Made by a program: the position numbers and the translations under genes. Positions 1 through 64,000 of a stretch of DNA of 64,000 bases are shown piece by piece. A model generated the notes under the pieces. The model was not told the DNA's origin. It saw only the letters and a list, made by a program, of their open reading frames with translations, and did no database searches. The stretch lies in assembly GCA_022376465.1 (NCBI GenBank), contig JACDTU010000002.1:310001-374000 (forward strand), given 5' to 3'. The stretch's first letter is position 1. Each line of letters begins with the position of its first letter. The DNA is from Cubamyces lactineus. Taxonomy: Eukaryota; Basidiomycota; Agaricomycetes; Polyporales; Polyporaceae.

Positions 1-35
1 TCCAACGGTATAAAAAGGCGAAGAAGCTGCAGTGA
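1..35 (+). CDS. pol C-terminus of Ty3-A (last ten codons)
   Basis: The reading frame that enters at the window edge ends with a Lys-rich tail and TGA at 33-35. It aligns codon for codon with the end of the chromodomain tail of the full-length Ty3-A pol, which ends at 18356 on the minus strand. Only the last ten codons are visible. The next start codon follows seven bases after the stop. Confidence 0.7.
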   Translation, partial: QRYKKAKKLQ

Positions 36-42
36 CCCTGCA

Positions 43-201
43 ATGCTCTCCCTCGCCATCCTCTTCGCCATCTACTGCCTCACCCTCCTCGCTATCACTC
101 TCCTCTTCCTCTGGTATATCCTCCGTGACCTCTTCAACTGCGTCATCGAGCACACTCTCCACAGCCGCGACTACCCATCTCGATCAGCGTGGGGATCGTG
201 A
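43..201 (+). CDS. Ty3-A small membrane protein TM1 (52 aa)
   Basis: A 52-residue frame starts at ATG 43, seven bases after the pol stop. Residues 2-26 form an uninterrupted hydrophobic stretch rich in Leu, Ile and Phe, and the tail is basic and polar. The same 52-codon frame is kept in the full-length copy (18191-18349, minus strand) with only a few substitutions, which argues that it is a real protein. It sits where retroviruses and some Ty3 elements have env, but I see no similarity to any envelope protein. Function unknown. A signal-anchor or viroporin-like membrane peptide is the simplest reading. Confidence 0.5.
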   Translation: MLSLAILFAIYCLTLLAITLLFLWYILRDLFNCVIEHTLHSRDYPSRSAWGS

Positions 202-206
202 AGCCT

Positions 207-395
207 ATGATCATCGCGCTCTTCACCTGCATGACTCTCGGCTACCTCCTCGCCCTTGCCTTCATTGCCACTCACCTGTGCCTCGCCGTCAACATCCTCG
301 AAGTTGCTCTTGAACACCGCGACCCCCTCGACCCTGCGAACGACAAGCTTGACCAGACCGACCACACCCTCAACAACTCCAGCTGGGACGAGTAG
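207..395 (+). CDS. Ty3-A small membrane protein TM2 (62 aa)
   Basis: A 62-residue frame starts at ATG 207, five bases after the TM1 stop (199-201). The N-terminal 25 residues are strongly hydrophobic (one predicted membrane span). The C-terminal half is acidic and polar and contains an Asn-Asn-Ser-Ser sequence that could be N-glycosylated. The frame has the same length in the full-length copy (17997-18185). Its TAG stop at 393-395 is followed after one base by the ATG of the next frame (TAGAATG). This layout fits termination-reinitiation on one transcript. Function unknown. Confidence 0.5.
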   Translation: MIIALFTCMTLGYLLALAFIATHLCLAVNILEVALEHRDPLDPANDKLDQTDHTLNNSSWDE

Positions 396-396
396 A

Positions 397-1430
397 ATGG
401 GCCGCCCCCTCTATAGCACCCAAGTCGCTGACGACAATGCAAGCGATCAGGAAAACCAGCAGCCGCTACCCATTCCTCCCCCACTCGCCAGACGCTTCTC
501 GTCGTCTCCACCGGAATACACCTCTAGGTCACCATCACCCACCTCCTCGACGTCGGACCTCAGCACAGTTGGTGCCGAAGACTCGCATCTGGTAGACCAC
601 TCCCGGCACCCCGACGTCAACCAGTTGCTCCGTGCGCTCCTCACCAATCCTATCCCAGTCATCAATGCCACCGAGCGAGGCCTGCAGTACTTCCTTAGGG
701 AGTATTGATGCCTCTATAACGAGCAAAGGGAACTGGACACATTGGAAGGGAACCTCGTCGACGCAGCCGACATCGCAGAGGACGCTCTAGACGCTCTCCA
801 CGAGGTGTTTGGCAAAGAAGAAGAACAGCGACAGGTCTTGGAGCACGACGTCGCAGAACGGCAGGCGCACGCCCTCGAAAACGTCGGGCACCATGCCCAC
901 GAGCTAAGGAGGTTGGCAAGACACTCTTTGAACACCACCTGACGGCTCGCTCGGACCACACACACGTGGAGGAACTTCCTCATACAAACGTTCAAACTCC
1001 CTGCCTTCCGCGCAAGGATGGCGCCATTGGCCTCGGTCATCGACGACACGGCCCCGTCTCCAGGAGAACTCCCAGCTGCGGCAAGAAGAGTGCCCGGCGA
1101 AGCCCAACGCCAAGGGACCTATCTGCCCTTGTTTCACACCAGGGTCTCCGCAGGAAGCCGCCGACCGCGCAATCCGTCCCCAACGAGTGCAACGTGAGAG
1201 CTCGAAGAGACACCCCGCCTGCCCCAATGGACGCTTCGCCAGCCCGACCCGAGTCCCCGCCGTCCCTTCACCCTATTGGCCACAGCTGCCTCGTCTGTGG
1301 GTCGCCAGATCACGAGTACCTGTGGTGCCGAGACTGGTGATGCGTCTGGTGTCGCGCCACCGCCCCTGGCCATCACCCGTGGGAGTGCCCTCTGCATCCG
1401 GAAGACATGGACGAGCGGTTTACGAGTTGA
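397..1430 (+). pseudogene. Ty3-A ORF3 zinc-knuckle protein, decayed copy
   Basis: This is the homologue of the intact 344-aa frame at 16961-17995. It starts at ATG 397. It is stopped by TGA at 706-708, 940-942 and 1338-1340, each at a CGA arginine codon of the intact copy, and is shifted by a one-base deletion near 1180. The C-terminus still spells the CCHC knuckle (CLVCGSPDHEYLWC), with a second Cys/His cluster after it. The N-terminal half is acidic and rich in Ser/Pro, and the middle is helical with many charged residues. The three CpG-type transitions point to methylation-linked decay. Confidence 0.75.
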
Positions 1431-1479
1431 GCTGGATATTCCGCTGATGGAACAGCGTAGAAGCATACGAAGGGGGTAA

Positions 1480-1895
1480 TGTTACAACGCTCACCGTGTC
1501 ACGGTCACGCAGTTTCCTTTTTCTCTCTTCCTTGTGCTCCCACTGTGCCACGTCATCCTTTCCCATGCCACGTCATCCTCTTTCCCACCGATCCCACGGT
1601 TGTTGTATTCCTAGCCTATCCCGTTTCGCCACGTCATCACCACATCATCTGTATTCCCAGCCCTGACTCTACGTAGATATACTGGACTCTCACGGTACAT
1701 GGTGCCTACGTGGCGCTGACGTGTCTATGCCTCTTTCCCTGTATTTAAGACCAGAGGATCCACTCAGGATCCTTAGCTCGACCTGGTTATCCATTGCCTA
1801 TTCCTCTGAACCTCTACTCGACTCGAACTACTGGAGACCTCTTGTCCGATCTCTAGGACGTCGCTCGCTGTGACCGATCTAGGCTCGTCGTAACA
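1480..1895 (+). repeat. 3' LTR of the left Ty3-A copy (416 bp)
   Basis: The sequence begins TGTTAC and ends TAACA, with the polypurine tract directly upstream. It aligns along its whole length with the 417-bp LTRs at 16495-16911 and 23734-24150 (opposite strand). The TATA-like TATTTAAG and the downstream AGCTCGACCT segment that marks the predicted transcript start are kept. Confidence 0.85.
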
Positions 1896-1897
1896 AC

Positions 1898-2491
1898 CCC
1901 GCTCTGTCGGACTCACCCCCTCATCTCTCTGTCAATCAGCCTGCTCTTCCTGGTCCCACCAGAAGGCCTACTCCTATCGCACCCACTTGCTCTGTTTCGT
2001 CCAGTGGTGCACCATCTAGGCAGCCTAATCCAGTCTCAGCGACTCCAAGTGCGGGCTCCTACTTCATCACTGATAGAGACCCAATCCTGGTTATTCAACC
2101 TAGTCTGGATGGTCTCCTTCGCGCTAGCCTACATCCCCCTGATCAGCCTCTCAATCCTGCAGAGCAGCTGACATCCGCTATCCAAGAGGTCTTCCTATCT
2201 GGCTCAGGCTCTCACCGGCTTTTAGCTGCCTACCCTGTTCTTCACCCCATCCCCGTGGACACAGGCCCCCTGAAGGATGCTGGTGCTCACACTTTGCCCC
2301 TCCCCCCCCCCCCCCCCCCCCCCCGAGGCGCGGCACTTCTTGCAGGAGAGACCTCTGCTCCATCACGACCTCAACCTAAACCTCAAAAGGGAAAGGTTAT
2401 GGAAGCCAATCCAGAGGAGGGTGAGGCAGGCAATGCGGAGGACACTAGGTGTAGGTTGACTTGCTCCAAGGGGAAGACTCGTGCAAAGTAG
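1898..2491 (+). pseudogene. truncated open frame of unknown function, cut by the Ty3-A LTR
   Basis: A frame of about 197 codons runs open from the base after the LTR to a TAG at 2489-2491, with no ATG near its left end. The product is rich in Pro, Ser and Thr. It contains a run of prolines encoded by a poly-C tract (about 2307-2333) and ends in a charged, Lys-rich tail. The open frame abutting the LTR end suggests that the retrotransposon landed inside a coding exon and removed the 5' part from view. I do not recognise the family. It could be a host gene or another element's gene. Confidence 0.4.
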
Positions 2492-2649
2492 TACGCAACT
2501 GATGTATTACCACTACTGAATGCTAGGAAGGATGTTGTTTGATGCAGCACTTCAGCATCCTGCTGCAATAGTGAGTGCGGGGTGTTCAACAAAGTGCCCT
2601 CCCATGCAATAGAAAGTGCTATATTAATGCAGTGTTCATAGACATAAAC

Positions 2650-2722
2650 GGACCGGTGGCTTAGTGGTTTTGTTGCCTAACATGCATGGTGTAGTTGCGG
2701 GTTCGAACCCTGGTCTGGTACG
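2650..2722 (+). repeat. tRNA-like head of a SINE-type element
   Basis: The sequence has a good RNA polymerase III A box (TGGCTTAGTGG, 2657-2667) and a perfect B box (GGTTCGAACCC, 2700-2710) spaced 32 nt apart, as in tRNA genes. The acceptor and T stems pair only in part, so a working tRNA is unlikely. An A/T-rich body with a 98-bp tandem repeat follows. This is the structure of a tRNA-derived SINE, but no second copy is present in the window to prove mobility. Confidence 0.45.
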
Positions 2723-2852
2723 TATTTCAGCCTTCACAATTCAGACAGATGCCCTGATGTAGTCCTCCTTCATAGCAGCAGCAAATTGAGTAAGTAAGTC
2801 CTGAATAGCATTTTCAAGTAACTACATCAATTGAGTAGAGATTAGCACATTA

Positions 2853-3030
2853 TAGTAGACAGGTAAGATCGATAAGTAGCCGTAAACTAAGAGATGTAAC
2901 TGAAGCAATTAAGTAGTAAGGATCTGAAGTAAGTACAAAGTAACATACGGTAGTAAACAGGTGAAATTGATAACTAGCCGTAAGTTAAGAGATGTAACTA
3001 GAGCAATAGTAAGGCAAGTAAGTAGTAGGC
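2853..3030 (+). repeat. 98-bp tandem duplication
   Basis: A segment starting TAGTAGACAGG at 2853 is repeated from 2951 with about 80-85% identity. Both copies share the core GAGATGTAACT and a CCGTAA segment. The period is 98 bp. It lies directly behind the tRNA-like head and may be the body of that SINE-type element. Confidence 0.6.
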
Positions 3031-3045
3031 AACCTTAGATTAGAG

Positions 3046-3719
3046 ATGGCAAAGCCCTCGAGATACCTGAGGCATTTTTTGCTTGGCCAGGCTCCCAACG
3101 CCATCCCGATGGTCGGCTGGCTGACGGAGATCAACTGGGACCTCAGGAGGGTACCCGAGAGTTGCTTACCCTCCAGATCTCAATGCCATTCTCGAGATGG
3201 CATGAGATGGCACTGCTCGGCATCAGGAGGGGCAGGCACTGCATCAGACATCAAGTGGGCCCTCCTGACCCCTTGGGAGTCCCTCCTGACGACCTCCGGA
3301 GGAAACCTACATCATCGAGATGGGTCTCGATAGCCAACTCCCCTCAGCGCCTCCTGATCCCTTGGGAGCCATCCGAAGAGCCGTGAGAAATGTCCAACAT
3401 AAGAGCGACTTGTTGTACTGCTCCTACAGAGCAGCCTTATATACATGTACACGGAGGCTATGATGTAATACTGTATAGTACGATGTCATACTACATAGTA
3501 CCTCAGCCACAGTATCCGGAACTTTCTCCAGAAGACTGGTAGCCTCGTGTCCATTCCCGCTTACTAGCCTGCTATTAGTCAGCGCCTAATGCGCATCTAG
3601 TTCAACAGCTATCAGTGTTTTGTTGCAGTGCTTTTGCCATTTGTTACCCTGTGAGCTGGTATTTGCAACACGAGCTAGTGTCTGTGTACGTAGGACTACG
3701 TATACAATAATGTGGACCT
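3046..3719. other. non-coding stretch, possible degraded repeat
   Basis: Short frames here lack start context, codon bias and recognisable motifs. The left half has recurring CTCCTGA and CCTTGGGAG segments. 3391-3607 starts TGTCCAACA and ends TTCAACA like a small LTR and has a TATA-like stretch, but its flanks do not form a target duplication. No gene is supported. Confidence 0.3.
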
Positions 3720-5387
3720 ATTTGCTGATGTTACTGGTGCAGGTGCAGGAGAGCGTACCGGTGGCGTCGGTTCCTTGCCTGGTCCTATCGTCGAGTCCGG
3801 TCTAACCAAGCTGCCCGACGAGCGCCATGAGTCCGAACGCTACCCCACCATCGCAGAGGCCGCTGCTGCTATCGCAACGGCCATGTACGCCATCAAAGAC
3901 AAGATTGTCGGATCTGTTCCTCAGAACGCCGAGTCCGCAAAGCAGACTGCCAAACAGACTGTTCAGAACACCACTCAGACGGTCAAGCAAGCAGGTGAGT
4001 CTGTTGCTGAAAACACGCACGGTAAGCCAAGGTAGCTGATCCGTGATTGCAGTGCCCGGTTTGCACTCCACCGCTGTGACTTCGTCCACCGTTCCGAGTC
4101 ACGAGCTCTTTGGTGCTCAGCCCGGAGACCACTCTTCTGGTGCCGGCGCGCTCCCAGGATTCCAGGACGAGCCACACGTCGCCCGCCTCCCAGAGGAGTC
4201 CGCGCACCCGCAGTACGACTCCGGCCCCATGGACACCGCTGGCCAGCTTTCTCTTTTGCCTTCAGAGGAGACCACCGGCAATGAATCCGCCGTTGGTGAC
4301 GCACGTCACGTAGGTGGAGTTGGTGCACTCATTGGTGGACGCGACGAGTCCTCCGTGGCGCTTGCTCCCGATAAGCGCGCGGGCCTCATGGCATCTGGCG
4401 CGACGGGCATGGCGAGCCGGACGCTCCCTTCACAGGAACCCAAGGGCAATGAGGCTGATGAGGCGCCAAAGCTCGTCGGCGGTGTCGGCACACTTGTCGG
4501 CGGCTGCGAGGAGCAAGGCGCTGCCATCTTGCCCGACGAGAAGACGCTCAAGATGGGCACGGGTACAAGCACTGTCACCCAGAACAAGGACCAGCGAGTC
4601 AACGACCAAGCGCCACAGTCGTCCCAAGAACACACGGACAATCCGTCTGCGCAGAAGAGCGGCCACCACGATTTGCCAAACAAGGTGAGCTCGAATGTCT
4701 TGTTCGTCATAGCGCTTCAATGGACAGTTGGACGGGCGATGCTTGGTGCGCAGCGTAGCGAGAATGCGCACTCGCTCCTGGGAGATCCTGGGACATGCCG
4801 GTTCTCGCACCTGCGAAATGAGGAGCGGGATGAGCAGGGAAAGCTACGTGAGAAGCAGGCGAACCCCCTTCACGCCACGCTTCGTCCTAGAGCGCATGCC
4901 CTGGGTGCGGAGCGCGCGAAATGGGGGACAGTCCCGCTGAGTGGAGACGCCGCTCGCGACGAGCTCGACGCGGACTTTGATCGTCCGGACGACGAGCGGA
5001 GGGAGGTGCGTAGAGCGGGAAATTGTCCGTCCCGTTTCCTGCCTGGTTTTCTGCGCCCTTATGCGCGTATCATCAGTTACTGACCATGTATGCACACAGG
5101 GCCCTGGCCATGACACAGACTACCACCCCGCGAAGCTGCGCCCGCCTCCGGAGCACATCGCCGACCCGCACAGCGAGGGCGAGAAGAGCCTCGGCGCGAC
5201 CCAAGCAGACGCGAACCGTCCCGCCGAGGAGGGCCGGCCGCCGCACCAGGCCCGCAGCTCGGGGAGTAGCGACGAGCAGCGCCAGCAGAAGGCGCGCAAG
5301 GCGAGCTTTATGGAGAAGATGAAGGGCGAGGCGAAGGTGCTGCTCGGGAAGATTGAGGGCAAGCATGAGAAGGTGGAGGAGGGATAG
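3720..5387 (+). CDS. repeat-motif protein, 5' end unresolved
   Basis: At least three exons join in frame: about 3720-3994, 4053-5005 and 5100-5387, with GTGAGT/CAG and GTGCGT/CAG borders. The protein carries four degenerate repeats of the form G-x-G-x-L-x-G followed by an acidic stretch and LPDE or a similar tetrapeptide. Then come a GTVPLSGDAA block with an acidic FDRPDDE tail, and a Lys/Glu-rich end (MKGEAKVLLGKIEGK). There is no signal peptide or membrane segment. The composition is hydrophilic, like fungal stress or LEA-like proteins, but this is only an impression. No ATG precedes the first repeat in frame. The likely acceptor at 3740-3755 points to an upstream first exon that I could not find. 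4684-4920 may be a retained or additional intron. Confidence 0.5.
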
Positions 5388-5956
5388 CGGATGAAGGCGG
5401 GCGAGGCGGCGGGCGGGAAGGCGTGAGCTCGGGCCTGAAGAAGATTCATCATGAAGGACACACGGACGGTATAGTGTTCAATGGTGCATCAAGTTTTGCG
5501 TGTACTGTGTATGGTAGACCGCTCAATAGTCGACGTGGCCCTCTTGATTGTGCTATATCGCTAACGTGTACTATCTTGTAATCTCGATATCGTTCAACCA
5601 GATCGGTGCCAAATCCGTATCCGAGGTTGCTGCCTGCTACTTACGCGTGCCTTCGTCGTCGTTCTCTCCACGAATGGAGATAATTGGGTGGATTACGTAG
5701 TGAGTATACAGTGTAGACAACACCGCACGGTCGCAACACGAAGGCTTCCGGAAGTGGGTCGCGCATCGACGTCACTTGGCCACAGATGTCAGACGACTCG
5801 CCCTGGGGGCGTATGGCGTATGTAACATTACCAAAGTTCAAGGCCGCTCGAGCGACACAAGACGACGAGATCTTGAGCTATCGCCGCGCCGAACCAGCTG
5901 CAATTTGCCAACAAACGAGAGCGTTTCCGAAATTCCTTTGTCGTACATCGCTTACA
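5388..5956. other. intergenic between convergent genes
   Basis: This 570-bp gap separates the stop codons of two convergent genes. I see no open frame with convincing features, no repeat shared with the rest of the window and no RNA-gene signal. It probably holds both 3' untranslated regions. Confidence 0.5.
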
Positions 5957-8900
5957 TCAGTCCATGAAAACATCCCCATCATCGTCGTCGTCGTCTGGAC
6001 CGTCCTCGCCTCCAATTGAAACAACCACACCGCCCTCATCATCGGATTCGTCTGGCGAGTCCGTGTTGAGCCGCGTATGGCACAGCCAATGCCAGCTTGT
6101 GTGTCCGATGGCGAAGAATGGTTTCAACATCCGCACCAGCCTCAGGGACGTAGGGTCTTGCCGGGGGTGCTCGGCCAGGAGCTTGCCGCTACCAAGTATA
6201 TGCTTGTACACCCCGCGTTCGTTCTGACTGATGACTCGGTAAACCGTCGGCGAGCATCCATAGACGTAGATGCTGTAGCGAGGGTAGGCACTTCCCCTTC
6301 TTCGGCGCGGCGCCGGCGGTATCAGTACCACCTTGGAAGGTGTATCTTGAAGTGGTGCGCCCGCGTTCGAAACTGGCGTCTTCTCGCCGAGCTTCTTGTT
6401 CACGGCAATCGACTCCTTTGACTCCGGCTTGACGGGGATCGAGGCGAGCAGCGGAGGCTCGGAAGTGACTCCAAGTTCCATGATGAGTGTGATGTAGGGG
6501 TGTCGCTGTGTCTCATCATCGTCGGGGGTTTGCTTGAACAAACCGACTTTCGTGGCATCGATGGCGTATGCTGCTGTAGTCCCAGAGTGCGCACGGAGTT
6601 TGAATTGAACCATGATACCCGACATGACACTGGCGTCGAGTGCAGCGTCCTTATTCATCAGAACAGGGATGAAGATGTCAACCGTGGCTGCGTTATTTCG
6701 GCATATAACCGCCATCGAGCGGATGAAGCACCCGAGCGCAGTGTCCTGGCTCAATGCGGAGTCGTCGGCCCATTTCGCGAAGTGAGTGAAGTTCACCACG
6801 GCATCCTTGAACGCCTCAGCAAACGTTAGATCTCCTCTCGGATCGTTGGCTGGCAGGTTGTCTGGCTTGCTTGTGAGGACGTCCTTGGCGAATGCCTCGG
6901 AGAGAAGTTGCACGAGGAGGGTGGTCACGGGGACGGGGTTACTGAAATGGGGGTCATCGGAGTCTGAGGAAGTCGCGCAAGTGGCGGAATCTCTGGCAAG
7001 CAGCAGCAATAAACGCCCGACGATCTCGCCGACATCGCCTCGAGAAATCAAATCGTGGTCTAAGGATTTCCGTAGGATCTGCACCGCCGGGCCAATATCA
7101 GTCGTGTCTCGAAGGCGATCGACGACATTGATTCCTGTGGCCGACGGCCCAAGTCCCAGGCACTGGCGCCGCCATTCATGCAGTTGACGAGCAGCTGCCT
7201 CGGCCAGGATTGGCTCCGATGAGTACCCCGATCGGAGATATATGCGGTCCTTGGGAACGGAGTAGGCAATGCGCATGTGGCTCGCGACAAGCTGTTCTTC
7301 GTGGCGACGGGCTGCCTCCCGACTAGGCTCGAATGAAAGCATGATGCGGACGTCGAGAACAGCTGTTTGGGCAGCAACTGTATGCGAGTCCATCGGCATT
7401 CTCATGTTATCGTTACAGAGTAGCTTGCGGCGTGCAAGCTCTAGCACGTCAAGAGAGAGCCTGCCGCATCGCAGTACTTGCGAATCCGTGATAGAGGGGG
7501 GATCGGGGCGGTCGATACTGAATTTGTCAAGCACCCAGTCGGAGTACGGCATCATCAAGGACCGCCACCTGTGTGAACGATTAAATTCTTGAATAAACGA
7601 CACGACGAGACAGAGAGTGGCTCACATTGGCCGTCCAAAGCATGCCATGAACGGTGTCTCACATACATCTCTGCAATGTAACTTCGATGGAACAAGTCGC
7701 TTGGATCCAAAGCAATCGAAAGGGGTTTCCGTGATAGGTGCATGCATGCTAGGGGGAAGTGCACTGTAACGAGCAGAGCGGGCGTGGATAGCAGCCGGCG
7801 CCAAATGTTCGAGCGACGACTGCGTCGACATGAAGAGAGTGAACAGGCCCAAGTCACGGCAGTCGTCCAACGCGCTGACGAGGATATCAAGCGCTGTTTT
7901 GTGCTTCGGAGGCGAAGACGGCTCTGACGCGTTGTTCTGGTTGGCGCCCGTTGAGGTCGGGTCCGTCTCCATTGCGTCCATCGAGGTGGGGACCGTCGCG
8001 CTCGCTGAGGACGCCTTCGCGAGTCTCGACGGTACTTCTGCCAGCACATGCGCCTCGTCAAAGTACATGAGGATGTGGAGTATCTTGAGGCGACCCATGG
8101 GATCCCCCCGAATCGTTTCGGGTCGAAAAGCCGCACGTAACTCGTCGCAGGTAGCAAGTGGCGCTTCTTTGAAGTCAGAAGACCCCCCAACCGTAGTGGG
8201 CCCATCAGCCGAACAGCCGGAAGAGGTGCAAACGAGTTTGACAAGTGTTTCCAAGGCATCCTGCGCCTGCTTAAGTATGTCCGCGGCAGGATTGCCCGCT
8301 ATACTCTAGGGTCTATGTTGAATAGAGAGCGAATTGATCAGCCGAGAGTATCCCTACCTTCTGCTCTTCAGCACTGATATCGCCGTCCTTCAGTTTCTGG
8401 AGAGCAAGCATTCAATGGATGTCCAATAGTCAAGTGACGCAGACTACCAACCGCCAACGCTGCCACCCTGCTGTATAGCGCGTCTCGGCGTCTTCTAGTC
8501 AGGTATTCGCGCCATTCAAGAGGAAGCTTTGTATCGCCGCTGCGGGAGGCTAGCATGCCACGCAATTCCTTCGTGATCTCCTCGAATACCACCTGGAGGA
8601 AACCATGAAACCGGGACTGGAGCGCGAGACCACTATACTTGAACGCCCACTCCATGAGCAGGTTATGTACTGCAGTGTCGGTCGGAGGATAAGCGCCATC
8701 TACCATACATGTGTTGAACAAGTATCAGAACGCGTGAGAAGTTGAGATGAGGCCTACTTTTCATATGTTCTCTGGGGTCTCGTATGTTGAACGGAATCGT
8801 AAATATCTCCCCGGCAACCTCGTGGACGAGGCGCGACTTGCCGGACCCCGAGCTTTGTATAACAGCTGCGTGGCCCATATATGCACTGCGCGCGCTGGTG

Positions 8901-9580
8901 CCGTAGTACATGTTCCGAATGTTGCTGGCTAGAGCGACATGATGTTCACCGATGAATGGCGCGGACCAGCCCTCAATCACCGCTAATGAACCAGTCAGTG
9001 TCACGTTGGGCAACTGCGATGGGCCATTTGCGCACCTTCTATTCACGGGCAAGGGCGTCAGTTACAATGAACGAAGCTGAGGTCGTGAGAAGTACGATGC
9101 TCACCCTGCAGGGTCCTCTTAGCGGCGCTATCTAGAGACGGTTCTGAGCGAATAACCGGCTGGGTATTGCGTGTACGAGGCTTGGGACGTCCTGCTTGTT
9201 CACGTATGTACTCTGGTGCGATAGCAAATACGTGCTCGGCATGTCAGGAGTCAATGTGCAGTCCATCATTCTCGAGACGTACTGAGTCGCATCAAGGCGC
9301 TATAGTCTTTCTTATCGTAGGCTTCCTGCACCATGTCACCAAGTTGGGAGACGTGAGCATCGACCCATTCCCTGTCCGCTGGTGTCTTCAAGGGTGTGAA
9401 TCTGCATTGCGTCTGCACCACCCGTAGGACGTCCGAGAGGTACCACCCTTGGGTCAGCTGGTCTCTGGTTGGAATCCCCACGTCTTCCATCTCGTGATGA
9501 ATCAGCTTGTTGTAACTGACAAGCGTCTGGGCGTCTGGCAGTTGGTCCTCGCTAACCATCTCCATTGGATTCGAATCCAT
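5957..9580 (-). CDS. P-loop NTPase family protein, about 1069 aa, seven exons
   Basis: Exons by eye: 9580-9283, 9212-9105, 8982-8758, 8699-8452, 8396-8358, 8305-7626 and 7568-5957. Their lengths sum to 3210 nt and all phases agree. One donor is unusual (GTTGGT at 8451). The third exon holds a Walker A motif (SSGSGKSRLV) and the sixth a Walker B (LMYFDEAH), so the protein should bind and hydrolyse ATP or GTP. Between them lies an FTIPFN block typical of a large, uncharacterised family in mushroom-forming fungi. The C-terminus is a polyacidic run ending DVFMD. There is no signal peptide or clear membrane span. Some fungal Crinkler-type proteins pair a similar NTPase with a nuclease domain, but I see no nuclease here. 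Function not established. Confidence 0.65.
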
Positions 9581-9889
9581 GGCTGTATTGGGTTGCTGAG
9601 AGAAGGACTGAGTGGGATGCTCGACGACACGAGATGGTGGTAGTGAAGAACAAGTGGTTGTTCGGTTTCTTCACGCTCCGTCGTCGCTTTCATTGATTAT
9701 CAGTGATCACGTGATGTGAGGCTCGATTGGTCCTTAACATGAGCGGACGCCGGAGAAAGAGTCCTCAAGGCTCATGCTCACGCACACACACACGTACAGA
9801 AGTTGCTTTGGCAAGTACAGCAAGTGCCCGCGGGACGCACGCAACAACCCTCAAGCCAAACCATCCAACGCTCAGCTTTCAGCAAACAA

Positions 9890-11189
9890 TCACATCGCCT
9901 CCCCGGGCTGCAAACGACGACAGTAGTCAGCAACGCGAACATTCATCGACTAGTAGACAAGATCCACTGACCTGAACGTCCGCCGAAAGGTCAGACAGCA
10001 TAGAGAGCCTCTGCACGGGCGGCAGCATAGGCGGGCCCTGCGGGTCTGCACACGGATTCACGTCCGCGCTCGCGGGCGCAGGCGCAGCAGGCGTCGGGTC
10101 CATCGCGAGGACAGGCTTGCGAACGATCGACGACGCGCTCGACCGCGCACTCGGCGCGACCGACGTCGTCGAGCTCGCGTCGGTCACGACCACCGACGGA
10201 GCCGGCGCCTGGGCCATCGCAAACGGATCGAGGATGGCGTCCGCGCTCAAGCTCGAGTGGCCTTTACCGGCATTGTGCACGACCGTGCTCACGCTCACGG
10301 TGCTCACCATCCTCTCGCGTATGTGCGGGCGCAGCCGGGCCGCGAAGGACGCGTCGTCGCCGTCGTCGGTCGGCATCGGGCTAATCGGCGACGCGCTGTT
10401 GCGCCTGGACGAGGTCGAGATCATGCTCGGGAAGAGCTCGCTCCGCGTCCCGTGTGCGTACGCCATGTTCGACGCGAGCGAGAGTGGGGGCAGCGTCGGC
10501 GCGCGCGCGCCGGGTGCGGATGCGGCCATCGGTGTCAGGTAGCTCGGGGCCGGGATAGGCGCGGGCGCGGGACCGGGGGCGACCATGCTGCAGCGCGCAG
10601 AGGAGTGCGGCGAGTCGGGGAGGATCGATGGAGAGCGTGGCATGTAGTCGTCGTTGGAGATGCCGCGCTCGGAGAAAGCACGGCGGCGAGCGCAGAGGCA
10701 CAAGAGGAAGAAGACCAGGAGGCCAATGACGATCAGGCCTCCGATGGCTCCGCCGATGATCCCGCCCATCATCGCAGGGTCGGTCTGCTTCCTGTTGAAC
10801 GGTCAGAGGCTTGGCGACAGAATATGGAGCTCCAGTGTTACTCACTGAGAGACCGCGCCGGCATGGGTCACGGTAGGGAACGAAGTCGACGTCGAGGTGA
10901 AGACTCGTGTGCTCGTTGTCGGCTCGAAGGATGTGAATGTTCTCCCGCCGTCCGGGAACGTCGTAACGGGGGTGCTGAAGGTTGCAATGTCCGCGACGGT
11001 GGTCACCACCTCCGAAGGTGTAGTTCAGCTGCGTCATTGACAAACACGAGTGCCAGAGCGAGCTTGTCTCCCCTAGGCAGACGATGAATGTGTACCACAT
11101 ACACGTCTGCTTTCAAACGCGCTCACCTTACTGGAGGGTCCCACATCAGAGATGCCGAGTGATCCGATGCTCCCATAAACAGCGACTGC
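9890..11189 (-). CDS. single-pass membrane protein with Ser/Thr-rich ectodomain, 5' incomplete
   Basis: The 3' exons are clear: the main exon 10791-9972 and a last six-codon exon 9907-9890 (GTCAGT/CAG intron), preceded by an exon ending at 10846. They encode a Thr/Ser-rich extracellular stem and then a glycine-rich membrane span starting MMGGIIGGAIGG. A CxCxRRR stop-transfer follows, then a long cytoplasmic tail rich in Ser, Pro and Ala. Upstream pieces (11189-11127, reading AVAVYGSIG, and one near 11050 with an LWHS segment) match the ectodomain pattern of a common basidiomycete family of unknown function. The joints between these pieces contain stops in the frames I tried, and no signal peptide exon is visible. 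The 5' part may be decayed. Confidence 0.5.
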
Positions 11190-11493
11190 CTGATTGAGAG
11201 GGAGAGGTACCCTCAGAGAGTCAGCAATTCCCGAATACCCTCTGCCCCCGCTGCCCCCTGATTAAGCGCCTGCTACCCCCATAAGCGCCCATTCCCCGTT
11301 GAGTGCCCGTTGTATGCTCATCCCGCCAAAGATGGAACCGAATAGCTGTACAGCTCAGACCGGACATGTTGGACTTCAATGTACCTAGCTTCTTCTTGAC
11401 TACTACGTTGTTCTTGTCATACCTACCTCCGCTGTACACCATAGTTGGCCATGAATCCCACCGTCTCATTACCTCTACCCACGCCGCCCTCGA
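11190..11493. other. intergenic, no gene seen
   Basis: About 300 bp without supported features. A C-rich segment with repeated CCCCC and GCGCC blocks occupies 11236-11300. Confidence 0.4.
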
Positions 11494-11823
11494 GTGCCCC
11501 TGCAACACAATCTCTACACTATTCCATCAGGCCCTGCTACAATCCAGTTCGTCCCTCAGAATAGCTGCCGTGAACCTGGTTGCCGGTCTGGGCAGAAGAT
11601 AGCCAGTGCATGCGCCCTCAAGAAGTGCAAGAAGCACTGCCTCGAGAGCCGAAGCCCGTGTGGATTCAAGGCGCATGACCAAGAGTGTCGCATTCTGGTT
11701 CAGATCCCGGTGACATCTATGTTGGGTACTACCCCTGGTCCCTTCAAGATCATGCAGCCTGCTCCTGTTGTTCCAATACCCACTCAGCCTCCAGTCTATG
11801 CAACCACTTTAGATCCGATCTAA
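11494..11823 (+). CDS. small Cys-rich protein or fragment (109 aa)
   Basis: The frame contains a compact Cys/His block, with Cys residues spaced as C-x4-C, C-x4-C-x3-HC and a later C and H within about 38 residues. This could bind zinc. Flanking parts are rich in Pro and Thr. The frame opens upstream of the first ATG without a stop for some distance, so it may be one exon of a larger gene or a transposon-borne fragment. Similar Cys-rich blocks occur in uncharacterised, often multi-copy, mushroom proteins. No partner exons were found. Confidence 0.35.
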   Translation: MPLQHNLYTIPSGPATIQFVPQNSCREPGCRSGQKIASACALKKCKKHCLESRSPCGFKAHDQECRILVQIPVTSMLGTTPGPFKIMQPAPVVPIPTQPPVYATTLDPI

Positions 11824-12244
11824 AGTGCTTTAAATGGTTGTAGCAGTAGGGCTAGGTATGTTGCATTCAGTAGTGCCCGTAGCAACACATAGCACTGCAG
11901 CAGTGCTGTTGTCTTGTATTGCACTGCATCGCACATGCCCACGCTGTAGTTTACAACATGGATAGAATGCAAGACTACATGGCTTTACACATACCACAGG
12001 AGAAACGCCTGTTTGCAGCGGCAACAAATTGACTTGTAGTGTAATTGTTCATCTACACCATACTACTATTCCGCCCACTTGAGGTTAGTGGCTTTCACAA
12101 CACTATACATCCATGGTACACGTGAAATGAGCACTTCTGAAGGGAAAAATACTGGGCATGTTCTCAGGGGACCTATGCGGAGACAATAGAGAAGGTATGT
12201 ATATACTGTATATATGGGATACAAAGAATCTACTCCGTAGTGGC
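11824..12244. other. intergenic, no gene seen
   Basis: A/T-rich compared with its surroundings. It contains imperfect repeats of TAGCACTGCAGCAGTG type near 11886-11935. No coding or RNA feature is supported. Confidence 0.4.
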
Positions 12245-13869
12245 TCACTTGGCCATGGTTCCAAACACGATGGCAGTGACAGCGAGCAAAGAGAATATTG
12301 ATGACAGCGCACACGTAAAATTAAGGAGATTGAAGACCAGCGTGGAAGAGATTGGCGACACGGGCAATACAGACAATGGCGATGATGACAACGCCCAGGA
12401 GGCCGCTGATGGTGGTAGGATGAATGACCAGGACGAGTCGAGCCGCGAGATCATCTCATTGAAGACGTCCTCAAGCTTCTCGTTGGTCAAGCTGTTGCGG
12501 AGGTTGTACGCGTACGACTCGAGGGCGTTGCGCGAGTTAATACGAGCAGCCGCGGCCTCATCATCAGCTATAAGAAACATTCGTCAGTATCAAAGCCGCT
12601 GACCAGCGCGAAGCGGGGACTACTCACCCTTGTACTTCTCGGCCTCGTCGTTGACCATGTGCTTGATCTCCTCCTTCGACAGACGACCCTTGTCATTGGT
12701 GATGGTGATGCAGTTGGATTTGCCGGTTGTCTTGTCGGATGCGGAGACGTTGAGGATACCGTTAGCGTCGATATCGGAGGTGACCTCGATCTGAGGAACA
12801 CCACGGGGTGCAGGGGGAATGCCGGAGAGCTCGAACTTGCCGAGGTTGTTGTCCTTCGTCCGCGCACGCTCACCCTCGTAGACCTGGATGAGCACACCGG
12901 GCTGGTTGTCAGAGTACGTCAAGAAGATCTCGGACTTCTTCGTCAGGACGGTGGTGTTACGCTTGATGAGGGGGGTCATGACACCACCAGCGGTCTTGAT
13001 ACTGAGTGAGAGCGGCGCGACATCGAGGAGAAGGAGGTCCTGGATCTTCTTAGATGTGTCACCCGTGAGAATGGCAGCCTGGATGGCGGCACCGTACATG
13101 ACGGCCTCGTTGGGGTTGATCGACTTGTTGGGCTCCTTGTCGTTGAAGAAGTCGGAGATGAGCTTGATGATATGGGGGATACGAGTCGAACCGCCGACGA
13201 GGACAATCTCGTGGACCTGGGCCTTGTTGATCTTCGCATCGTGGAGGACCTTCTCGATGGGGCCGAGCGTGCTGCGGAAGAGGTCCTGGCAGAGCTCCTT
13301 GAAACGGGCACGAGTAAGGGAAGTGTAGAAGTCGGTACCCTCGAACAGGGAGTTGATCTCGATGGTGGTCTGCGCCGCAGACGAGAGAGTGTGCTTGGCG
13401 CGCTCGCAAGCCGTGCGGAGACGACGGAGAGCACGAGGGTTGGACAAGAGATCTGCAAAAGGTATGTTAGTACGAATTTGACGCAACGGAGACAGGATCA
13501 CATACCCTTCTTGTGCTTCCTCTTGAACTCCTGGACGAAGTGGTTGACGAGGCGGTTGTCAAAGTCGGTGTCACCAGCAGTGGCCTTGACCTCGAAGATA
13601 CCCTCTTCTATCGTCAGGAGCGAGACGTCGAAGGTTTCTCCACCAAGATCGGAGATGAGGACGTTGCACTCGCCAGCAGTCTTCTTGGCAAGACCGTACG
13701 CGATAGCGGCCACAGTGGGCTCGTTGATGATACGGAGAACGTTGAGACTAGGAATCGTACCAACGTCCTTGGTCGCCTGACATTGTGGTTTGTTGCAGTA
13801 CGCGGGGACGATGATGACGGCGGAGGTGATGGTACCGCTGAGGTAGGACTCGGCGATCTGCTTAGGGTA
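12245..13869 (-). pseudogene. decayed cytosolic Hsp70 (SSA-type), N-terminus missing
   Basis: Three exons (13869-13506, 13452-12628, 12567-12245) join to an open frame of 503 codons. It matches Hsp70 from the middle of the nucleotide-binding domain to the early lid. Landmarks are [20 protein letters not shown] and the substrate-domain block RGVPQIEVT. About the first 115 residues are absent upstream. The second phosphate loop reads DLGGETFD instead of DLGGGTFD. Five residues are deleted after AGDT, and FNDSQR reads CNKPQC. After a shortened lid the normal EEVD end is replaced by about 55 hydrophobic residues. ATP binding should be lost. The frame has no internal stop, so it is either a young pseudogene or a derived protein of unknown use. 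Confidence 0.75.
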
Positions 13870-13994
13870 CTGTACAAGACATGATTAGTACAGTGACATG
13901 GGCACTAATATGTAAATACTTACAAACCCAATGAATCTGCCTTGAAAACGAGGGCGGGAGGAAAACGGGTGGGGTGGTGCGTATGACCGAAAGG

Positions 13995-16493
13995 TCACTT
14001 CATCAGCATATCGAACATATGGAAGTCGATGTATCGGTTGAGTAAGAACGTAAGCGGTTCGTTGAGAATGTCTTCGGCGGCCCATTGCGAGGTGTTCGAG
14101 CCTTGGAACTTTGGAACAAGGTGGCACGGGCGGAGAATGTCGCTAACTTTGAGAATGGACACGTTCCGCTTGTGCGCCCGTATCGAGTGTGAAGTTGGAG
14201 GGAGATCTGTTGTTCGGTTGGCCGTACGGAACGGTCGGAACCAGTTCAAGTAGACCAAAGGCTCATTATAGTTCAGGTGGTCAGGGAGACGGAAGATAAC
14301 GTGGACTTGCCCCGCACGCAGACCTACCGAAGGAGTGGTCAACATTATGTTAAACTATGAGGGTTGTCACGTACCTGTCAGCCCGCCTTGGTCTCTAAAA
14401 GCGTCCTCGTCCACTACGAAGAGAGCACAGTCGAACTGTGCAGGAACGGCCTTCCGATCTTGGAACCGAGGCTTGGATGGTGCAGCTCGCACCTTGCAGA
14501 TTCGCTTGACGTTCACGATGTGTATGTTCAGAGGGAGTAGGATGCAAAGCGAGTGGAATGTGTCGATCTTGATGTTCTCTGTTGCTGGAGGCCCTGATGG
14601 CCGATGCTCAGACAAAAACTTGTTGAGCTCTAGAAGGAAGTCTGTCGTAGCGTAGGATGAGTGAAGGTGGTCGAGAGGTACGTGGTGCGCGCTTGGCGCG
14701 AGAGGGAGTTGGTAGGCGCACGAGGCATTCGAATGGAGTAGTTCACGAAGCGCCTTGATGTCGGTCTCGTCTTGATCACCACTGCCCCGATCTTCGTCGA
14801 TGTTGTTGTCGACATCCTCAACACCGCTCTCGTATTCATCGTCAAGAGTTTCTTCCAGCTCGCGCTCGAGCACACTGTGGATCCAAGCCAGATAGGCTGA
14901 CTGTCGTTCGATGGCCTCTTGTCTCTGCAACCAACTTGTCATCTGGGCGACGTACTCACGACGGCTACTGGCTCGGTACGCCTTCTTTGCATAGTCAATA
15001 TGAAGACGCTCTGAGGTCTCAGTGTTCAGACCATCAAGGCATCCAAGTTGCTGTATCGCCTTGACATAGTGGATGAGAGAATGAAGCTTCGGTATGTTGA
15101 AATGTTCTCGGACTCCCAGGGCGATGAGGGCACGTTTATGACGGTGGAAGGTGTTGAGAGCCTTTTGCATCCGAGCGAGAGTCTCGTCTGAGTGGACTTC
15201 GTACTGAGCATAGTACGTGAAGTCGAGCAGCGCACGGATGGCTTTCAGAGCGCTGGGCTCTACTTGTCTGACGAGGAGGCTCAGTAAGACCTTCTCCAAC
15301 TCCTTGACCTTGCTTCCAGTCCACTGCGAGATGACTGAAATGCCGCGCTGGAAGTGACGGAGGCCATGGCATTTCGACAAGGCAGCGAGTCGCTCGTCCA
15401 ACGTCTTCTTGCCAACAATCTTCTGACACCACACGAGCAGATGGTCTTTGATGACACCCTTGTGCAGCTGATGAAGGATATCGGGAGCAATGCAGGCGAA
15501 TATGTCGGTATGCGGGAGATCGGCCCAGAAGGGCTGGTAGACAGGCCACAGGCCCTGAACGGTGTAGCTCATAGGCGGATCACCTTCGCCAGCACGACGC
15601 AGCATGTCAGCGGTCTTCCCGTGGTCCCGCAATGGGAACTCCTTCCTGTCGCCTCGCTGTTTCCGCGGGATGACGCACCTAGGGCACCGGTTCTCTTGGC
15701 AGCAAGCAATAAGACATTGCTCGGGATGGTCAGTGACGTAGGCAGCAAGAATCGGGTAGATGCACCGTATGTGACCATCAGCGCATGTCATCGGAATGCC
15801 GGTCTTCCCAGCAGTGACAAGAGGATCAAGAATCTTCACCATACAGGTATGGAACAGGCGGTATTGTGCCTCGGAGCGCGTCTTCTTCTTGAAACAGGCT
15901 AGTTTGCTGACGGGGATATAACCCAGGAGAATTGTCGCATGAGCAGATGGCTTCCGGCGTACATCTTTATCGATGTTGCCGATTGTCAAGTAGACTGGCC
16001 ATGCAGTCTTGTCGCCACAGAAAACAGTTAAGTTGGTCTTGTCCGACGCGAGGATGATTGGCGCAACAACGCTACCAGCAGGGAGCTTAAGCTGCCCAGG
16101 CCGCATTGTGAGTTCCCATGCCCTTGCATGACAATCACCGGTACTCACCTGCGTATCCCACCACCAATCCGCTGTGTTCATCTCTCCATAATAGCGCGAC
16201 CCATCCCGAGTGACCTTAATCGGGCTATACGCGATGTATTCGAGGAATGCCAGGTTACCGATCAGGTCCTTGCAGCAATCCACGGGATTCCGACGCCAGA
16301 GCTCGACCTCTTCAGTAAGTGGTTGTCCATCGGGGCCAATCTCATCACCGACAACACTTATGATGTTGCAGATCCATTCGGGCCCGACTGGCAAAAGGTC
16401 TACTTTCCTCAAGAATGCGCTCTTGTTTTTGAAACTCGGCTTCATCCGTCGCCGTGTCTTTATGATCCTCGTAAGTGCGCGTCTATTCAAATA
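13995..16493 (-). CDS. Plavaka transposase, main exons
   Basis: Exons 16493-14375 and 14323-13995 (GTACGT/TAG intron) give 815 codons in phase with the 5' exon at 24182. Landmarks of Plavaka transposases (CACTA-like superfamily) include the WWWDTQ block, several Cys pairs (CCQENRCPRC) and the highly typical PDILHQLHKGVIKDHL segment. A long C-terminal region follows. The enzyme would cut and join the element's ends in the nucleus. This part has no stop or frameshift, so the catalytic half was intact when Ty3-A landed four bases into it. The N-terminal zinc-finger exon is damaged (see 24182-24720). Confidence 0.75.
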
Positions 16494-16494
16494 C

Positions 16495-16911
16495 TGTTAC
16501 GACGAGCCTAGATCGGTCACAGCAAGCGACGTCCTAGGGATCGGACAAGAGGTCTCCAGTAGTTCGAGTCGAGTAGAGGTTCAGAGGAATAGGCAATGGA
16601 TAACCAGGTCGAGCTGAGGATCCCGAGTGGATCCTCTGGTCTTAAATACAGGAAGAGAGACATGGACACGTCAGCGCCACGTAGGCGCCACGTACCGTGA
16701 GAGTCCAGTATAACTACGTAGAGTCAGGGCTGGGAATACAGATGATGTGGCGATGATGTGGCGGAAGGTGATAGGGTAGTAATACAACAGCCGTGTGAAC
16801 CGGTGGGAAAGGGTGACGTGGCATGGGAAAGGATGACGTGGCATAACGGGGGCACGAGGAAGAGAGAGAAAAAGGAAACTGGGTGACCGTGACGTACTGA
16901 GCATCGTAACA
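16495..16911 (-). repeat. Ty3-A 3' LTR
   Basis: 417 bp, TGTTAC...TAACA, 99% identical to the partner at 23734-24150. It has the 5-bp duplication AATAC outside and the polypurine tract inside. Confidence 0.92.
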
Positions 16912-16960
16912 TTACCCCCTTCGTATGCTTCTACGCTGTTCCATCAGCGGAATATCCAGC

Positions 16961-17995
16961 TCAACTCGTAAACCGCTCGTCCATGTCTTCTGGGTGCAGA
17001 GGGCACTCCCACGGGTGATGGCCAGGGGCAGTGGCGCGACACCAGACACATCGCCAGTCTCTGCACCGCAGGTACTCGTGATCGGGCGACCCACAGACTA
17101 GGCAGCTGCGGCCAATAGGGTGGAGGGACGGCGGGGACTCAGGTCGGGCTGGCGAAGCATCCATTGGGGCGGGCGAGGTGTCTCTTCGAGCTCTTACGTT
17201 ACGCTCGTCGGGGGATGGATCACGGGGCCGACGGCTTCCTGCGGAGACTCTGGTGTGGAACAAGGGCAGATAGGTCCCTTGGCGTCGGGCTTCGCCGGGT
17301 ACTCTTCTTGCCGCAGCTGGGAGTTCTCCGGGAGGTGGGGCCGCGTCGTTGATGACCGAGGCCAGTGGCGCCATCCTTGCACGGAATGCGGGGAGTTCAA
17401 ATGTTTGTATGAGGAAGTTCCTCCACGTGCGCGTGGTCCGGGCGAGCCGTCGAGTGGTGTTCAAAGAGTGTCTTGCCAACCTCCTTAGCTCGTGGGCATG
17501 GTGCCCGACGTTTTCGAGGGCGCGCGCCTGCCGTTCTGCGATGTCGTAGTCCGAGACTTGCCGTTGCTCCTCTTCTTCACCAAACGCCTCATGAAGAGCG
17601 TCTAAAGCGTCCTCTGCGATGTCAGCTGCGTCAACAAGGTTCCCTTCCAGTGCGTCCAGTTCCCGTTGCTCGTTGTAGAGGCATCGATACTCTCTAAGGA
17701 AGTACTGCAAGCCTCGCTCGGTGGCATTGACGACTGGGGTAGGGTTGGTGAGGAGCGCACGGAGCAACTGGTTGACGTCGGGGTGCCGGGAGTGGTCTAC
17801 CAGATGAGAGTCTTCGACACCAACCGTGCTGAGGTCCGACGTCGAGGAGGCGGGCGATGGTGACCTAGAGGTGTATTCCGGTGGGGGCGACGAGAGGCGT
17901 CTGGCGAGTGGGGGAGGAATGGGTAGCGGCTGTTGGTTTTCCTGGTCGCTTGCATTGTCGTCAGCGACTTGGGTGCTATAGAGGGGGCGGCCCAT
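16961..17995 (-). CDS. Ty3-A ORF3, double zinc-knuckle protein (344 aa)
   Basis: It starts at ATG 17995, one base after the TAG of TM2 (TAGAATG). The N-terminal third is Ser/Pro-rich and acidic. The middle is charged and probably helical, with repeated Glu/Arg/Leu segments. The C-terminus has a CX2CX4HX4C knuckle (CLVCGSPDHEYLRC) followed at once by a second CX2CX6HX4C cluster (CVWCRATAPGHHPWEC). Such knuckles bind zinc and usually nucleic acid. An extra zinc-knuckle protein downstream of integrase is not standard for Ty3 elements, whose knuckle is in gag. It could act in RNA packaging or bind host nucleic acid. It is intact here and decayed in the left copy (397-1430). Confidence 0.65.
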   Translation of the reverse strand: MGRPLYSTQVADDNASDQENQQPLPIPPPLARRLSSPPPEYTSRSPSPASSTSDLSTVGVEDSHLVDHSRHPDVNQLLRALLTNPTPVVNATERGLQYFLREYRCLYNEQRELDALEGNLVDAADIAEDALDALHEAFGEEEEQRQVSDYDIAERQARALENVGHHAHELRRLARHSLNTTRRLARTTRTWRNFLIQTFELPAFRARMAPLASVINDAAPPPGELPAAARRVPGEARRQGTYLPLFHTRVSAGSRRPRDPSPDERNVRARRDTSPAPMDASPARPESPPSLHPIGRSCLVCGSPDHEYLRCRDWRCVWCRATAPGHHPWECPLHPEDMDERFTS

Positions 17996-17996
17996 T

Positions 17997-18185
17997 CTAC
18001 TTGTCCCAGCTGGAGTTATTGAGGGTGCGGTCGGCCTGGTCAAGCTTGTCGTTTACGGGGTCGAGAGGGTCACGGTGTTCGAGAGCAATTTCGAGGATGT
18101 TGATGGAGAGGCGCAGGTGAGTGGCGATGAAGGCAAGGGCAAGGAGGTAGCCGAGGGTCATGCAGGTGAAGAGCGCGATGATCAT
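17997..18185 (-). CDS. Ty3-A TM2 (62 aa)
   Basis: The ATG at 18185 lies five bases after the TM1 stop. There is one hydrophobic span of about 24 residues at the N-terminus and an acidic, polar tail. Length and sequence are conserved with 207-395, apart from conservative changes. A one-base gap separates its stop from the next ATG. Function unknown. It occupies the env position. Confidence 0.5.
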   Translation of the reverse strand: MIIALFTCMTLGYLLALAFIATHLRLSINILEIALEHRDPLDPVNDKLDQADRTLNNSSWDK

Positions 18186-18190
18186 GGGCT

Positions 18191-18349
18191 TCACGATCCC
18201 CACGCTGATCGGGATGGGTAGTCACGGCTGTGGAGAGTGTGCTCGATGATGCGGTTGAAGAGGTCGCGGAGGATATACCAGAGAAAGAGGAGGGTGATAG
18301 CGAGGAGGGTGAGGCAGTAGATGGCGAAGAGGATGGCGAGAGAGAGCAT
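18191..18349 (-). CDS. Ty3-A TM1 (52 aa)
   Basis: The ATG at 18349 lies six bases after the pol TAA (18358-18356). Residues 2-26 are hydrophobic and a short basic tail follows. It is conserved with 43-201. With TM2 and ORF3 it forms a chain of frames separated by one to seven bases, suitable for coupled translation from the genomic RNA. Function unknown. Confidence 0.5.
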   Translation of the reverse strand: MLSLAILFAIYCLTLLAITLLFLWYILRDLFNRIIEHTLHSRDYPSRSAWGS

Positions 18350-18355
18350 TGCAGA

Positions 18356-21300
18356 TTACAGCAGCTTCTTCGCCCTTTTATACCGTTGGAGGATTTCTTT
18401 GGCGTTCGGAATTAGAGCGGACTCGGGTTCCCATGTGTTCTCGGCGCTGGAGTAGCCTTTCCACTTGATTTGGTAGCGGATTCCGCCTCGTGTGGTCTTG
18501 TGTCCGACGATCGCTTCGACCTCATATTCTTCTTCTCCGTCGATAAGGTCAGGTGGTGGCCTCGTGTAGTTCGGTCCGTGGGTGTCGTTTTCCTTGTATG
18601 GGGTGAGGAAGCATGCGTGGAACACGGGGTGTACCTTCCAGTGTTTCGGCAGCTCCAGCCGATAGGTCACGGGTCCAAGTACTTCGGTGATGACAAAGGG
18701 GCCTTCCCGTTTGGGTGCGAGTTTCCGGGATGCGTAAGCGAGCTTGAGGTTCTTCCCTTCGAGCCAGACCTTCTGTCCTTTCTTGAATTGGACGAACTTT
18801 CCCTTGAACCTGTCGCGTATGACGTGTCGGGCTAGCTCGTGGGCTGCTAGGGCTTCGTCTCGGGCCTTCTGGAGGTTCACTAGCCGTTCTTGTACTGTCG
18901 GGGTGTTGGTCTTGGGGTATGCGATAGGAATCAGTGTCGGTTCGTACCCCATCATGAGGTAGAATGGTGATGCGTTCCGTGCTGAGTGGGTCCGTTGATT
19001 GTGTGCGACTTCGGCATCAATGAGGTGTTCTGCCCATTCATCTGGTCGGCCTTCGCAGAATATCCTGAGGTAGACTTCCAGTTCTTGATTCGCTCGTTCA
19101 GTTTGTCCGTCGGTCTGCGGGTGATATGCGGTAGACGGGGAAAGGGTGATGCCTAAGAGTCTTCCTAGTTTGCGAGTGACGTTGGATACGAATTGTGGCC
19201 CTCGGTCGGATATGATCTTGCTGGGTAGTCCAAAGCGTCGGTAGACATGCCGGTGGTAAAGCGCCGCTGTGCCGATTGCATCGATCGTCTTCTTGCATGG
19301 TGCAAAAATCACCCCCTTCGTAAGGCCATGGTCGACCACGACCAGAATACTATCGTAGCCGTGAGATTCGGGGAGATCGGTGATGAGATCCATCGTGACG
19401 TTCTGGAATGGCCGAGTAACATCGTCAGCGGGGATTGGTTGTGGGGGCGGGGTGGTCGGGTGTGTGTTTGGCTTGTTCTGCTGGCATGTGGCACAGCCTT
19501 CGACGTATCGGGATACCATGGCATACATGCCGGGCCACCAGTATGACCGTCGTATCAGTTCTAGAGTCTTGAATTTCCCAGGGTGTCCGGCTGCCGGGGA
19601 GTCGTGGTGTTGACTGATCAGGTCTCGTCGCAGGGCTTCGTCGGCCGGTACGTAGCATCGGTTCTTGTAGAAGATTAAGCCATCTTGTTCTTGCCAATCG
19701 GTGAGTGCACTTCTGATCGGGGGTGGTCCGTCGTGTTGGATGGCAGCAAGTGCGTCGCAAAAGAGTCTGTCTTGCGTGGCCAAGTGTCGGAACCTCGGTG
19801 CCAGTCGGGTGTCCACTAGTCGTACGAAGAGGTTGTCAGGTAGCATGGTTCGTTCAGTATTGTCGTCTTCTGATCCTTGTCGGTGATCGGGTCTTCGGGA
19901 TAGCGCATCCGATTGTACCATTGCCGTGCCGGGGGTGTGTACGAGTTGGATGTTGAACTGGGAGAGAAAGAGGGCCCATCGTGCTTGTCGTCTGTTCAGT
20001 TGTTGCGGGTTGCGCCAGTAGGTGAGGTTCTTGTGGTCGGATAGGATCGTAACCGGGTGCCCTGATCCTTCGAGGTAGTGTCGCCAGGCCTTCAGGGCTC
20101 GAATGATGCCAAGTAGTTCTCGGTCTTAGATTTCGTAGTTCCGTTCCGCTTCGGTGAATCCTTCGGATAGATACGCGCACGGGTGCAGGTCGCCGTTGGC
20201 ATCTCGCTGCCGGAGTACTGCCCCTGTGGCCCATTGCGAAGCGTCGGATTCGACAACAAAGGGTTTGCTAACGTCGGGCATTTGCAGCACGGGGGCCGTC
20301 GCGAATCGTTGCTTCAGCATGTCGAAGGCCTTCTGGCATTCCGTTGTCCATTCCCATTTAGCGTCTTTCTTGGTGAGCGCGTTGAGCGGTCGCGCGATCT
20401 CCGAGAAGTGGTCGATGAATCGTCGGTAAAAGTTGCCGAATCCAAGGAATGATCGAACGTCCTTGACGGTTGTCGGTTCTGGCCAGTCGAGTATTCCCTT
20501 TATCTTGATAGGGTCCATGGAGATCCGGTTCTCGCTGATGATCATTCCAAGATACTCCACTTCTGGTGCGTCGAATATGCACTTCTCCAGTTTCAGGTAT
20601 AGGTTGTGTTCCTTGGGTTGCTCCAGGACCCGTAAGGTCCTTCTTCGGTGTTCGTCCAGGTCTGCCGAAAAGATCAGTATGTCGTCCATGTAAATCACTA
20701 GCCATCCTTCGTCAATCATGTCTGCGAAGATTGCGTTCATCATGGCTTGGAAAGCTGAGGGGGAATTCCACAGCCCAAAGAACATGACCATTGGTTCGTA
20801 TAGCCCTTTGCTGGTTCAGAAGGCGGCCTTCCATTGATCACCGTCCTTGATACAGACGTTGTTGTATCCCGACCGGAGGTCCAGTTTGGAGAAAACCTTC
20901 GCTCCGCGCAGCTTGTCGACCAATTCCGATATGAGTGGTAGTGGGTACTTGTTGGGGACGGTCCCTTCGTTGAGGTATCGATAGTCTTGGCAGGGTCGTA
21001 GTGTTCCGTCCTTCTTGCCGACGAAGAAGAATGGGGATGCCATCGGCGAGTTCGAGGGTCGGATGTAACCTTTTCGTAGGTTCTCCCGGATGAATTCCTC
21101 CTCGGCTTCGAGTTCCTTGGGCGTGAGTTGATATCGCTTGAAGTCCTTCGGGGTAAAGCCTTCCTTGAGTTCAATGGCCAGGTCCCAGGGTCGTGATGGT
21201 GGGAATCGTTCGGATGCCTTCTTTTCAAAGATGGCGGCATATCCTCGGTACGGTTCGGGGAGCATTTCTTCGAAAGTCTTCTTCTCTTCCTGTGCTTGGT

Positions 21301-22202
21301 GCTGTTGTGCGAGTGCCATTGCGGGGTTGACCTTTGCTCGGATCCAGACGTTGGCTGCAATTGCAAATCGAAGTCCTTGTGGGGCTCGTCGGATTCTTCC
21401 GATGGTGGGTCCGGGTCCAATCTTCGTGGGTTCGTAGTCGTGTTCCGTGGTGAGGGGGATCCGGGTCGAGGCATATCTCCGTGCCATTCTGTCGCATGCG
21501 ATGCTATCATGGCTTCGTGTTCTCCGCGAAGATAAGCTATCAGCAGATCTTGGTCGTTGGGTTCTTCTTCCGGGTGCACGTCGGAGAGGGTAACTCGTTC
21601 GATGTTCTCGTAGATTGGTTCTTGGGTCGATGCTTCCTCGGTCGCGTCTTCGTCTTCTTCATCTGTTTCTTCGTTCGGTTCTTCTTCAACTGGCTTGGGT
21701 CTTCCGGTGAAGGGGTCTTGATCTGGGAACCACATTGCACGCAGATGTTCCACAATTGTTCGGTTCACCCGGGCGGGGTCGATATCGAGGGTCCCTTTCG
21801 TGAAGTCGATGTTGGCATTGACGCGCTGCAGCCATGGCAGGCCCAGGATGATTGGTTCCTTTCCTAGCGACGTAATCAGGAACCGCACAATGTGTTGGTG
21901 GCGCCCAGCTTCAATTTCAAGGACTGCGCATTTCTTGATATCGCCTGCTTCATTCCTGGTTCCGTCAGCGTTGTATACTCGGATCGGGGCTTTCAGCGAT
22001 TTGAGCGGGAAGTTGTGCTCTTTCGCAAACCTGTGGTCCATGAATACTTCTCCCGCTCCCGTGTCAATGAGGGCTTTCGTTTCGACGCTTAGGTCCGCGT
22101 GGATAGATAACGGAATTCTCATAGACTGTCGAGAAGTCTGCGCTACTATTACACGGCGGACCTTAGTACGCGGTCGTGACGTCGAGGCACGCCGGTTCTT
22201 CA
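18356..22202 (-). pseudogene. Ty3-A pol: protease, RT, RNase H, integrase, chromodomain
   Basis: The frame is reached by a -1 shift at the gag stop. In order it holds a protease with ALIDTGAG, an RT with [10 protein letters not shown], an RNase H with [11 protein letters not shown], and an integrase with HHCC finger ([14 protein letters not shown]). The integrase catalytic residues lie in MDLITDL, ISDRG and [10 protein letters not shown]-terminal chromodomain ([16 protein letters not shown]) targets modified histones in this group. Breaks are a frameshift near 21490, TGA at 20816-20818 (a CGA site in RT) and TAA at 20126-20128 in RNase H. The polyprotein would copy and integrate the element. 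This copy cannot make it whole. Confidence 0.88.
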
Positions 22203-23201
22203 AAAACCCTCGTTGGAGAAGCTTGCGAGGATTTCCTTCGCGTCTTGGTCTTCCTCTAGCCCCTTCAGAGCGGTACGGATCCTTGCTGCGATAAGCTGCT
22301 TCTTGTCAGCCGCTTGGCCGTCGATGGATTTGATGTCTTCATCATCGTCGCTCTCGTCTTCTTCGACCTCGGTGATGCGGGCCTTGGCAGCTGGCTTCGT
22401 CTTCTTACGGTCATTGGTTCTTCTGTTGGGGCACTGCCGCGCTAGATGCCCTATCTGGTGGCAATTGAAGCATCGTCCTTCTCGGTAGTGCTTCTCACGT
22501 TCTTCGGTCGTCATCTTGTCGACATCCATGGCGTCAGGGTCGCGTTCTTGCGGTCGGGGTCTGTACGGCTTGTACGTAGGTCGGAAGGTCGAGGTCTTCC
22601 CGTCGTATGCTCTTCCCAGGTGATACTGCTGTTCGAGAGTGGAGGCTCGGAGGTAGAGTTCGCTGGCGTCCTTCGGTAGGGGGTACATCCCGAAGATCTT
22701 CTCTCGAAGGGGACGGTTGAGTCCAGCATAGAAGAAGTCGGCAATGACTTCGAACTCTGTGATTCCGCATCGCGAGATGATCGACTTGAACTCGGCGATG
22801 TAGTCTTCGACTTTCTTGCTTCCTTGCTTCAGGTTTCACAGCAGCACACGGGCGCTGGCCTTCTGGTCGATGTCGTCGAATGCTTCCAGTAGTTGCTTCT
22901 TGAAGTCGTCCCATGTTCCGTAGTTGGGTTCGATACGTTCTTCGCCTGGTCTTCGGTTCTTGTTCTGGTCGGCTGCCTGCCGTTCTACGTCTTCAATGAA
23001 GGTGCGGGCCCAGGTTCCGGCGGTGCCCCCGTTCATCAGCATAAGGCAGAAGATGATCTTCATTTCGTCGGTGGCGTAGGTCTTCTTGTTCATCGTGAGG
23101 TAGAGGGAGCATTTCTGCAACCACTCCACTACTTCGCCCCGCTTCCCTGAGAACTCTGGGGGCATCTTGAGCTTGATCTCGTTCGTCTTTTCTTCAGCCA
23201 T
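22200..23201 (-). pseudogene. Ty3-A gag with CCHC knuckle
   Basis: The first ATG after the LTR is at 23201, but the same frame stays open upstream to the LTR. The capsid-like part is followed by a TGA at 22836-22838, which replaces an arginine codon. The frame then continues to the CCHC knuckle (CFNCHQIGHLARQC) and an acidic tail that ends at TGA 22200-22202. It forms the particle shell and packages RNA. It is inactivated by the single stop. The leader upstream of the ATG encodes an in-frame open stretch of about 170 codons without Met, whose meaning is unclear. Confidence 0.82.
22203..22209 (-). promoter_or_regulatory. -1 frameshift slippery site of Ty3-A
   Basis: The heptamer G GGT TTT (read in gag phase) lies directly before the gag TGA. 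A -1 slip there enters the open pol frame without any other stop. It fits the X XXY YYZ rule for programmed -1 frameshifting. Confidence 0.6.
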
Positions 23202-23721
23202 CGTGGCTTCGGTTCGGCCTTCGGGTTCGTTTGCAGTTCGGTTCGATTCTTCTTGAGGGGTCTTCCCTACGGGTTCTGGTGCGGCTTCGCTTCCCTCCGG
23301 GTCGTGGTCGTTGTTCGAAGTTCTTGTAGCGTTCTCGCTTTCTGGTTCACTCTCCTCGAGTATCTCCGCCTGAGCTGGTCTGGGAGTAGTGAAGTCTACC
23401 GGGGAAGGTTGTTCTTGTTCTGTTCTCGGTTCCGGGGTGGCCGCTGGTTCCTCCGGAAGTTCGTCTTCAAGTGATATTCTGCGGTAGCGTCTTCGGTAGT
23501 CGGGGTCGATGTCAAGGCAGTTCTGCCAGGTGAGAGGGACTTCGGTGAAGTGCCAGGACTTGTTCTTCCAGAAGACTTGTTGCCCTTCGTAGTAGACTAG
23601 CTTGGCTTCCTTGTCAACCGCAAATTCTTTCGGTATCGACGCCGTGTTGTTCGGTTCGGGGCCGCTCTGTCTTGAGCGGGTGTCGTGTGTCGAGATCTGG
23701 GTAGATCGACGGGTTCTGGTG

Positions 23722-23731
23722 AGCTCGACCT
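23722..23731 (-). promoter_or_regulatory. self-primer binding site of Ty3-A
   Basis: AGGTCGAGCT (element sense) lies 2 nt inside the 5' LTR. It is the exact reverse complement of AGCTCGACCT in the LTR (23845-23854), which sits where the transcript should begin. It shows no TGG start as expected for a tRNA primer. Confidence 0.6.
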
Positions 23732-23733
23732 AA

Positions 23734-24150
23734 TGTTACGACGAGCCTAGATCGGTCACAGCAAGCGACGTCCTAGGGATCGGACCAGAGGTCTCCAGTA
23801 GTTCGAGTCGAGTAGAGGTTCAGAGGAATAGGCAATGGATAACCAGGTCGAGCTGAGGATCCCGAGTGGATCCTCTGGTCTTAAATACAGGAAGAGAGAC
23901 ATGGACACGTCAGCGCCACGTAGGCGCCACGTACCGTGAGAGTCCAGTATAACTACGTAGAGTCAGGGCTGGGAATACAGATGATGTGGCGATGACGTGG
24001 TGGAAGGTGATAGGGTAGTAATACAACAGCCGTGTGAACCGGTGGGAAAGGGTGACGTGGCATGGGAAAGGATGACGTGGCATAACAGGGGCACGAGGAA
24101 GAGAGAGAAAAAGGAAACTGGGTGACCGTGACGTACTGAGCATCGTAACA
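23734..24150 (-). repeat. Ty3-A 5' LTR
   Basis: 417-bp LTR. It drives transcription of the element on the minus strand and differs at four bases from the partner at 16495-16911. Confidence 0.92.
23845..23887 (-). promoter_or_regulatory. Ty3-A LTR core promoter and predicted start
   Basis: TATTTAAG (23887-23880) lies 33 nt upstream of AGCTCGACCT (from 23854), which equals the self-primer sequence. The spacing is what a TATA box and its start site should have. Confidence 0.55.
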
Positions 24151-24181
24151 AATACTGTCAATGAAAATTTCAAGAACTCAC

Positions 24182-24720
24182 AATAGGTAGTTTGCAAAAC
24201 TCGTCAACACCCTTCTGTGAAGTCTGCTTCATCAACCACTGCGCAAGCCCCCATTCTTCGTCGTCGGCAAACGGCGCATGTGGACCTTGGCACATTGCCT
24301 CCTGCTCTCTCCGCAAGTCCTCGAAGAAAGTCACGCCTTCATCAAGAGATTGTGCAATGCTCCCAGGAAAGTCTTCGCACACCCATGGATTTGCAGCTTC
24401 GTCCTCAACCTCTTCTACAGTCACACGACGTCGTTTGGGAGGGTGTAGCGCTGCGTCGGCGTCATTTTGATCGCCTGTGATCCTCTCCTCTGCATCACTA
24501 CGTTCTTGATGGGTTCTAGAGGCATACGTTCACTCGGGCATGGCTTTGTGCTCGCAGTTGCTGGTGTCGACATGGTGAGTACGCGAAGCATTTTTGTCTG
24601 CTATGTGATCGTAGTAGAGCTGACATTTAGGCTTTAGACCTAGATGATGAGCCAGCCGACCGGAGTCAGAGAATTGAACATGACAAGCAAGGCAGCGGCT
24701 CAAATCCATAGAGAATGAAC
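24182..24720 (-). pseudogene. Plavaka transposase 5' exon and zinc-finger remnant
   Basis: The exon ends at 24182 with the typical Plavaka stretch around EWGLAQWLMKQ and KLPI, before a GTGAGT donor. Further upstream a C2H2-like finger can be read (PCLSC, then SDSGRLAHHLG...KC). It needs a one-base frame correction near 24680, and a TGA interrupts the linker near 24533. The 5' part is therefore decayed even though the main exons are open. Confidence 0.6.
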
Positions 24721-25950
24721 GGCGTTAAGGATGACTCGATCCAGGAGGGGAGCAAGCATTGCGAGGTGCGGGGTGGCAACCAGATCGGATCTGGGACACT
24801 AGTGAGTGACCCCACCCGACCATCCCGCCGGCACCCTCTGCAGTGCCTCACGTGTCAAGTTTAAGCAGGTCCTCTCTCTTTCCTCACCCTCCACCTCATC
24901 CAGCGCATCCCTGTCCAAAGCAGCCGAACAGATGGATGGGCTCCACATGTCTGGCCGTGCCCGCAAGCCGACAGAAAAGGGAAAGCTCTACGGTAGTTTC
25001 CCTTCAGTTTTCACGGTGTCCTAACATCTGACATGGCCGATAGCTGAGAGTCGACCTGGGAACCAAGCGAAGACGGCGGCCCTGAAAGTAGCAGCCCCAA
25101 AAATATCTGCAAGCGCTACCAAAGCGACTACGAAGGAGCCAATTCGAGAGAAGAACCGGGAACCCCCTCTGTCACATCGGACATCACGCGAGGTAGGCAG
25201 GTACTATCCTAGATACATGACAGCTATACTCATGAAGTACATACACGTACAGTTCACGATTCAAACCTTGCCTTCCAACCGTACAAGTTCAAAGGCTCAA
25301 ACGCTCAATCTGCAAGCCCATTGCCACGCTATGCCAAAGACAAAGCTGCTTGGAGTTGCGTCAAGTAGAGTTGTGTCTGGTCAGCGTCACTCTACACCGG
25401 TGACGACACCGGTGCTTGTGAGTGCTTACTAACTGACTATTCTCGGTGTTATACTAATCGCTTTGGCAGTCTCGCAGACTCAGTCAAGACGCCGCAAAAC
25501 GTTTGGCAGAGATGCGGAACCCATACACCAGCCCAGGTATAGGCCAGAGCAGATCCAACATGGCTGCTTCATCAACAAGACCCTCTGGACGCCTGCACTC
25601 GCCTCCTGCATCTCAACCTCCTACATCTCAACGTCGACAACTCTCGACGCCTATGTCTCAGCGTCAACAACTCTCGATGTCCCCTACGTCACCCGCGCTA
25701 GACGAGGAGGTTGATAAAGTGCTGCCTGTCCGTGTTTATCAAGTCTCGGCATTATCTCACCGACGCAACGCAGGCCAAGTAATATTTTTTGTATGATTAT
25801 GTTCTACGAGCACTCGCTGATTGCGCTTCACATTACAGCTGCCTACGACTCGTGTGGACTACCGCTCGCGCGACACAGAATCTCAAGCGCAAGGTAAGTA
25901 TTCTGATCTTGTTCGGCTCAACTACTTGAGATAGCAGCTGACCGTTCACT

Positions 25951-27892
25951 AGTGGTCACCACGGATTGTTAACAACTGCCCACGTAGGTGGGGAAATTCT
26001 CGTGGAAGACCTGCCAACTCGATATACAAATACAAATGGCCCACCTCATTGAGAATCAATGACACTATGGATTTTCAATGGGAGTGGGGCTTTTGTAGTA
26101 GTGTAATAACAATTGTGCCACATTTGTAAATGAGATGCATGAATAATGCCCCCACGTATGATACACAATAGCTGGATCGTACATGGACGTGGGCGGTTTG
26201 TATATCCCTGCGATACACAATCCACCCACGTCCGATGTACAATAGCTGAATTGTAGATGGACGTGGGTGATTTGTAGATGCCTCTGATATACAATCTGCC
26301 CACGTCTGATGTACAAAAGCTGGATTGTAGATGGACGTGGGCGGTTTGTGGATGTCAATGGCTGGATTGTAGATGGACGTGGGTGATTTGTACATGCCTC
26401 TGATATACAATCTGCCCACGTTTAGCTTGATTGTAGATGGACGTGGCAGTTTTGTAAATGCCTCTGATATACAATCAGCCCACGTCTGATATACAATAGC
26501 TGGATTGTATATGAACGTGGCAGTTTTGTATATGAACGTGGCAGTTTTGTATATGAACATGGCAGTATTGTATATGCCTCTGATATACAATCTGCCCACA
26601 TTTAGCTTGATTGTATATGGACGTGGCAGTTTTGTACATGCCTCTGATATACAATCAGCCCACGTCTGATCTACAATAGCTGGATTGTATATGAACGTGG
26701 CAGTTTTGTACATGCCTCTGATATACAATCTGCCCACATTTAGCTGGATTGTATATGGACGTGGCCACTTTGTAGATGCCACTTTTGTATTACAACTACT
26801 ATCTGGACACTGTCTAGCGCTTTTTGGGCTCCTATTTGGGCGCTTCTTCAACGCTTTTGGGCGCTTTTTTGGCTGTTATCTGGGCGCTTTTTGGGTTGTT
26901 ATCTGGGCGCTTTTTGGGTTGTTATCTGGGCGCTTTTTGGGCTCCTATTTGGGCGCTTTTTGGGCGCTTTTTTGCGTCCAAATAGGGCAGGCATATTCAA
27001 CACCTCCCTGCCCTCCTCTTCTGGGGCCCTATTAGGGCACCCTGTTGGGCCAAAAATATACATAGCATGTATGTATATGCCATAGTACATCTCTGTGTGC
27101 ATAGTGATGCAATAGTGCAGGGAAAATAACCAAAAAATGCGACCCTAGGCCAAGGGCCACCAGGAGGGGACCACTGCAGGGTGGCTGGCCTGGCTTCCTC
27201 TGGTCCAATTCCTGTGAGTAATATATCATTGGAGAGGTGCTTGAAAGGGCTTTTCAACGCATATTCTCGCAGGAGGAACCATGCAAAATTGGTAGAAATA
27301 TGGACCATCGCATTTTCGCCAAAAATGGCCATTTTGTGTCCTTGATTGCTCAGCACACAGGTGTCCCCTCATGTTGCCCTTGGTACCGTTTAATTCGCGT
27401 TTTCAAGGGCTTTCTAACAGTAGTACATACATGGCATTCTGACCACATGCATTGACATCCTTCTCCTGCCCCTCCCTCACTTTACCACCTCATAGCTCCT
27501 GCAGTTCTTGGTCTTTCTCTGTGAAGTCTTTTGATATTTGTAGTATACATACAGGACTATGTATTTATTGCTTTTTACGCCCTAATATGGCCTATCCCCA
27601 ATGGAATCCATCTAGGTGCATTTTCGCACTTTTCAGATTCTCCCCTCCATATCTCTGCACCCAGAGCAGCTATTGCCTTCGTTCTTTTCGCATTTTGTGC
27701 CTGGACATTGCTACTACATGTCTGTAGAAGCTCATTTTTATCGAATGCAGCGATCAGAATTGAGCTCCTTATCAGCTGTGGCAGGCAGATCCTGTTTTGG
27801 CTTACGTTCAGGGCATTATTTTCTGATCAGATAGCACATTCATATTCTACTCGTCTATAGCTACCTGTAACAACAAGAATCATGGGATTTGG
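25951..27892 (+). repeat. left arm of P copy 1
   Basis: 1942 bp. It is nearly the exact reverse complement of 28040-30171, apart from fewer tandem units in the outer block. Confidence 0.85.
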
Positions 27893-28039
27893 AGGAGTGG
27901 TTGCAGAGATATGGCCCAGAGGCACCAAATGCTGCCTGTTCAGCAATGCACTGCATGCATTTCCGGAGCAGTGCAACTGCACACACTGCAACTTTGGGTG
28001 TCCAGGAGGTCCATTCACTGTAGCTCACTCAATTCTTCA

Positions 28040-30171
28040 CCAAATCCCATGATTCTTGTTGTTACAGGTAGCTATAGACGAGTAGAATATGAATGTGCTA
28101 TCTGATCAGAAAATAATGCCCTGAACGTAAGCCAAAACAGGATCTGCCTGCCACAGCTGATAAGGAGCTCAATTCTGATCGCTGCATTCGATAAAAATGA
28201 GCTTCTACAGACATGTAGTAGCAATGTCCAGGCACAAAATGCGAAAAGAACGAAGGCAATAGCTGCTCTGGGTGCAGAGATATGGAGGGGAGAATCTGAA
28301 AAGTGCGAAAATGCACCTAGATGGATTCCATTGGGGATAGGCCATATTAGGGCGTAAAAAGCAATAAATACATAGTCCTGTATGTATACTACAAATATCA
28401 AAAGACTTCACAGAGAAAGACCAAGAACTGCAGGAGCTATGAGGTGGTAAAGTGAGGGAGGGGCAGGAGAAGGATGTCAATGCATGTGGTCAGAATGCCA
28501 TGTATGTACTACTGTTAGAAAGCCCTTGAAAACGCGAATTAAACGGTACCAAGGGCAACATGAGGGGACACCTGTGTGCTGAGCAATCAAGGACACAAAA
28601 TGGCCATTTTTGGCGAAAATGCGATGGTCCATATTTCTACCAATTTTGCATGGTTCCTCCTGCGAGAATATGCGTTGAAAAGCCCTTTCAAGCACCTCTC
28701 CAATGATATATTACTCACAGGAATTGGACCAGAGGAAGCCAGGCCAGCCACCCTGCAGTGGTCCCCTCCTGGTGGCCCTTGGCCTAGGGTCGCATTTTTT
28801 GGTTATTTTCCCTGCACTATTGCATCACTATGCACACAGAGATGTACTATGGCATATACATACATGCTATGTATATTTTTGGCCCAACAGGGTGCCCTAA
28901 TAGGGCCCCAGAAGAGGAGGGCAGGGAGGTGTTGAATATGCCTGCCCTATTTGGACGCAAAAAAGCGCCCAAAAAGCGCCCAAATAGGAGCCCAAAAAGC
29001 GCCCAGATAACAACCCAAAAAGCGCCCAGATAACAACCCAAAAAGCGCCCAGATAACAGCCAAAAAAGCGCCCAAAAGCGTTGAAGAAGCGCCCAAATAG
29101 GAGCCCAAAAAGCGCTAGACAGTGTCCAGATAGTAGTTGTAATACAAAAGTGGCATCTACAAAGTGGCCACGTCCATATACAATCCAGCTAAATGTGGGC
29201 AGATTGTATATCAGAGGCATGTACAAAACTGCCACGTTCATATACAATCCAGCTATTGTAGATCAGACGTGGGCTGATTGTATATCAGAGGCATGTACAA
29301 AACTGCCACGTCCATATACAATCAAGCTAAATGTGGGCAGATTGTATATCAGAGGCATATACAATACTGCCATGTTCATATACAAAACTGCCACGTTCAT
29401 ATACAAAACTGCCACGTTCATATACAATCCAGCTATTGTATATCAGACGTGGGCTGATTGTATATCAGAGGCATTTACAAAACTGCCACGTCCATCTACA
29501 ATCAAGCTAAACGTGGGCAGATTGTATATCAGAGGCATGTACAAATCACCCACGTCCATCTACAATCCAGCCATTGACATCCACAAACCGCCCACGTCCA
29601 TCTACAATCTAGCTTTTGTACATCAGACGTGGGTAGATTGTATATCAGAGGCATGTACAAAGCACCCACGTCCATCTACAATCCAGCTTTTGTACATCAG
29701 ACGTGGGTAGATTGTATATCAGAGGCATGTACAAAGTACCCACGTCCATCTACAATCCAGCCATTGACATCCACAAACCGCCCACGTCCATCTACAATCC
29801 AGCTTTTGTACATCAGACGTGGGCAGATTGTATATCAGAGGCATCTACAAATCACCCACGTCCATCTACAATTCAGCTATTGTACATCGGACGTGGGTGG
29901 ATTGTGTATCGCAGGGATATACAAACCGCCCACGTCCATGTACGATCCAGCTATTGTGTATCATACGTGGGGGCATTATTCATGCATCTCATTTACAAAT
30001 GTGGCACAATTGTTATTACACTACTACAAAAGCCCCACTCCCATTGAAAATCCATAGTGTCATTGATTCTCAATGAGGTGGGCCATTTGTATTTATATAT
30101 CGAGTTGGCAGGTCTTCCACGAGAATTTCCCCACCTACGTGGGCAGTTGTTAACAATCCGTTGTGACCACG
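28040..30171 (-). repeat. right arm of P copy 1
   Basis: 2132 bp. It has about 190 bp more of the outer tandem units than the left arm (around 29580-29770). Otherwise it mirrors the left arm. Confidence 0.85.
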
Positions 30172-31382
30172 ACTGGACCGTTTTGCTATCTAGAGTTTGC
30201 TTACGATGATCACAACGCATGCGGCTACATTCAAGACAACTATGCCTCGCAGGCCCAAGCTCTAGCGATGGCTGATGCGTATGCTGACGACCATTTCGAG
30301 GAGCCGCCCTCAGAGGTCCACACCGAGCTCAACGACGACGAGGCTCACACGGTCTACGATAACGATTTTGAAGACCATGCGGCTAACCATCTGGACGACC
30401 ATGCTCGCTGGCACCCCTCTCGTGCGCAGTCCCCTAGCGAGCTCTCCTATGTGGATGCGCATGAGATCAGAGATGATCTCGAGTCCCCTGTTCATCAACG
30501 TTCTTCCCATGCTCACTCCTCACGCGATGCGCGACAGCATTCACGTCGCTCCCGTTCATCGGACTCCGACCATAGCAACGTTGATCCCCTGTCCCCTTAT
30601 CACCGCGTCTTCCGCCCTCCTGCCTCTCATCGTCGCATCTCTGAACCTTTCGGATCAGATGCTAGTGGATTCAACGGTAATAATCAGCTCAAGGAAGCTG
30701 CAGGAGAAGACGTCGAAGAAGCCTCACCAGACCCCGATGATAGCGGCTTTCAGCAGGACTTCCCGAAGGCCCAGCGCATCGCAGAGGTCGTCCCTGGGCG
30801 GCGCCCCCGACAAGGTGATTACGAGGCTGATGCGCAAGAGGTCCTCAAGCTTGCCATCAACTTGTACAAGTCAAGGTTGTGCAGGGAAGATGCGTATCCG
30901 ACTCGGCTGACCGAAAAGACATGGGCACGCAACGCGTGGTTTGAAGCTACTGAACAGTTGCAGATACAACTTTCACCAACATCAGAAGTCATTCATATTG
31001 TACGTTGTACCTCCATCTGCTGCACACCGACTGATGCTCGCTATAGATAATACGGTATTCCTGGAATTTGCGTGGGGAGATCAAGAGCATTGCACGCAGT
31101 TGTATTGCGGGTGCATATGGCTTCAAGCCAATCACCACTGCTGCTGCGACGTTGTACAATCGTAATTGCGCGGCTATGCTCCGACTAGGACGGACATTCA
31201 CTTATGAGGTATTATATTGTTTTGTGACTTAACCCTCACTAATTCTTATATTTCAGACAATCGGAACAACAGAAGATGAACACGAAGGGATATATGAGAC
31301 GCATGTCGTACAAACTGTCATCAATCGCGTTTTCTACAAATCCCCGGACGACGATGGAGTGGTGCTTGACAAGCAGTACCGA

Positions 31383-33355
31383 TGAAGCGTCAAACCCACC
31401 CGTAAGGGAAGGATACTACTCAGGCCGAGAGCCTTTGTAGGTCGAGGCCTGCTGGCAGGGGAGAGGGGAAAGGATGCGAAGGAGAGGGGAGGTTGGAGTC
31501 GGGTGCCCTGTGTCTGGCGCGAACCGTAGCGAAGCCTAGGACCAAAGGGGAGTGGGTAGAGAGGGTTGGCTGGCCTTTGCGAAGGATGCGACGCTGGCGA
31601 GAGCGCAGGGAAAGGGTCCGCGGATACACTGGGAAGGAGAAAGGGGGAAGGGGACAAGAGGAGAGGAGCGCAGGCTGTCGATTTCGCCAATGTCATGGAG
31701 TTTCGCAGATTTTCGCAACACGCGGTTTCACAAACTTTTTGCGGAGTCTGTCCTCGTGGCTTCGCGCTGTTTCACAGCTAAATGGTTTCGCAGATCTTCG
31801 CAAGGTCGTCGCAAGAGTTCGCAGTTCGCAGTTCGCAGTTTCGCAGTTCGCAAGTTCGCAGATTTCGCAAGGTCGTAAATATCACAAGTGAGAGACCCTA
31901 AGGGTATGGGGGAGGGGAATCTGTATTGGCCGACCTTGCAGAGGGTACAGAGATGGGGGAGGATGGGAGAGGATGTCGCAGATTCGCTGGATGGAAAGGG
32001 AAGGAGGGGAGCGCTGCTAGCCTTGCAATCCACAGGCTTCGCGTTTTCGCATCTTCGCAGACTTCGCAATTGCAAGCTTTGCAGGTTCGTGGTTGGCAGG
32101 TTCGCAGCAGTCGCAGAGTATATGAAGGAAAGGAGGGGAACGCAGCTAGCTTTGACACAAACTCCCACAATCCTGCAAACGTAGCACTCGCAACTTCACA
32201 CTCTGAACTCGCCGGGTTTTGCAGGTTTTGGAGGTTTTGGGGGTTTGCTGTCTTTGCAGTTCGCAGTTTGCGGTTTCGCAGAATACGCAAGGTTCGCAGT
32301 CGCAGGCAAAAGATTCGTAAGGTGTCAAGTTATAGATTAGCAGAGGACGTGTGTACAGAAGAAGGATTGCAGCTGAAAGACTCTAGCAGTAGTGAAGGGA
32401 AGTAGGGATGTGTGGTATGGTGCGGGAAGGGGGCGAGGTTCTCCGTCCGCCAGCCCCCAGAGGGAGGAGCGTATGGTACTCGACTCTGGAGGGGGGGATG
32501 CTGTGCTACAGTCCATCAAGTCTTGGCGAGGCCGCCTGGCCTCATCGTGGGGCCAGCTCACCGCGCGACCTCTCCGCAGCCTCCTATAGGCTCTGCTCTA
32601 CCTTTCGCGCCATATGGCGCCATTCCGCATTGTTTCTGTCGGCCGATACAGTCCGTAGCTGGGCACAACACGTCCGCGAGGGCAAGGGGAGTGGAGCAGA
32701 GATCCACAGGGGTCCAAGCGTGCAGGCGCGAATGCTCCAGATGTACGCAAAGGGTCCTGCGGACGTGCGAAGAGTTGCGCGAGGTCACAACTGGCAAAGG
32801 TGTAGATGAGACCGCCGCGGAAAGGAGGGGAGACTCCGCAGCGATAGCCCCCTGCTCTGAGTCTGGACTGGCACCATGCGCATCACCGCGTGAGTGCACC
32901 GAGTGCACCGCGAGGCTAGCAAGTGTGCCACTCTCTAGCATATCCCTGTTGGCTTGAGGGTGGCTCGCAAATGATGTAGCGCCATCTTCGCTGACTTTTG
33001 CTGGCTTGCTATAGCCTGTCAAGGAGGGTAGGCAGCTCGCAAGTGATGCAGAGTGTTCGCGGGAGAGGTGGTGGCTTTGCAGGAGGAGCAGTGTCTTTGC
33101 GGGAGGAGTAGTGTGCTCGCAAGGGAATAGGATGTGTTCGCGCGATGCGCCAGACCAGGATGGAAGAGAGATGCAAAGGGGAAGTCACTGAGGGGAGTTG
33201 CAGAGTTGCATGAGAGGCAGCAGGGGCTTCGCCAGACAGTACATTAGAGGGAGAGCCTTCGCGCGAGGGCCGCTAGCACAAGAGGCAGCTGGAGAGCGCA
33301 GTTAGTGAAGGTGCGAGTTTGTTCTTCTGAGCCTAGGCAGGCAACATGCGCATCA
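31383..33355 (-). mobile_element. solo LTR of Ty3-C, long subtype (1973 bp)
   Basis: The ends TGAAGCGTC and GCGCATCA match the LTRs at 44679 and 61992. The 4-bp duplication CCGA (31379-31382 and 33356-33359) flanks it, and deleting one copy plus the LTR restores the DUF6532 frame. It has two extra blocks compared with the 990-bp LTRs (about 31925-32505 and 32886-33355). An internal ATGCGCATCA at 32876-32885 marks where the short LTR would end. The TTCGCA repeats are dense at 31810-31870. No coding region is supported within it. Confidence 0.8.
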
Positions 33356-33698
33356 CCGACCCTTCCCTTTGCGCGGTGTCGCGCTTATTCTTGCTGCGGT
33401 AAGTTGGACATGTGAGACTGTTCGTGTTCTAATATTAGTTTCCCTTGTCAGGTCCAATGTGCCATCGATGAGTGGGACAGCGGGTTACACACGAACGTGT
33501 CATTCTCCGAGAACACCTACAAACTGGTCTACATCGACCACGTGCAAGAGCTTCAACAGTACGATCAGATGTCTGGAGATGATCACATCGTCTTGGACAT
33601 CTGTACACGGCTATCCACCCATGGCAGGTATGTGTGCTCTATTCATCTGCAGTCCTTGGCTCTTTCTTTTGTGCACACGCCGTCTGAGGTTTCCACGA

Positions 33699-33858
33699 GG
33701 CGCCCACGCACCGGTCAGGTCGAAGCGCCCACGCACAGGTCAGGTCGAAGCGCCCACGCACTGGTCAGGTCGAAGCACCCACGCACTGGTCGAAGCACTC
33801 ATGCCCCAGTCGAAGCGCTCATGCCCCAGTCGAAGCGCTCATGCCCTCGTGCACCGTT
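33699..33858 (+). repeat. minisatellite in the last DUF6532 intron
   Basis: Seven units start CGAAGC. The first three are about 25 bp (CGAAGCGCCCACGCAC plus GGTCAGGT) and the later ones 20 bp. The array lies between the donor at 33628 and the acceptor at 33928. Confidence 0.8.
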
Positions 33859-34037
33859 CAAGTCTTCCATGTATTGTTGAATGGACTCGCTTCCCATTAA
33901 GTGTAGAGTTACTGACAATGACCATCAGGCTCCATGCAAAGGCCCCTGTTCTGCAGCAGCAGCAAGAGTCCTCCTTGACCCATGCAGCTATGGACCGTGC
34001 TATTGCTGCGTACCGCCAGCAGAGGCAGGGGGTATAA

Positions 34038-34484
34038 ACAATGGGTCCCTGAGGTTAGGCTACTTTAGTTCAAGCAAGTAATTTCATAGTGATTGTGTAA
34101 TGATGGGAATGCCTGTCAATATATCCCCACTCTTGATCCATTCTGAAAATTTGGTCTGTCTGCTAGGTGAGCTTTGTACTAGGCTCATGTTACAGACCAC
34201 TTGTCAACCTGTGCATGCATCTTAGGATCTCTTTAATGTGTGAGACCATAGTCTATAGCACATTGTTGCATTCCCTCATAGCTATGTATACACTGGATGA
34301 TTAGTTGTTGTCCCATTGCAGCACATTGCACAATGTAGTGGCATAGCTTGCTATACATGGGCCCATAAAAGGGGGGTGACAATAGGACAATGTGAACATC
34401 ATAGCTTCTATTGTCATACATTGTTAGGCAAATTTTCCCTGATGTCACTCAAGTTGACATGAACTGTGCCACTTCCATGTCGAA
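34038..34484. other. intergenic, no gene seen
   Basis: A/T-rich 450 bp behind the DUF6532 stop. No feature is supported. Confidence 0.4.
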
Positions 34485-34838
34485 ATGCTGCAAGGCATGA
34501 AAGATGAATGGGATCGGAATACACAGGCAGTCATCGAGCGAAAGGATGCTGAGGCAATACAGCGCAAGAACATGAAGCTCGTTGAACAGACGTTCCAGAT
34601 TGAGGGTTGGTTTGAGGTGCAAGCATTCGACATTTTCTGTAGCTGTGCCACTAACGGTCTCTGTAGAACGGAGAACCACCACGCTTGGTATCTGTCCAGG
34701 GAGCTGAGGCATGGCCCACAGTGCAGCTTGCCCAGTTCCCCCATGTTATCACGGATCTTGGGCTTACTGGTGAAACTGCCATTGAACAATTTCATCTCGC
34801 CACCCGGACTTGGGTGAAGCTCCACCTCATGTACAGCA
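34485..34838 (+). pseudogene. gene fragment of unknown function, cut by Ty3-B
   Basis: Two coding-like stretches can be read: a helical, charged piece (about 34485-34625) and, after a possible short intron ending TGTAG at 34663, a second piece in another frame with AQFPHVITDLGLTGE and IEQFHLATRTW. The second runs open into the Ty3-B LTR that starts at 34839. The continuation is not found on the far side. I do not recognise the family. The pattern suggests another transposon or a multi-copy gene. Confidence 0.3.
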
Positions 34839-35532
34839 TGTTAGGACCGTGCCGTCCGGGGGTGCAACTCCGGTGGTCAGGACTTGGACAGAGTTTGGGG
34901 TCAGAGTATGACCGGAGGTCAGACTAGCACTGTGTGAGGACTTTCGCGAAACTATTAGTAACGCACGGGTTCCGACTCAGTGTCCTCTATTTGTGGACTA
35001 CGGAGTATGGACTTGACGGGTCGGAGGTCGGACTTGGGAACGGGGTTGGGCTGGAGGGGAAGGTAGGAAGGGAACAAAGGTTGGTCAGACTAGGGGGTCG
35101 GGGTTGAGTGTCGGACTACGAGATGTAACCAGTATGACGAGTTAACAAGATTTCCGAACTGAGTAGCTACTACATTCCGGGGCAGTATTTATACTAAGTC
35201 AGAAACCCGGTGGAAACAATAAGAGATGTACGTGATAGGAAGGAGTAGAATGAAAGTACGAAGTAACTTGCCAAGCGTAAGATAACACAGATAGCTCAGT
35301 AAGCAAAGGCCTCATGTAGGTAGCGCCATGAGGGGTTATCTGAGACATGTAAGTCATGGGGTCGGGGGAAGTCCAAAGTATGAAGTATGAAGTGCGGAGT
35401 ATAGAGAACGGAGTAGGGGGTATGGGGTACGGAAGAGTGGAGTATGGGGGAATGGAGTACGTAATGGGGAGTAAGGAATGGAGTACGGGGGTTTGGGGCT
35501 CGGACTTCGGGGTTACAGCACAGAGCATAACA
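34839..35532 (-). repeat. Ty3-B LTR (694 bp)
   Basis: It reads TGTTAGGACC...ATAACA on the plus strand and matches 37903-38608 in reverse. It keeps the TATAAATA box and the start/self-primer segment. Confidence 0.85.
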
Positions 35533-35739
35533 GTGCCTCCCCCCTAGGCCCGAACCCTTGAGGGCCTATAGTGAAAGGAAATAGAAGTCTGTCCAAAAAA
35601 GGTAATCAGATGAGTCCAGGGAACAGAGATCAAGAATCGGGGCAGGGTCAGAATCAATGAAGAAAGGTGTATATAAGACAGAGGTGAGACGTAGCCAGTT
35701 CTTCCCTGCTCTCTGTCCCCTACCACCACTACCAGGACT

Positions 35740-37104
35740 ATGTCCAGCACCCTTGACAACATCACAACATCCAGGCTCTGGAGGCCCACCTTGTGCAACT
35801 CCGGATGAAGGCGGCGGAGGAGGAGGCCGCAGCAGCCGAGGTGTAAGTACCGGGGTTGTCGGGGTTCGGGGTACAGAGTTCGGACTAACAGTGGTTTACA
35901 GGGTGCAGAAGGCGGAGGAGGAGCGTGCGCGAGAGGAGAAGGAATGCGCGGAGTACGAGGCCGCGCAAAAGGCAGCGGCGTTATTCCGCCAGGCTGCCCT
36001 GGCGAAGGCCGGGACTTCCGTGTGGGGAAGCAAGCGTCCCGCAGAGGACGAAGAGCCGGAGTCAGAGGAGGAGGAGGAGAACGACGCAGAGTTGCTTGTT
36101 CCGTGGTAAGTCCGTCCGGAGGACGGAGTATGCAGTACGGCTAACGCAGGGTTTACAGGACGAAATGCGACCGGTGTGCGGCCAAGCAGATCATGTGCCG
36201 GTTCCGCACAGGCAAACGGATGTCAAGTTGTGTCCAATGCCAGAAGGCCCGGTCGTGCGCATGTGTCGGGGCTTGCAGGTTGCCCGCGGACATCCAAGCC
36301 TGGATCATGCACAAGGAGGAGGCCCCGAGCCCTTAGCGCAAGAAGGCCAAGTCTGCCGCCATCGTTGTCGACAACAATGGATTTGAGACCCCCGCCCCCA
36401 CCGGAGTACGGAGCTTGGAGAAGGTGCGGGCGGAGAAGGGCAAGGGGAAGGAGAAGGAGAAGGCGGCGGAGAAGCCGCTCCAACCAGGTGAGGTCCGATG
36501 GACTTTTGTTGCACCACCAGGAGTTAACCCACCAGCACGGACGGTAGTAGCCCGGGGTCCCAGCATCGCGGGCTCGTCGATGGGCCCAAGGGTGTCCACT
36601 AGCTCCAGACTTCTGGAGTTTGGGAAGTCCGAGCTCTGGTGGTCCGACGATCCGGAGAAGCTCTCCAACTGCGAGCTCCTCGAGCATCTGCTCGTCACGG
36701 TGCAGCGCAACCGGCGCACCTTGGGGTGGGTCATCAACCTGCTGGTCTACGAGGAGGATCAGCGGGAGGAGATGATGCGGGAGGAGGTCTGGGGTCTTGG
36801 TGACGCCATCACCAAGATCGTGCGGAAGGAGCTGAAGTCCGCCATCGGCGAGGCCATCCGCGATGCAGTGAAGTCCAAACTTGCGTTGGAGTTTGGGCGG
36901 ATATTGCAGGAGTTCACGTCGCAGGACAGGGAGGATGCGCTGGAGCAGGAGGCGGGGTCGGACTGGGAGGAGGAGGAAGATGGGACGGAGTTGGCAGACA
37001 AGTCCGCGCAGGGCAAGTTTGGTGAGAAGGAGGAGGATCAGGGCGAGGGCGCGAGGGAGGGGAAGGGGCTGGAGGAACTGGCGGACATGGACATGGCAGA
37101 GTAG
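35740..37104 (+). pseudogene. Ty3-B opposite-strand zinc-cluster gene, decayed copy
   Basis: ATG 35740, with TATATAAG 63-70 nt upstream (35670-35677). The exon pattern is the same as in the interrupted copy at 43927/63645. The first exon has a duplicated ACAACATC (35760-35780), which shifts the frame. A CAG-to-TAG change follows the zinc cluster, and the first donor has a C-to-T change just before GTAAGT. The cluster CX2CX6CX10CX2C is still readable (CDRCAAKQIMC, CVQC). The C-terminal frame 36415-37104 stays open and encodes a charged, helical region ending in DMDMAE. The gene lies opposite to the direction of gag-pol. Confidence 0.7.
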
Positions 37105-37130
37105 TGCGGAGTACGGACTTGTTAAAACTC

Positions 37131-37902
37131 ACAGGGTGTCTTACCACCCGTTCCTCAAGTACTCTGGACCGGGCTTGTATTGGGCTCGGTGTACTCGTGA
37201 GGATGGTGGGTAAGAAAGACTTTTCCACCAGACGCCCAGATGCCGAACGTCTAGGGCATCGTACGCTCGCATAGATAATACAACAGATCATTGGTAATCT
37301 ACGCAGATGGTGCAACTAGCGCCATCCTTGACTGAGTACAGTTGGTACTCAATGCACGTCCAGTAGGGAGTCAGTGCTAGTTGCGCTGGCTCCTTACACT
37401 CTCCCCCTCCAGACCTGTGTACGGGTCGGTAATAAATATTTACACCTGTGAATATAAGCGGTATTACGTCTGGATACTACAGTCATGGCTCGACGAGGCC
37501 ATGACTGGGGTGAGTTGCAAGAAAGGCACGACCTGCACCAATATATACATTTTTTGGGCAGCGAATATAAGCTGCGACACACTTGATTTTATACGCCAAG
37601 TGAGCGTATGATGGTTGTCGAAAGTAAATGTGATCCATCGCGTTGAGGTCACCTTGTAGTAATGAACGGGTAGTAAGATGGTGAGTCTTACTATCCAGGG
37701 AGTTGCTAGTTGCAACTCCAAGCACGGTTATAGTATGCTGCGAATAGAGGCAGCAATGTCGTCAGGATGCGAGGGCAGTCAGTGTGACGATCACTGGCTG
37801 TCCGTAAACTCGTCGCGACTAGAAGCGACGAGTTTCCCCCAGAAATCCTCGACGCGCGCGAGTGGGGCACTCACGCACGGAGATACAAAAGCAGAAGGGT
37901 GG
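37131..37902. other. unassigned stretch between two Ty3-B copies
   Basis: No long frame, no LTR match and no RNA-gene signal. A perfect short hairpin (GTCGCG...CGACGAG type) lies at 37810-37835. It may be the remains of the locus that received both Ty3-B copies. Confidence 0.35.
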
Positions 37903-38608
37903 TGTTACGCTCTGTGCTGTAACCCCGAAGTCCGATCCCCGAACCCCCGTACTCCGCTCTTTACCCCGCACTACGTACTCTGCTCCCCCGTACTCCGCTC
38001 TTCCGTACCCCGTACCCCCGACTCCGTTCTCCGTACTCCGCACTTCGTACTCCGTACTTCGGACTTCCCCCGACCCCATGACTTACATGTCTCAGATAAC
38101 CCCTCATGGCGCTACCTACATGAGGCTTTTGCTTACTGAGCTATCTGTGTTATCTTACGCTTGGCAAGTTACTTCGTACTTTCATTCTACTCCTTCCTAT
38201 CACGTACATCTCTTATTGTTTCCACCGGGTTTCTGACTTAGTATAAATACTGCCCCGGAATGTAGTAGCTACTCAGTTCGGAAATCTTGTTAACCTTGTA
38301 CACTCGTCTTTTTGGACTTCTAGTCCGTACTCCGACACTCACCCCCGACCCCCTAGTCCGACCAACCTTCGTTCCCTTCCTACCAAACCCCTTGACCCAA
38401 CCCCGTTCTCAAGTCCGACCTCCGTCCCGTCAAGTCCGTACTCCGTAGTCCGCAAATAGAGGACACCGAGTCGGAACCCGTGCGTTACTAATAGTTTCGC
38501 GAAAGTCCTTACCCCAGTGCTAGTCCGACCTCCGGTCGTACTCCGACCCCGAACTCCGTCCAAGTCCCGACCACTGGAGTTGTACCCCCGGACGGCACGG
38601 TCCTAACA
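37903..38608 (+). repeat. Ty3-B 5' LTR (706 bp)
   Basis: TGTTACGCTC...CCTAACA. It contains nine ACTCCG motifs on the plus strand and none on the minus by my count, a TATA box at 38242 and the predicted start at 38275. Confidence 0.9.
38242..38285 (+). promoter_or_regulatory. Ty3-B LTR core promoter and predicted start
   Basis: TATAAATA (38242-38249) lies 33 nt before AGTTCGGAAAT (38275-38285), the same spacing as in Ty3-A. The second segment is the exact complement of the site just inside the LTR. Confidence 0.6.
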
Positions 38609-38610
38609 GT

Positions 38611-38621
38611 ATTTCCGAACT
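38611..38621 (+). promoter_or_regulatory. self-primer binding site of Ty3-B
   Basis: ATTTCCGAACT lies 2 nt after the LTR end and is perfectly complementary over 11 nt to the predicted 5' end of the element's own RNA. There is no tRNA-type TGG. Confidence 0.65.
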
Positions 38622-38639
38622 CACTGGGTTTCACTCAAT

Positions 38640-40109
38640 ATGTCCACTCGAACCGTAGTCCGCACTCAGACTCAATCTCGCACCCTAGAGCAAGAAGACC
38701 CCGCCGAGAACTGGAGTGGCTGGACAGCTCGCCGAGGCGACTCAGCGACGCAAGAAGAAGCTACTCCGAGCTGCCGCGGGCAGTTCGCTCGAACAATCGT
38801 CGAAGTGTCCTCCGATGGGGATGACGAAGGTGACCCGCCTCAGCCCCTGGTCATCTCTACCGCGACTGCCTCGCAGGTACCCCGAGAGCCATCTCCGGGT
38901 AACCTGTTCTCCATGGGTCAGCCCTCAGGTCCGAGCCGCGGGCCTCTGGGTCCGCCTAGTCCTCCAGGTCCGCCGGGCCCTCCAGGACCGCCAGGTCCTC
39001 CAGACAACGACCCACAAGGGCCTGGAGACGACGACACTAGCTCAAGCTCGGACTCCTCCGACTCCGAAGACCGAGTTCAGTCGCAACTAGCGACCGCGAT
39101 CTCCCTCATCGCACGTACCCTCGAACGTACTACCGCTCCAACTCCGGCGGTTACCCAACCCTCGAACAACGAGCGACACAATGTCCGCGAGCCGGACCAG
39201 TTCGACGGGTCCGACCCCAACAAACTCCGGTCTTTCTTCACGCAGTTGGAACTTGTCTTCAAGGCCCGACCCCGAACCTTCGACTCTGATGAGAAGAAGG
39301 TAACCTACGCCATCTCCTTCCTCAAGGGCACCGCGCTACAATGGTTCGAGCCCTACCTCCTCGAAGGCGACTCGGACAACCCCCCCATCTTCCTCACATC
39401 CTATGACCACTTCCAGGAGGAACTCCGAGTGAACTTCGGTCCTTACGACGCCTCCGGAGCTGCGGAGCATGAGCTGATGAACCTCCGGATGGGCGACAAC
39501 CAGCGGATAGCTAAGTACATCACTCAGTTCACTCGCCTCGCTACTCAAGTCCGCTGGGGTAATGCTTCGCTCCGATACTGGTTCTATGACGGACTTCCGA
39601 ACCGTCTCAAGGACCGCATCTCCGAGGTCGGCAAGCCCGAGACCCTGGTGGCCCTCCGCGACCTTGCGCAGTCGATCGACAACTGCTACTGGGAACGCAA
39701 GGCCGAGGTCTCGCACGAGTCCGGACCTTCCAAGTCCGGCAGCAAGTCGACCTCTGACTCCAAGTCCTCCAACTCCGGCAACAAGTCCGGAGGTAACAAC
39801 TCCGGACAGGCCTCCTCGTCTACCCCGTCCAAGTCCGGCAATTCCGGTACTTCGTCGAAGTCTCCTAAGACTCCGAAGACCCTGGCCAAGACGTACGCCG
39901 ACAAGCTCGGTAAGGACGGAAAGCTCACACCCGAGGAACGTCAACGCTGTTTCGCCAACAATCTCTGTCTCTTCTGCGGTGGAGCTGGTCATACCGCGAG
40001 TGCTTGTCCGAAGAAGACCTCGTCCGCGACCAAGGGTCGCGCCGCTCAGGCCAACCCCGCTCCTGCTGCGCCTGCTCCGGCTGCAGCCCCAAAGGAGACA
40101 AAAAATTAG
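38640..40109 (+). CDS. Ty3-B gag (489 aa)
   Basis: The ATG at 38640 is the first after the primer site. The N-terminal part is Ser/Glu-rich, followed by a collagen-like Gly-Pro-Pro run. Then comes a retrotransposon gag (capsid) domain with ALQWFEPYL and YITQFTRLA, a Ser/Lys/Gly-rich linker and a CCHC knuckle (CLFCGGAGHTASAC). A basic Ala/Pro tail ends it. It assembles the virus-like particle and binds RNA. The frame is intact. Its last codons form the slippery site that leads to pol. Confidence 0.88.
   Translation: MSTRTVVRTQTQSRTLEQEDPAENWSGWTARRGDSATQEEATPSCRGQFARTIVEVSSDGDDEGDPPQPLVISTATASQVPREPSPGNLFSMGQPSGPSRGPLGPPSPPGPPGPPGPPGPPDNDPQGPGDDDTSSSSDSSDSEDRVQSQLATAISLIARTLERTTAPTPAVTQPSNNERHNVREPDQFDGSDPNKLRSFFTQLELVFKARPRTFDSDEKKVTYAISFLKGTALQWFEPYLLEGDSDNPPIFLTSYDHFQEELRVNFGPYDASGAAEHELMNLRMGDNQRIAKYITQFTRLATQVRWGNASLRYWFYDGLPNRLKDRISEVGKPETLVALRDLAQSIDNCYWERKAEVSHESGPSKSGSKSTSDSKSSNSGNKSGGNNSGQASSSTPSKSGNSGTSSKSPKTPKTLAKTYADKLGKDGKLTPEERQRCFANNLCLFCGGAGHTASACPKKTSSATKGRAAQANPAPAAPAPAAAPKETKN
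40100..40106 (+). promoter_or_regulatory. -1 frameshift slippery site of Ty3-B
   Basis: The heptamer A AAA AAT in gag phase is followed at once by the gag stop TAG (40107-40109). A -1 slip continues into pol. The heptamer matches the X XXY YYZ pattern. Confidence 0.65.
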
Positions 40110-43100
40110 TCCGCGGTCCTCCGAACTCCGTACCCCGTGAGGACCGCGTTGACTCCTCCGGTATGGAGATACTCAGGCTCAACGCGTCCGCTCTTTCCGA
40201 CCCCCATGCACTCTTCCTCGACTTGTACTCCGATCCTATCCCAACTCCGTTCCGCGCCCTTATCGACTCCGGTTCCTCCCATTGTTTCATCGACTCCGAT
40301 TTCGCGACTACATATCAACTCCCAACTACCGCCGTAACCCCGCTCCGTCTACAGCTTTTTGACGGTACTTCTAACCACCTGATTACTTCGTTTACCTCAT
40401 TGCCCGTACATTTTCCGTCTGGAGAAGTCCTCAATATAGATTTCTATGTTACTCCGCTCGACAAGTCCGTGTCTGCCGTTCTGGGATACAGCTGGCTCTC
40501 CGCCTACAATCCGTTGATTGACTGGAAGAAGCGCAGCATCCAATTCCGTTCTGCACCCCCGCCGTGTCCTGTTCCTGACACCATGGTACCCCTGCCAGCT
40601 CCGGCTGAGCGTACTCCGTCTACTCCGTCTACTCCGGAACTACCGACTTCTCCTACTCCGACCTCCGTACCCCGGATCTCTCTTGTGAACGCTGCTGCTT
40701 TCGCTCGAGCTTGCAAACTCCCGGGGTCCGCGAGTTATACCCTGAATTTGTCTACTCCGGACTTGGCTATTGCGCGGAGTTCGTCCTTCTCCAACTCTCC
40801 CCCAGACCTCACCGGAGTTCTGGAGGAGTACCATGAGTTTGCGGACGTCTTCAGCAAGACCAAGGCCGACATCCTACCGGAGCATCGCCCCTACGACCTA
40901 AAGATCGACCTGGAAGAAGGGGCTACTCCACCACTCGGACCTATCTACTCCCTCTCAAAACTCGAGCTCGACACGCTTCGGGAGTACATCGACGAGAACC
41001 TCCGATCGGGGTTCATACGTCCGTCCAACTCCCCCTGCGGAGCTCCCGTCCTCTTCGTCAAGAAGAAGGACGGATCTCTTCGCCTTTGCGTGGACTACCG
41101 GGGTTTGAATAAGATCACCCGGAAAGACCGCTACCCCCTTCCTCTTGTCTCGGACTTGCTGGACGCGCCTCGGAAGGCCCAGATCTATACCAAAATTGAC
41201 CTCCGTCACGCCTACAATCTAGTCCGCATAGCTCCCGGAGATGAGTGGAAGACCGCGTTTCGGACCCGCTATGGGTCCTTCGAATGGTTAGTCATGCCTT
41301 TCGGACTTTCTAACGCGCCCGCTGCCTTTCAGCAGTTCGTCAATGACATCTTCGCGGATATGCTCGATGTGTGCGTCATCGTCTACCTGGACGACATCCT
41401 CATCTACTCCGACAACCCCGAGCAACACCGCAAGCACGTCAAAGAGGTACTCCGGCGACTCCGCAAGCACCGGCTTTATGCCCGCGCTGACAAGTGCGAG
41501 TTCCACACCGACTCCGTCGAGTACCTCGGGTACATTCTCTCTCCCACCGGACTTACCATGGCGGAGTCGAAGGTTAAGGCGATCTTGGATTGGCCCGAAC
41601 CCCGGAAGGTCCGCGACATACAGTCGTTCCTGGGGTTCACAAACTTCTATCGACGGTTTATTCCAAACTACTCCGAGATCGTACTACCGCTGACCCGCTT
41701 AACCCGCAAGTCCGTGCCTTGGCACTTCTCCGAGGAATGTCGGAGTTTGTTCAACGCTCTCAAGAAGGCGTTTACGACAGCTCCGGTACTACACCACTGG
41801 ATGCCCGACCGACCCCTCACCGTCGAGACCGACGCCTCGGACTACGCCATCGCCGGCATTCTCTCCCTTACCACCGAGTCCGGTGAACTCCACCCCATTG
41901 CTTTCCACTCCCGCACCTTGACCGGCGCGGAGTTGAACTATGACACTCACGACAAGGAACTCCTCGCGATCTTCGAATGCTTCAAGACCTGGCGGCACTA
42001 CCTCGAAGGTTCGGCAACTCCGATCGACGTTGTCACGGACCACAAGAACTTGGTATACTTCGCGACTACGAAGTGACTAACCTGCCACCAAGCCCGATGG
42101 TCGGAGTTCCTCTCGCAGTTCAACCTCGTAGTCCGGTTCCGGCCAGGTAAGCTTGGAGCGAAGCCCGACGCACTGACATGCCGTTGGGACGTCTACCCAA
42201 AAGAGGGGGGCAGTGACTACTCCGTCGTCGACCCACACAACTACCGACCGGTTTTCACCCAGGAGCAGCTCGCCGCGTCCCTCCAGGCTACCTACCTCTG
42301 ACCCCCCATACTCCGAGCTTCCTTCATCCTCGACTCCGAACAACTCCTCTTGGACATCAAGTCCGCTCAAGCAACCCCGACTCCTGACCCCGAACTATCT
42401 GCCGCACTCAAGCTCGCCTCCGAAGGCAACTCCCGATGGTCCCGAGATGAAGACGGACTACTCCGACTCTCAGGTCGAGTCTATGTCCCGAACTCCGGCG
42501 ACCTCCGCCTTCGTGTACTCCGAGCTTGTCACGATCATCCTACTGCCGGACACTGGGGACAGAACAAGACGCAAGCCCTGGTCCTGCGGGACTACGCCTG
42601 GCCCGGACTTCGACTCTTCGTCCGGGACTACTGTAAGTCCTGTACTACCTGTGCGCGAGCTAAAGTCCCCCGGCATCTTCCCTATGGTACTTTGAAGCAA
42701 CTCCCAATCCCCAAGCGACCCTGGAACTCCATCTCCATGGACCTCATCGAGCAACTCCCGAACTCCGCTGGCTACACCGCGATCCTGGTGGTAGTCGACA
42801 GGCTCACTAAGCAAGGTATATTCATCCCTACCCACGACACGCTTACAGCCTCGGAGCTAGCGGACTTGTTCGTACTCCATGTGTTCTCCAAGCACGGAGT
42901 TCCCTCGCACGTTACCTCCGACCGGGGCTCGGAGTTCGTCTCTCACTTCTTCCGCTCCCTCGGTAAGGCCCTCGACATGCGCCTTCACTTCACCTCCGGT
43001 TACCACCCGGAAGGCGACGGTCAAACCGAGCAGGTTAACCAGACCCTTAAACAGTACCTCCGGATCTACTCGAACTACCAGCAGGACAACTGGTCCCAAC

Positions 43101-43822
43101 TCCTTCCCTTGGTGGAGTTCGCGTACAACAACGCCCCGTCCGCAACTACCGGTATATCCCCGTTCTTCGCGAACAAGGGCTACAACCCCACCATCTCCGT
43201 CTACCCCGAGCGGGACCTCACCTCCGCTCGAGCTCGCGACTACGCTGTCGACCTCGACGAACTTCACACCCAACTCCGACAGCAGATCTCCGAAGCCCAG
43301 GCCCGATACCAAGTACAGGCGGACAAACACCGTCTACCCACGCCGGACTTCAAGGTCGGAGATCAGGTCTATATCCGAGCTCAGCACATCCGGACTACAC
43401 GTCCTTCCAAAAAGTTGTCCGAGAAGTTCTTAGGTCCGTTCACTATCATCGCGCAGGTCGGAACTCACTCCTTCACCCTCCGACTACCGGACTCTATGCG
43501 CGCGGTTCACCCTGTTTTCCATGTCTCACAACTCGAGCCTGCAACTCCGAACACCATCCCCGGCCGTGTCCAAACTCCGCCACCTCCGATCCTGGTGGAC
43601 GGAGAACCGGAGTACGAGATTTCGGAGATACTCGACTCCAAGATTGACTGCTGGCGTCAGAGTTGCCAACTCCTGTACCTAGTCCGATGGGCAGGCTATG
43701 AAGGTACGGATGAAGAAACTTCGTGGATTCTAGCCATGGAGCTTGGACATGCCCAGGAGCTAGTCTCGGACTTCCACGCAGCTTATCTGGACAAGCCCGG
43801 ACCTCTAGCTAGGTTGTCTTGA
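40107..43822 (+). pseudogene. Ty3-B pol: protease, RT, RNase H, integrase, chromodomain
   Basis: It is reached by the -1 slip (the frame is open from 40004). Protease ALIDSGSSHCFID, RT VIVYLDDILIYS, RNase H ETDASDYAIAG. Integrase with HHCC finger (HDHPTAGH, CTTCAR) and catalytic sites in MDLIEQL, TSDRGSEF and GDGQTEQVNQ. The chromodomain is at the end (LVRWAGYEG). Two in-frame TGA codons (42074-42076 between RNase H and its tail, 42299-42301 before integrase) break an otherwise open frame. Nearby CGC codons are also changed to TGC or CAC. Restoring readthrough is not suggested by any signal. It looks like recent CpG damage. Confidence 0.88.
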
Positions 43823-43926
43823 GGTTCACTCACGGAGTTCTCACCAACAGAATTTACTATTCCACTCCACACCCGGACTACAGTTGTCTATCTACGAAGC
43901 CCGAAGTCCGAAGTCCGTAGTCCGTC

Positions 43927-44678
43927 CTACTCCGCCATGTCCATGTCCGCCGGGTCCTCCGGTCCCTTCACCTCCTTTGCACCCTCGCCCTGCTCCTCCT
44001 CCACCTCACCGGACTTGCCCCGCGCGGACTTGTCCGCCAACCCCGTCCCACTCTCCTCCTCCTCCCAGTCCGACCCAGCCACACCCGCCCGCTCCAGCGC
44101 GTCCGCGATCGTGTCCTCCTTGTCCTGTGAGGTGATCTCCAGGATCTCCCGCAGCATAGTACCGAACTCCGTCGCGAGTTCAGACTTGACCGCGTCGCGG
44201 ACGGCCTCGCCGATGGCGGACTTCAGCTCCTTCCGCACGATCTTGGCGATGGCGTCGCCAAGACCCTGGACCTCCTCCCGGATCATCTCCTCCCGCTGCT
44301 CCTCCTCGTCGACCAGGAGGTCGATGACCCGCCCCGCGGTGCGCCGATTGCGCTGCACCGCAACGAGCAGATGCTCGAGCAACTCCCGGTCGGAGAGTCG
44401 CTCCGGGTCGTCGGACCACCGGAGGTCGGACTTCCCAACCTCTGGAAGACCGGAGCTCGCAGACAACCGAGGGCCCGTCGACGAGCCTGCGATGCTCGGG
44501 CCTCGGGCTACGACTGTTCGCGCTGGAGGGTTAATCCCGGGCGGTGCGACGAAGGTCCATCGGACCTCACCTGGCTGTAGCGGCTTCTCCGCTGCCTTCT
44601 CCGCCATCTTCTCCTTCTCCTTTCCCTTGCCCTTCTCCGCCCGCACCTTCTCCGAACTCCGTACTCCGGTGGGCGCGG
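43927..44678 (-). pseudogene. Ty3-B zinc-cluster gene, 3' part (split by Ty3-C)
   Basis: This is the C-terminal part of the gene whose 5' exons lie at 62986-63645. It holds a Lys/Glu-rich start (EKVRAEKGKGKEKEK), a segment with WTFVAPPG, a helical charged region (LLEHLLVAVQRNRR) and an acidic end DMDMAE with stop at 43927. Joined across the insertion the four coding blocks total 1299 nt, exactly 433 codons, so the gene was intact when Ty3-C landed. It lies between pol and the 3' LTR and is transcribed against the element. Confidence 0.7.
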
Positions 44679-45668
44679 TGAAGCGTCTAACCCACCCGTA
44701 AGGGAAGGATACTACTCGGGCCGAGAGCCTTTGTAGGTCGAGGCCTGCTGGCGGGGGAGAGGGGAAAGGACGCGAAGGAGAGGGGAGGTTGGAGTCGGGT
44801 GCCCTGTGACTGGCGCGAACCGTAGCAAAGCCTAGGACCAAAGGGAGTGGGTAGAGAGGGTTGGCTGGCCTTTGCGAAGGACGCGACGCTGGCGAGAGCG
44901 CAGGGAAAGGGTTCGCGGATACACGGGGAAGGAGAAAGGGGGAAGGGGACAAGAGGAGAGGAGCGCGGGCTGTCGATTTCGCAAATGTCGCGGAGTTTCG
45001 CAGGTTTTCGCAACACGCGGTTTCGCAAACTTTTCGCGGGGTCTGTCCTCGTGGCTTCACGCCGTTTCGCAGCTAAGTGGTTTCGCAGATCTTCGCAAGG
45101 TCGTTGCAAGGGTTCGCAGTTCGCAAGGGTTCGCAGTTCGCAGTTCGCAGTTCGCAGTTTCGCAGTTCGCAAGTTCGCAGATTTCGCAAGGTCGTAAATA
45201 TCACAAGTGAGAGACCCTGAGGGTATGGGGGAAGGGCATCTGTGTTGTCTGGCCCTGGGGGCGTGTACTTTACAGAAGGGATCCTGTGCTACAGTCCATC
45301 AGGTCTTGGCAAGACCGTGTGGCCTCGTCGCGAGGCCGGCTCGCCGTGCGGCCTCTCCGCGGCCTCCTATAGGCTCTGATCTACCTCTCGCACCATATGG
45401 CGCCATTCCGCGTCGTTTCCGTCGGCCGATACGGTCCGTAGCCGGGCACAACACGGCCGCGAGGGCGAGGGGAGGGGAGGAGAGACCCACAGGAATCCAA
45501 GCGTGCAGGTGCGAGTGCTCCAGGTATGCGCGAAGGGTCCTGCGGACGTGCGAAGCATCGCGCGAGGTCGCGACTGGCAAAGGAATAGATGGAACCGCTG
45601 CAGAAAAGAGAGGGGGCACCGCAGCGATAGCCCCTTGCTCTGGGTCTGGACCGGCACCATGCGCATCA
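44679..45668 (-). repeat. Ty3-C 3' LTR (990 bp)
   Basis: The plus-strand text starts TGAAGCGTC and ends GCGCATCA. The block 44960-45190 contains about seventeen TTCGCA hexamers, some in direct tandem. Confidence 0.9.
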
Positions 45669-45756
45669 TCTCCCCCTCACTGAGATCTCGACTGTCCCCA
45701 GTCGGTGCGACTATGGGGATTGGATCTGTAGGGGTATATAGCCGGCCCCGTTCTCC

Positions 45757-46385
45757 ATGAGCCCCTGGACTGTGGCGCACTCGATGATGTCCTTGCGGGA
45801 TCTGGAGGTGATCTGCGAAGAACTCCTGCGCACAGTGCGCGAACCAGCCCATACACAAGTCCACCGCTGCCTGGTTGCCCTAGAGGTGATGCGCGAAGAC
45901 TTCCTCCGCAATAGCGATGACTGGCGAACCCGTAGGGAGGAGTGGCAGGCTACCCTTGAGTCGTTCCTTTCCGCCTTTGTATGCTGCCCGCAGCTTTCGC
46001 GTGTGTGCTAGACCTGCTCATACTCGCTTCGCAGGAGACGTTCGCCACCACTGCCGCGAGAAGCGAGGAACTACGGCCTGTCCTTGACCGGTTAGGGCGG
46101 GCCCTCGCTGGGCCTGTCATCGAGCCTTCCTTTGCTCGTGCAGCGCGCCGGCACCTCTACCAGATTGCACGCGGGACTTGTGCAACCAGGACAAACCTGC
46201 TTCGCGCGCGGCTAGACTTGCTTTCGCAGCGGGCTGAAGCCATCCAGGATGTGATCCTCCGCCTCCGTCCTACACCCGCGGGAGACGTGATACGGGTGCG
46301 CGAAGTATTGGAAGGCGTGTCGCGGCTAGAGCGGGAGTGGCTGGAAGAGTCCCTGCGAGGTCTAGACTTGCTGCAGCGCGAGTAA
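45757..46385 (+). CDS. Ty3-C opposite-strand gene 1 (190 aa)
   Basis: Two exons, 45757-45978 and 46035-46385, with GTATGC/CAG borders, join in phase (573 nt). The product is almost wholly helical and charged (Arg, Glu, Leu), with no Cys cluster or membrane span, and ends LDLLQRE. A TATATAG at 45735-45741 precedes it. Because the box is so close, the start may be the ATG at 45784 instead. Family unknown. It could be a coiled-coil partner of gene 2 or of the zinc-cluster protein. The direction is opposite to gag-pol. Confidence 0.55.
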
Positions 46386-46577
46386 AGGGGGAAAGGTGGT
46401 AGGGGATGAGAGGAGCGAACGTCCACGTGTAGGAGGAGCGTGGTGAGCCTCGCGGTAGTTTAGACCGGAGAACTGGGCCTGCGGCGAATACCAGACGAGT
46501 TCATCGATGAGATGCGAGTGATATCTGGTCGTATAAATGCGCGTCCCCAGCGCCCTGATCTCGCGAGCACTCGCGAC

Positions 46578-47218
46578 ATGAACACTCTCCCTGGAATCGC
46601 TGATGCGGTCGCAGGCCTCCGTCTGGAGACTGAGCAGCTCGCGCGCGATCAACTCGAAGCCCAAGTTGCCGAACTGGAGTTCATGCATGAGTCAGAAGGC
46701 TCCGCGCTTGAAGACTGGGTCGCTGCGGTGGAGGAATGTGTCTTTCGCTTGGTATGACCCCCTGTGTATGTCGCAAACCGAGGCCACTAAAACATATCCT
46801 GTAGCGCGCCTTCTTGTCCATCTGCCACGGATCTGGGGGGGTAGAGCCTATATTGCGACGCATCGAAGCTGCCCTTCGCCACGAGAGCCTTGCGCCGGAG
46901 CTACTTGCCAAGTTCCGCGACGGCGCCTTCCTCGCGCAGCAAGATATCGCGCGACTCCAGTACCGCAGCGCGAGGGCTCGCCTAGCCAAGTATCGCGACG
47001 AACTCCAGAGTATGAACCAGGTGCTCTACCGCGCTGGACCTGAACGGTTCATGTCCCTCGCGCGGGCCCAAGACATCATCGTCGCGACCCACCGTCTCTC
47101 GCGCGAAGTGGACTGCGAGCTCGCAGCCTGCGAATCGGACACTGGTGGCGAAGAGAGTACACGCGCACGCCAGAGGCTTCAGGGACGTCTTGCAGACAGG
47201 GGCAACGCTGTGGAGTAG
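46578..47218 (+). CDS. Ty3-C opposite-strand gene 2 (181 aa)
   Basis: Exons 46578-46751 and 46847-47218 join in phase (546 nt, GTATGA/GAG border with AG acceptor). TATAAAT lies at 46533-46539, 39-45 nt before the ATG. The product is highly helical, rich in Glu, Ala, Arg and Leu, with a heptad-like N-terminus (LRLETEQLARDQLEAQVAEL) that suggests a coiled coil. No enzymatic motif. Size and composition resemble gene 1, so the two may be related. Function unknown. Confidence 0.55.
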
Positions 47219-47695
47219 AGCGGCGGAATGGTAGGACTGTGGCCTGGCAGAATAGAGTTTGAGGATGTGAGCTTCTTCCAATTCGCGCGAAAATCCCTGT
47301 TCTTCGCTCGCATGGCCCTCCTCGCGAAGGGACCTTGAATATGTCCCACTGCTAGAACTCCGCCACCATCGGCCAACCCTGCTCCCCAGTCTGCATTGTT
47401 CGCAACGCCAAGGGGGATCGCTCGCGGTACCCCTTTTGTGAGAGGCGCACCGCCACCAGAAGACAATAGAGTTTGCGCGGGTAGCGCCCGTCGCTAGAAA
47501 GGTGTGTGTCAAAGAGAAGCTCGCACAAAGCGCTCGCAGAGTTCGCCGGAGTTGGATTCAGGGTCGCCTAGGCGTGCGAAGGTGCCCGCGGGGAAGACAT
47601 AAAGGTAGGAGGGGGCTGGCGAAGTCCCGCTGCGCTTCCCCCTTGTTCGCACTTTCTTGGGTACTCCCTTCTTGCTCGTCTTGTCCCTCGCCGCT
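47219..47695. other. spacer and 5' region of Ty3-C gene 3
   Basis: No open frame of its own. It contains many CGCGA/TCGCG motifs and a weak TATA-like ACATAAAG near 47608, about 90 nt before the next ATG. Confidence 0.4.
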
Positions 47696-49801
47696 ATGTC
47701 CACTGCTCCCTTTCCTGATCGCGAGGCCATCCGTGCCAGCCGTCAAGCTTTCGACAAGCTCTGGAAGTGCTACCCAGAGGGTAGTGCTGAGGTAGAGGAC
47801 TATGAGAGCGCGACCAGTCAGATCCTCACAGTTTTGGTAAGCCCTGCCTTTAGCGGTCTCCCCCTCCTTGCGCGATTGACCCTTAGGGATAGGAGGAGCT
47901 GCAGAGCGCTGGCGCGAGCCCAGATCTCTTAGAGGAACTAGTGGACCGCATGGTGAAGGCATCCGCAGACGTCGCGGACTCAGAGGTGTGGAAGGGTACT
48001 AGCCGCGAACACGGCCCCTGGCGGCACCCATTGTACCGCGACGGCTTCTATCGGCTCGCGACGGACAGTACGGTTGTGACGCACGAGGTGCGGATCCGCG
48101 AGCAACAGGGTAAGGCGGAGAGCTCCGAGGTCGAAGAGGAGGAGCGCGACGAGTTGGAGGATGATGCCAGTGCTGTGGGCGGCCTGCTGGACACCCGGTA
48201 CGTGCAAAAGGTCCCCACCCCTTCCTCAGCAGGTCGCGCGACCCGCAGCCAGAACAAGGGTAAGGGCAAGGAAAGCGTCAGTCAGGCCTCGCGCGCATCC
48301 GCAAAGCACGATCGCTCCTCTTCTGCTGAGGTGGAAGAAGTCGATGAGGCCCCTAAGGCCAAAACTTCTTCTCGCGCCCCCAAGAAAGCCCGCCGCGAGC
48401 CTCCTGTTCAGCTCCCTGTGGCCTTCGCTCCAGGCGCGAAGCGCGCAAGTCGCGGGGTAAGTCTAAGGCGTCCTGTAGCTCCCGCAAAATCGCTGACTGT
48501 CCTGGCTAGTGCCTCCGCTGCAAGAACAGGGAGTGCATCTTGCACGCGAACCTCCCGAAGTGCGACCACTGCTTCTTCGACCGCAGTGGCTGCTATATTG
48601 AGGGGAACCGGCTGTACGCGGAGTGGTATGACAGCAAGGGGTATGACCGCGGTGAGTGGACTCGGGGTGCACTCGCGAACCTGACTAACAGTGTCCCTCG
48701 GTGTCTCGCAGCCATTCGCGTCGCCGCGGAGACTGCCTCTGAGATTATGGCGCAGCGCAACGTCCGGGAGAGCGACCTGCCCAAGTACGTCAAGGACTAC
48801 CGCAAGGGAGACGTTGGCAGCAAGGAGCCTGAGGTGTGCCAGGCTGCGACACCTTCTCCCGCTACAGGGAGAGTCGCTTCTGGTTCTTCCGCGAAACCGC
48901 GCCCTCGCCCCGTAGGTAAGGCGGCCGAGGGTAAGGCCGTCGCAACTCCTCGGGTGGTTACCCCAGTGGCCGGGTCCTCTTCGCGGCCCAACCGCGCCTT
49001 TGTCTTGGTAAGTTGCCTGTACTAGGTCTCGTCCGCGCGGTGCTAGGCTGATTCCTCCAGTCCCAGGTGACTCCCGCCACTCGTGTTGTGTCGCGCGGGC
49101 ACGACTCTGTGGAGACTCCGAGTAGGCCGTCCGCGAGTGCTGCGAGATCGTTGGTAGCTGACTCTCCGGTAGCAGGTGTGCCGGCAGTCAGCCCTTCGGT
49201 TCCTGAGGTCGCGGCTCCTCGCACGTTGCTCGCTGCGGCATCCGCTGCTGGGGCACTCCCTCGCAACCCCGCGACGCAGCTCTTCGCGCGGGTCCCTCCT
49301 GTCGCGAGCCCCGCCTCTGTCCCGCCACCTACTCTCGCGGCCGATCCTGCTCTGCCTCTTCTCCCTCCCCTGCCGCCTCAGCTGGTGCTGAACCCTGCGC
49401 CAGCTTACCTCACTTCGAGCCCGCCAGGTGTGCAGATGGTTGACGCGTTCTTGGAGGATGAGACCGCACGCTTCCGCCAACTCCTCGGCGGATACCTGCA
49501 GCAGGCTCTTCGCTGGCAGAGCGACCTCCGCGAGGCATACTCCGCTGCTCTGCCCAATGTCACAAACATCGGCGCGCTCCACCTCACTGCCCTCCGCCTT
49601 GAGTGCGACTTCGCGAGTGCGCGCTGCCAGGCGTACGGCGCTATCGCCTCCGACCAGCACCAGCACATCCAGCAGCTGATTGCGGAGCTCGTTCGCCTCA
49701 ACCCGGAGATGTACTCGAATGGCGCGCCGCACCCGGACGGTCCTGAGGGGGGTGCTGGCACTAGCGCAGGCGCCGCCGCGGGCTCCAGCTCGCAGAAGTA
49801 G
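47696..49801 (+). CDS. Ty3-C opposite-strand gene 3, zinc-cluster-like protein (627 aa)
   Basis: Five exons (47696-47836, 47893-48456, 48510-48651, 48712-49007, 49061-49801) total 1884 nt with consistent phases. The N-terminus is helical, and an acidic and then basic Ser-rich linker follows. Exon 3 opens with a cysteine cluster CX2CX4CX8CX2CX6C (CLRCKNREC, CDHCFFDRSGC), a variant of the fungal Zn2Cys6 fold that binds CGG-type DNA sites. After it come a WYDSKGYDRG segment, a Pro/Ala/Ser-rich linker and a helical C-terminal region. A nuclear DNA-binding role is likely by analogy, not shown. It is transcribed against gag-pol and seems intact. Confidence 0.6.
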
Positions 49802-50313
49802 TGGGTGCTCCATCTTCGCATCGCGGACTTGTAGATATTGGTCGCGTACGCAGTTTCTTGGACTCTTGTGCAGCCCCTGCGGCGCTTGGCGCATGGAGAG
49901 GTATGTCGCGAGTACGGTAGTCATCGCCGCGGGTCTCGGTACGATATGCAAGTGGCCCAGTTGATTGTCGCGGACTTGTACACCTGGTTCTTAGGCCCGC
50001 CCTCCTCCTCCTCTGTTTTGCGTTTGGACCTGTTGATAGTTAGTGCCTCTCGCCTGTAGGTATCGTCGCCGCTGTCCAAGGTATATAGAGAAAACTCAAT
50101 AGAAGAAAATTGTACAGCTCGCGAGCCGGTGTGTGTTCAGTATGTGGGCTGCAAGAAGGGGAAGAGGGAGCGTGTGGTTGGTTTCGCGCGAAACTCATAA
50201 GTTCTCAAAGGAATGACTGAAAACGTGCACAGATGAGGTGATGCGATGAAAAGGGATGGGATTTGAGATAGGGAACAATATGTGTACATGTGCGAATATT
50301 GGTAGGAGGGTCG
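49802..50313. other. gap between gene 3 and the end of Ty3-C pol
   Basis: About 500 bp where the two convergent transcription units end. Nothing coding is supported. Confidence 0.45.
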
Positions 50314-51892
50314 CTAGTCGTCTATAGAAACTTCGCTGACTTCTTCGTCGCTCGCCTGGACGTCATCTGGCTTGCGGGTCACCTCAGGTTCTGGGTCGTC
50401 TTCGCCATCGTCTTGCGAGCGGATGAGCTCAGAGAGACGCTTCTCGGAAATGTCGACAAAGTTCGGAGGGAGTGGGATAGCTTTTCGCGCGAGGTAGGGA
50501 ATGAGTCGGAAGGCCGCAATGGCTCTGTGCAAGACCGTACGTAGGCACCTCCGCGGTTTCGCGACACCACAACTAGTGGTCCTGTGTAGCGAGGTCGCAT
50601 CTTGCGGTTGAGGCTCTTCTCGATCTGAGTGTGTCGCATAAGAACCAGTGAGCCTGTGGCGAAGTCGTAGTCGCGGATGGTCGTCGCGTGCTTCTCCTCG
50701 AACTTCTTTGCTGCCGCGACCCTCGCAGAGTAGACGCGAGTATTGAGTTGCGCTAGCTGATCTTGTCGCTTTTGCAGTTCGAGAGCCCTTCGCGCGATGA
50801 GGTCTTCGGTCGCCATAATTCCCTCAGGCGGGGGAAGCAGGTATGTCGCCTCTGCGATGTCCATAGGCAGGACTGGGTGGCATCCTGTGACTGCGAAGTA
50901 CGGCGAGCAACCCATACGCTTGCGAACTGTAACGTGCTCTGCCCAAAAGGCGTAGTGTGCAACTTGCGACCACTTCCGCTGATCGCCACCGCAAGCCTTG
51001 AACAGGATCTGGCGAGTGTCAAAGTGCGAGCGCTCCACAATGCCGTTCGCCTTCGAGTTGTAGGGGCTGATCTTGATGTGGTTCAGGTTGAACCGTCGCT
51101 CGAGTTCGCGCGCGGCGCTAACGAAGGCTGAGCCGTTGTCAGTGACTAGTTCGACTATCGCGCCCCAGCGACAGAGTAGGTCCTGGAACATGAAGTCGCC
51201 TAGAGTCTTCTCGTTCTCTGTGCGGAGCATTCGCCATTCGACCCAGGCGGAGACAGAGCATCGCGCGACCACAATCATAGTGTATCCACCTGAATTGGGC
51301 ATCTTCATAGTGTCGATATGCCAGCGTGTACAGAGGCCTCCAGGCTTCGCGACGGTTGGGGGAATGAGGACTTGGCGGTGCTGTCGCAGCTGACAGAGGT
51401 GACACGTCTTGACATACCAAGTTGCGTCTTCGCCAAGGTTGGGCCACCAGAATCGCTCCGCAATGAGCTGTAGTGTCGCATAACGTCCGCGGTGCCCGAG
51501 CTGGTCGTGTGCTTTGCGCAGGATGTCCAGTCTTCGCTCGCGCCAGACTACCACCTTGTGCCGACCCTGCGGGTCCTTCTTCCATAGCCTCCCTGCGTTG
51601 TCCATGAAGAAGCCTTGCGCATACTTGATGAAGGACTGATACGTGGCGTCCGAGAGCGCTTGCAGCCTCTGAAGGTCCTGCAGCCATGTCGCGACCATGC
51701 GAAGTCTCTCCTCCGCACGCTGAGTTGCTTCAGAATAGGGTAGCTCCTCTGGTCCGTCCGGCTCCTCGATAGTCTGCGCTTCCTCCTCTGACGCGACTCG
51801 AATGGCGGCTCTTGTCGCTGCGCGGCTCGCGCGTGAGGTCTCCTGCGACTCTGGATCCTCGCCTGTCGCTAGGCTTGCCTCTCGACTCGCAT

Positions 51893-51907
51893 CCTCCCCC
51901 TCACTGA
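51893..51907 (-). promoter_or_regulatory. candidate central polypurine tract of Ty3-C
   Basis: TCAGTGAGGGGGAGG (element sense) between RNase H and integrase repeats the 3' polypurine tract at 45670-45683. About 25 nt of upstream sequence (GACAGTCGCGATTTC against GACAGTCGAGATCTC) is also shared. It could start plus-strand synthesis internally. Confidence 0.4.
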
Positions 51908-54280
51908 AATCGCGACTGTCCTCAGTTGCCTCTGACAGCGCAAACAGGTGGATAGGGTCTGGGTGGGTATGCCTCGCTCTCGCGGGAAGGGGAAGGACTT
52001 GGTGGATGAAGCCGTGTACGCGGTCGATCCAGTCCTCGAAGTCATCCTGGCTCTCCGCGGGATCGTCTCCAGGCTGCGCAGGTCGTCGCGAGAGCCCATC
52101 TGGGCTGTGCGAAGTGCCGGGGACATGAACTAGGTGGAAGTGGAAGGTGAGGATGGCGACAATCCAGCGGTTCATGCTAGCGCTAGGGGCCAGGTCTGGG
52201 TTGTTGAGCATTCCGCGGATGTATCTTGCATCAACTTCGACGACTAGGTTGCGAACTCCGATGAGGTAGAGCTTCATTGCCTGCAGGGCGCGAAAGAGAC
52301 CGTAGAGCTCGAGCTTTGGCTGCGAAAAACGCGACTCGCGATCATTGAGGGTAATGGATCCAAAGCGGCTATAGTAGCGCTTCTTTGGGTTCTCTTCGTC
52401 GCATTGGCACAGGTGGAAACCGACCGCGATGTAGGAGGTGTCAACGGCAAGGATGACTGGTGCGGGGGATTCGTAGTCGAGTGCTCGCAAGGCTTCAGAA
52501 TCCAATAGAGCTCGCTTGAGATCATCCATCGCGGCGAGTTGCAAAGGCCCAAACTCAAAGGGAGCGTCCTTGCGGGTGAGCTTGACCAGGTGGTGTGCGC
52601 GTTTCGCGAAGTTGCGAATGAAGATTCGCGCGACGCCAACCGTGCCCAGGAATGCGCGGACCTCGGACAGATCCTTGCAGGGTCCCCAGTTCGTAATAGC
52701 CTTCACTCGCGACTCGTCTGGTAGCCTTCCTTCAGGCGTACAACGATGCCCAACGACCATGATTTCGCGCGCACAGAGTAGCGACTTGGTGCCAGAGAAA
52801 GTCCCACCAGCGTACTTCATTCGCTGAACCACGCGATTGATGTTCTGGAAATGCTCCCACACGAAGCGGCGAATGCCTGGGTTCGCAGGTATGGTCTCGT
52901 ACGACCCTCCTTCGTCGCGGTAGTCAGACTCAGGCCCCTTGCAGGGTACATCGTCGATGTAGGGCACCGTGATGTCTGGGATCTCGGGTCGCAGGATGTA
53001 GGTGACGTCGTCATGGAAGATAGGGACAGAGTTAGACCAGCCCATGGGCAGAGTACAGTGTCGCAAGGCTCCGAAGGGCGTCTGGAAGGTGGTGAGGTCG
53101 CGCGAAGCCTCTGAGATCAGGCGCTCGTCATAGCCAACATAGAGGTCAAAGATAGCGCTGCAAGGACGTCCCGCGAACTGCTCCGCGAGGTAGTCTGGAG
53201 TGGGAGGGACTCCGGAGTGCTGAATGGTAACCTTGTTGAGCGGCTCAAGACTGTGGACGATTCGCAGCGACTTCCCGTCTTTCTTCAGGACGCAAAACCA
53301 ACGCGAGCGGTAGGAGGAGTTGGAGGGCTCGTATACGCCAGCCGCGATCTTCCTTTTGAGAATTTCGCAGACCTCCTTATAGAGCCCGGGAGGGATAGGG
53401 ATGTTCTTCTCAACCCAAGGAGTATGCTGGACCACAGGGAACTCGACAGGAGGGAAGAACTCAGGCTTGAAGCACCCTCGCTCTGCATCGCTCCACGCGA
53501 AGGCGTCGTTGTGCTGGCACATGAAGTGATGGAGAAGCTTTCGCTCCTCCTGCCAGAGGAAGTCTCCACTGTGCGCGCGATCCATCGCCTCCTTGCGCTC
53601 CGCGGTGTAGCGGCCAGTAGGGGTAAAGCCAGGTGGGCGTGGGTTCAGCTGGGGCATGTTCGCGAGGGGGTCGCCGGTGATGTTTCGCTCGATGCGAAAC
53701 TGCTCGGGGCAGGGTCCTTTCGAGGCGCGGACCTTCTTCGCGACTGGCTTATACTTCTTCTTGGTCTGGAGGAATGTCGCGGTGAGCCCCTTCTGTGGTC
53801 GCGAAGGTTTTGGCATGTGGAGAGGAGTAGCAGCTGAAGGTTGGGGACGCGATGCGTGTGTGTGAGTCTCGGACGGTGGTGTCTCAGGGTGCGAAGTTCG
53901 ACCAGCAGCCTTCGCTTGCAGGAATATCCCAGCAGGAGCATCTTGCGAGCGAGGAGTGACTGTATAGACCTCGCCGCCGACTTGGTAGGTGAAGGAGAGG
54001 GGTCCTTCGCGTTTTCGCTCGCTCGCGAAAACAGAGGGGGAGCGTGGTGGGGTTGAACCCGGGTGTGGCTTGTCAGCCGGTGGGGTATCTTCGCAAACCG
54101 AAGGCGTTCGCGCCTTCGCAAAACGCCTCGCGTGCTCGCGGGACTGTTCTGGGGTTTTAGGGGTGGATTCTTGAGAGGCACAGGCAGACGCAGAGGAAAA
54201 AGACGCAGACTGAGAGAGAGCTGGAGAAACCGGTTCGCTTTGTGGGGTTTTAGAGTGTAAGAAGGTATCCACAATCCACT

Positions 54281-56444
54281 AGTGGTCACCACGGATTGTT
54301 AACAACTGCCCACGTAGGTGGGGAAATTCTCGTGGAAGACCTGCCAACTCGATATACAAATACAAATGGCCCACCTCATTGAGAATCAATGACACTATGG
54401 ATTTTCAATGGGAGTGGGGCTTTTGTAGTAGTGTATTAACAATTGTGCCACATTTGTAAATGAGATGCATGAATAATGCCCCCACGTATGATACACAATA
54501 GCTGGATCGTACATGGACGTGGGTGGTTTGTATATCCCTGCAATACACAATCCACCCACGTCCAATGTATAATAGCTGAATTGTAGATGGACGTGGGTGA
54601 TTTGTAGATGCCTCTGATATACAATCTGCCCACGTCTGATGTACAAAAGCTGGATTGTAGATGGACGTGGGCGGTTTGTGGATGTCAATGGCTGGATTGT
54701 AGATGGACGTGGGTGATTTGTACATGCCTCTGATATACAATCTGCCCACGTTTAGCTTGATTGTAGATGGACGTGGCAGTTTTGTACATGCCTCTGATAT
54801 ACAATCAGCCCACGTCTGATATACAATAGCTGGATTGTATATGAACGTGGCAGTATTGTATATGAACGTGGCAGTATTGTATATGAACGTGGCAGTTTTG
54901 TATATGAACGTGGCTGGATTGTAGATGAACGTGGGTGATTTGTACATGCCTCTGATATACAATCTGCCCACGTTTAGCTTGATTGTAGATGGACGTGGCA
55001 GTTTTGTAAATGCCTCTGATATACAATCAGCCCACGTCTGATATACAATCAGCCCACGTCTGATATACAATCAGCCCACGTCTGATATACAATAGCTGGA
55101 TTGTATATGAACGTGGCAGTTTTGTATATGAACGTGGCAGTATTGTATATGCCTCTGATATACAATCTGCCCACATTTAACTTGATTGTATATGGACGTG
55201 GCAGTTTTGTACATGCCTCTGATATACAATCAGCCCACGTCTGATCTACAATAGCTGAATTGTATATGAACGTGGCAGTTTTGTACATGCCTCTGATATA
55301 CAATCTGCCCACATTTAGCTGGATTGTATATGGACATGGCCACTTTGTAGATGCCACTTTTGTATTACAACTACTATCTGGGCACTTTCTAGCGCTTTTT
55401 GGGCTCCTATTTGGGCGCTTCTTCAACGCTTTTGGGCGCTTTTTTGGCTGTTATCTGGGCGCTTTTTTGGCTGTTATCTGGGCGCTTTTTGGGTTCCTAT
55501 TTGGGCGCTTTTTGGGCGCTTTTTTGCGTCCAAATAGGGCAGGCATATTCAACACCTTCCTGCCCTCCTCTTCTGGGGCCCTATTAGGGCACCCTGTTGG
55601 GCCAAAAATATACATAGCATGTATGTATATGCCATAGTACATCTCTGTGTGCATAGTGATGCAATAGTGCAGGGAAAATAACCAAAAAATGCGACCCTAG
55701 GCCAAGGGCCACCAGGAGGGGACCACTGCAGGGTGGCTGGCCTGGCTTCCTCTGGTCCAATTTCTGTGAGTAATATATCATTGGAGAGGTGCTTGAAAGG
55801 GCTTTTTAACGCATATTTTTGCAGGAGGAACCATGCAAAATTGGTAGAAATATGGATCATCGCATTTTCGCCAAAAATGGCCATTTTGTTTCCTTGATTG
55901 CTCAGCACACAGGTGTCCCCTCATGTTTTCCTTGGTACCGTTCAATTCGCGTTTTCAAGGGCTTTCTAACAGTAGTACATACATGGCATTCTGACCACAT
56001 GCATTGACATCCTTCTCCTGCCCCTCCCTCACTTTACCACCTCATAGCTCCTGCAGTTCTTTGTCTTTCTCTGTGAAGTCTTTTGATATCTGTAGTATAC
56101 ATACAGAACTATGTATTTATTGCTTTTTACGCCCTAATATGGCCTATCCCCAATGGAATCCATCTAGGTGCATTTTCGCACTTTTCAGATTCTCCCCTCC
56201 ATATCTCTGCACCCAGAGCAGCTATTGCCTTTGTTCTTTTCGCATTTTGTGCCTGGACATTGCTACTACATGTCTGTAGAAGCTCATTTTTATCGAATGC
56301 AGCGATCAGAATTGAGCTCCTTATCAGCTGTGGCAGGCAGATCCTGTTTTGGCTTACATTCAGGGCATTATTTTCTGATCAGATAGCACATTCATATTCT
56401 ACTCGTCTATAGCTACCTGTAACAACAAGAATCATGGGATTTGG
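54281..56444 (+). repeat. left arm of P copy 2
   Basis: 2164 bp, inverted partner of 56592-58849. It shares with that partner several base changes that copy 1 does not have. Confidence 0.85.
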
Positions 56445-56591
56445 TGAAGAATTGAGTGAGCTACAGTGAATGGACCTCCTGGACACCCAAAGTTGCAGTG
56501 TGTGCAGTTGCACTGCTCCGGAAATGCATGCAGTGCATTGCTGAACAGGCAGCATTTGGTGCCTCTGGGCCATATCTCTGCAACCACTCCT

Positions 56592-58849
56592 CCAAATCCC
56601 ATGATTCTTGTTGTTACAGGTAGCTATAGACGAGTAGAATATGAATGTGCTATCTGATCAGAAAATAATGCCCTGAATGTAAGCCAAAACAGGATCTGCC
56701 TGCCACAGCTGATAAGGAGCTCAATTCTGATCGCTGCATTCGATAAAAATGAGCTTCTACAGACATGTAGTAGCAATGTCCAGGCACAAAATGCGAAAAG
56801 AACAAAGGCAATAGCTGCTATGGGTGCAGAGATATGGAGGGGAGAATCTGAAAAGTGCGAAAATGCACCTAGATGGATTCCATTGGGGATAGGCCATATT
56901 AGGGCGTAAAAAGCAATAAATACATAGTTCTGTATGTATACTACAGATATCAAAAGACTTCACAGAGAAAGACAAAGAACTGCAGGAGCTATGAGGTGGT
57001 AAAGTGAGGGAGGGGCAGGAGAAGGATGTCAATGCATGTGGTCAGAATGCCATGTATGTACTACTGTTAGAAAGCCCTTGAAAACGCGAATTGAACGGTA
57101 CCAAGGAAAACATGAGGGGACACCTGTGTGCTGAGCAATCAAGGAAACAAAATGGCCATTTTTGGCGAAAATGCGATGATCCATATTTCTACCAATTTTG
57201 CATGGTTCCTCCTGCAAAAATATGCGTTAAAAAGCCCTTTCAAGCACCTCTCCAATGATATATTACTCACAGAAATTGGACCAGAGGAAGCCAGGCCAGC
57301 CACCCTGCAGTGGTCCCCTCCTGGTGGCCCTTGGCCTAGGGTCGCATTTTTTGGTTATTTTCCCTGCACTATTGCATCACTATGCACACAGAGATGTACT
57401 ATGGCATATACATACATGCTATGTATATTTTTGGCCCAACAGGGTGCCCTAATAGGGCCCCAGAAGAGGAGGGCAGGAAGGTGTTGAATATGCCTGCCCT
57501 ATTTGGACGCAAAAAAGCGCCCAAAAAGCGCCCAAATAGGAACCCAAAAAGCGCCCAGATAACAGCCAAAAAAGCGCCCAGATAACAGCCAAAAAAGCGC
57601 CCAAAAGCGTTGAAGAAGCGCCCAAATAGGAGCCCAAAAAGCGCTAGAAAGTGCCCAGATAGTAGTTGTAATACAAAAGTGGCATCTACAAAGTGGCCAT
57701 GTCCATATACAATCCAGCTAAATGTGGGCAGATTGTATATCAGAGGCATGTACAAAACTGCCACGTTCATATACAATTCAGCTATTGTAGATCAGATGTG
57801 GGCTGATTGTATATCAGAGGCATGTACAAAACTGCCACGTCCATATACAATCAAGTTAAATGTGGGCAGATTGTATATCAGAGGCATATACAATACTGCC
57901 ACGTTCATATACAAAACTGCCACGTTCATATACAATCCAGCTATTGTATATCAGACGTGGGCTGATTGTATATCAGACGTGGGCTGATTGTATATCAGAC
58001 GTGGGCTGATTGTATATCAGAGGCATTTACAAAACTGCCACGTCCATCTACAATCAAGCTATTGACATCTACAAACTGCCCACGTCCATCTACAATCCAG
58101 CTTTTGTACATCAGACGTGGGCAGATTGTATATCAGAGGCATCTACAAATCACCCACGTCCATCTACAATCCAGCTATTGACATCTACAAACTGCCCACG
58201 TCCATCTACAATCCAGCTTTTGTACATCAGACGTGGGCAGATTGTATATCAGAGGCATCTACAAATCACCCACGTCCATCTACAATTCAGCTATTGTACA
58301 TTGGACGTGGGTGGATTGTGTATCACAGGGATATACAAACCGCCCACGTCCATGTACGATCCAGCTATTGTACATCAGACGTGGGCAGATTGTATATCAG
58401 AGGCATGTACAAAGCACCCACGTCCATCTACAATCCAGCTATTGACATCTACAAACTGCCCACGTCCATCTACAATCCAGCTTTTGTACATCAGACATGG
58501 GCAGATTGTATATCAGAGGCATCTACAAATCACCCACGTCCATCTACAATTCAGCTATTATACATTGGACGTGGGTGGATTGTGTATTGCAGGGATATGC
58601 AAACCACCCACGTCCATGTACGATCCAGCTATTGTGTATCATACGTGGGGGCATTATTCATGCATCTCATTTACAAATGTGGCACAATTGTTAATACACT
58701 ACTACAAAAGCCCCACTCCCATTGAAAATCCATAGTGTCATTGATTCTCAATGAGGTGGGCCATTTGTATTTGTATATCGAGTTGGCAGGTCTTCCACGA
58801 GAATTTCCCCACCTACGTGGGCAGTTGTTAACAATCCGTGGTGACCACG
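56592..58849 (-). repeat. right arm of P copy 2
   Basis: 2258 bp. I noticed only isolated single-base differences from the left arm in the unique part (near 56819 and 57796). The outer tandem block is longer. Confidence 0.85.
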
Positions 58850-59019
58850 ACTGCACAATCTCAGGGAGTTGATCGCAGGCAGATAGATACAGAGCAGGAA
58901 TGGGAACCGAGTTGTCGCAAATTTTGGAGTACGCGCAGATGCGCGGAACACCTCCCTCTTCGCTGATGACAAGTGCGACTTCGCCATCATCACCTTCAAA
59001 GAGAGAGTCTAGCTGGGGT

Positions 59020-61428
59020 TCAGGCGTCCTGTTCGGCTCGAAACCGCGCGCGCCCGCGAGGCACGGTAGGGATCGTCGCGACTTGACCAGTGTTGGGGCA
59101 CTGAATGGTGATAGTCTGGTCCTCATTCTCGAAGTTCTTGACGACGCTCTTCGTCAGCACATCAAATGGCCTGCCTAGGAGGATGTCGTAAGCTGCGCTG
59201 CGAATGACGTGTACTTGAAGGTAGAGGACGATGTCGGCGACGCGAAAGGGTACATTGCGAACTAGGCCCAGGGACTTGTCAGTCTCGCCATTCGCTGAGA
59301 CCATATTGAGGCGAATGCTAGGGTCATAGGCGAGCGAAAGCGCGTGGCAGACGTGTTCGGACATCGCGATAATCATGCACCCGGGGTCCACAATCGCCTC
59401 GACGTATTCCTTGTTATCAACCAACCCAACAATGGAGCGAAGAGCGTGCGACTCCTTAGCGACTGAGAGCTCTGTAGCTTCGCGCGAAGGCGCGAGGTCG
59501 CGAAGGTAGACCTCATAGGGATCTGGGACGATGACGCCATTGGGCTCCAAGGGTTTACCGCTGCAACAGACCTCGCTAGCCACGTCGTCCACCCCTTCGT
59601 CAGCTGCCGCGAAAGCGACTGTGCGCGGCTCAGTCGCGACGCGCCTCGGGGTGATCTTCTCGCGGAACTGCGAGCGAAGCTCTGGCGAAATTGACAGCAG
59701 TTCCTCCATGGAGACGGTGAGATAGGGGGTGGTCATAGACCGCTGGAAGAGACTCTTCACCACCTCATCTTGCTGGATTGGGGCGCGAGTGCGGTATGCG
59801 GGTTCGCGATCTCCGCTCTTGCCCCGCGGTGCAGGTGCGCCGAAGTTGCGGACTCGAGGGGGGGCGTATGTCGCGTCACGCGCCTTCGCGAAGGGATGCT
59901 CTGGCTCCGTAGACTGTTCCTGAGTTGCCGGTCGTGGAGTGGGTGGTCTGACTGCCAGGCGGGGAACCTTGGGGGCCTCGCGTACTACGGTATCCTTGCT
60001 AGTGCTCGCCTCCCCTGTGACTGGTGCCTGCTGGGGTTCGTCGCGAGCCCGCGAATGATCCCGCGTCGCCATGGGGGGCTCCTGACTCCTGGTGTCGCGG
60101 CGGAACGTGAGCGGTAGATGAGGTGGAGCCTGTCGATCTGAGGAACCTCTGGGTTCTTGCGAGCGGCCTCTAGGCTGCGCAGGTGGCGAGCTCTGTCGCG
60201 AGCGGGGTTTACGAGCTTGCGGCACTTCTACACCATCGAACCGCATTCGCCTGCCCTGCTGCAACGCGAGGATCTCGTGCTGGAGCTGGGTGATCCGATC
60301 CTCTGCACTGAGCTGGTAGGTGCTAAAGCTAGGCTCGTCGGATGCGATCGAGAGGACCATCTGTGCCGCTGGGGGTGGCCCGTTCGCATTGTTCCGCCTG
60401 TGCCACTCGTACAGCCGGTCGCGCATGGTGATGCCGTCAAAGCCTAGGAGCTGGCGAGGAATGAAGTTTCCATTAGGCAGGACGACGCGACCGTCTTGGT
60501 TCCGCATGCAGCGCCCTGCGCAGACATCCTCTTCCACGAATGGGCAGTTTCGCAACTGGCAGCCTGGGTTCCTGCAGTAGTGGCAGAAGTTTCCACCTTG
60601 GGGAGGGTAGCGCTGCTCCTGTGGCGCGAGGTTTGGCTGATAGCGAGGGGCACCAGGTGGCGGCCCTGCGAAACGGTTCGCTGTGTTGACTGGCGTGTTC
60701 GCGGGTCCCTCGCCGACTGTCTGCGCCAACAGCCGCAAGATTGGGGCCAGGTCTTCCATCTTTACCGCTGCTGGTGCGGACTGACCCACCGGGTTCGCGC
60801 CTTGGGATGGAACCTTTCCTCCGACCTTAGTGCCATGCAGGAGGAAGCTTGCTGCCTCATAGACCTTGTCGACATCGTATGGGTCATCGGGGTAGTGATC
60901 CGGGTCCTTTAGCTCGATCCTCTTCTGGATGCGCTCCCAGAGGGGTTCTGCGATGCCGCGTACAAAGAGGCGCGAGCGTTCCGATTCAGAGCATCGCCCC
61001 TGCGAGATCAGGTAGGAGGTCATGGTGTAGAAGTCGCGGTAGTAACTGGAGAGCTCGGCAACGTTGGCGATGGGAGTTTTCGCGCGCTGCGAAACAAGCG
61101 ACTCTACTTCCGCCATGGAGAACTTGCGATCGTCGCCCGCGCCCGGATAGAGCGTGATGATAGCTGCCTTGAACTGCTGATAGGTCCGGTCCTGGTTGTC
61201 ATAGGCCGGAAGGCTCTCGCACAGCTCGGCGACCTCGATTGGTAGGTAGCGGACAACCCAGACCTTCTTTTGCTGCTCATCCTGGACCCCGCTACGCTCG
61301 AAGAGTGCCTCGATGTCTAGAAAGAAGCGACGGAGGCTCCGCGGGTTGGTGGGGTCGAAGGTGGGTGCAGTGGCGTGTCCACGCGGGGGCATTGGGGGCT
61401 TTGTGTTGTGGTCTGCCATCGCCTCCAC
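59020..61428 (-). CDS. Ty3-C gag with protease (802 aa)
   Basis: The ATG is at 61428 after a 560-nt leader. The capsid-like region (FFLDIEALFERSG, YYRDFYTMTSYL) is followed by a Cys cluster CHYCRNPGCQLRNC, where the usual His of CCHC is Cys. A long Pro/Arg-rich disordered part leads to a retropepsin-like protease at the C-terminus (IVDPGCMIIAMSE, YDILLGRPFD). The catalytic triplet reads DPG instead of DSG/DTG. The frame is intact. It makes the particle and processes it. Pol needs a +1 shift near the stop (GCC TGA A). Confidence 0.8.
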   Translation of the reverse strand: MEAMADHNTKPPMPPRGHATAPTFDPTNPRSLRRFFLDIEALFERSGVQDEQQKKVWVVRYLPIEVAELCESLPAYDNQDRTYQQFKAAIITLYPGAGDDRKFSMAEVESLVSQRAKTPIANVAELSSYYRDFYTMTSYLISQGRCSESERSRLFVRGIAEPLWERIQKRIELKDPDHYPDDPYDVDKVYEAASFLLHGTKVGGKVPSQGANPVGQSAPAAVKMEDLAPILRLLAQTVGEGPANTPVNTANRFAGPPPGAPRYQPNLAPQEQRYPPQGGNFCHYCRNPGCQLRNCPFVEEDVCAGRCMRNQDGRVVLPNGNFIPRQLLGFDGITMRDRLYEWHRRNNANGPPPAAQMVLSIASDEPSFSTYQLSAEDRITQLQHEILALQQGRRMRFDGVEVPQARKPRSRQSSPPAQPRGRSQEPRGSSDRQAPPHLPLTFRRDTRSQEPPMATRDHSRARDEPQQAPVTGEASTSKDTVVREAPKVPRLAVRPPTPRPATQEQSTEPEHPFAKARDATYAPPRVRNFGAPAPRGKSGDREPAYRTRAPIQQDEVVKSLFQRSMTTPYLTVSMEELLSISPELRSQFREKITPRRVATEPRTVAFAAADEGVDDVASEVCCSGKPLEPNGVIVPDPYEVYLRDLAPSREATELSVAKESHALRSIVGLVDNKEYVEAIVDPGCMIIAMSEHVCHALSLAYDPSIRLNMVSANGETDKSLGLVRNVPFRVADIVLYLQVHVIRSAAYDILLGRPFDVLTKSVVKNFENEDQTITIQCPNTGQVATIPTVPRGRARFRAEQDA

Positions 61429-61991
61429 TGGGTCGGGCTCGCGAATGGAGTGGAAGACTTGCGAGATGTCGGGGGAGGAGTCAGGAAGGTTGACCAGAAG
61501 GCTCGCAGCGGATGTGGAGACTCCGCCTAAGCTCCCTTCGTGCGAGGTTTCGACAGGAGAGGTATCAGAGAGAGATGTGAGGGGGCTTCCAAAGGGTGAG
61601 GAGTAGCGAACTAGGGAATCCTCCGCAGGTGCGAAGGAGATGTTTGGTGATGGTGGTCGCGAGGTGCTTATGGGGTTCGCAATGATTGCAAGGGCGGTTT
61701 CGCGGATCCAAGAAGCACTCGCAGGTTCGCTGGTGAGCCTTTCGATCCCTCTCTCAAGAAGGAGGCAGATGGGATCAAGTAGGGCGGCAAGGGAGTCGCT
61801 GTTGAGGTGCTGGTTGGCCTGCCTAACTAGACTTGTGAATCGCGCGACAAGTAGCTCAGAGGCAAGGGTATAAGGTCCTGGATCAGGGCTTGTTGTTCGC
61901 GAAATTGCGAACAGATACGGCGCGGAGGGCCGTCAACAGGAGGAAACCGACTGTGTGATCTATACACACCCCCCTGCGGTGGTCACCAAAA
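61429..61991 (-). other. Ty3-C 5' leader
   Basis: Untranslated region between the LTR and gag. TGGTGACCACCGC (complement of 61976-61988) lies 3 nt inside the LTR and starts with the TGG expected for a tRNA primer. I could not assign the tRNA. Confidence 0.5.
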
Positions 61992-62981
61992 TGAAACGTC
62001 TAACCCACCCGTAAGGGAAGGATACTACTCGGGCCGAGAGCCTTTGTAGGTCGAGGCCTGCTGGCGGGGGAGAGGGGAAAGGACACGAAGGAGAGGGGAG
62101 GTTGGAGTCGGGTGCCCTGTGACTGGCGCGAACCGTAGCAAAGCCTAGGACCAAAGGGAGTGGGTAGAGAGGGTTGGCTGGCCTTTGCGAAGGACGCGAC
62201 GCTGGCGAGAGCGCAGGGAAAGGGTTCGCGGATACATGGGGAAGGAGAAAGGGGGAAGGGGACAAGAGGAGAGGAGCGCGGGCTGTCGATTTCGCAAATG
62301 TCGCGGAGTTTCGCAGGTTTTCGCAACACGCGGTTTCGCAAACTTTTCGCGGGGTCTGTCCTCGTGGCTTCACGCCGTTTCGCAGCTAAGTGGTTTCGCA
62401 GATCTTCGCAAGGTCGTTGCAAGGGTTCGCAGTTCGCAAGGGTTCGCAGTTCGCAGTTCGCAGTTCGCAGTTTCGCAGTTCGCAAGTTCGCAGATTTCGC
62501 AAGGTCGTAAATATCACAAGTGAGAGACCCTGAGGGTATGGGGGAAGGGCATCTGTGTTGTCTGGCCCTGGGGGCGTGTACTTTACAGAAGGGATCCTGT
62601 GCTACAGTCCATCAGGTCTTGGCAAGACCGTGTGGCCTCGTCGCGAGGCCGGCTCGCCGTGCGGCCTCTCCGCGGCCTCCTATAGGCTCTGATCTACCTC
62701 TCGCACCATATGGCGCCATTCCGCGTCGTTTCCGTCGGCCGATACGGTCCGTAGCCGGGCACAACACGGCCGCGAGGGCGAGGGGAGGGGAGGAGAGACC
62801 CACAGGAGTCCAAGCGTGCAGGTGCGAGTGCTCCAGGTATGCGCGAAGGGTCCTGCGGACGTGCGAAGCATCGCGCGAGGTCGCGACTGGCAAAGGAATA
62901 GATGGAACCACTGCAGAAAAGAGAGGGGGCACCGCAGCGATAGCCCCTTGCTCTGGGTCTGGACCAGCACCATGCGCATCA
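61992..62981 (-). repeat. Ty3-C 5' LTR (990 bp)
   Basis: Partner of 44679-45668 with the same length and about six substitutions. The next four bases are the duplication GCGG. Confidence 0.9.
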
Positions 62982-62985
62982 GCGG

Positions 62986-63645
62986 GGGTCTCGAACCCGT
63001 TGTCATCGTCGACGATGGCGGCGGACTTGACCTTCTTGCGCTGTGGGCTTGGGGCCTCCTCCTTGCGCGCGATTCGGGCTTGGATGTCCGCGGGAAGTCC
63101 GCAAGCCCCGACGCACGTGCGCGACCGGGCCTTCTGGCACTGGACGCAGCTCGACGTCCTCTTCCCCGCGCGGAACCGGCACGTGATCTGTTTCGCCGCA
63201 CACCGGTCGCACTTCGCCCTGTAAACCCCGTGTTAGCCGTACTCCGTACTCCGTCCTCCGGACGGACTTACCGAGGGACCAACAACTCCGCATCGTCCTC
63301 CTCCGACTCCGACTCCGGCTCGTCGTCCTCCGCGGGACGCTTGCTTCCCCGCGCGGAAGCCCCGGCCTTCGCGAGGGCAGCCTGGCGGATCAGCGCTGCT
63401 GCCTTCTGTGCGGCCTCGTACTCCGCGCGCTTCTTCTCCTCCCGCGCTCGCTCCTCCTCCCGCGCTCGCTCTTCCTCCGCCCTTCGCGCCCTGTAAACCA
63501 CCGGTTAGCCCGAACTCCGTACCCCGAACTCCGCCAACTCCGGTACTTACGCCTCCGCTGCCACGGCCTCCTCCGCCGCTGCCTTCATCCGGAGCTGCGC
63601 AAGGTGGGCCTCCAAGGCCTGGATGTTGTCGAGGGTGCTGGACAT
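62986..63645 (-). pseudogene. Ty3-B zinc-cluster gene, 5' part (split by Ty3-C)
   Basis: Exons 63645-63551, 63490-63272 and 63218-62986, with GTAAGT donors and ACAG acceptors. TATATAAG (63715-63708) lies upstream. A helical Ala/Glu-rich start and an acidic block precede a cysteine cluster CX2CX6CX10CX2CX7C (CDRCAAKQITC, CVQCQKARSRTC). This is the spacing of fungal Zn2Cys6 binuclear clusters, which bind CGG triplets. A basic stretch follows, and the frame is then cut by Ty3-C at GCGG. Joined with 44678-43927 it gives 432 aa. The gene runs against gag-pol and probably encodes a nuclear DNA-binding protein. Confidence 0.7.
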
Positions 63646-63852
63646 GGTGTTGCTGGTGGTGGTAGAGGACAGAGAGCGAGGAAGAACTGGCTAAGTCTCA
63701 TCCCCGTCTTATATACACCTTTCTTCATCGATCCTGACCCTGCCCCGATTCTTGATCTCCGTTCCCTGGACTTATCGGATTACCTATTTTGGACAGACTT
63801 CCATTTCCCTTCACTATAGGCCCTCAAGGGTTCGGGCCTAGGGGGGAGGCAC

Positions 63853-64000
63853 TGTTACGCTCTGTGCTGTAACCCCGAAGTCCGATCCCCGAACCCCCGT
63901 ACTCCGCTCTTTACCCCGCACTACGTACTCTGCTCCCCCGTACTCCGCTCTTCCGTACCCCGTACCCCCGACTCCGTTCTCCGTACTCCGCACTTCGGAC
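63853..64000 (+). repeat. start of the Ty3-B 3' LTR
   Basis: 148 visible bases equal the start of the 5' LTR at 37903, except that the last visible part lacks a 14-base unit containing TACTCCGTACTTCG. The rest lies outside the window. Confidence 0.88.

Follow-up and report, generated by a model that had tools for sequence, protein, structure and literature searches.

Why should an LTR retrotransposon carry a spliced gene facing against its gag-pol, and why should one short word recur along the whole of that element? The question is raised by a window of 64,000 nucleotides from Cubamyces lactineus, the whole stretch of DNA that was analysed. A sequence-only reading had taken 37903-64000 for a single element, Ty3-B, and had proposed that a zinc-cluster protein encoded on its opposite strand recognizes the recurring word, possibly as an anti-silencing system.

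Two nested Ty3/gypsy elements

The interval does not hold one element. Ty3-B, with gag-pol on the plus strand, occupies 37903-44678 and 62982-64000 and onward; it is split by the 18.3-kb LTR element C (44679-62981, sense strand minus), which lacks the B motif, has a word of its own and sits inside the opposite-strand gene of Ty3-B. The 706-bp 5′ LTR of Ty3-B (37903-38608) is followed by a gag ORF (38607-40109; Retrotrans_gag 1.7e-13, Ty3_capsid 2.5e-9) and by pol, whose first open part (39914-42076) encodes protease, reverse transcriptase (RVT_1 6.3e-40) and RNase H. The pol of this copy is broken by a stop at 42076, and its second open part (42302-43822) encodes an integrase (H2C2/rve) with SH3_Tf2-1 and a chromodomain that falls below Pfam's cut-off. 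The 3′ LTR begins at 63853, is 96% identical to the 5′ LTR and runs past the window's end at 64000. With its LTRs and with Ty3_capsid, RVT_1, RT_RNaseH, Integrase_H2C2 and rve in this order, Ty3-B is a Ty3/gypsy element. In a related copy, L069, the LTR pair is 99.6% identical and the pol frame is open. The window also holds a partial, inverted Ty3-B copy (35141-37104, plus strand) consisting of an LTR piece, a TATA box at 35666-35681 and an opposite-strand gene at 35740-37104 with an internal stop.

Element C has two 990-bp LTRs (44679-45668 and 61992-62981, minus strand) that are 99.4% identical, and is itself interrupted at 54279-58853. Its gag-protease ORF (59020-61932, 970 aa) and pol ORF (50379-54278, 1299 aa) lie on the minus strand. 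The LTRs, and RNase H ahead of integrase in pol, mark it too as Ty3/gypsy; RVT_1 itself was not matched in the Pfam domain search. A DNA comparison found no homology between the two elements.

Opposite-strand genes with cysteine clusters

As had been claimed, Ty3-B carries on its minus strand a spliced gene with a TATA box of its own (TATATAAG, 63719-63704). Exon 1 (63551-63645, ATG at 63645) and exon 2 (63272-63490) are bounded by introns at 63550-63491 and 63271-63219; exon 3 has been cut in two by the insertion of element C, its 5′ part lying at 62982-63218 and its 3′ part, which encodes an acidic C-terminus, at 43927-44678 with the stop at 43927. Some copies elsewhere in the genome have the gene open. 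Lying antisense to gag-pol in the interval from pol to the 3′ LTR, and present in many copies, it belongs to the aORF-3R class. This is a real spliced gene under strong purifying selection: every one of the 38 pairs with dS>0.1 has a dN/dS of 0.07-0.16, differences are distributed 44/32/244 over the three codon positions, and the gene's frame gives a dN/dS of 0.12 versus 0.20-4.14 in the other five. Homologues occur in Trametes/Cubamyces, the homologous genes P0002-P0015 coming from Cubamyces sp. BRFM 1775, Trametes sanguinea, T. cinnabarina and T. cubensis, and the zinc exon returns 57 genomic match rows, a few of which are pieces of one copy. Two scans of viral contigs gave no relatives. L070, considered as a diverged gene (59% identity), was rejected as a frameshifted copy.

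Zn2Cys6 domains (PF00172) have six cysteines spaced CX2CX6CX5-12CX2CX6-8C. The cluster of the B protein, CX2CX6CX10CX2CX7C (63113-63211, minus strand), fits this spacing, which is identical in other copies; of the 28 aligned genomic copies, 27 keep all six cysteines, as do 8 of the 14 database homologues. The Zn2Cys6 assignment thus stands as far as the spacing goes, but searches with the B Cys-cluster exon, P0002 and P0010 matched no Pfam zinc family at E values up to 10. An AF2 model of the protein places a short helix at both CxxC motifs, and its top two PDB matches in Foldseek, both weak, are Gal4 and Leu3 (E 0.99 and 3.8).

Element C likewise has an opposite-strand gene, on the plus strand at 47696-49801, with four exons (47696-47836, 47893-48456, 48510-49007 and 49061-49801) encoding 647 aa. 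Its Cys cluster, CX2CX4CX8CX2CX6C (48510-48593, plus strand), departs from the Zn2Cys6 spacing in its first half, CX2CX4C, and exons 2, 3 and 4 gave no match to the Pfam zinc families up to E 10. One homologue was found, in Trametes cubensis. A gene 70% identical to it, C′, is present at C2:1422224 and C12:2835783, the former flanked by TTCGCA arrays at C2:1418635-1418856 and C2:1431942-1432163. Between the B and C proteins, hhalign detected no homology.

Private words beyond coding constraint

ACTCCG is the top 6-mer both in B pol and in the whole element. The unit that had been proposed, ACTCCG or CGGAGT, is enriched but too narrow, the true one being [AT]A[CG]TCCG, that is WA[C/G]TCCG (ACTCCG plus AGTCCG; reverse complement CGGA[C/G]TW). 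WASTCCG reaches 13.1/kb in the window copy and 13.8/kb in L069, versus about 0.9/kb in dinucleotide shuffles. Between 37903 and 44678 there are 48 ACTCCG and 10 CGGAGT, where 5.5 (first-order Markov) or 14.1 (second-order) ACTCCG are expected. We could reproduce each of the original counts: nine ACTCCG in the 5′ LTR, four in 40201-40320 (at 40227, 40244, 40266 and 40293) and four in 40561-40680 (at 40613, 40622, 40631 and 40655). The same LTR holds 15+1 WASTCCG, and 11-17 on the element strand are present in 30 of the 30 B LTR loci read, among 40 places listed. Paired B words number 378 genome-wide, versus 91 for reversed-pattern controls. Spacings of 7, 9, 12 and 14 bp and tandem arrays are common, the most frequent same-strand spacings being 14, 27, 9, 15, 43, 7 and 18 (7 to 4 cases each). 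A fixed dimer spacing, as for a Gal4-like palindrome, was not found; opposite-strand spacings have no peak (at most 2 each).

The motif copies in the LTR had also been described as all lying on one strand. This holds for ACTCCG in the window copy's LTR (9/0) and gag (8/0), with most other B LTR copies read having one CGGAGT each, but in pol both strands are enriched. There, 27 ACTCCG and 12 CGGAGT stand against 8.2 and 1.8 expected with protein and codon usage fixed, and none of 2000 shuffles reaches either count. WASTCCG sites in pol total 49 on both strands versus 8.7 in codon-shuffled pol, of which the antisense form CGGASTW makes up 20 versus 2.7; gag has 12 on both strands versus 3.3, and the opposite-strand gene, in which the motif had been said to be present, is also enriched beyond codon shuffle. 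In L069 pol, ACTCCG falls into phases 0/1/2 as 10/11/6. Codon usage or a protein repeat as the cause is therefore ruled out by the codon shuffles and by the use of all three phases, as the sequence-only reading had argued.

For element C, a k-mer scan returned a different word, TTCGC[A/G], with no CGG inside. It was noted before the opposite-strand gene had been translated, the gene being found after the motif. TTCGCA is the top 6-mer in C pol and in the whole of element C, and TTCGCR reaches 9.8/kb versus 1.4 in shuffles. The LTR at 44679-45668 has 17 TTCGCA on the plus strand and 2 on the other, at spacings mostly of 7-10 and often of 7; the LTR at 61992-62981 also has 17. Against codon shuffles, TTCGCR occurs 33 versus 11.1 times in pol and 25 versus 8.8 times in gag-protease, balanced between the strands (16/17 and 14/11). 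Genome-wide, paired C words number 1020, versus 70 for reversed-pattern controls. Saturation with a private word beyond coding constraint is present in two independent cases, B and C.

The strand distribution bears on whether the word acts in RNA: the Cys cluster would then bind RNA, and the word would serve to package, stabilize or export the genomic RNA. The sense-only ACTCCG of the window copy's LTR and gag would suit such a role, but RNA binding explains neither the antisense excess in B pol nor the strand balance of the C coding sites, and we consider it very improbable.

The proposed check had been to count ACTCCG in Ty3-B copies, other families and host genes against shuffled controls. 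The word is family-specific and far above these controls: the B word is enriched in B only and the C word in C only, each being at shuffle level in the other element. Both are at or near shuffle level in host DNA and in four other Ty3 families, namely A (one family with L074, 97.7% identical over 7.7 kb), L073, L075 and L076, which rules out a genome-wide sequence bias. No zinc-cluster opposite-strand gene was found in these four families. A word in L073, GAGACGG (9 vs 1.9), was set aside as being on one strand only. L072, considered as a sister family (RT row 75%), is the same family, with DNA 94-98% identical.

The word could in principle have spread functionlessly, by slippage of a 7-bp or 12-bp LTR unit or by a mutational or reverse-transcription bias, as the recurrent spacings and tandem arrays might suggest. 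This reading has little probability, since single sites are scattered across gag and pol, those in pol falling on either strand and in every phase, with the L069 pol frame open. Slippage within pol would change the protein. Moreover, no such bias is seen in the four other Ty3 families of this genome, and the B and C words differ. Alternatively, the word might be read by a host DNA-binding or silencing factor, and the zinc-cluster gene might serve some other purpose. Fungi commonly have host Zn2Cys6 factors that read CGG, which lends this idea some appeal, but different genes pair with different words in B and C, neither word is enriched in the four families where no such gene turned up, and a sequence targeted for host silencing should be lost rather than accumulated. 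We therefore hold a host reader to be improbable, if less so than neutral spread.

Self-recognition and its known parallels

Both elements combine a backwards-facing Cys-cluster gene with a private word running from end to end, which suggests a protein that recognizes its own copies. We regard self-recognition by an element-encoded, predicted DNA-binding protein as the best explanation, with a probability of roughly 0.55; these odds rest mainly on the codon shuffles and the reciprocal enrichment. Ty3-B would then have a third gene, situated on the opposite strand in the stretch that separates pol from the 3′ LTR and driven by a promoter of its own. Its product has the look of a nuclear protein, with a charged helix-prone N-terminus, a Gal4-type zinc cluster, a basic stretch and an acidic tail, and a long helix that would be suited to dimerization. 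It would bind the heptamer WA[C/G]TCCG, and the word would have been built up along the whole of Ty3-B, synonymous gag and pol positions included, such that every copy could take up many protein molecules, and no element outside this family would. Loading on the LTR arrays and the body would most likely raise or protect expression of the element, whether by activating it or by countering silencing; autoregulation is the alternative as to the sign of this effect. An equivalent scheme may operate in element C with an unrelated Cys6 protein and TTCGC[A/G].

The strongest competitor is an ordinary autoregulator, in which the protein acts as activator, repressor or copy-number control through the LTR arrays and the gag and pol words are by-products or decoys. 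Dense arrays next to a promoter, such as those in the LTRs of B and C, are the classical arrangement. However, the excess over codon shuffle in gag, pol and the B gene itself speaks against this, and by-product sites are not expected to persist at synonymous positions on both strands; we thus judge this account unlikely. The self-recognition originally proposed gains from the family-specific word, the selected gene and the second gene-word pair. Anti-silencing as its purpose is plausible, though less likely than not. At somewhat less than even odds, the two elements exemplify a wider group: fungal LTR retroelements whose opposite-strand genes encode zinc-cluster proteins unrelated to one another, every such gene having co-evolved with a private word of 6-7 bp that fills the LTRs and the coding sequence alike. 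This would be a self-versus-other address system, two independent instances of which are nested here.

Antisense genes of LTR retrotransposons are already known from plants and Botrytis. The main new result of the analysis is the second gene-word pair, in an element nested within Ty3-B. Because the private word is legible in the DNA itself, every such antisense gene comes with a target that can be tested directly. The scheme, if confirmed, would mean sequence-specific self-recognition in retroelements and in fungi, natural orthogonal pairs of DNA-binding proteins and words, and element coding sequence whose synonymous positions can be adapted to hold binding sites.

The plant elements Retand, Grande and RIRE2 are described as having antisense ORFs between pol and the 3′ LTR, identical in position and orientation to the genes seen here, and their function is called unknown (PMC7264820, PMC11963269). 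The Grande ORF has its own promoter and nuclear localization; the Retand ORF has a domain predicted to bind DNA (TRP28, where we find a zinc cluster), in a region often containing family-specific tandem repeats. The passages on these ORFs draw no link from the protein to an element-wide word. An additional antisense gene, brtn, is mentioned for the Botrytis Boty-like elements (Zhao 2011, cited in PMC7264820 and PMC8365987) and resembles ours, as far as that mention goes, in being an extra antisense gene of a fungal Gypsy-type element. In the literature searched, we recognized no report that connects the antisense gene of a fungal LTR element with a zinc-cluster or sequence-specific protein, which does not prove that none exists. 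TET/JBP genes are likewise carried by fungal transposons and thought to help them escape silencing, but they encode an enzyme and reside in DNA transposons (PMC12730594, as summarized there).

The B protein resembles Gal4, Leu3 and Ppr1 in its CX2CX6CX10CX2CX7C spacing, in the modelled helix at each CxxC and in the CGG of its word, and differs in having no Pfam match and in being encoded by a retroelement; the C protein differs from them in both spacing and word.

VANDALs are Mutator-like DNA transposons. The systems described here instead belong to fungal LTR retroelements and would employ an opposite-strand zinc-cluster protein. In the accounts of VANC anti-silencing in Arabidopsis, an element-encoded protein is matched by a dense, family-specific short word in one-orientation tandem arrays, and the words differ between families (PMC5735166, PMC10398659). 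Here, too, an element gene accompanies a high-density family-specific word arrayed in tandem in one orientation, and B and C (n = 2) have different words. VANC words are reported mainly from non-coding DNA (PMC5735166), whereas gag and pol are saturated here; hence, on these accounts, the two are alike in logic but not in detail.

The gene opposite gag-pol in Ty3-B

In the window (G000:C12:310001-374000 of the 36.3-Mb assembly), the Ty3/gypsy retrotransposon Ty3-B comprises a 5′ LTR (37903-38608), gag (38607-40109), a pol that is interrupted in this copy (39914-43822), and a 3′ LTR that begins at 63853 and runs past the window end. Its opposite-strand gene is split here by a second LTR element, element C, and an inverted fragment at 35141-37104 represents a further, decayed copy of the end that carries LTR and gene. 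L069, a relative elsewhere in the genome, has a broken gag, a longer open pol than the window copy and a whole opposite-strand gene of 426 amino acids. Given that its LTRs are 99.6% identical and that 13 further loci are 99.6-100% identical to it across exon 3, we conclude that the family was mobile recently. Frames are broken in L069 gag and in two other copies, L070 and L072, that are otherwise alike, through either sequencing error or decay.

The L069 gene carries TATATAAG at 7565 and an ATG at 7495, and its introns of 60 and 53 bases have GTAAGT and CTAAC signals. The protein has a cysteine spacing of CX2CX6CX10CX2CX7C, a basic stretch (PQRKKVK), an acidic tail and a long predicted helix over exon-3 residues 176-276 (pLDDT mostly >80 in the model), and its N-terminus appears, from its sequence, to be charged and helix-prone. 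Fourteen database homologues were found, with four named Trametes/Cubamyces hosts among their sources; eight of them match a six-cysteine pattern of that kind. The closest named proteins come from the white-rot polypores Trametes and Cubamyces, and the host is therefore probably related to Trametes.

The zinc exon matches 57 rows genome-wide, a few of them fragments of a single copy. Thirty-three loci were examined and 28 have a full exon 3 (L009, L012, L015, L017 and L022 were excluded as incomplete or starting late); the frame is kept in all but two of these, L034 (early stop) and L070 (frameshifted). Ten representatives give 45 pairs, 42 of them with dS>0.02. Their dN/dS is 0.07-0.16 in the 38 pairs with dS>0.1 and 0.19-0.30 in the four closer pairs. 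Seven copies were used to compare the other five frames: dN/dS is 1.5-4.1 in four of them, whereas the remaining one, which lies on the gag-pol strand, has a low value of 0.20 (0.12 for the gene frame) because its third positions coincide with those of the gene. Since this frame is open in L069, dN/dS alone is insufficient against reading it; the opposite-strand gene is favoured by its introns, by the retention of its cysteines and by its homologues in databases. Differences at codon positions 1, 2 and 3 number 44, 32 and 244. Hence the gene proposed by the sequence-only reading is real.

A word saturating Ty3-B

The window holds 74 ACTCCG, mostly within 37903-44678 and beyond 62982, and 32 CGGAGT; our recount reproduced exactly the local ACTCCG counts of the sequence-only reading. 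That reading took ACTCCG as the unit. It is indeed enriched, but the wider form WA[C/G]TCCG (WASTCCG) fits the top heptamers better: TACTCCG, CGGACTT, AACTCCG and AAGTCCG, with TAGTCCG within the top ten. Against 200 dinucleotide shuffles, the window copy has 89 WASTCCG sites versus 5.8±2.2 (13.1/kb) and L069 has 115 versus 7.7±2.9 (13.8/kb). When synonymous codons are permuted, holding protein and codon usage constant, pol retains a large excess (49 versus 8.7±2.5), as do gag (12 versus 3.3) and the coding sequence of the opposite-strand gene (12 versus 3.2); in pol the excess is on both strands. ACTCCG also occurs in all three codon phases of pol. Neither codon usage nor a protein repeat thus explains the motif, in agreement with the sequence-only reading.

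Words paired 7 bases apart number 378 genome-wide versus 91 for the reversed pattern, and among the places listed at least 10 lie away from known B copies (e.g. C1:1166160, C2:877971, C4:359423). In an order-2 k-mer scan, L069 is also enriched in ACCCCG and AACCCC, which may be degenerate variants of WASTCCG.

Motif sites were compared between copies with control heptamers ending in CG. In three other copies, 76/87 versus 579/788 (p = 0.004), 88/98 versus 704/863 (p = 0.049) and 77/91 versus 602/793 (p = 0.067) are conserved, although in the LTR alone the motif sites do not differ from controls. This is suggestive of conservation somewhat above that of control heptamers.

A second gene and word in element C

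To determine if private words are usual, all 6- and 7-mers were scored against codon shuffles in several ORFs. In element C (44679-62981), the top 6-mer is TTCGCA/TGCGAA in pol (z 5.2) and GCGAAA in gag-protease (z 4.6). This excess led us, before any translation was seen, to seek a gene between C pol and the 3′ LTR. One was found at 47696-49801, on the strand opposite to C gag-pol, with four exons, 647 amino acids and the pattern CX2CX4CX8CX2CX6C. It matches five places in the genome, in two subgroups (96-100% and 69-70%); a sixth row (E 0.18) is noise. The one database homologue found, P0008 of Trametes cubensis, has one early cysteine changed, the first CxxC being CxxY, which reflects either decay or a C cluster that is not strictly Cys6.

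TTCGC[A/G] (TTCGCR) occurs at 9.8/kb in element C versus 1.4 in shuffles, and exceeds codon shuffles on both strands of pol (33 versus 11.1) and gag-protease (25 versus 8.8). In the C LTR it forms arrays, often with a spacing of 7. Paired C words number 1020 genome-wide versus 70 for the reversed pattern; many of the listed places are in C-like LTRs and flank the related C′ gene on both sides, and others are scattered.

Several further features were observed. Opposite C pol, two or three more open stretches rich in Arg, Glu and Leu (45960-47218, plus strand) are possibly a second opposite-strand gene. A C-like LTR derivative lies at 31383-32794, and 31301-33000 has 18 TTCGCA and 3 TGCGAA. In 27 genomic rows the match to the C LTR is confined to part 1-571, in many cases with 600-990 lying further along, and some of these rows form pairs about 6 kb apart; these loci are candidate non-autonomous elements with the C word. 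Two related AT-richer insertions, at 54279-58853 (inside element C) and 25941-30181, are built of large inverted repeats, with arms of 1.5-1.7 kb (99-100% complementary), a 137-bp loop and internal 74/116/180-bp repeats. A Plavaka transposase is encoded at 14367-16496 on the minus strand (Pfam E 3.8e-118).

Specificity and putative self-recognition

Neither word is in marked excess in the other element's pol: C pol has 1 WASTCCG versus 1.8 by codon shuffle, and B pol 9 TTCGCR versus 5.7. Four other Ty3 families served as controls (A with L074, two copies of one family; L073; L075; L076), their RT being 50-57% identical to that of B. In these, in a host piece (L077) and in window 1-14000, both words are at or near shuffle level, with WASTCCG at background density in the last; slight excesses occur in L075 pol (5 WASTCCG versus 1.7) and in the insertion within C (6 TTCGCR versus 1.6). 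None of these control sequences showed a Cys6 pattern on the opposite strand; for L073, L075 and L076 this result covers partial elements, in which no LTR pair was found. In this small comparison, both gene-bearing families have a word versus none of the four others. The best 6-mer of the order-2 scan scores 10.9 in B, 10.0 in C and 3.6-4.6 in the other families; the top scores are 5.4 for CACCGC in L077 and 6.5 for the simple repeat CGACGA in window 1-14000. L073 pol has 9 GAGACGG versus 1.9 by codon shuffle, on a single strand and in coding sequence only. A 554-aa open frame at 5957-7621 (minus strand), with no Pfam match, contains five CGGAGT at 6594-7540.

Taken together, an element-borne Cys6 protein and a private saturating word occur twice, with unrelated proteins and differing words. 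Self-recognition by a putative DNA-binding protein of the element would best explain this pairing, at odds that we put slightly above even (roughly 0.55), judging from sequence. Its output may be anti-silencing, activation or autorepression. The proposed parallel with VANC, the anti-silencing protein of Arabidopsis VANDAL transposons, survives in part: B and C share the logic of that system, but they differ from it in element class, protein and site placement, and are not VANC.
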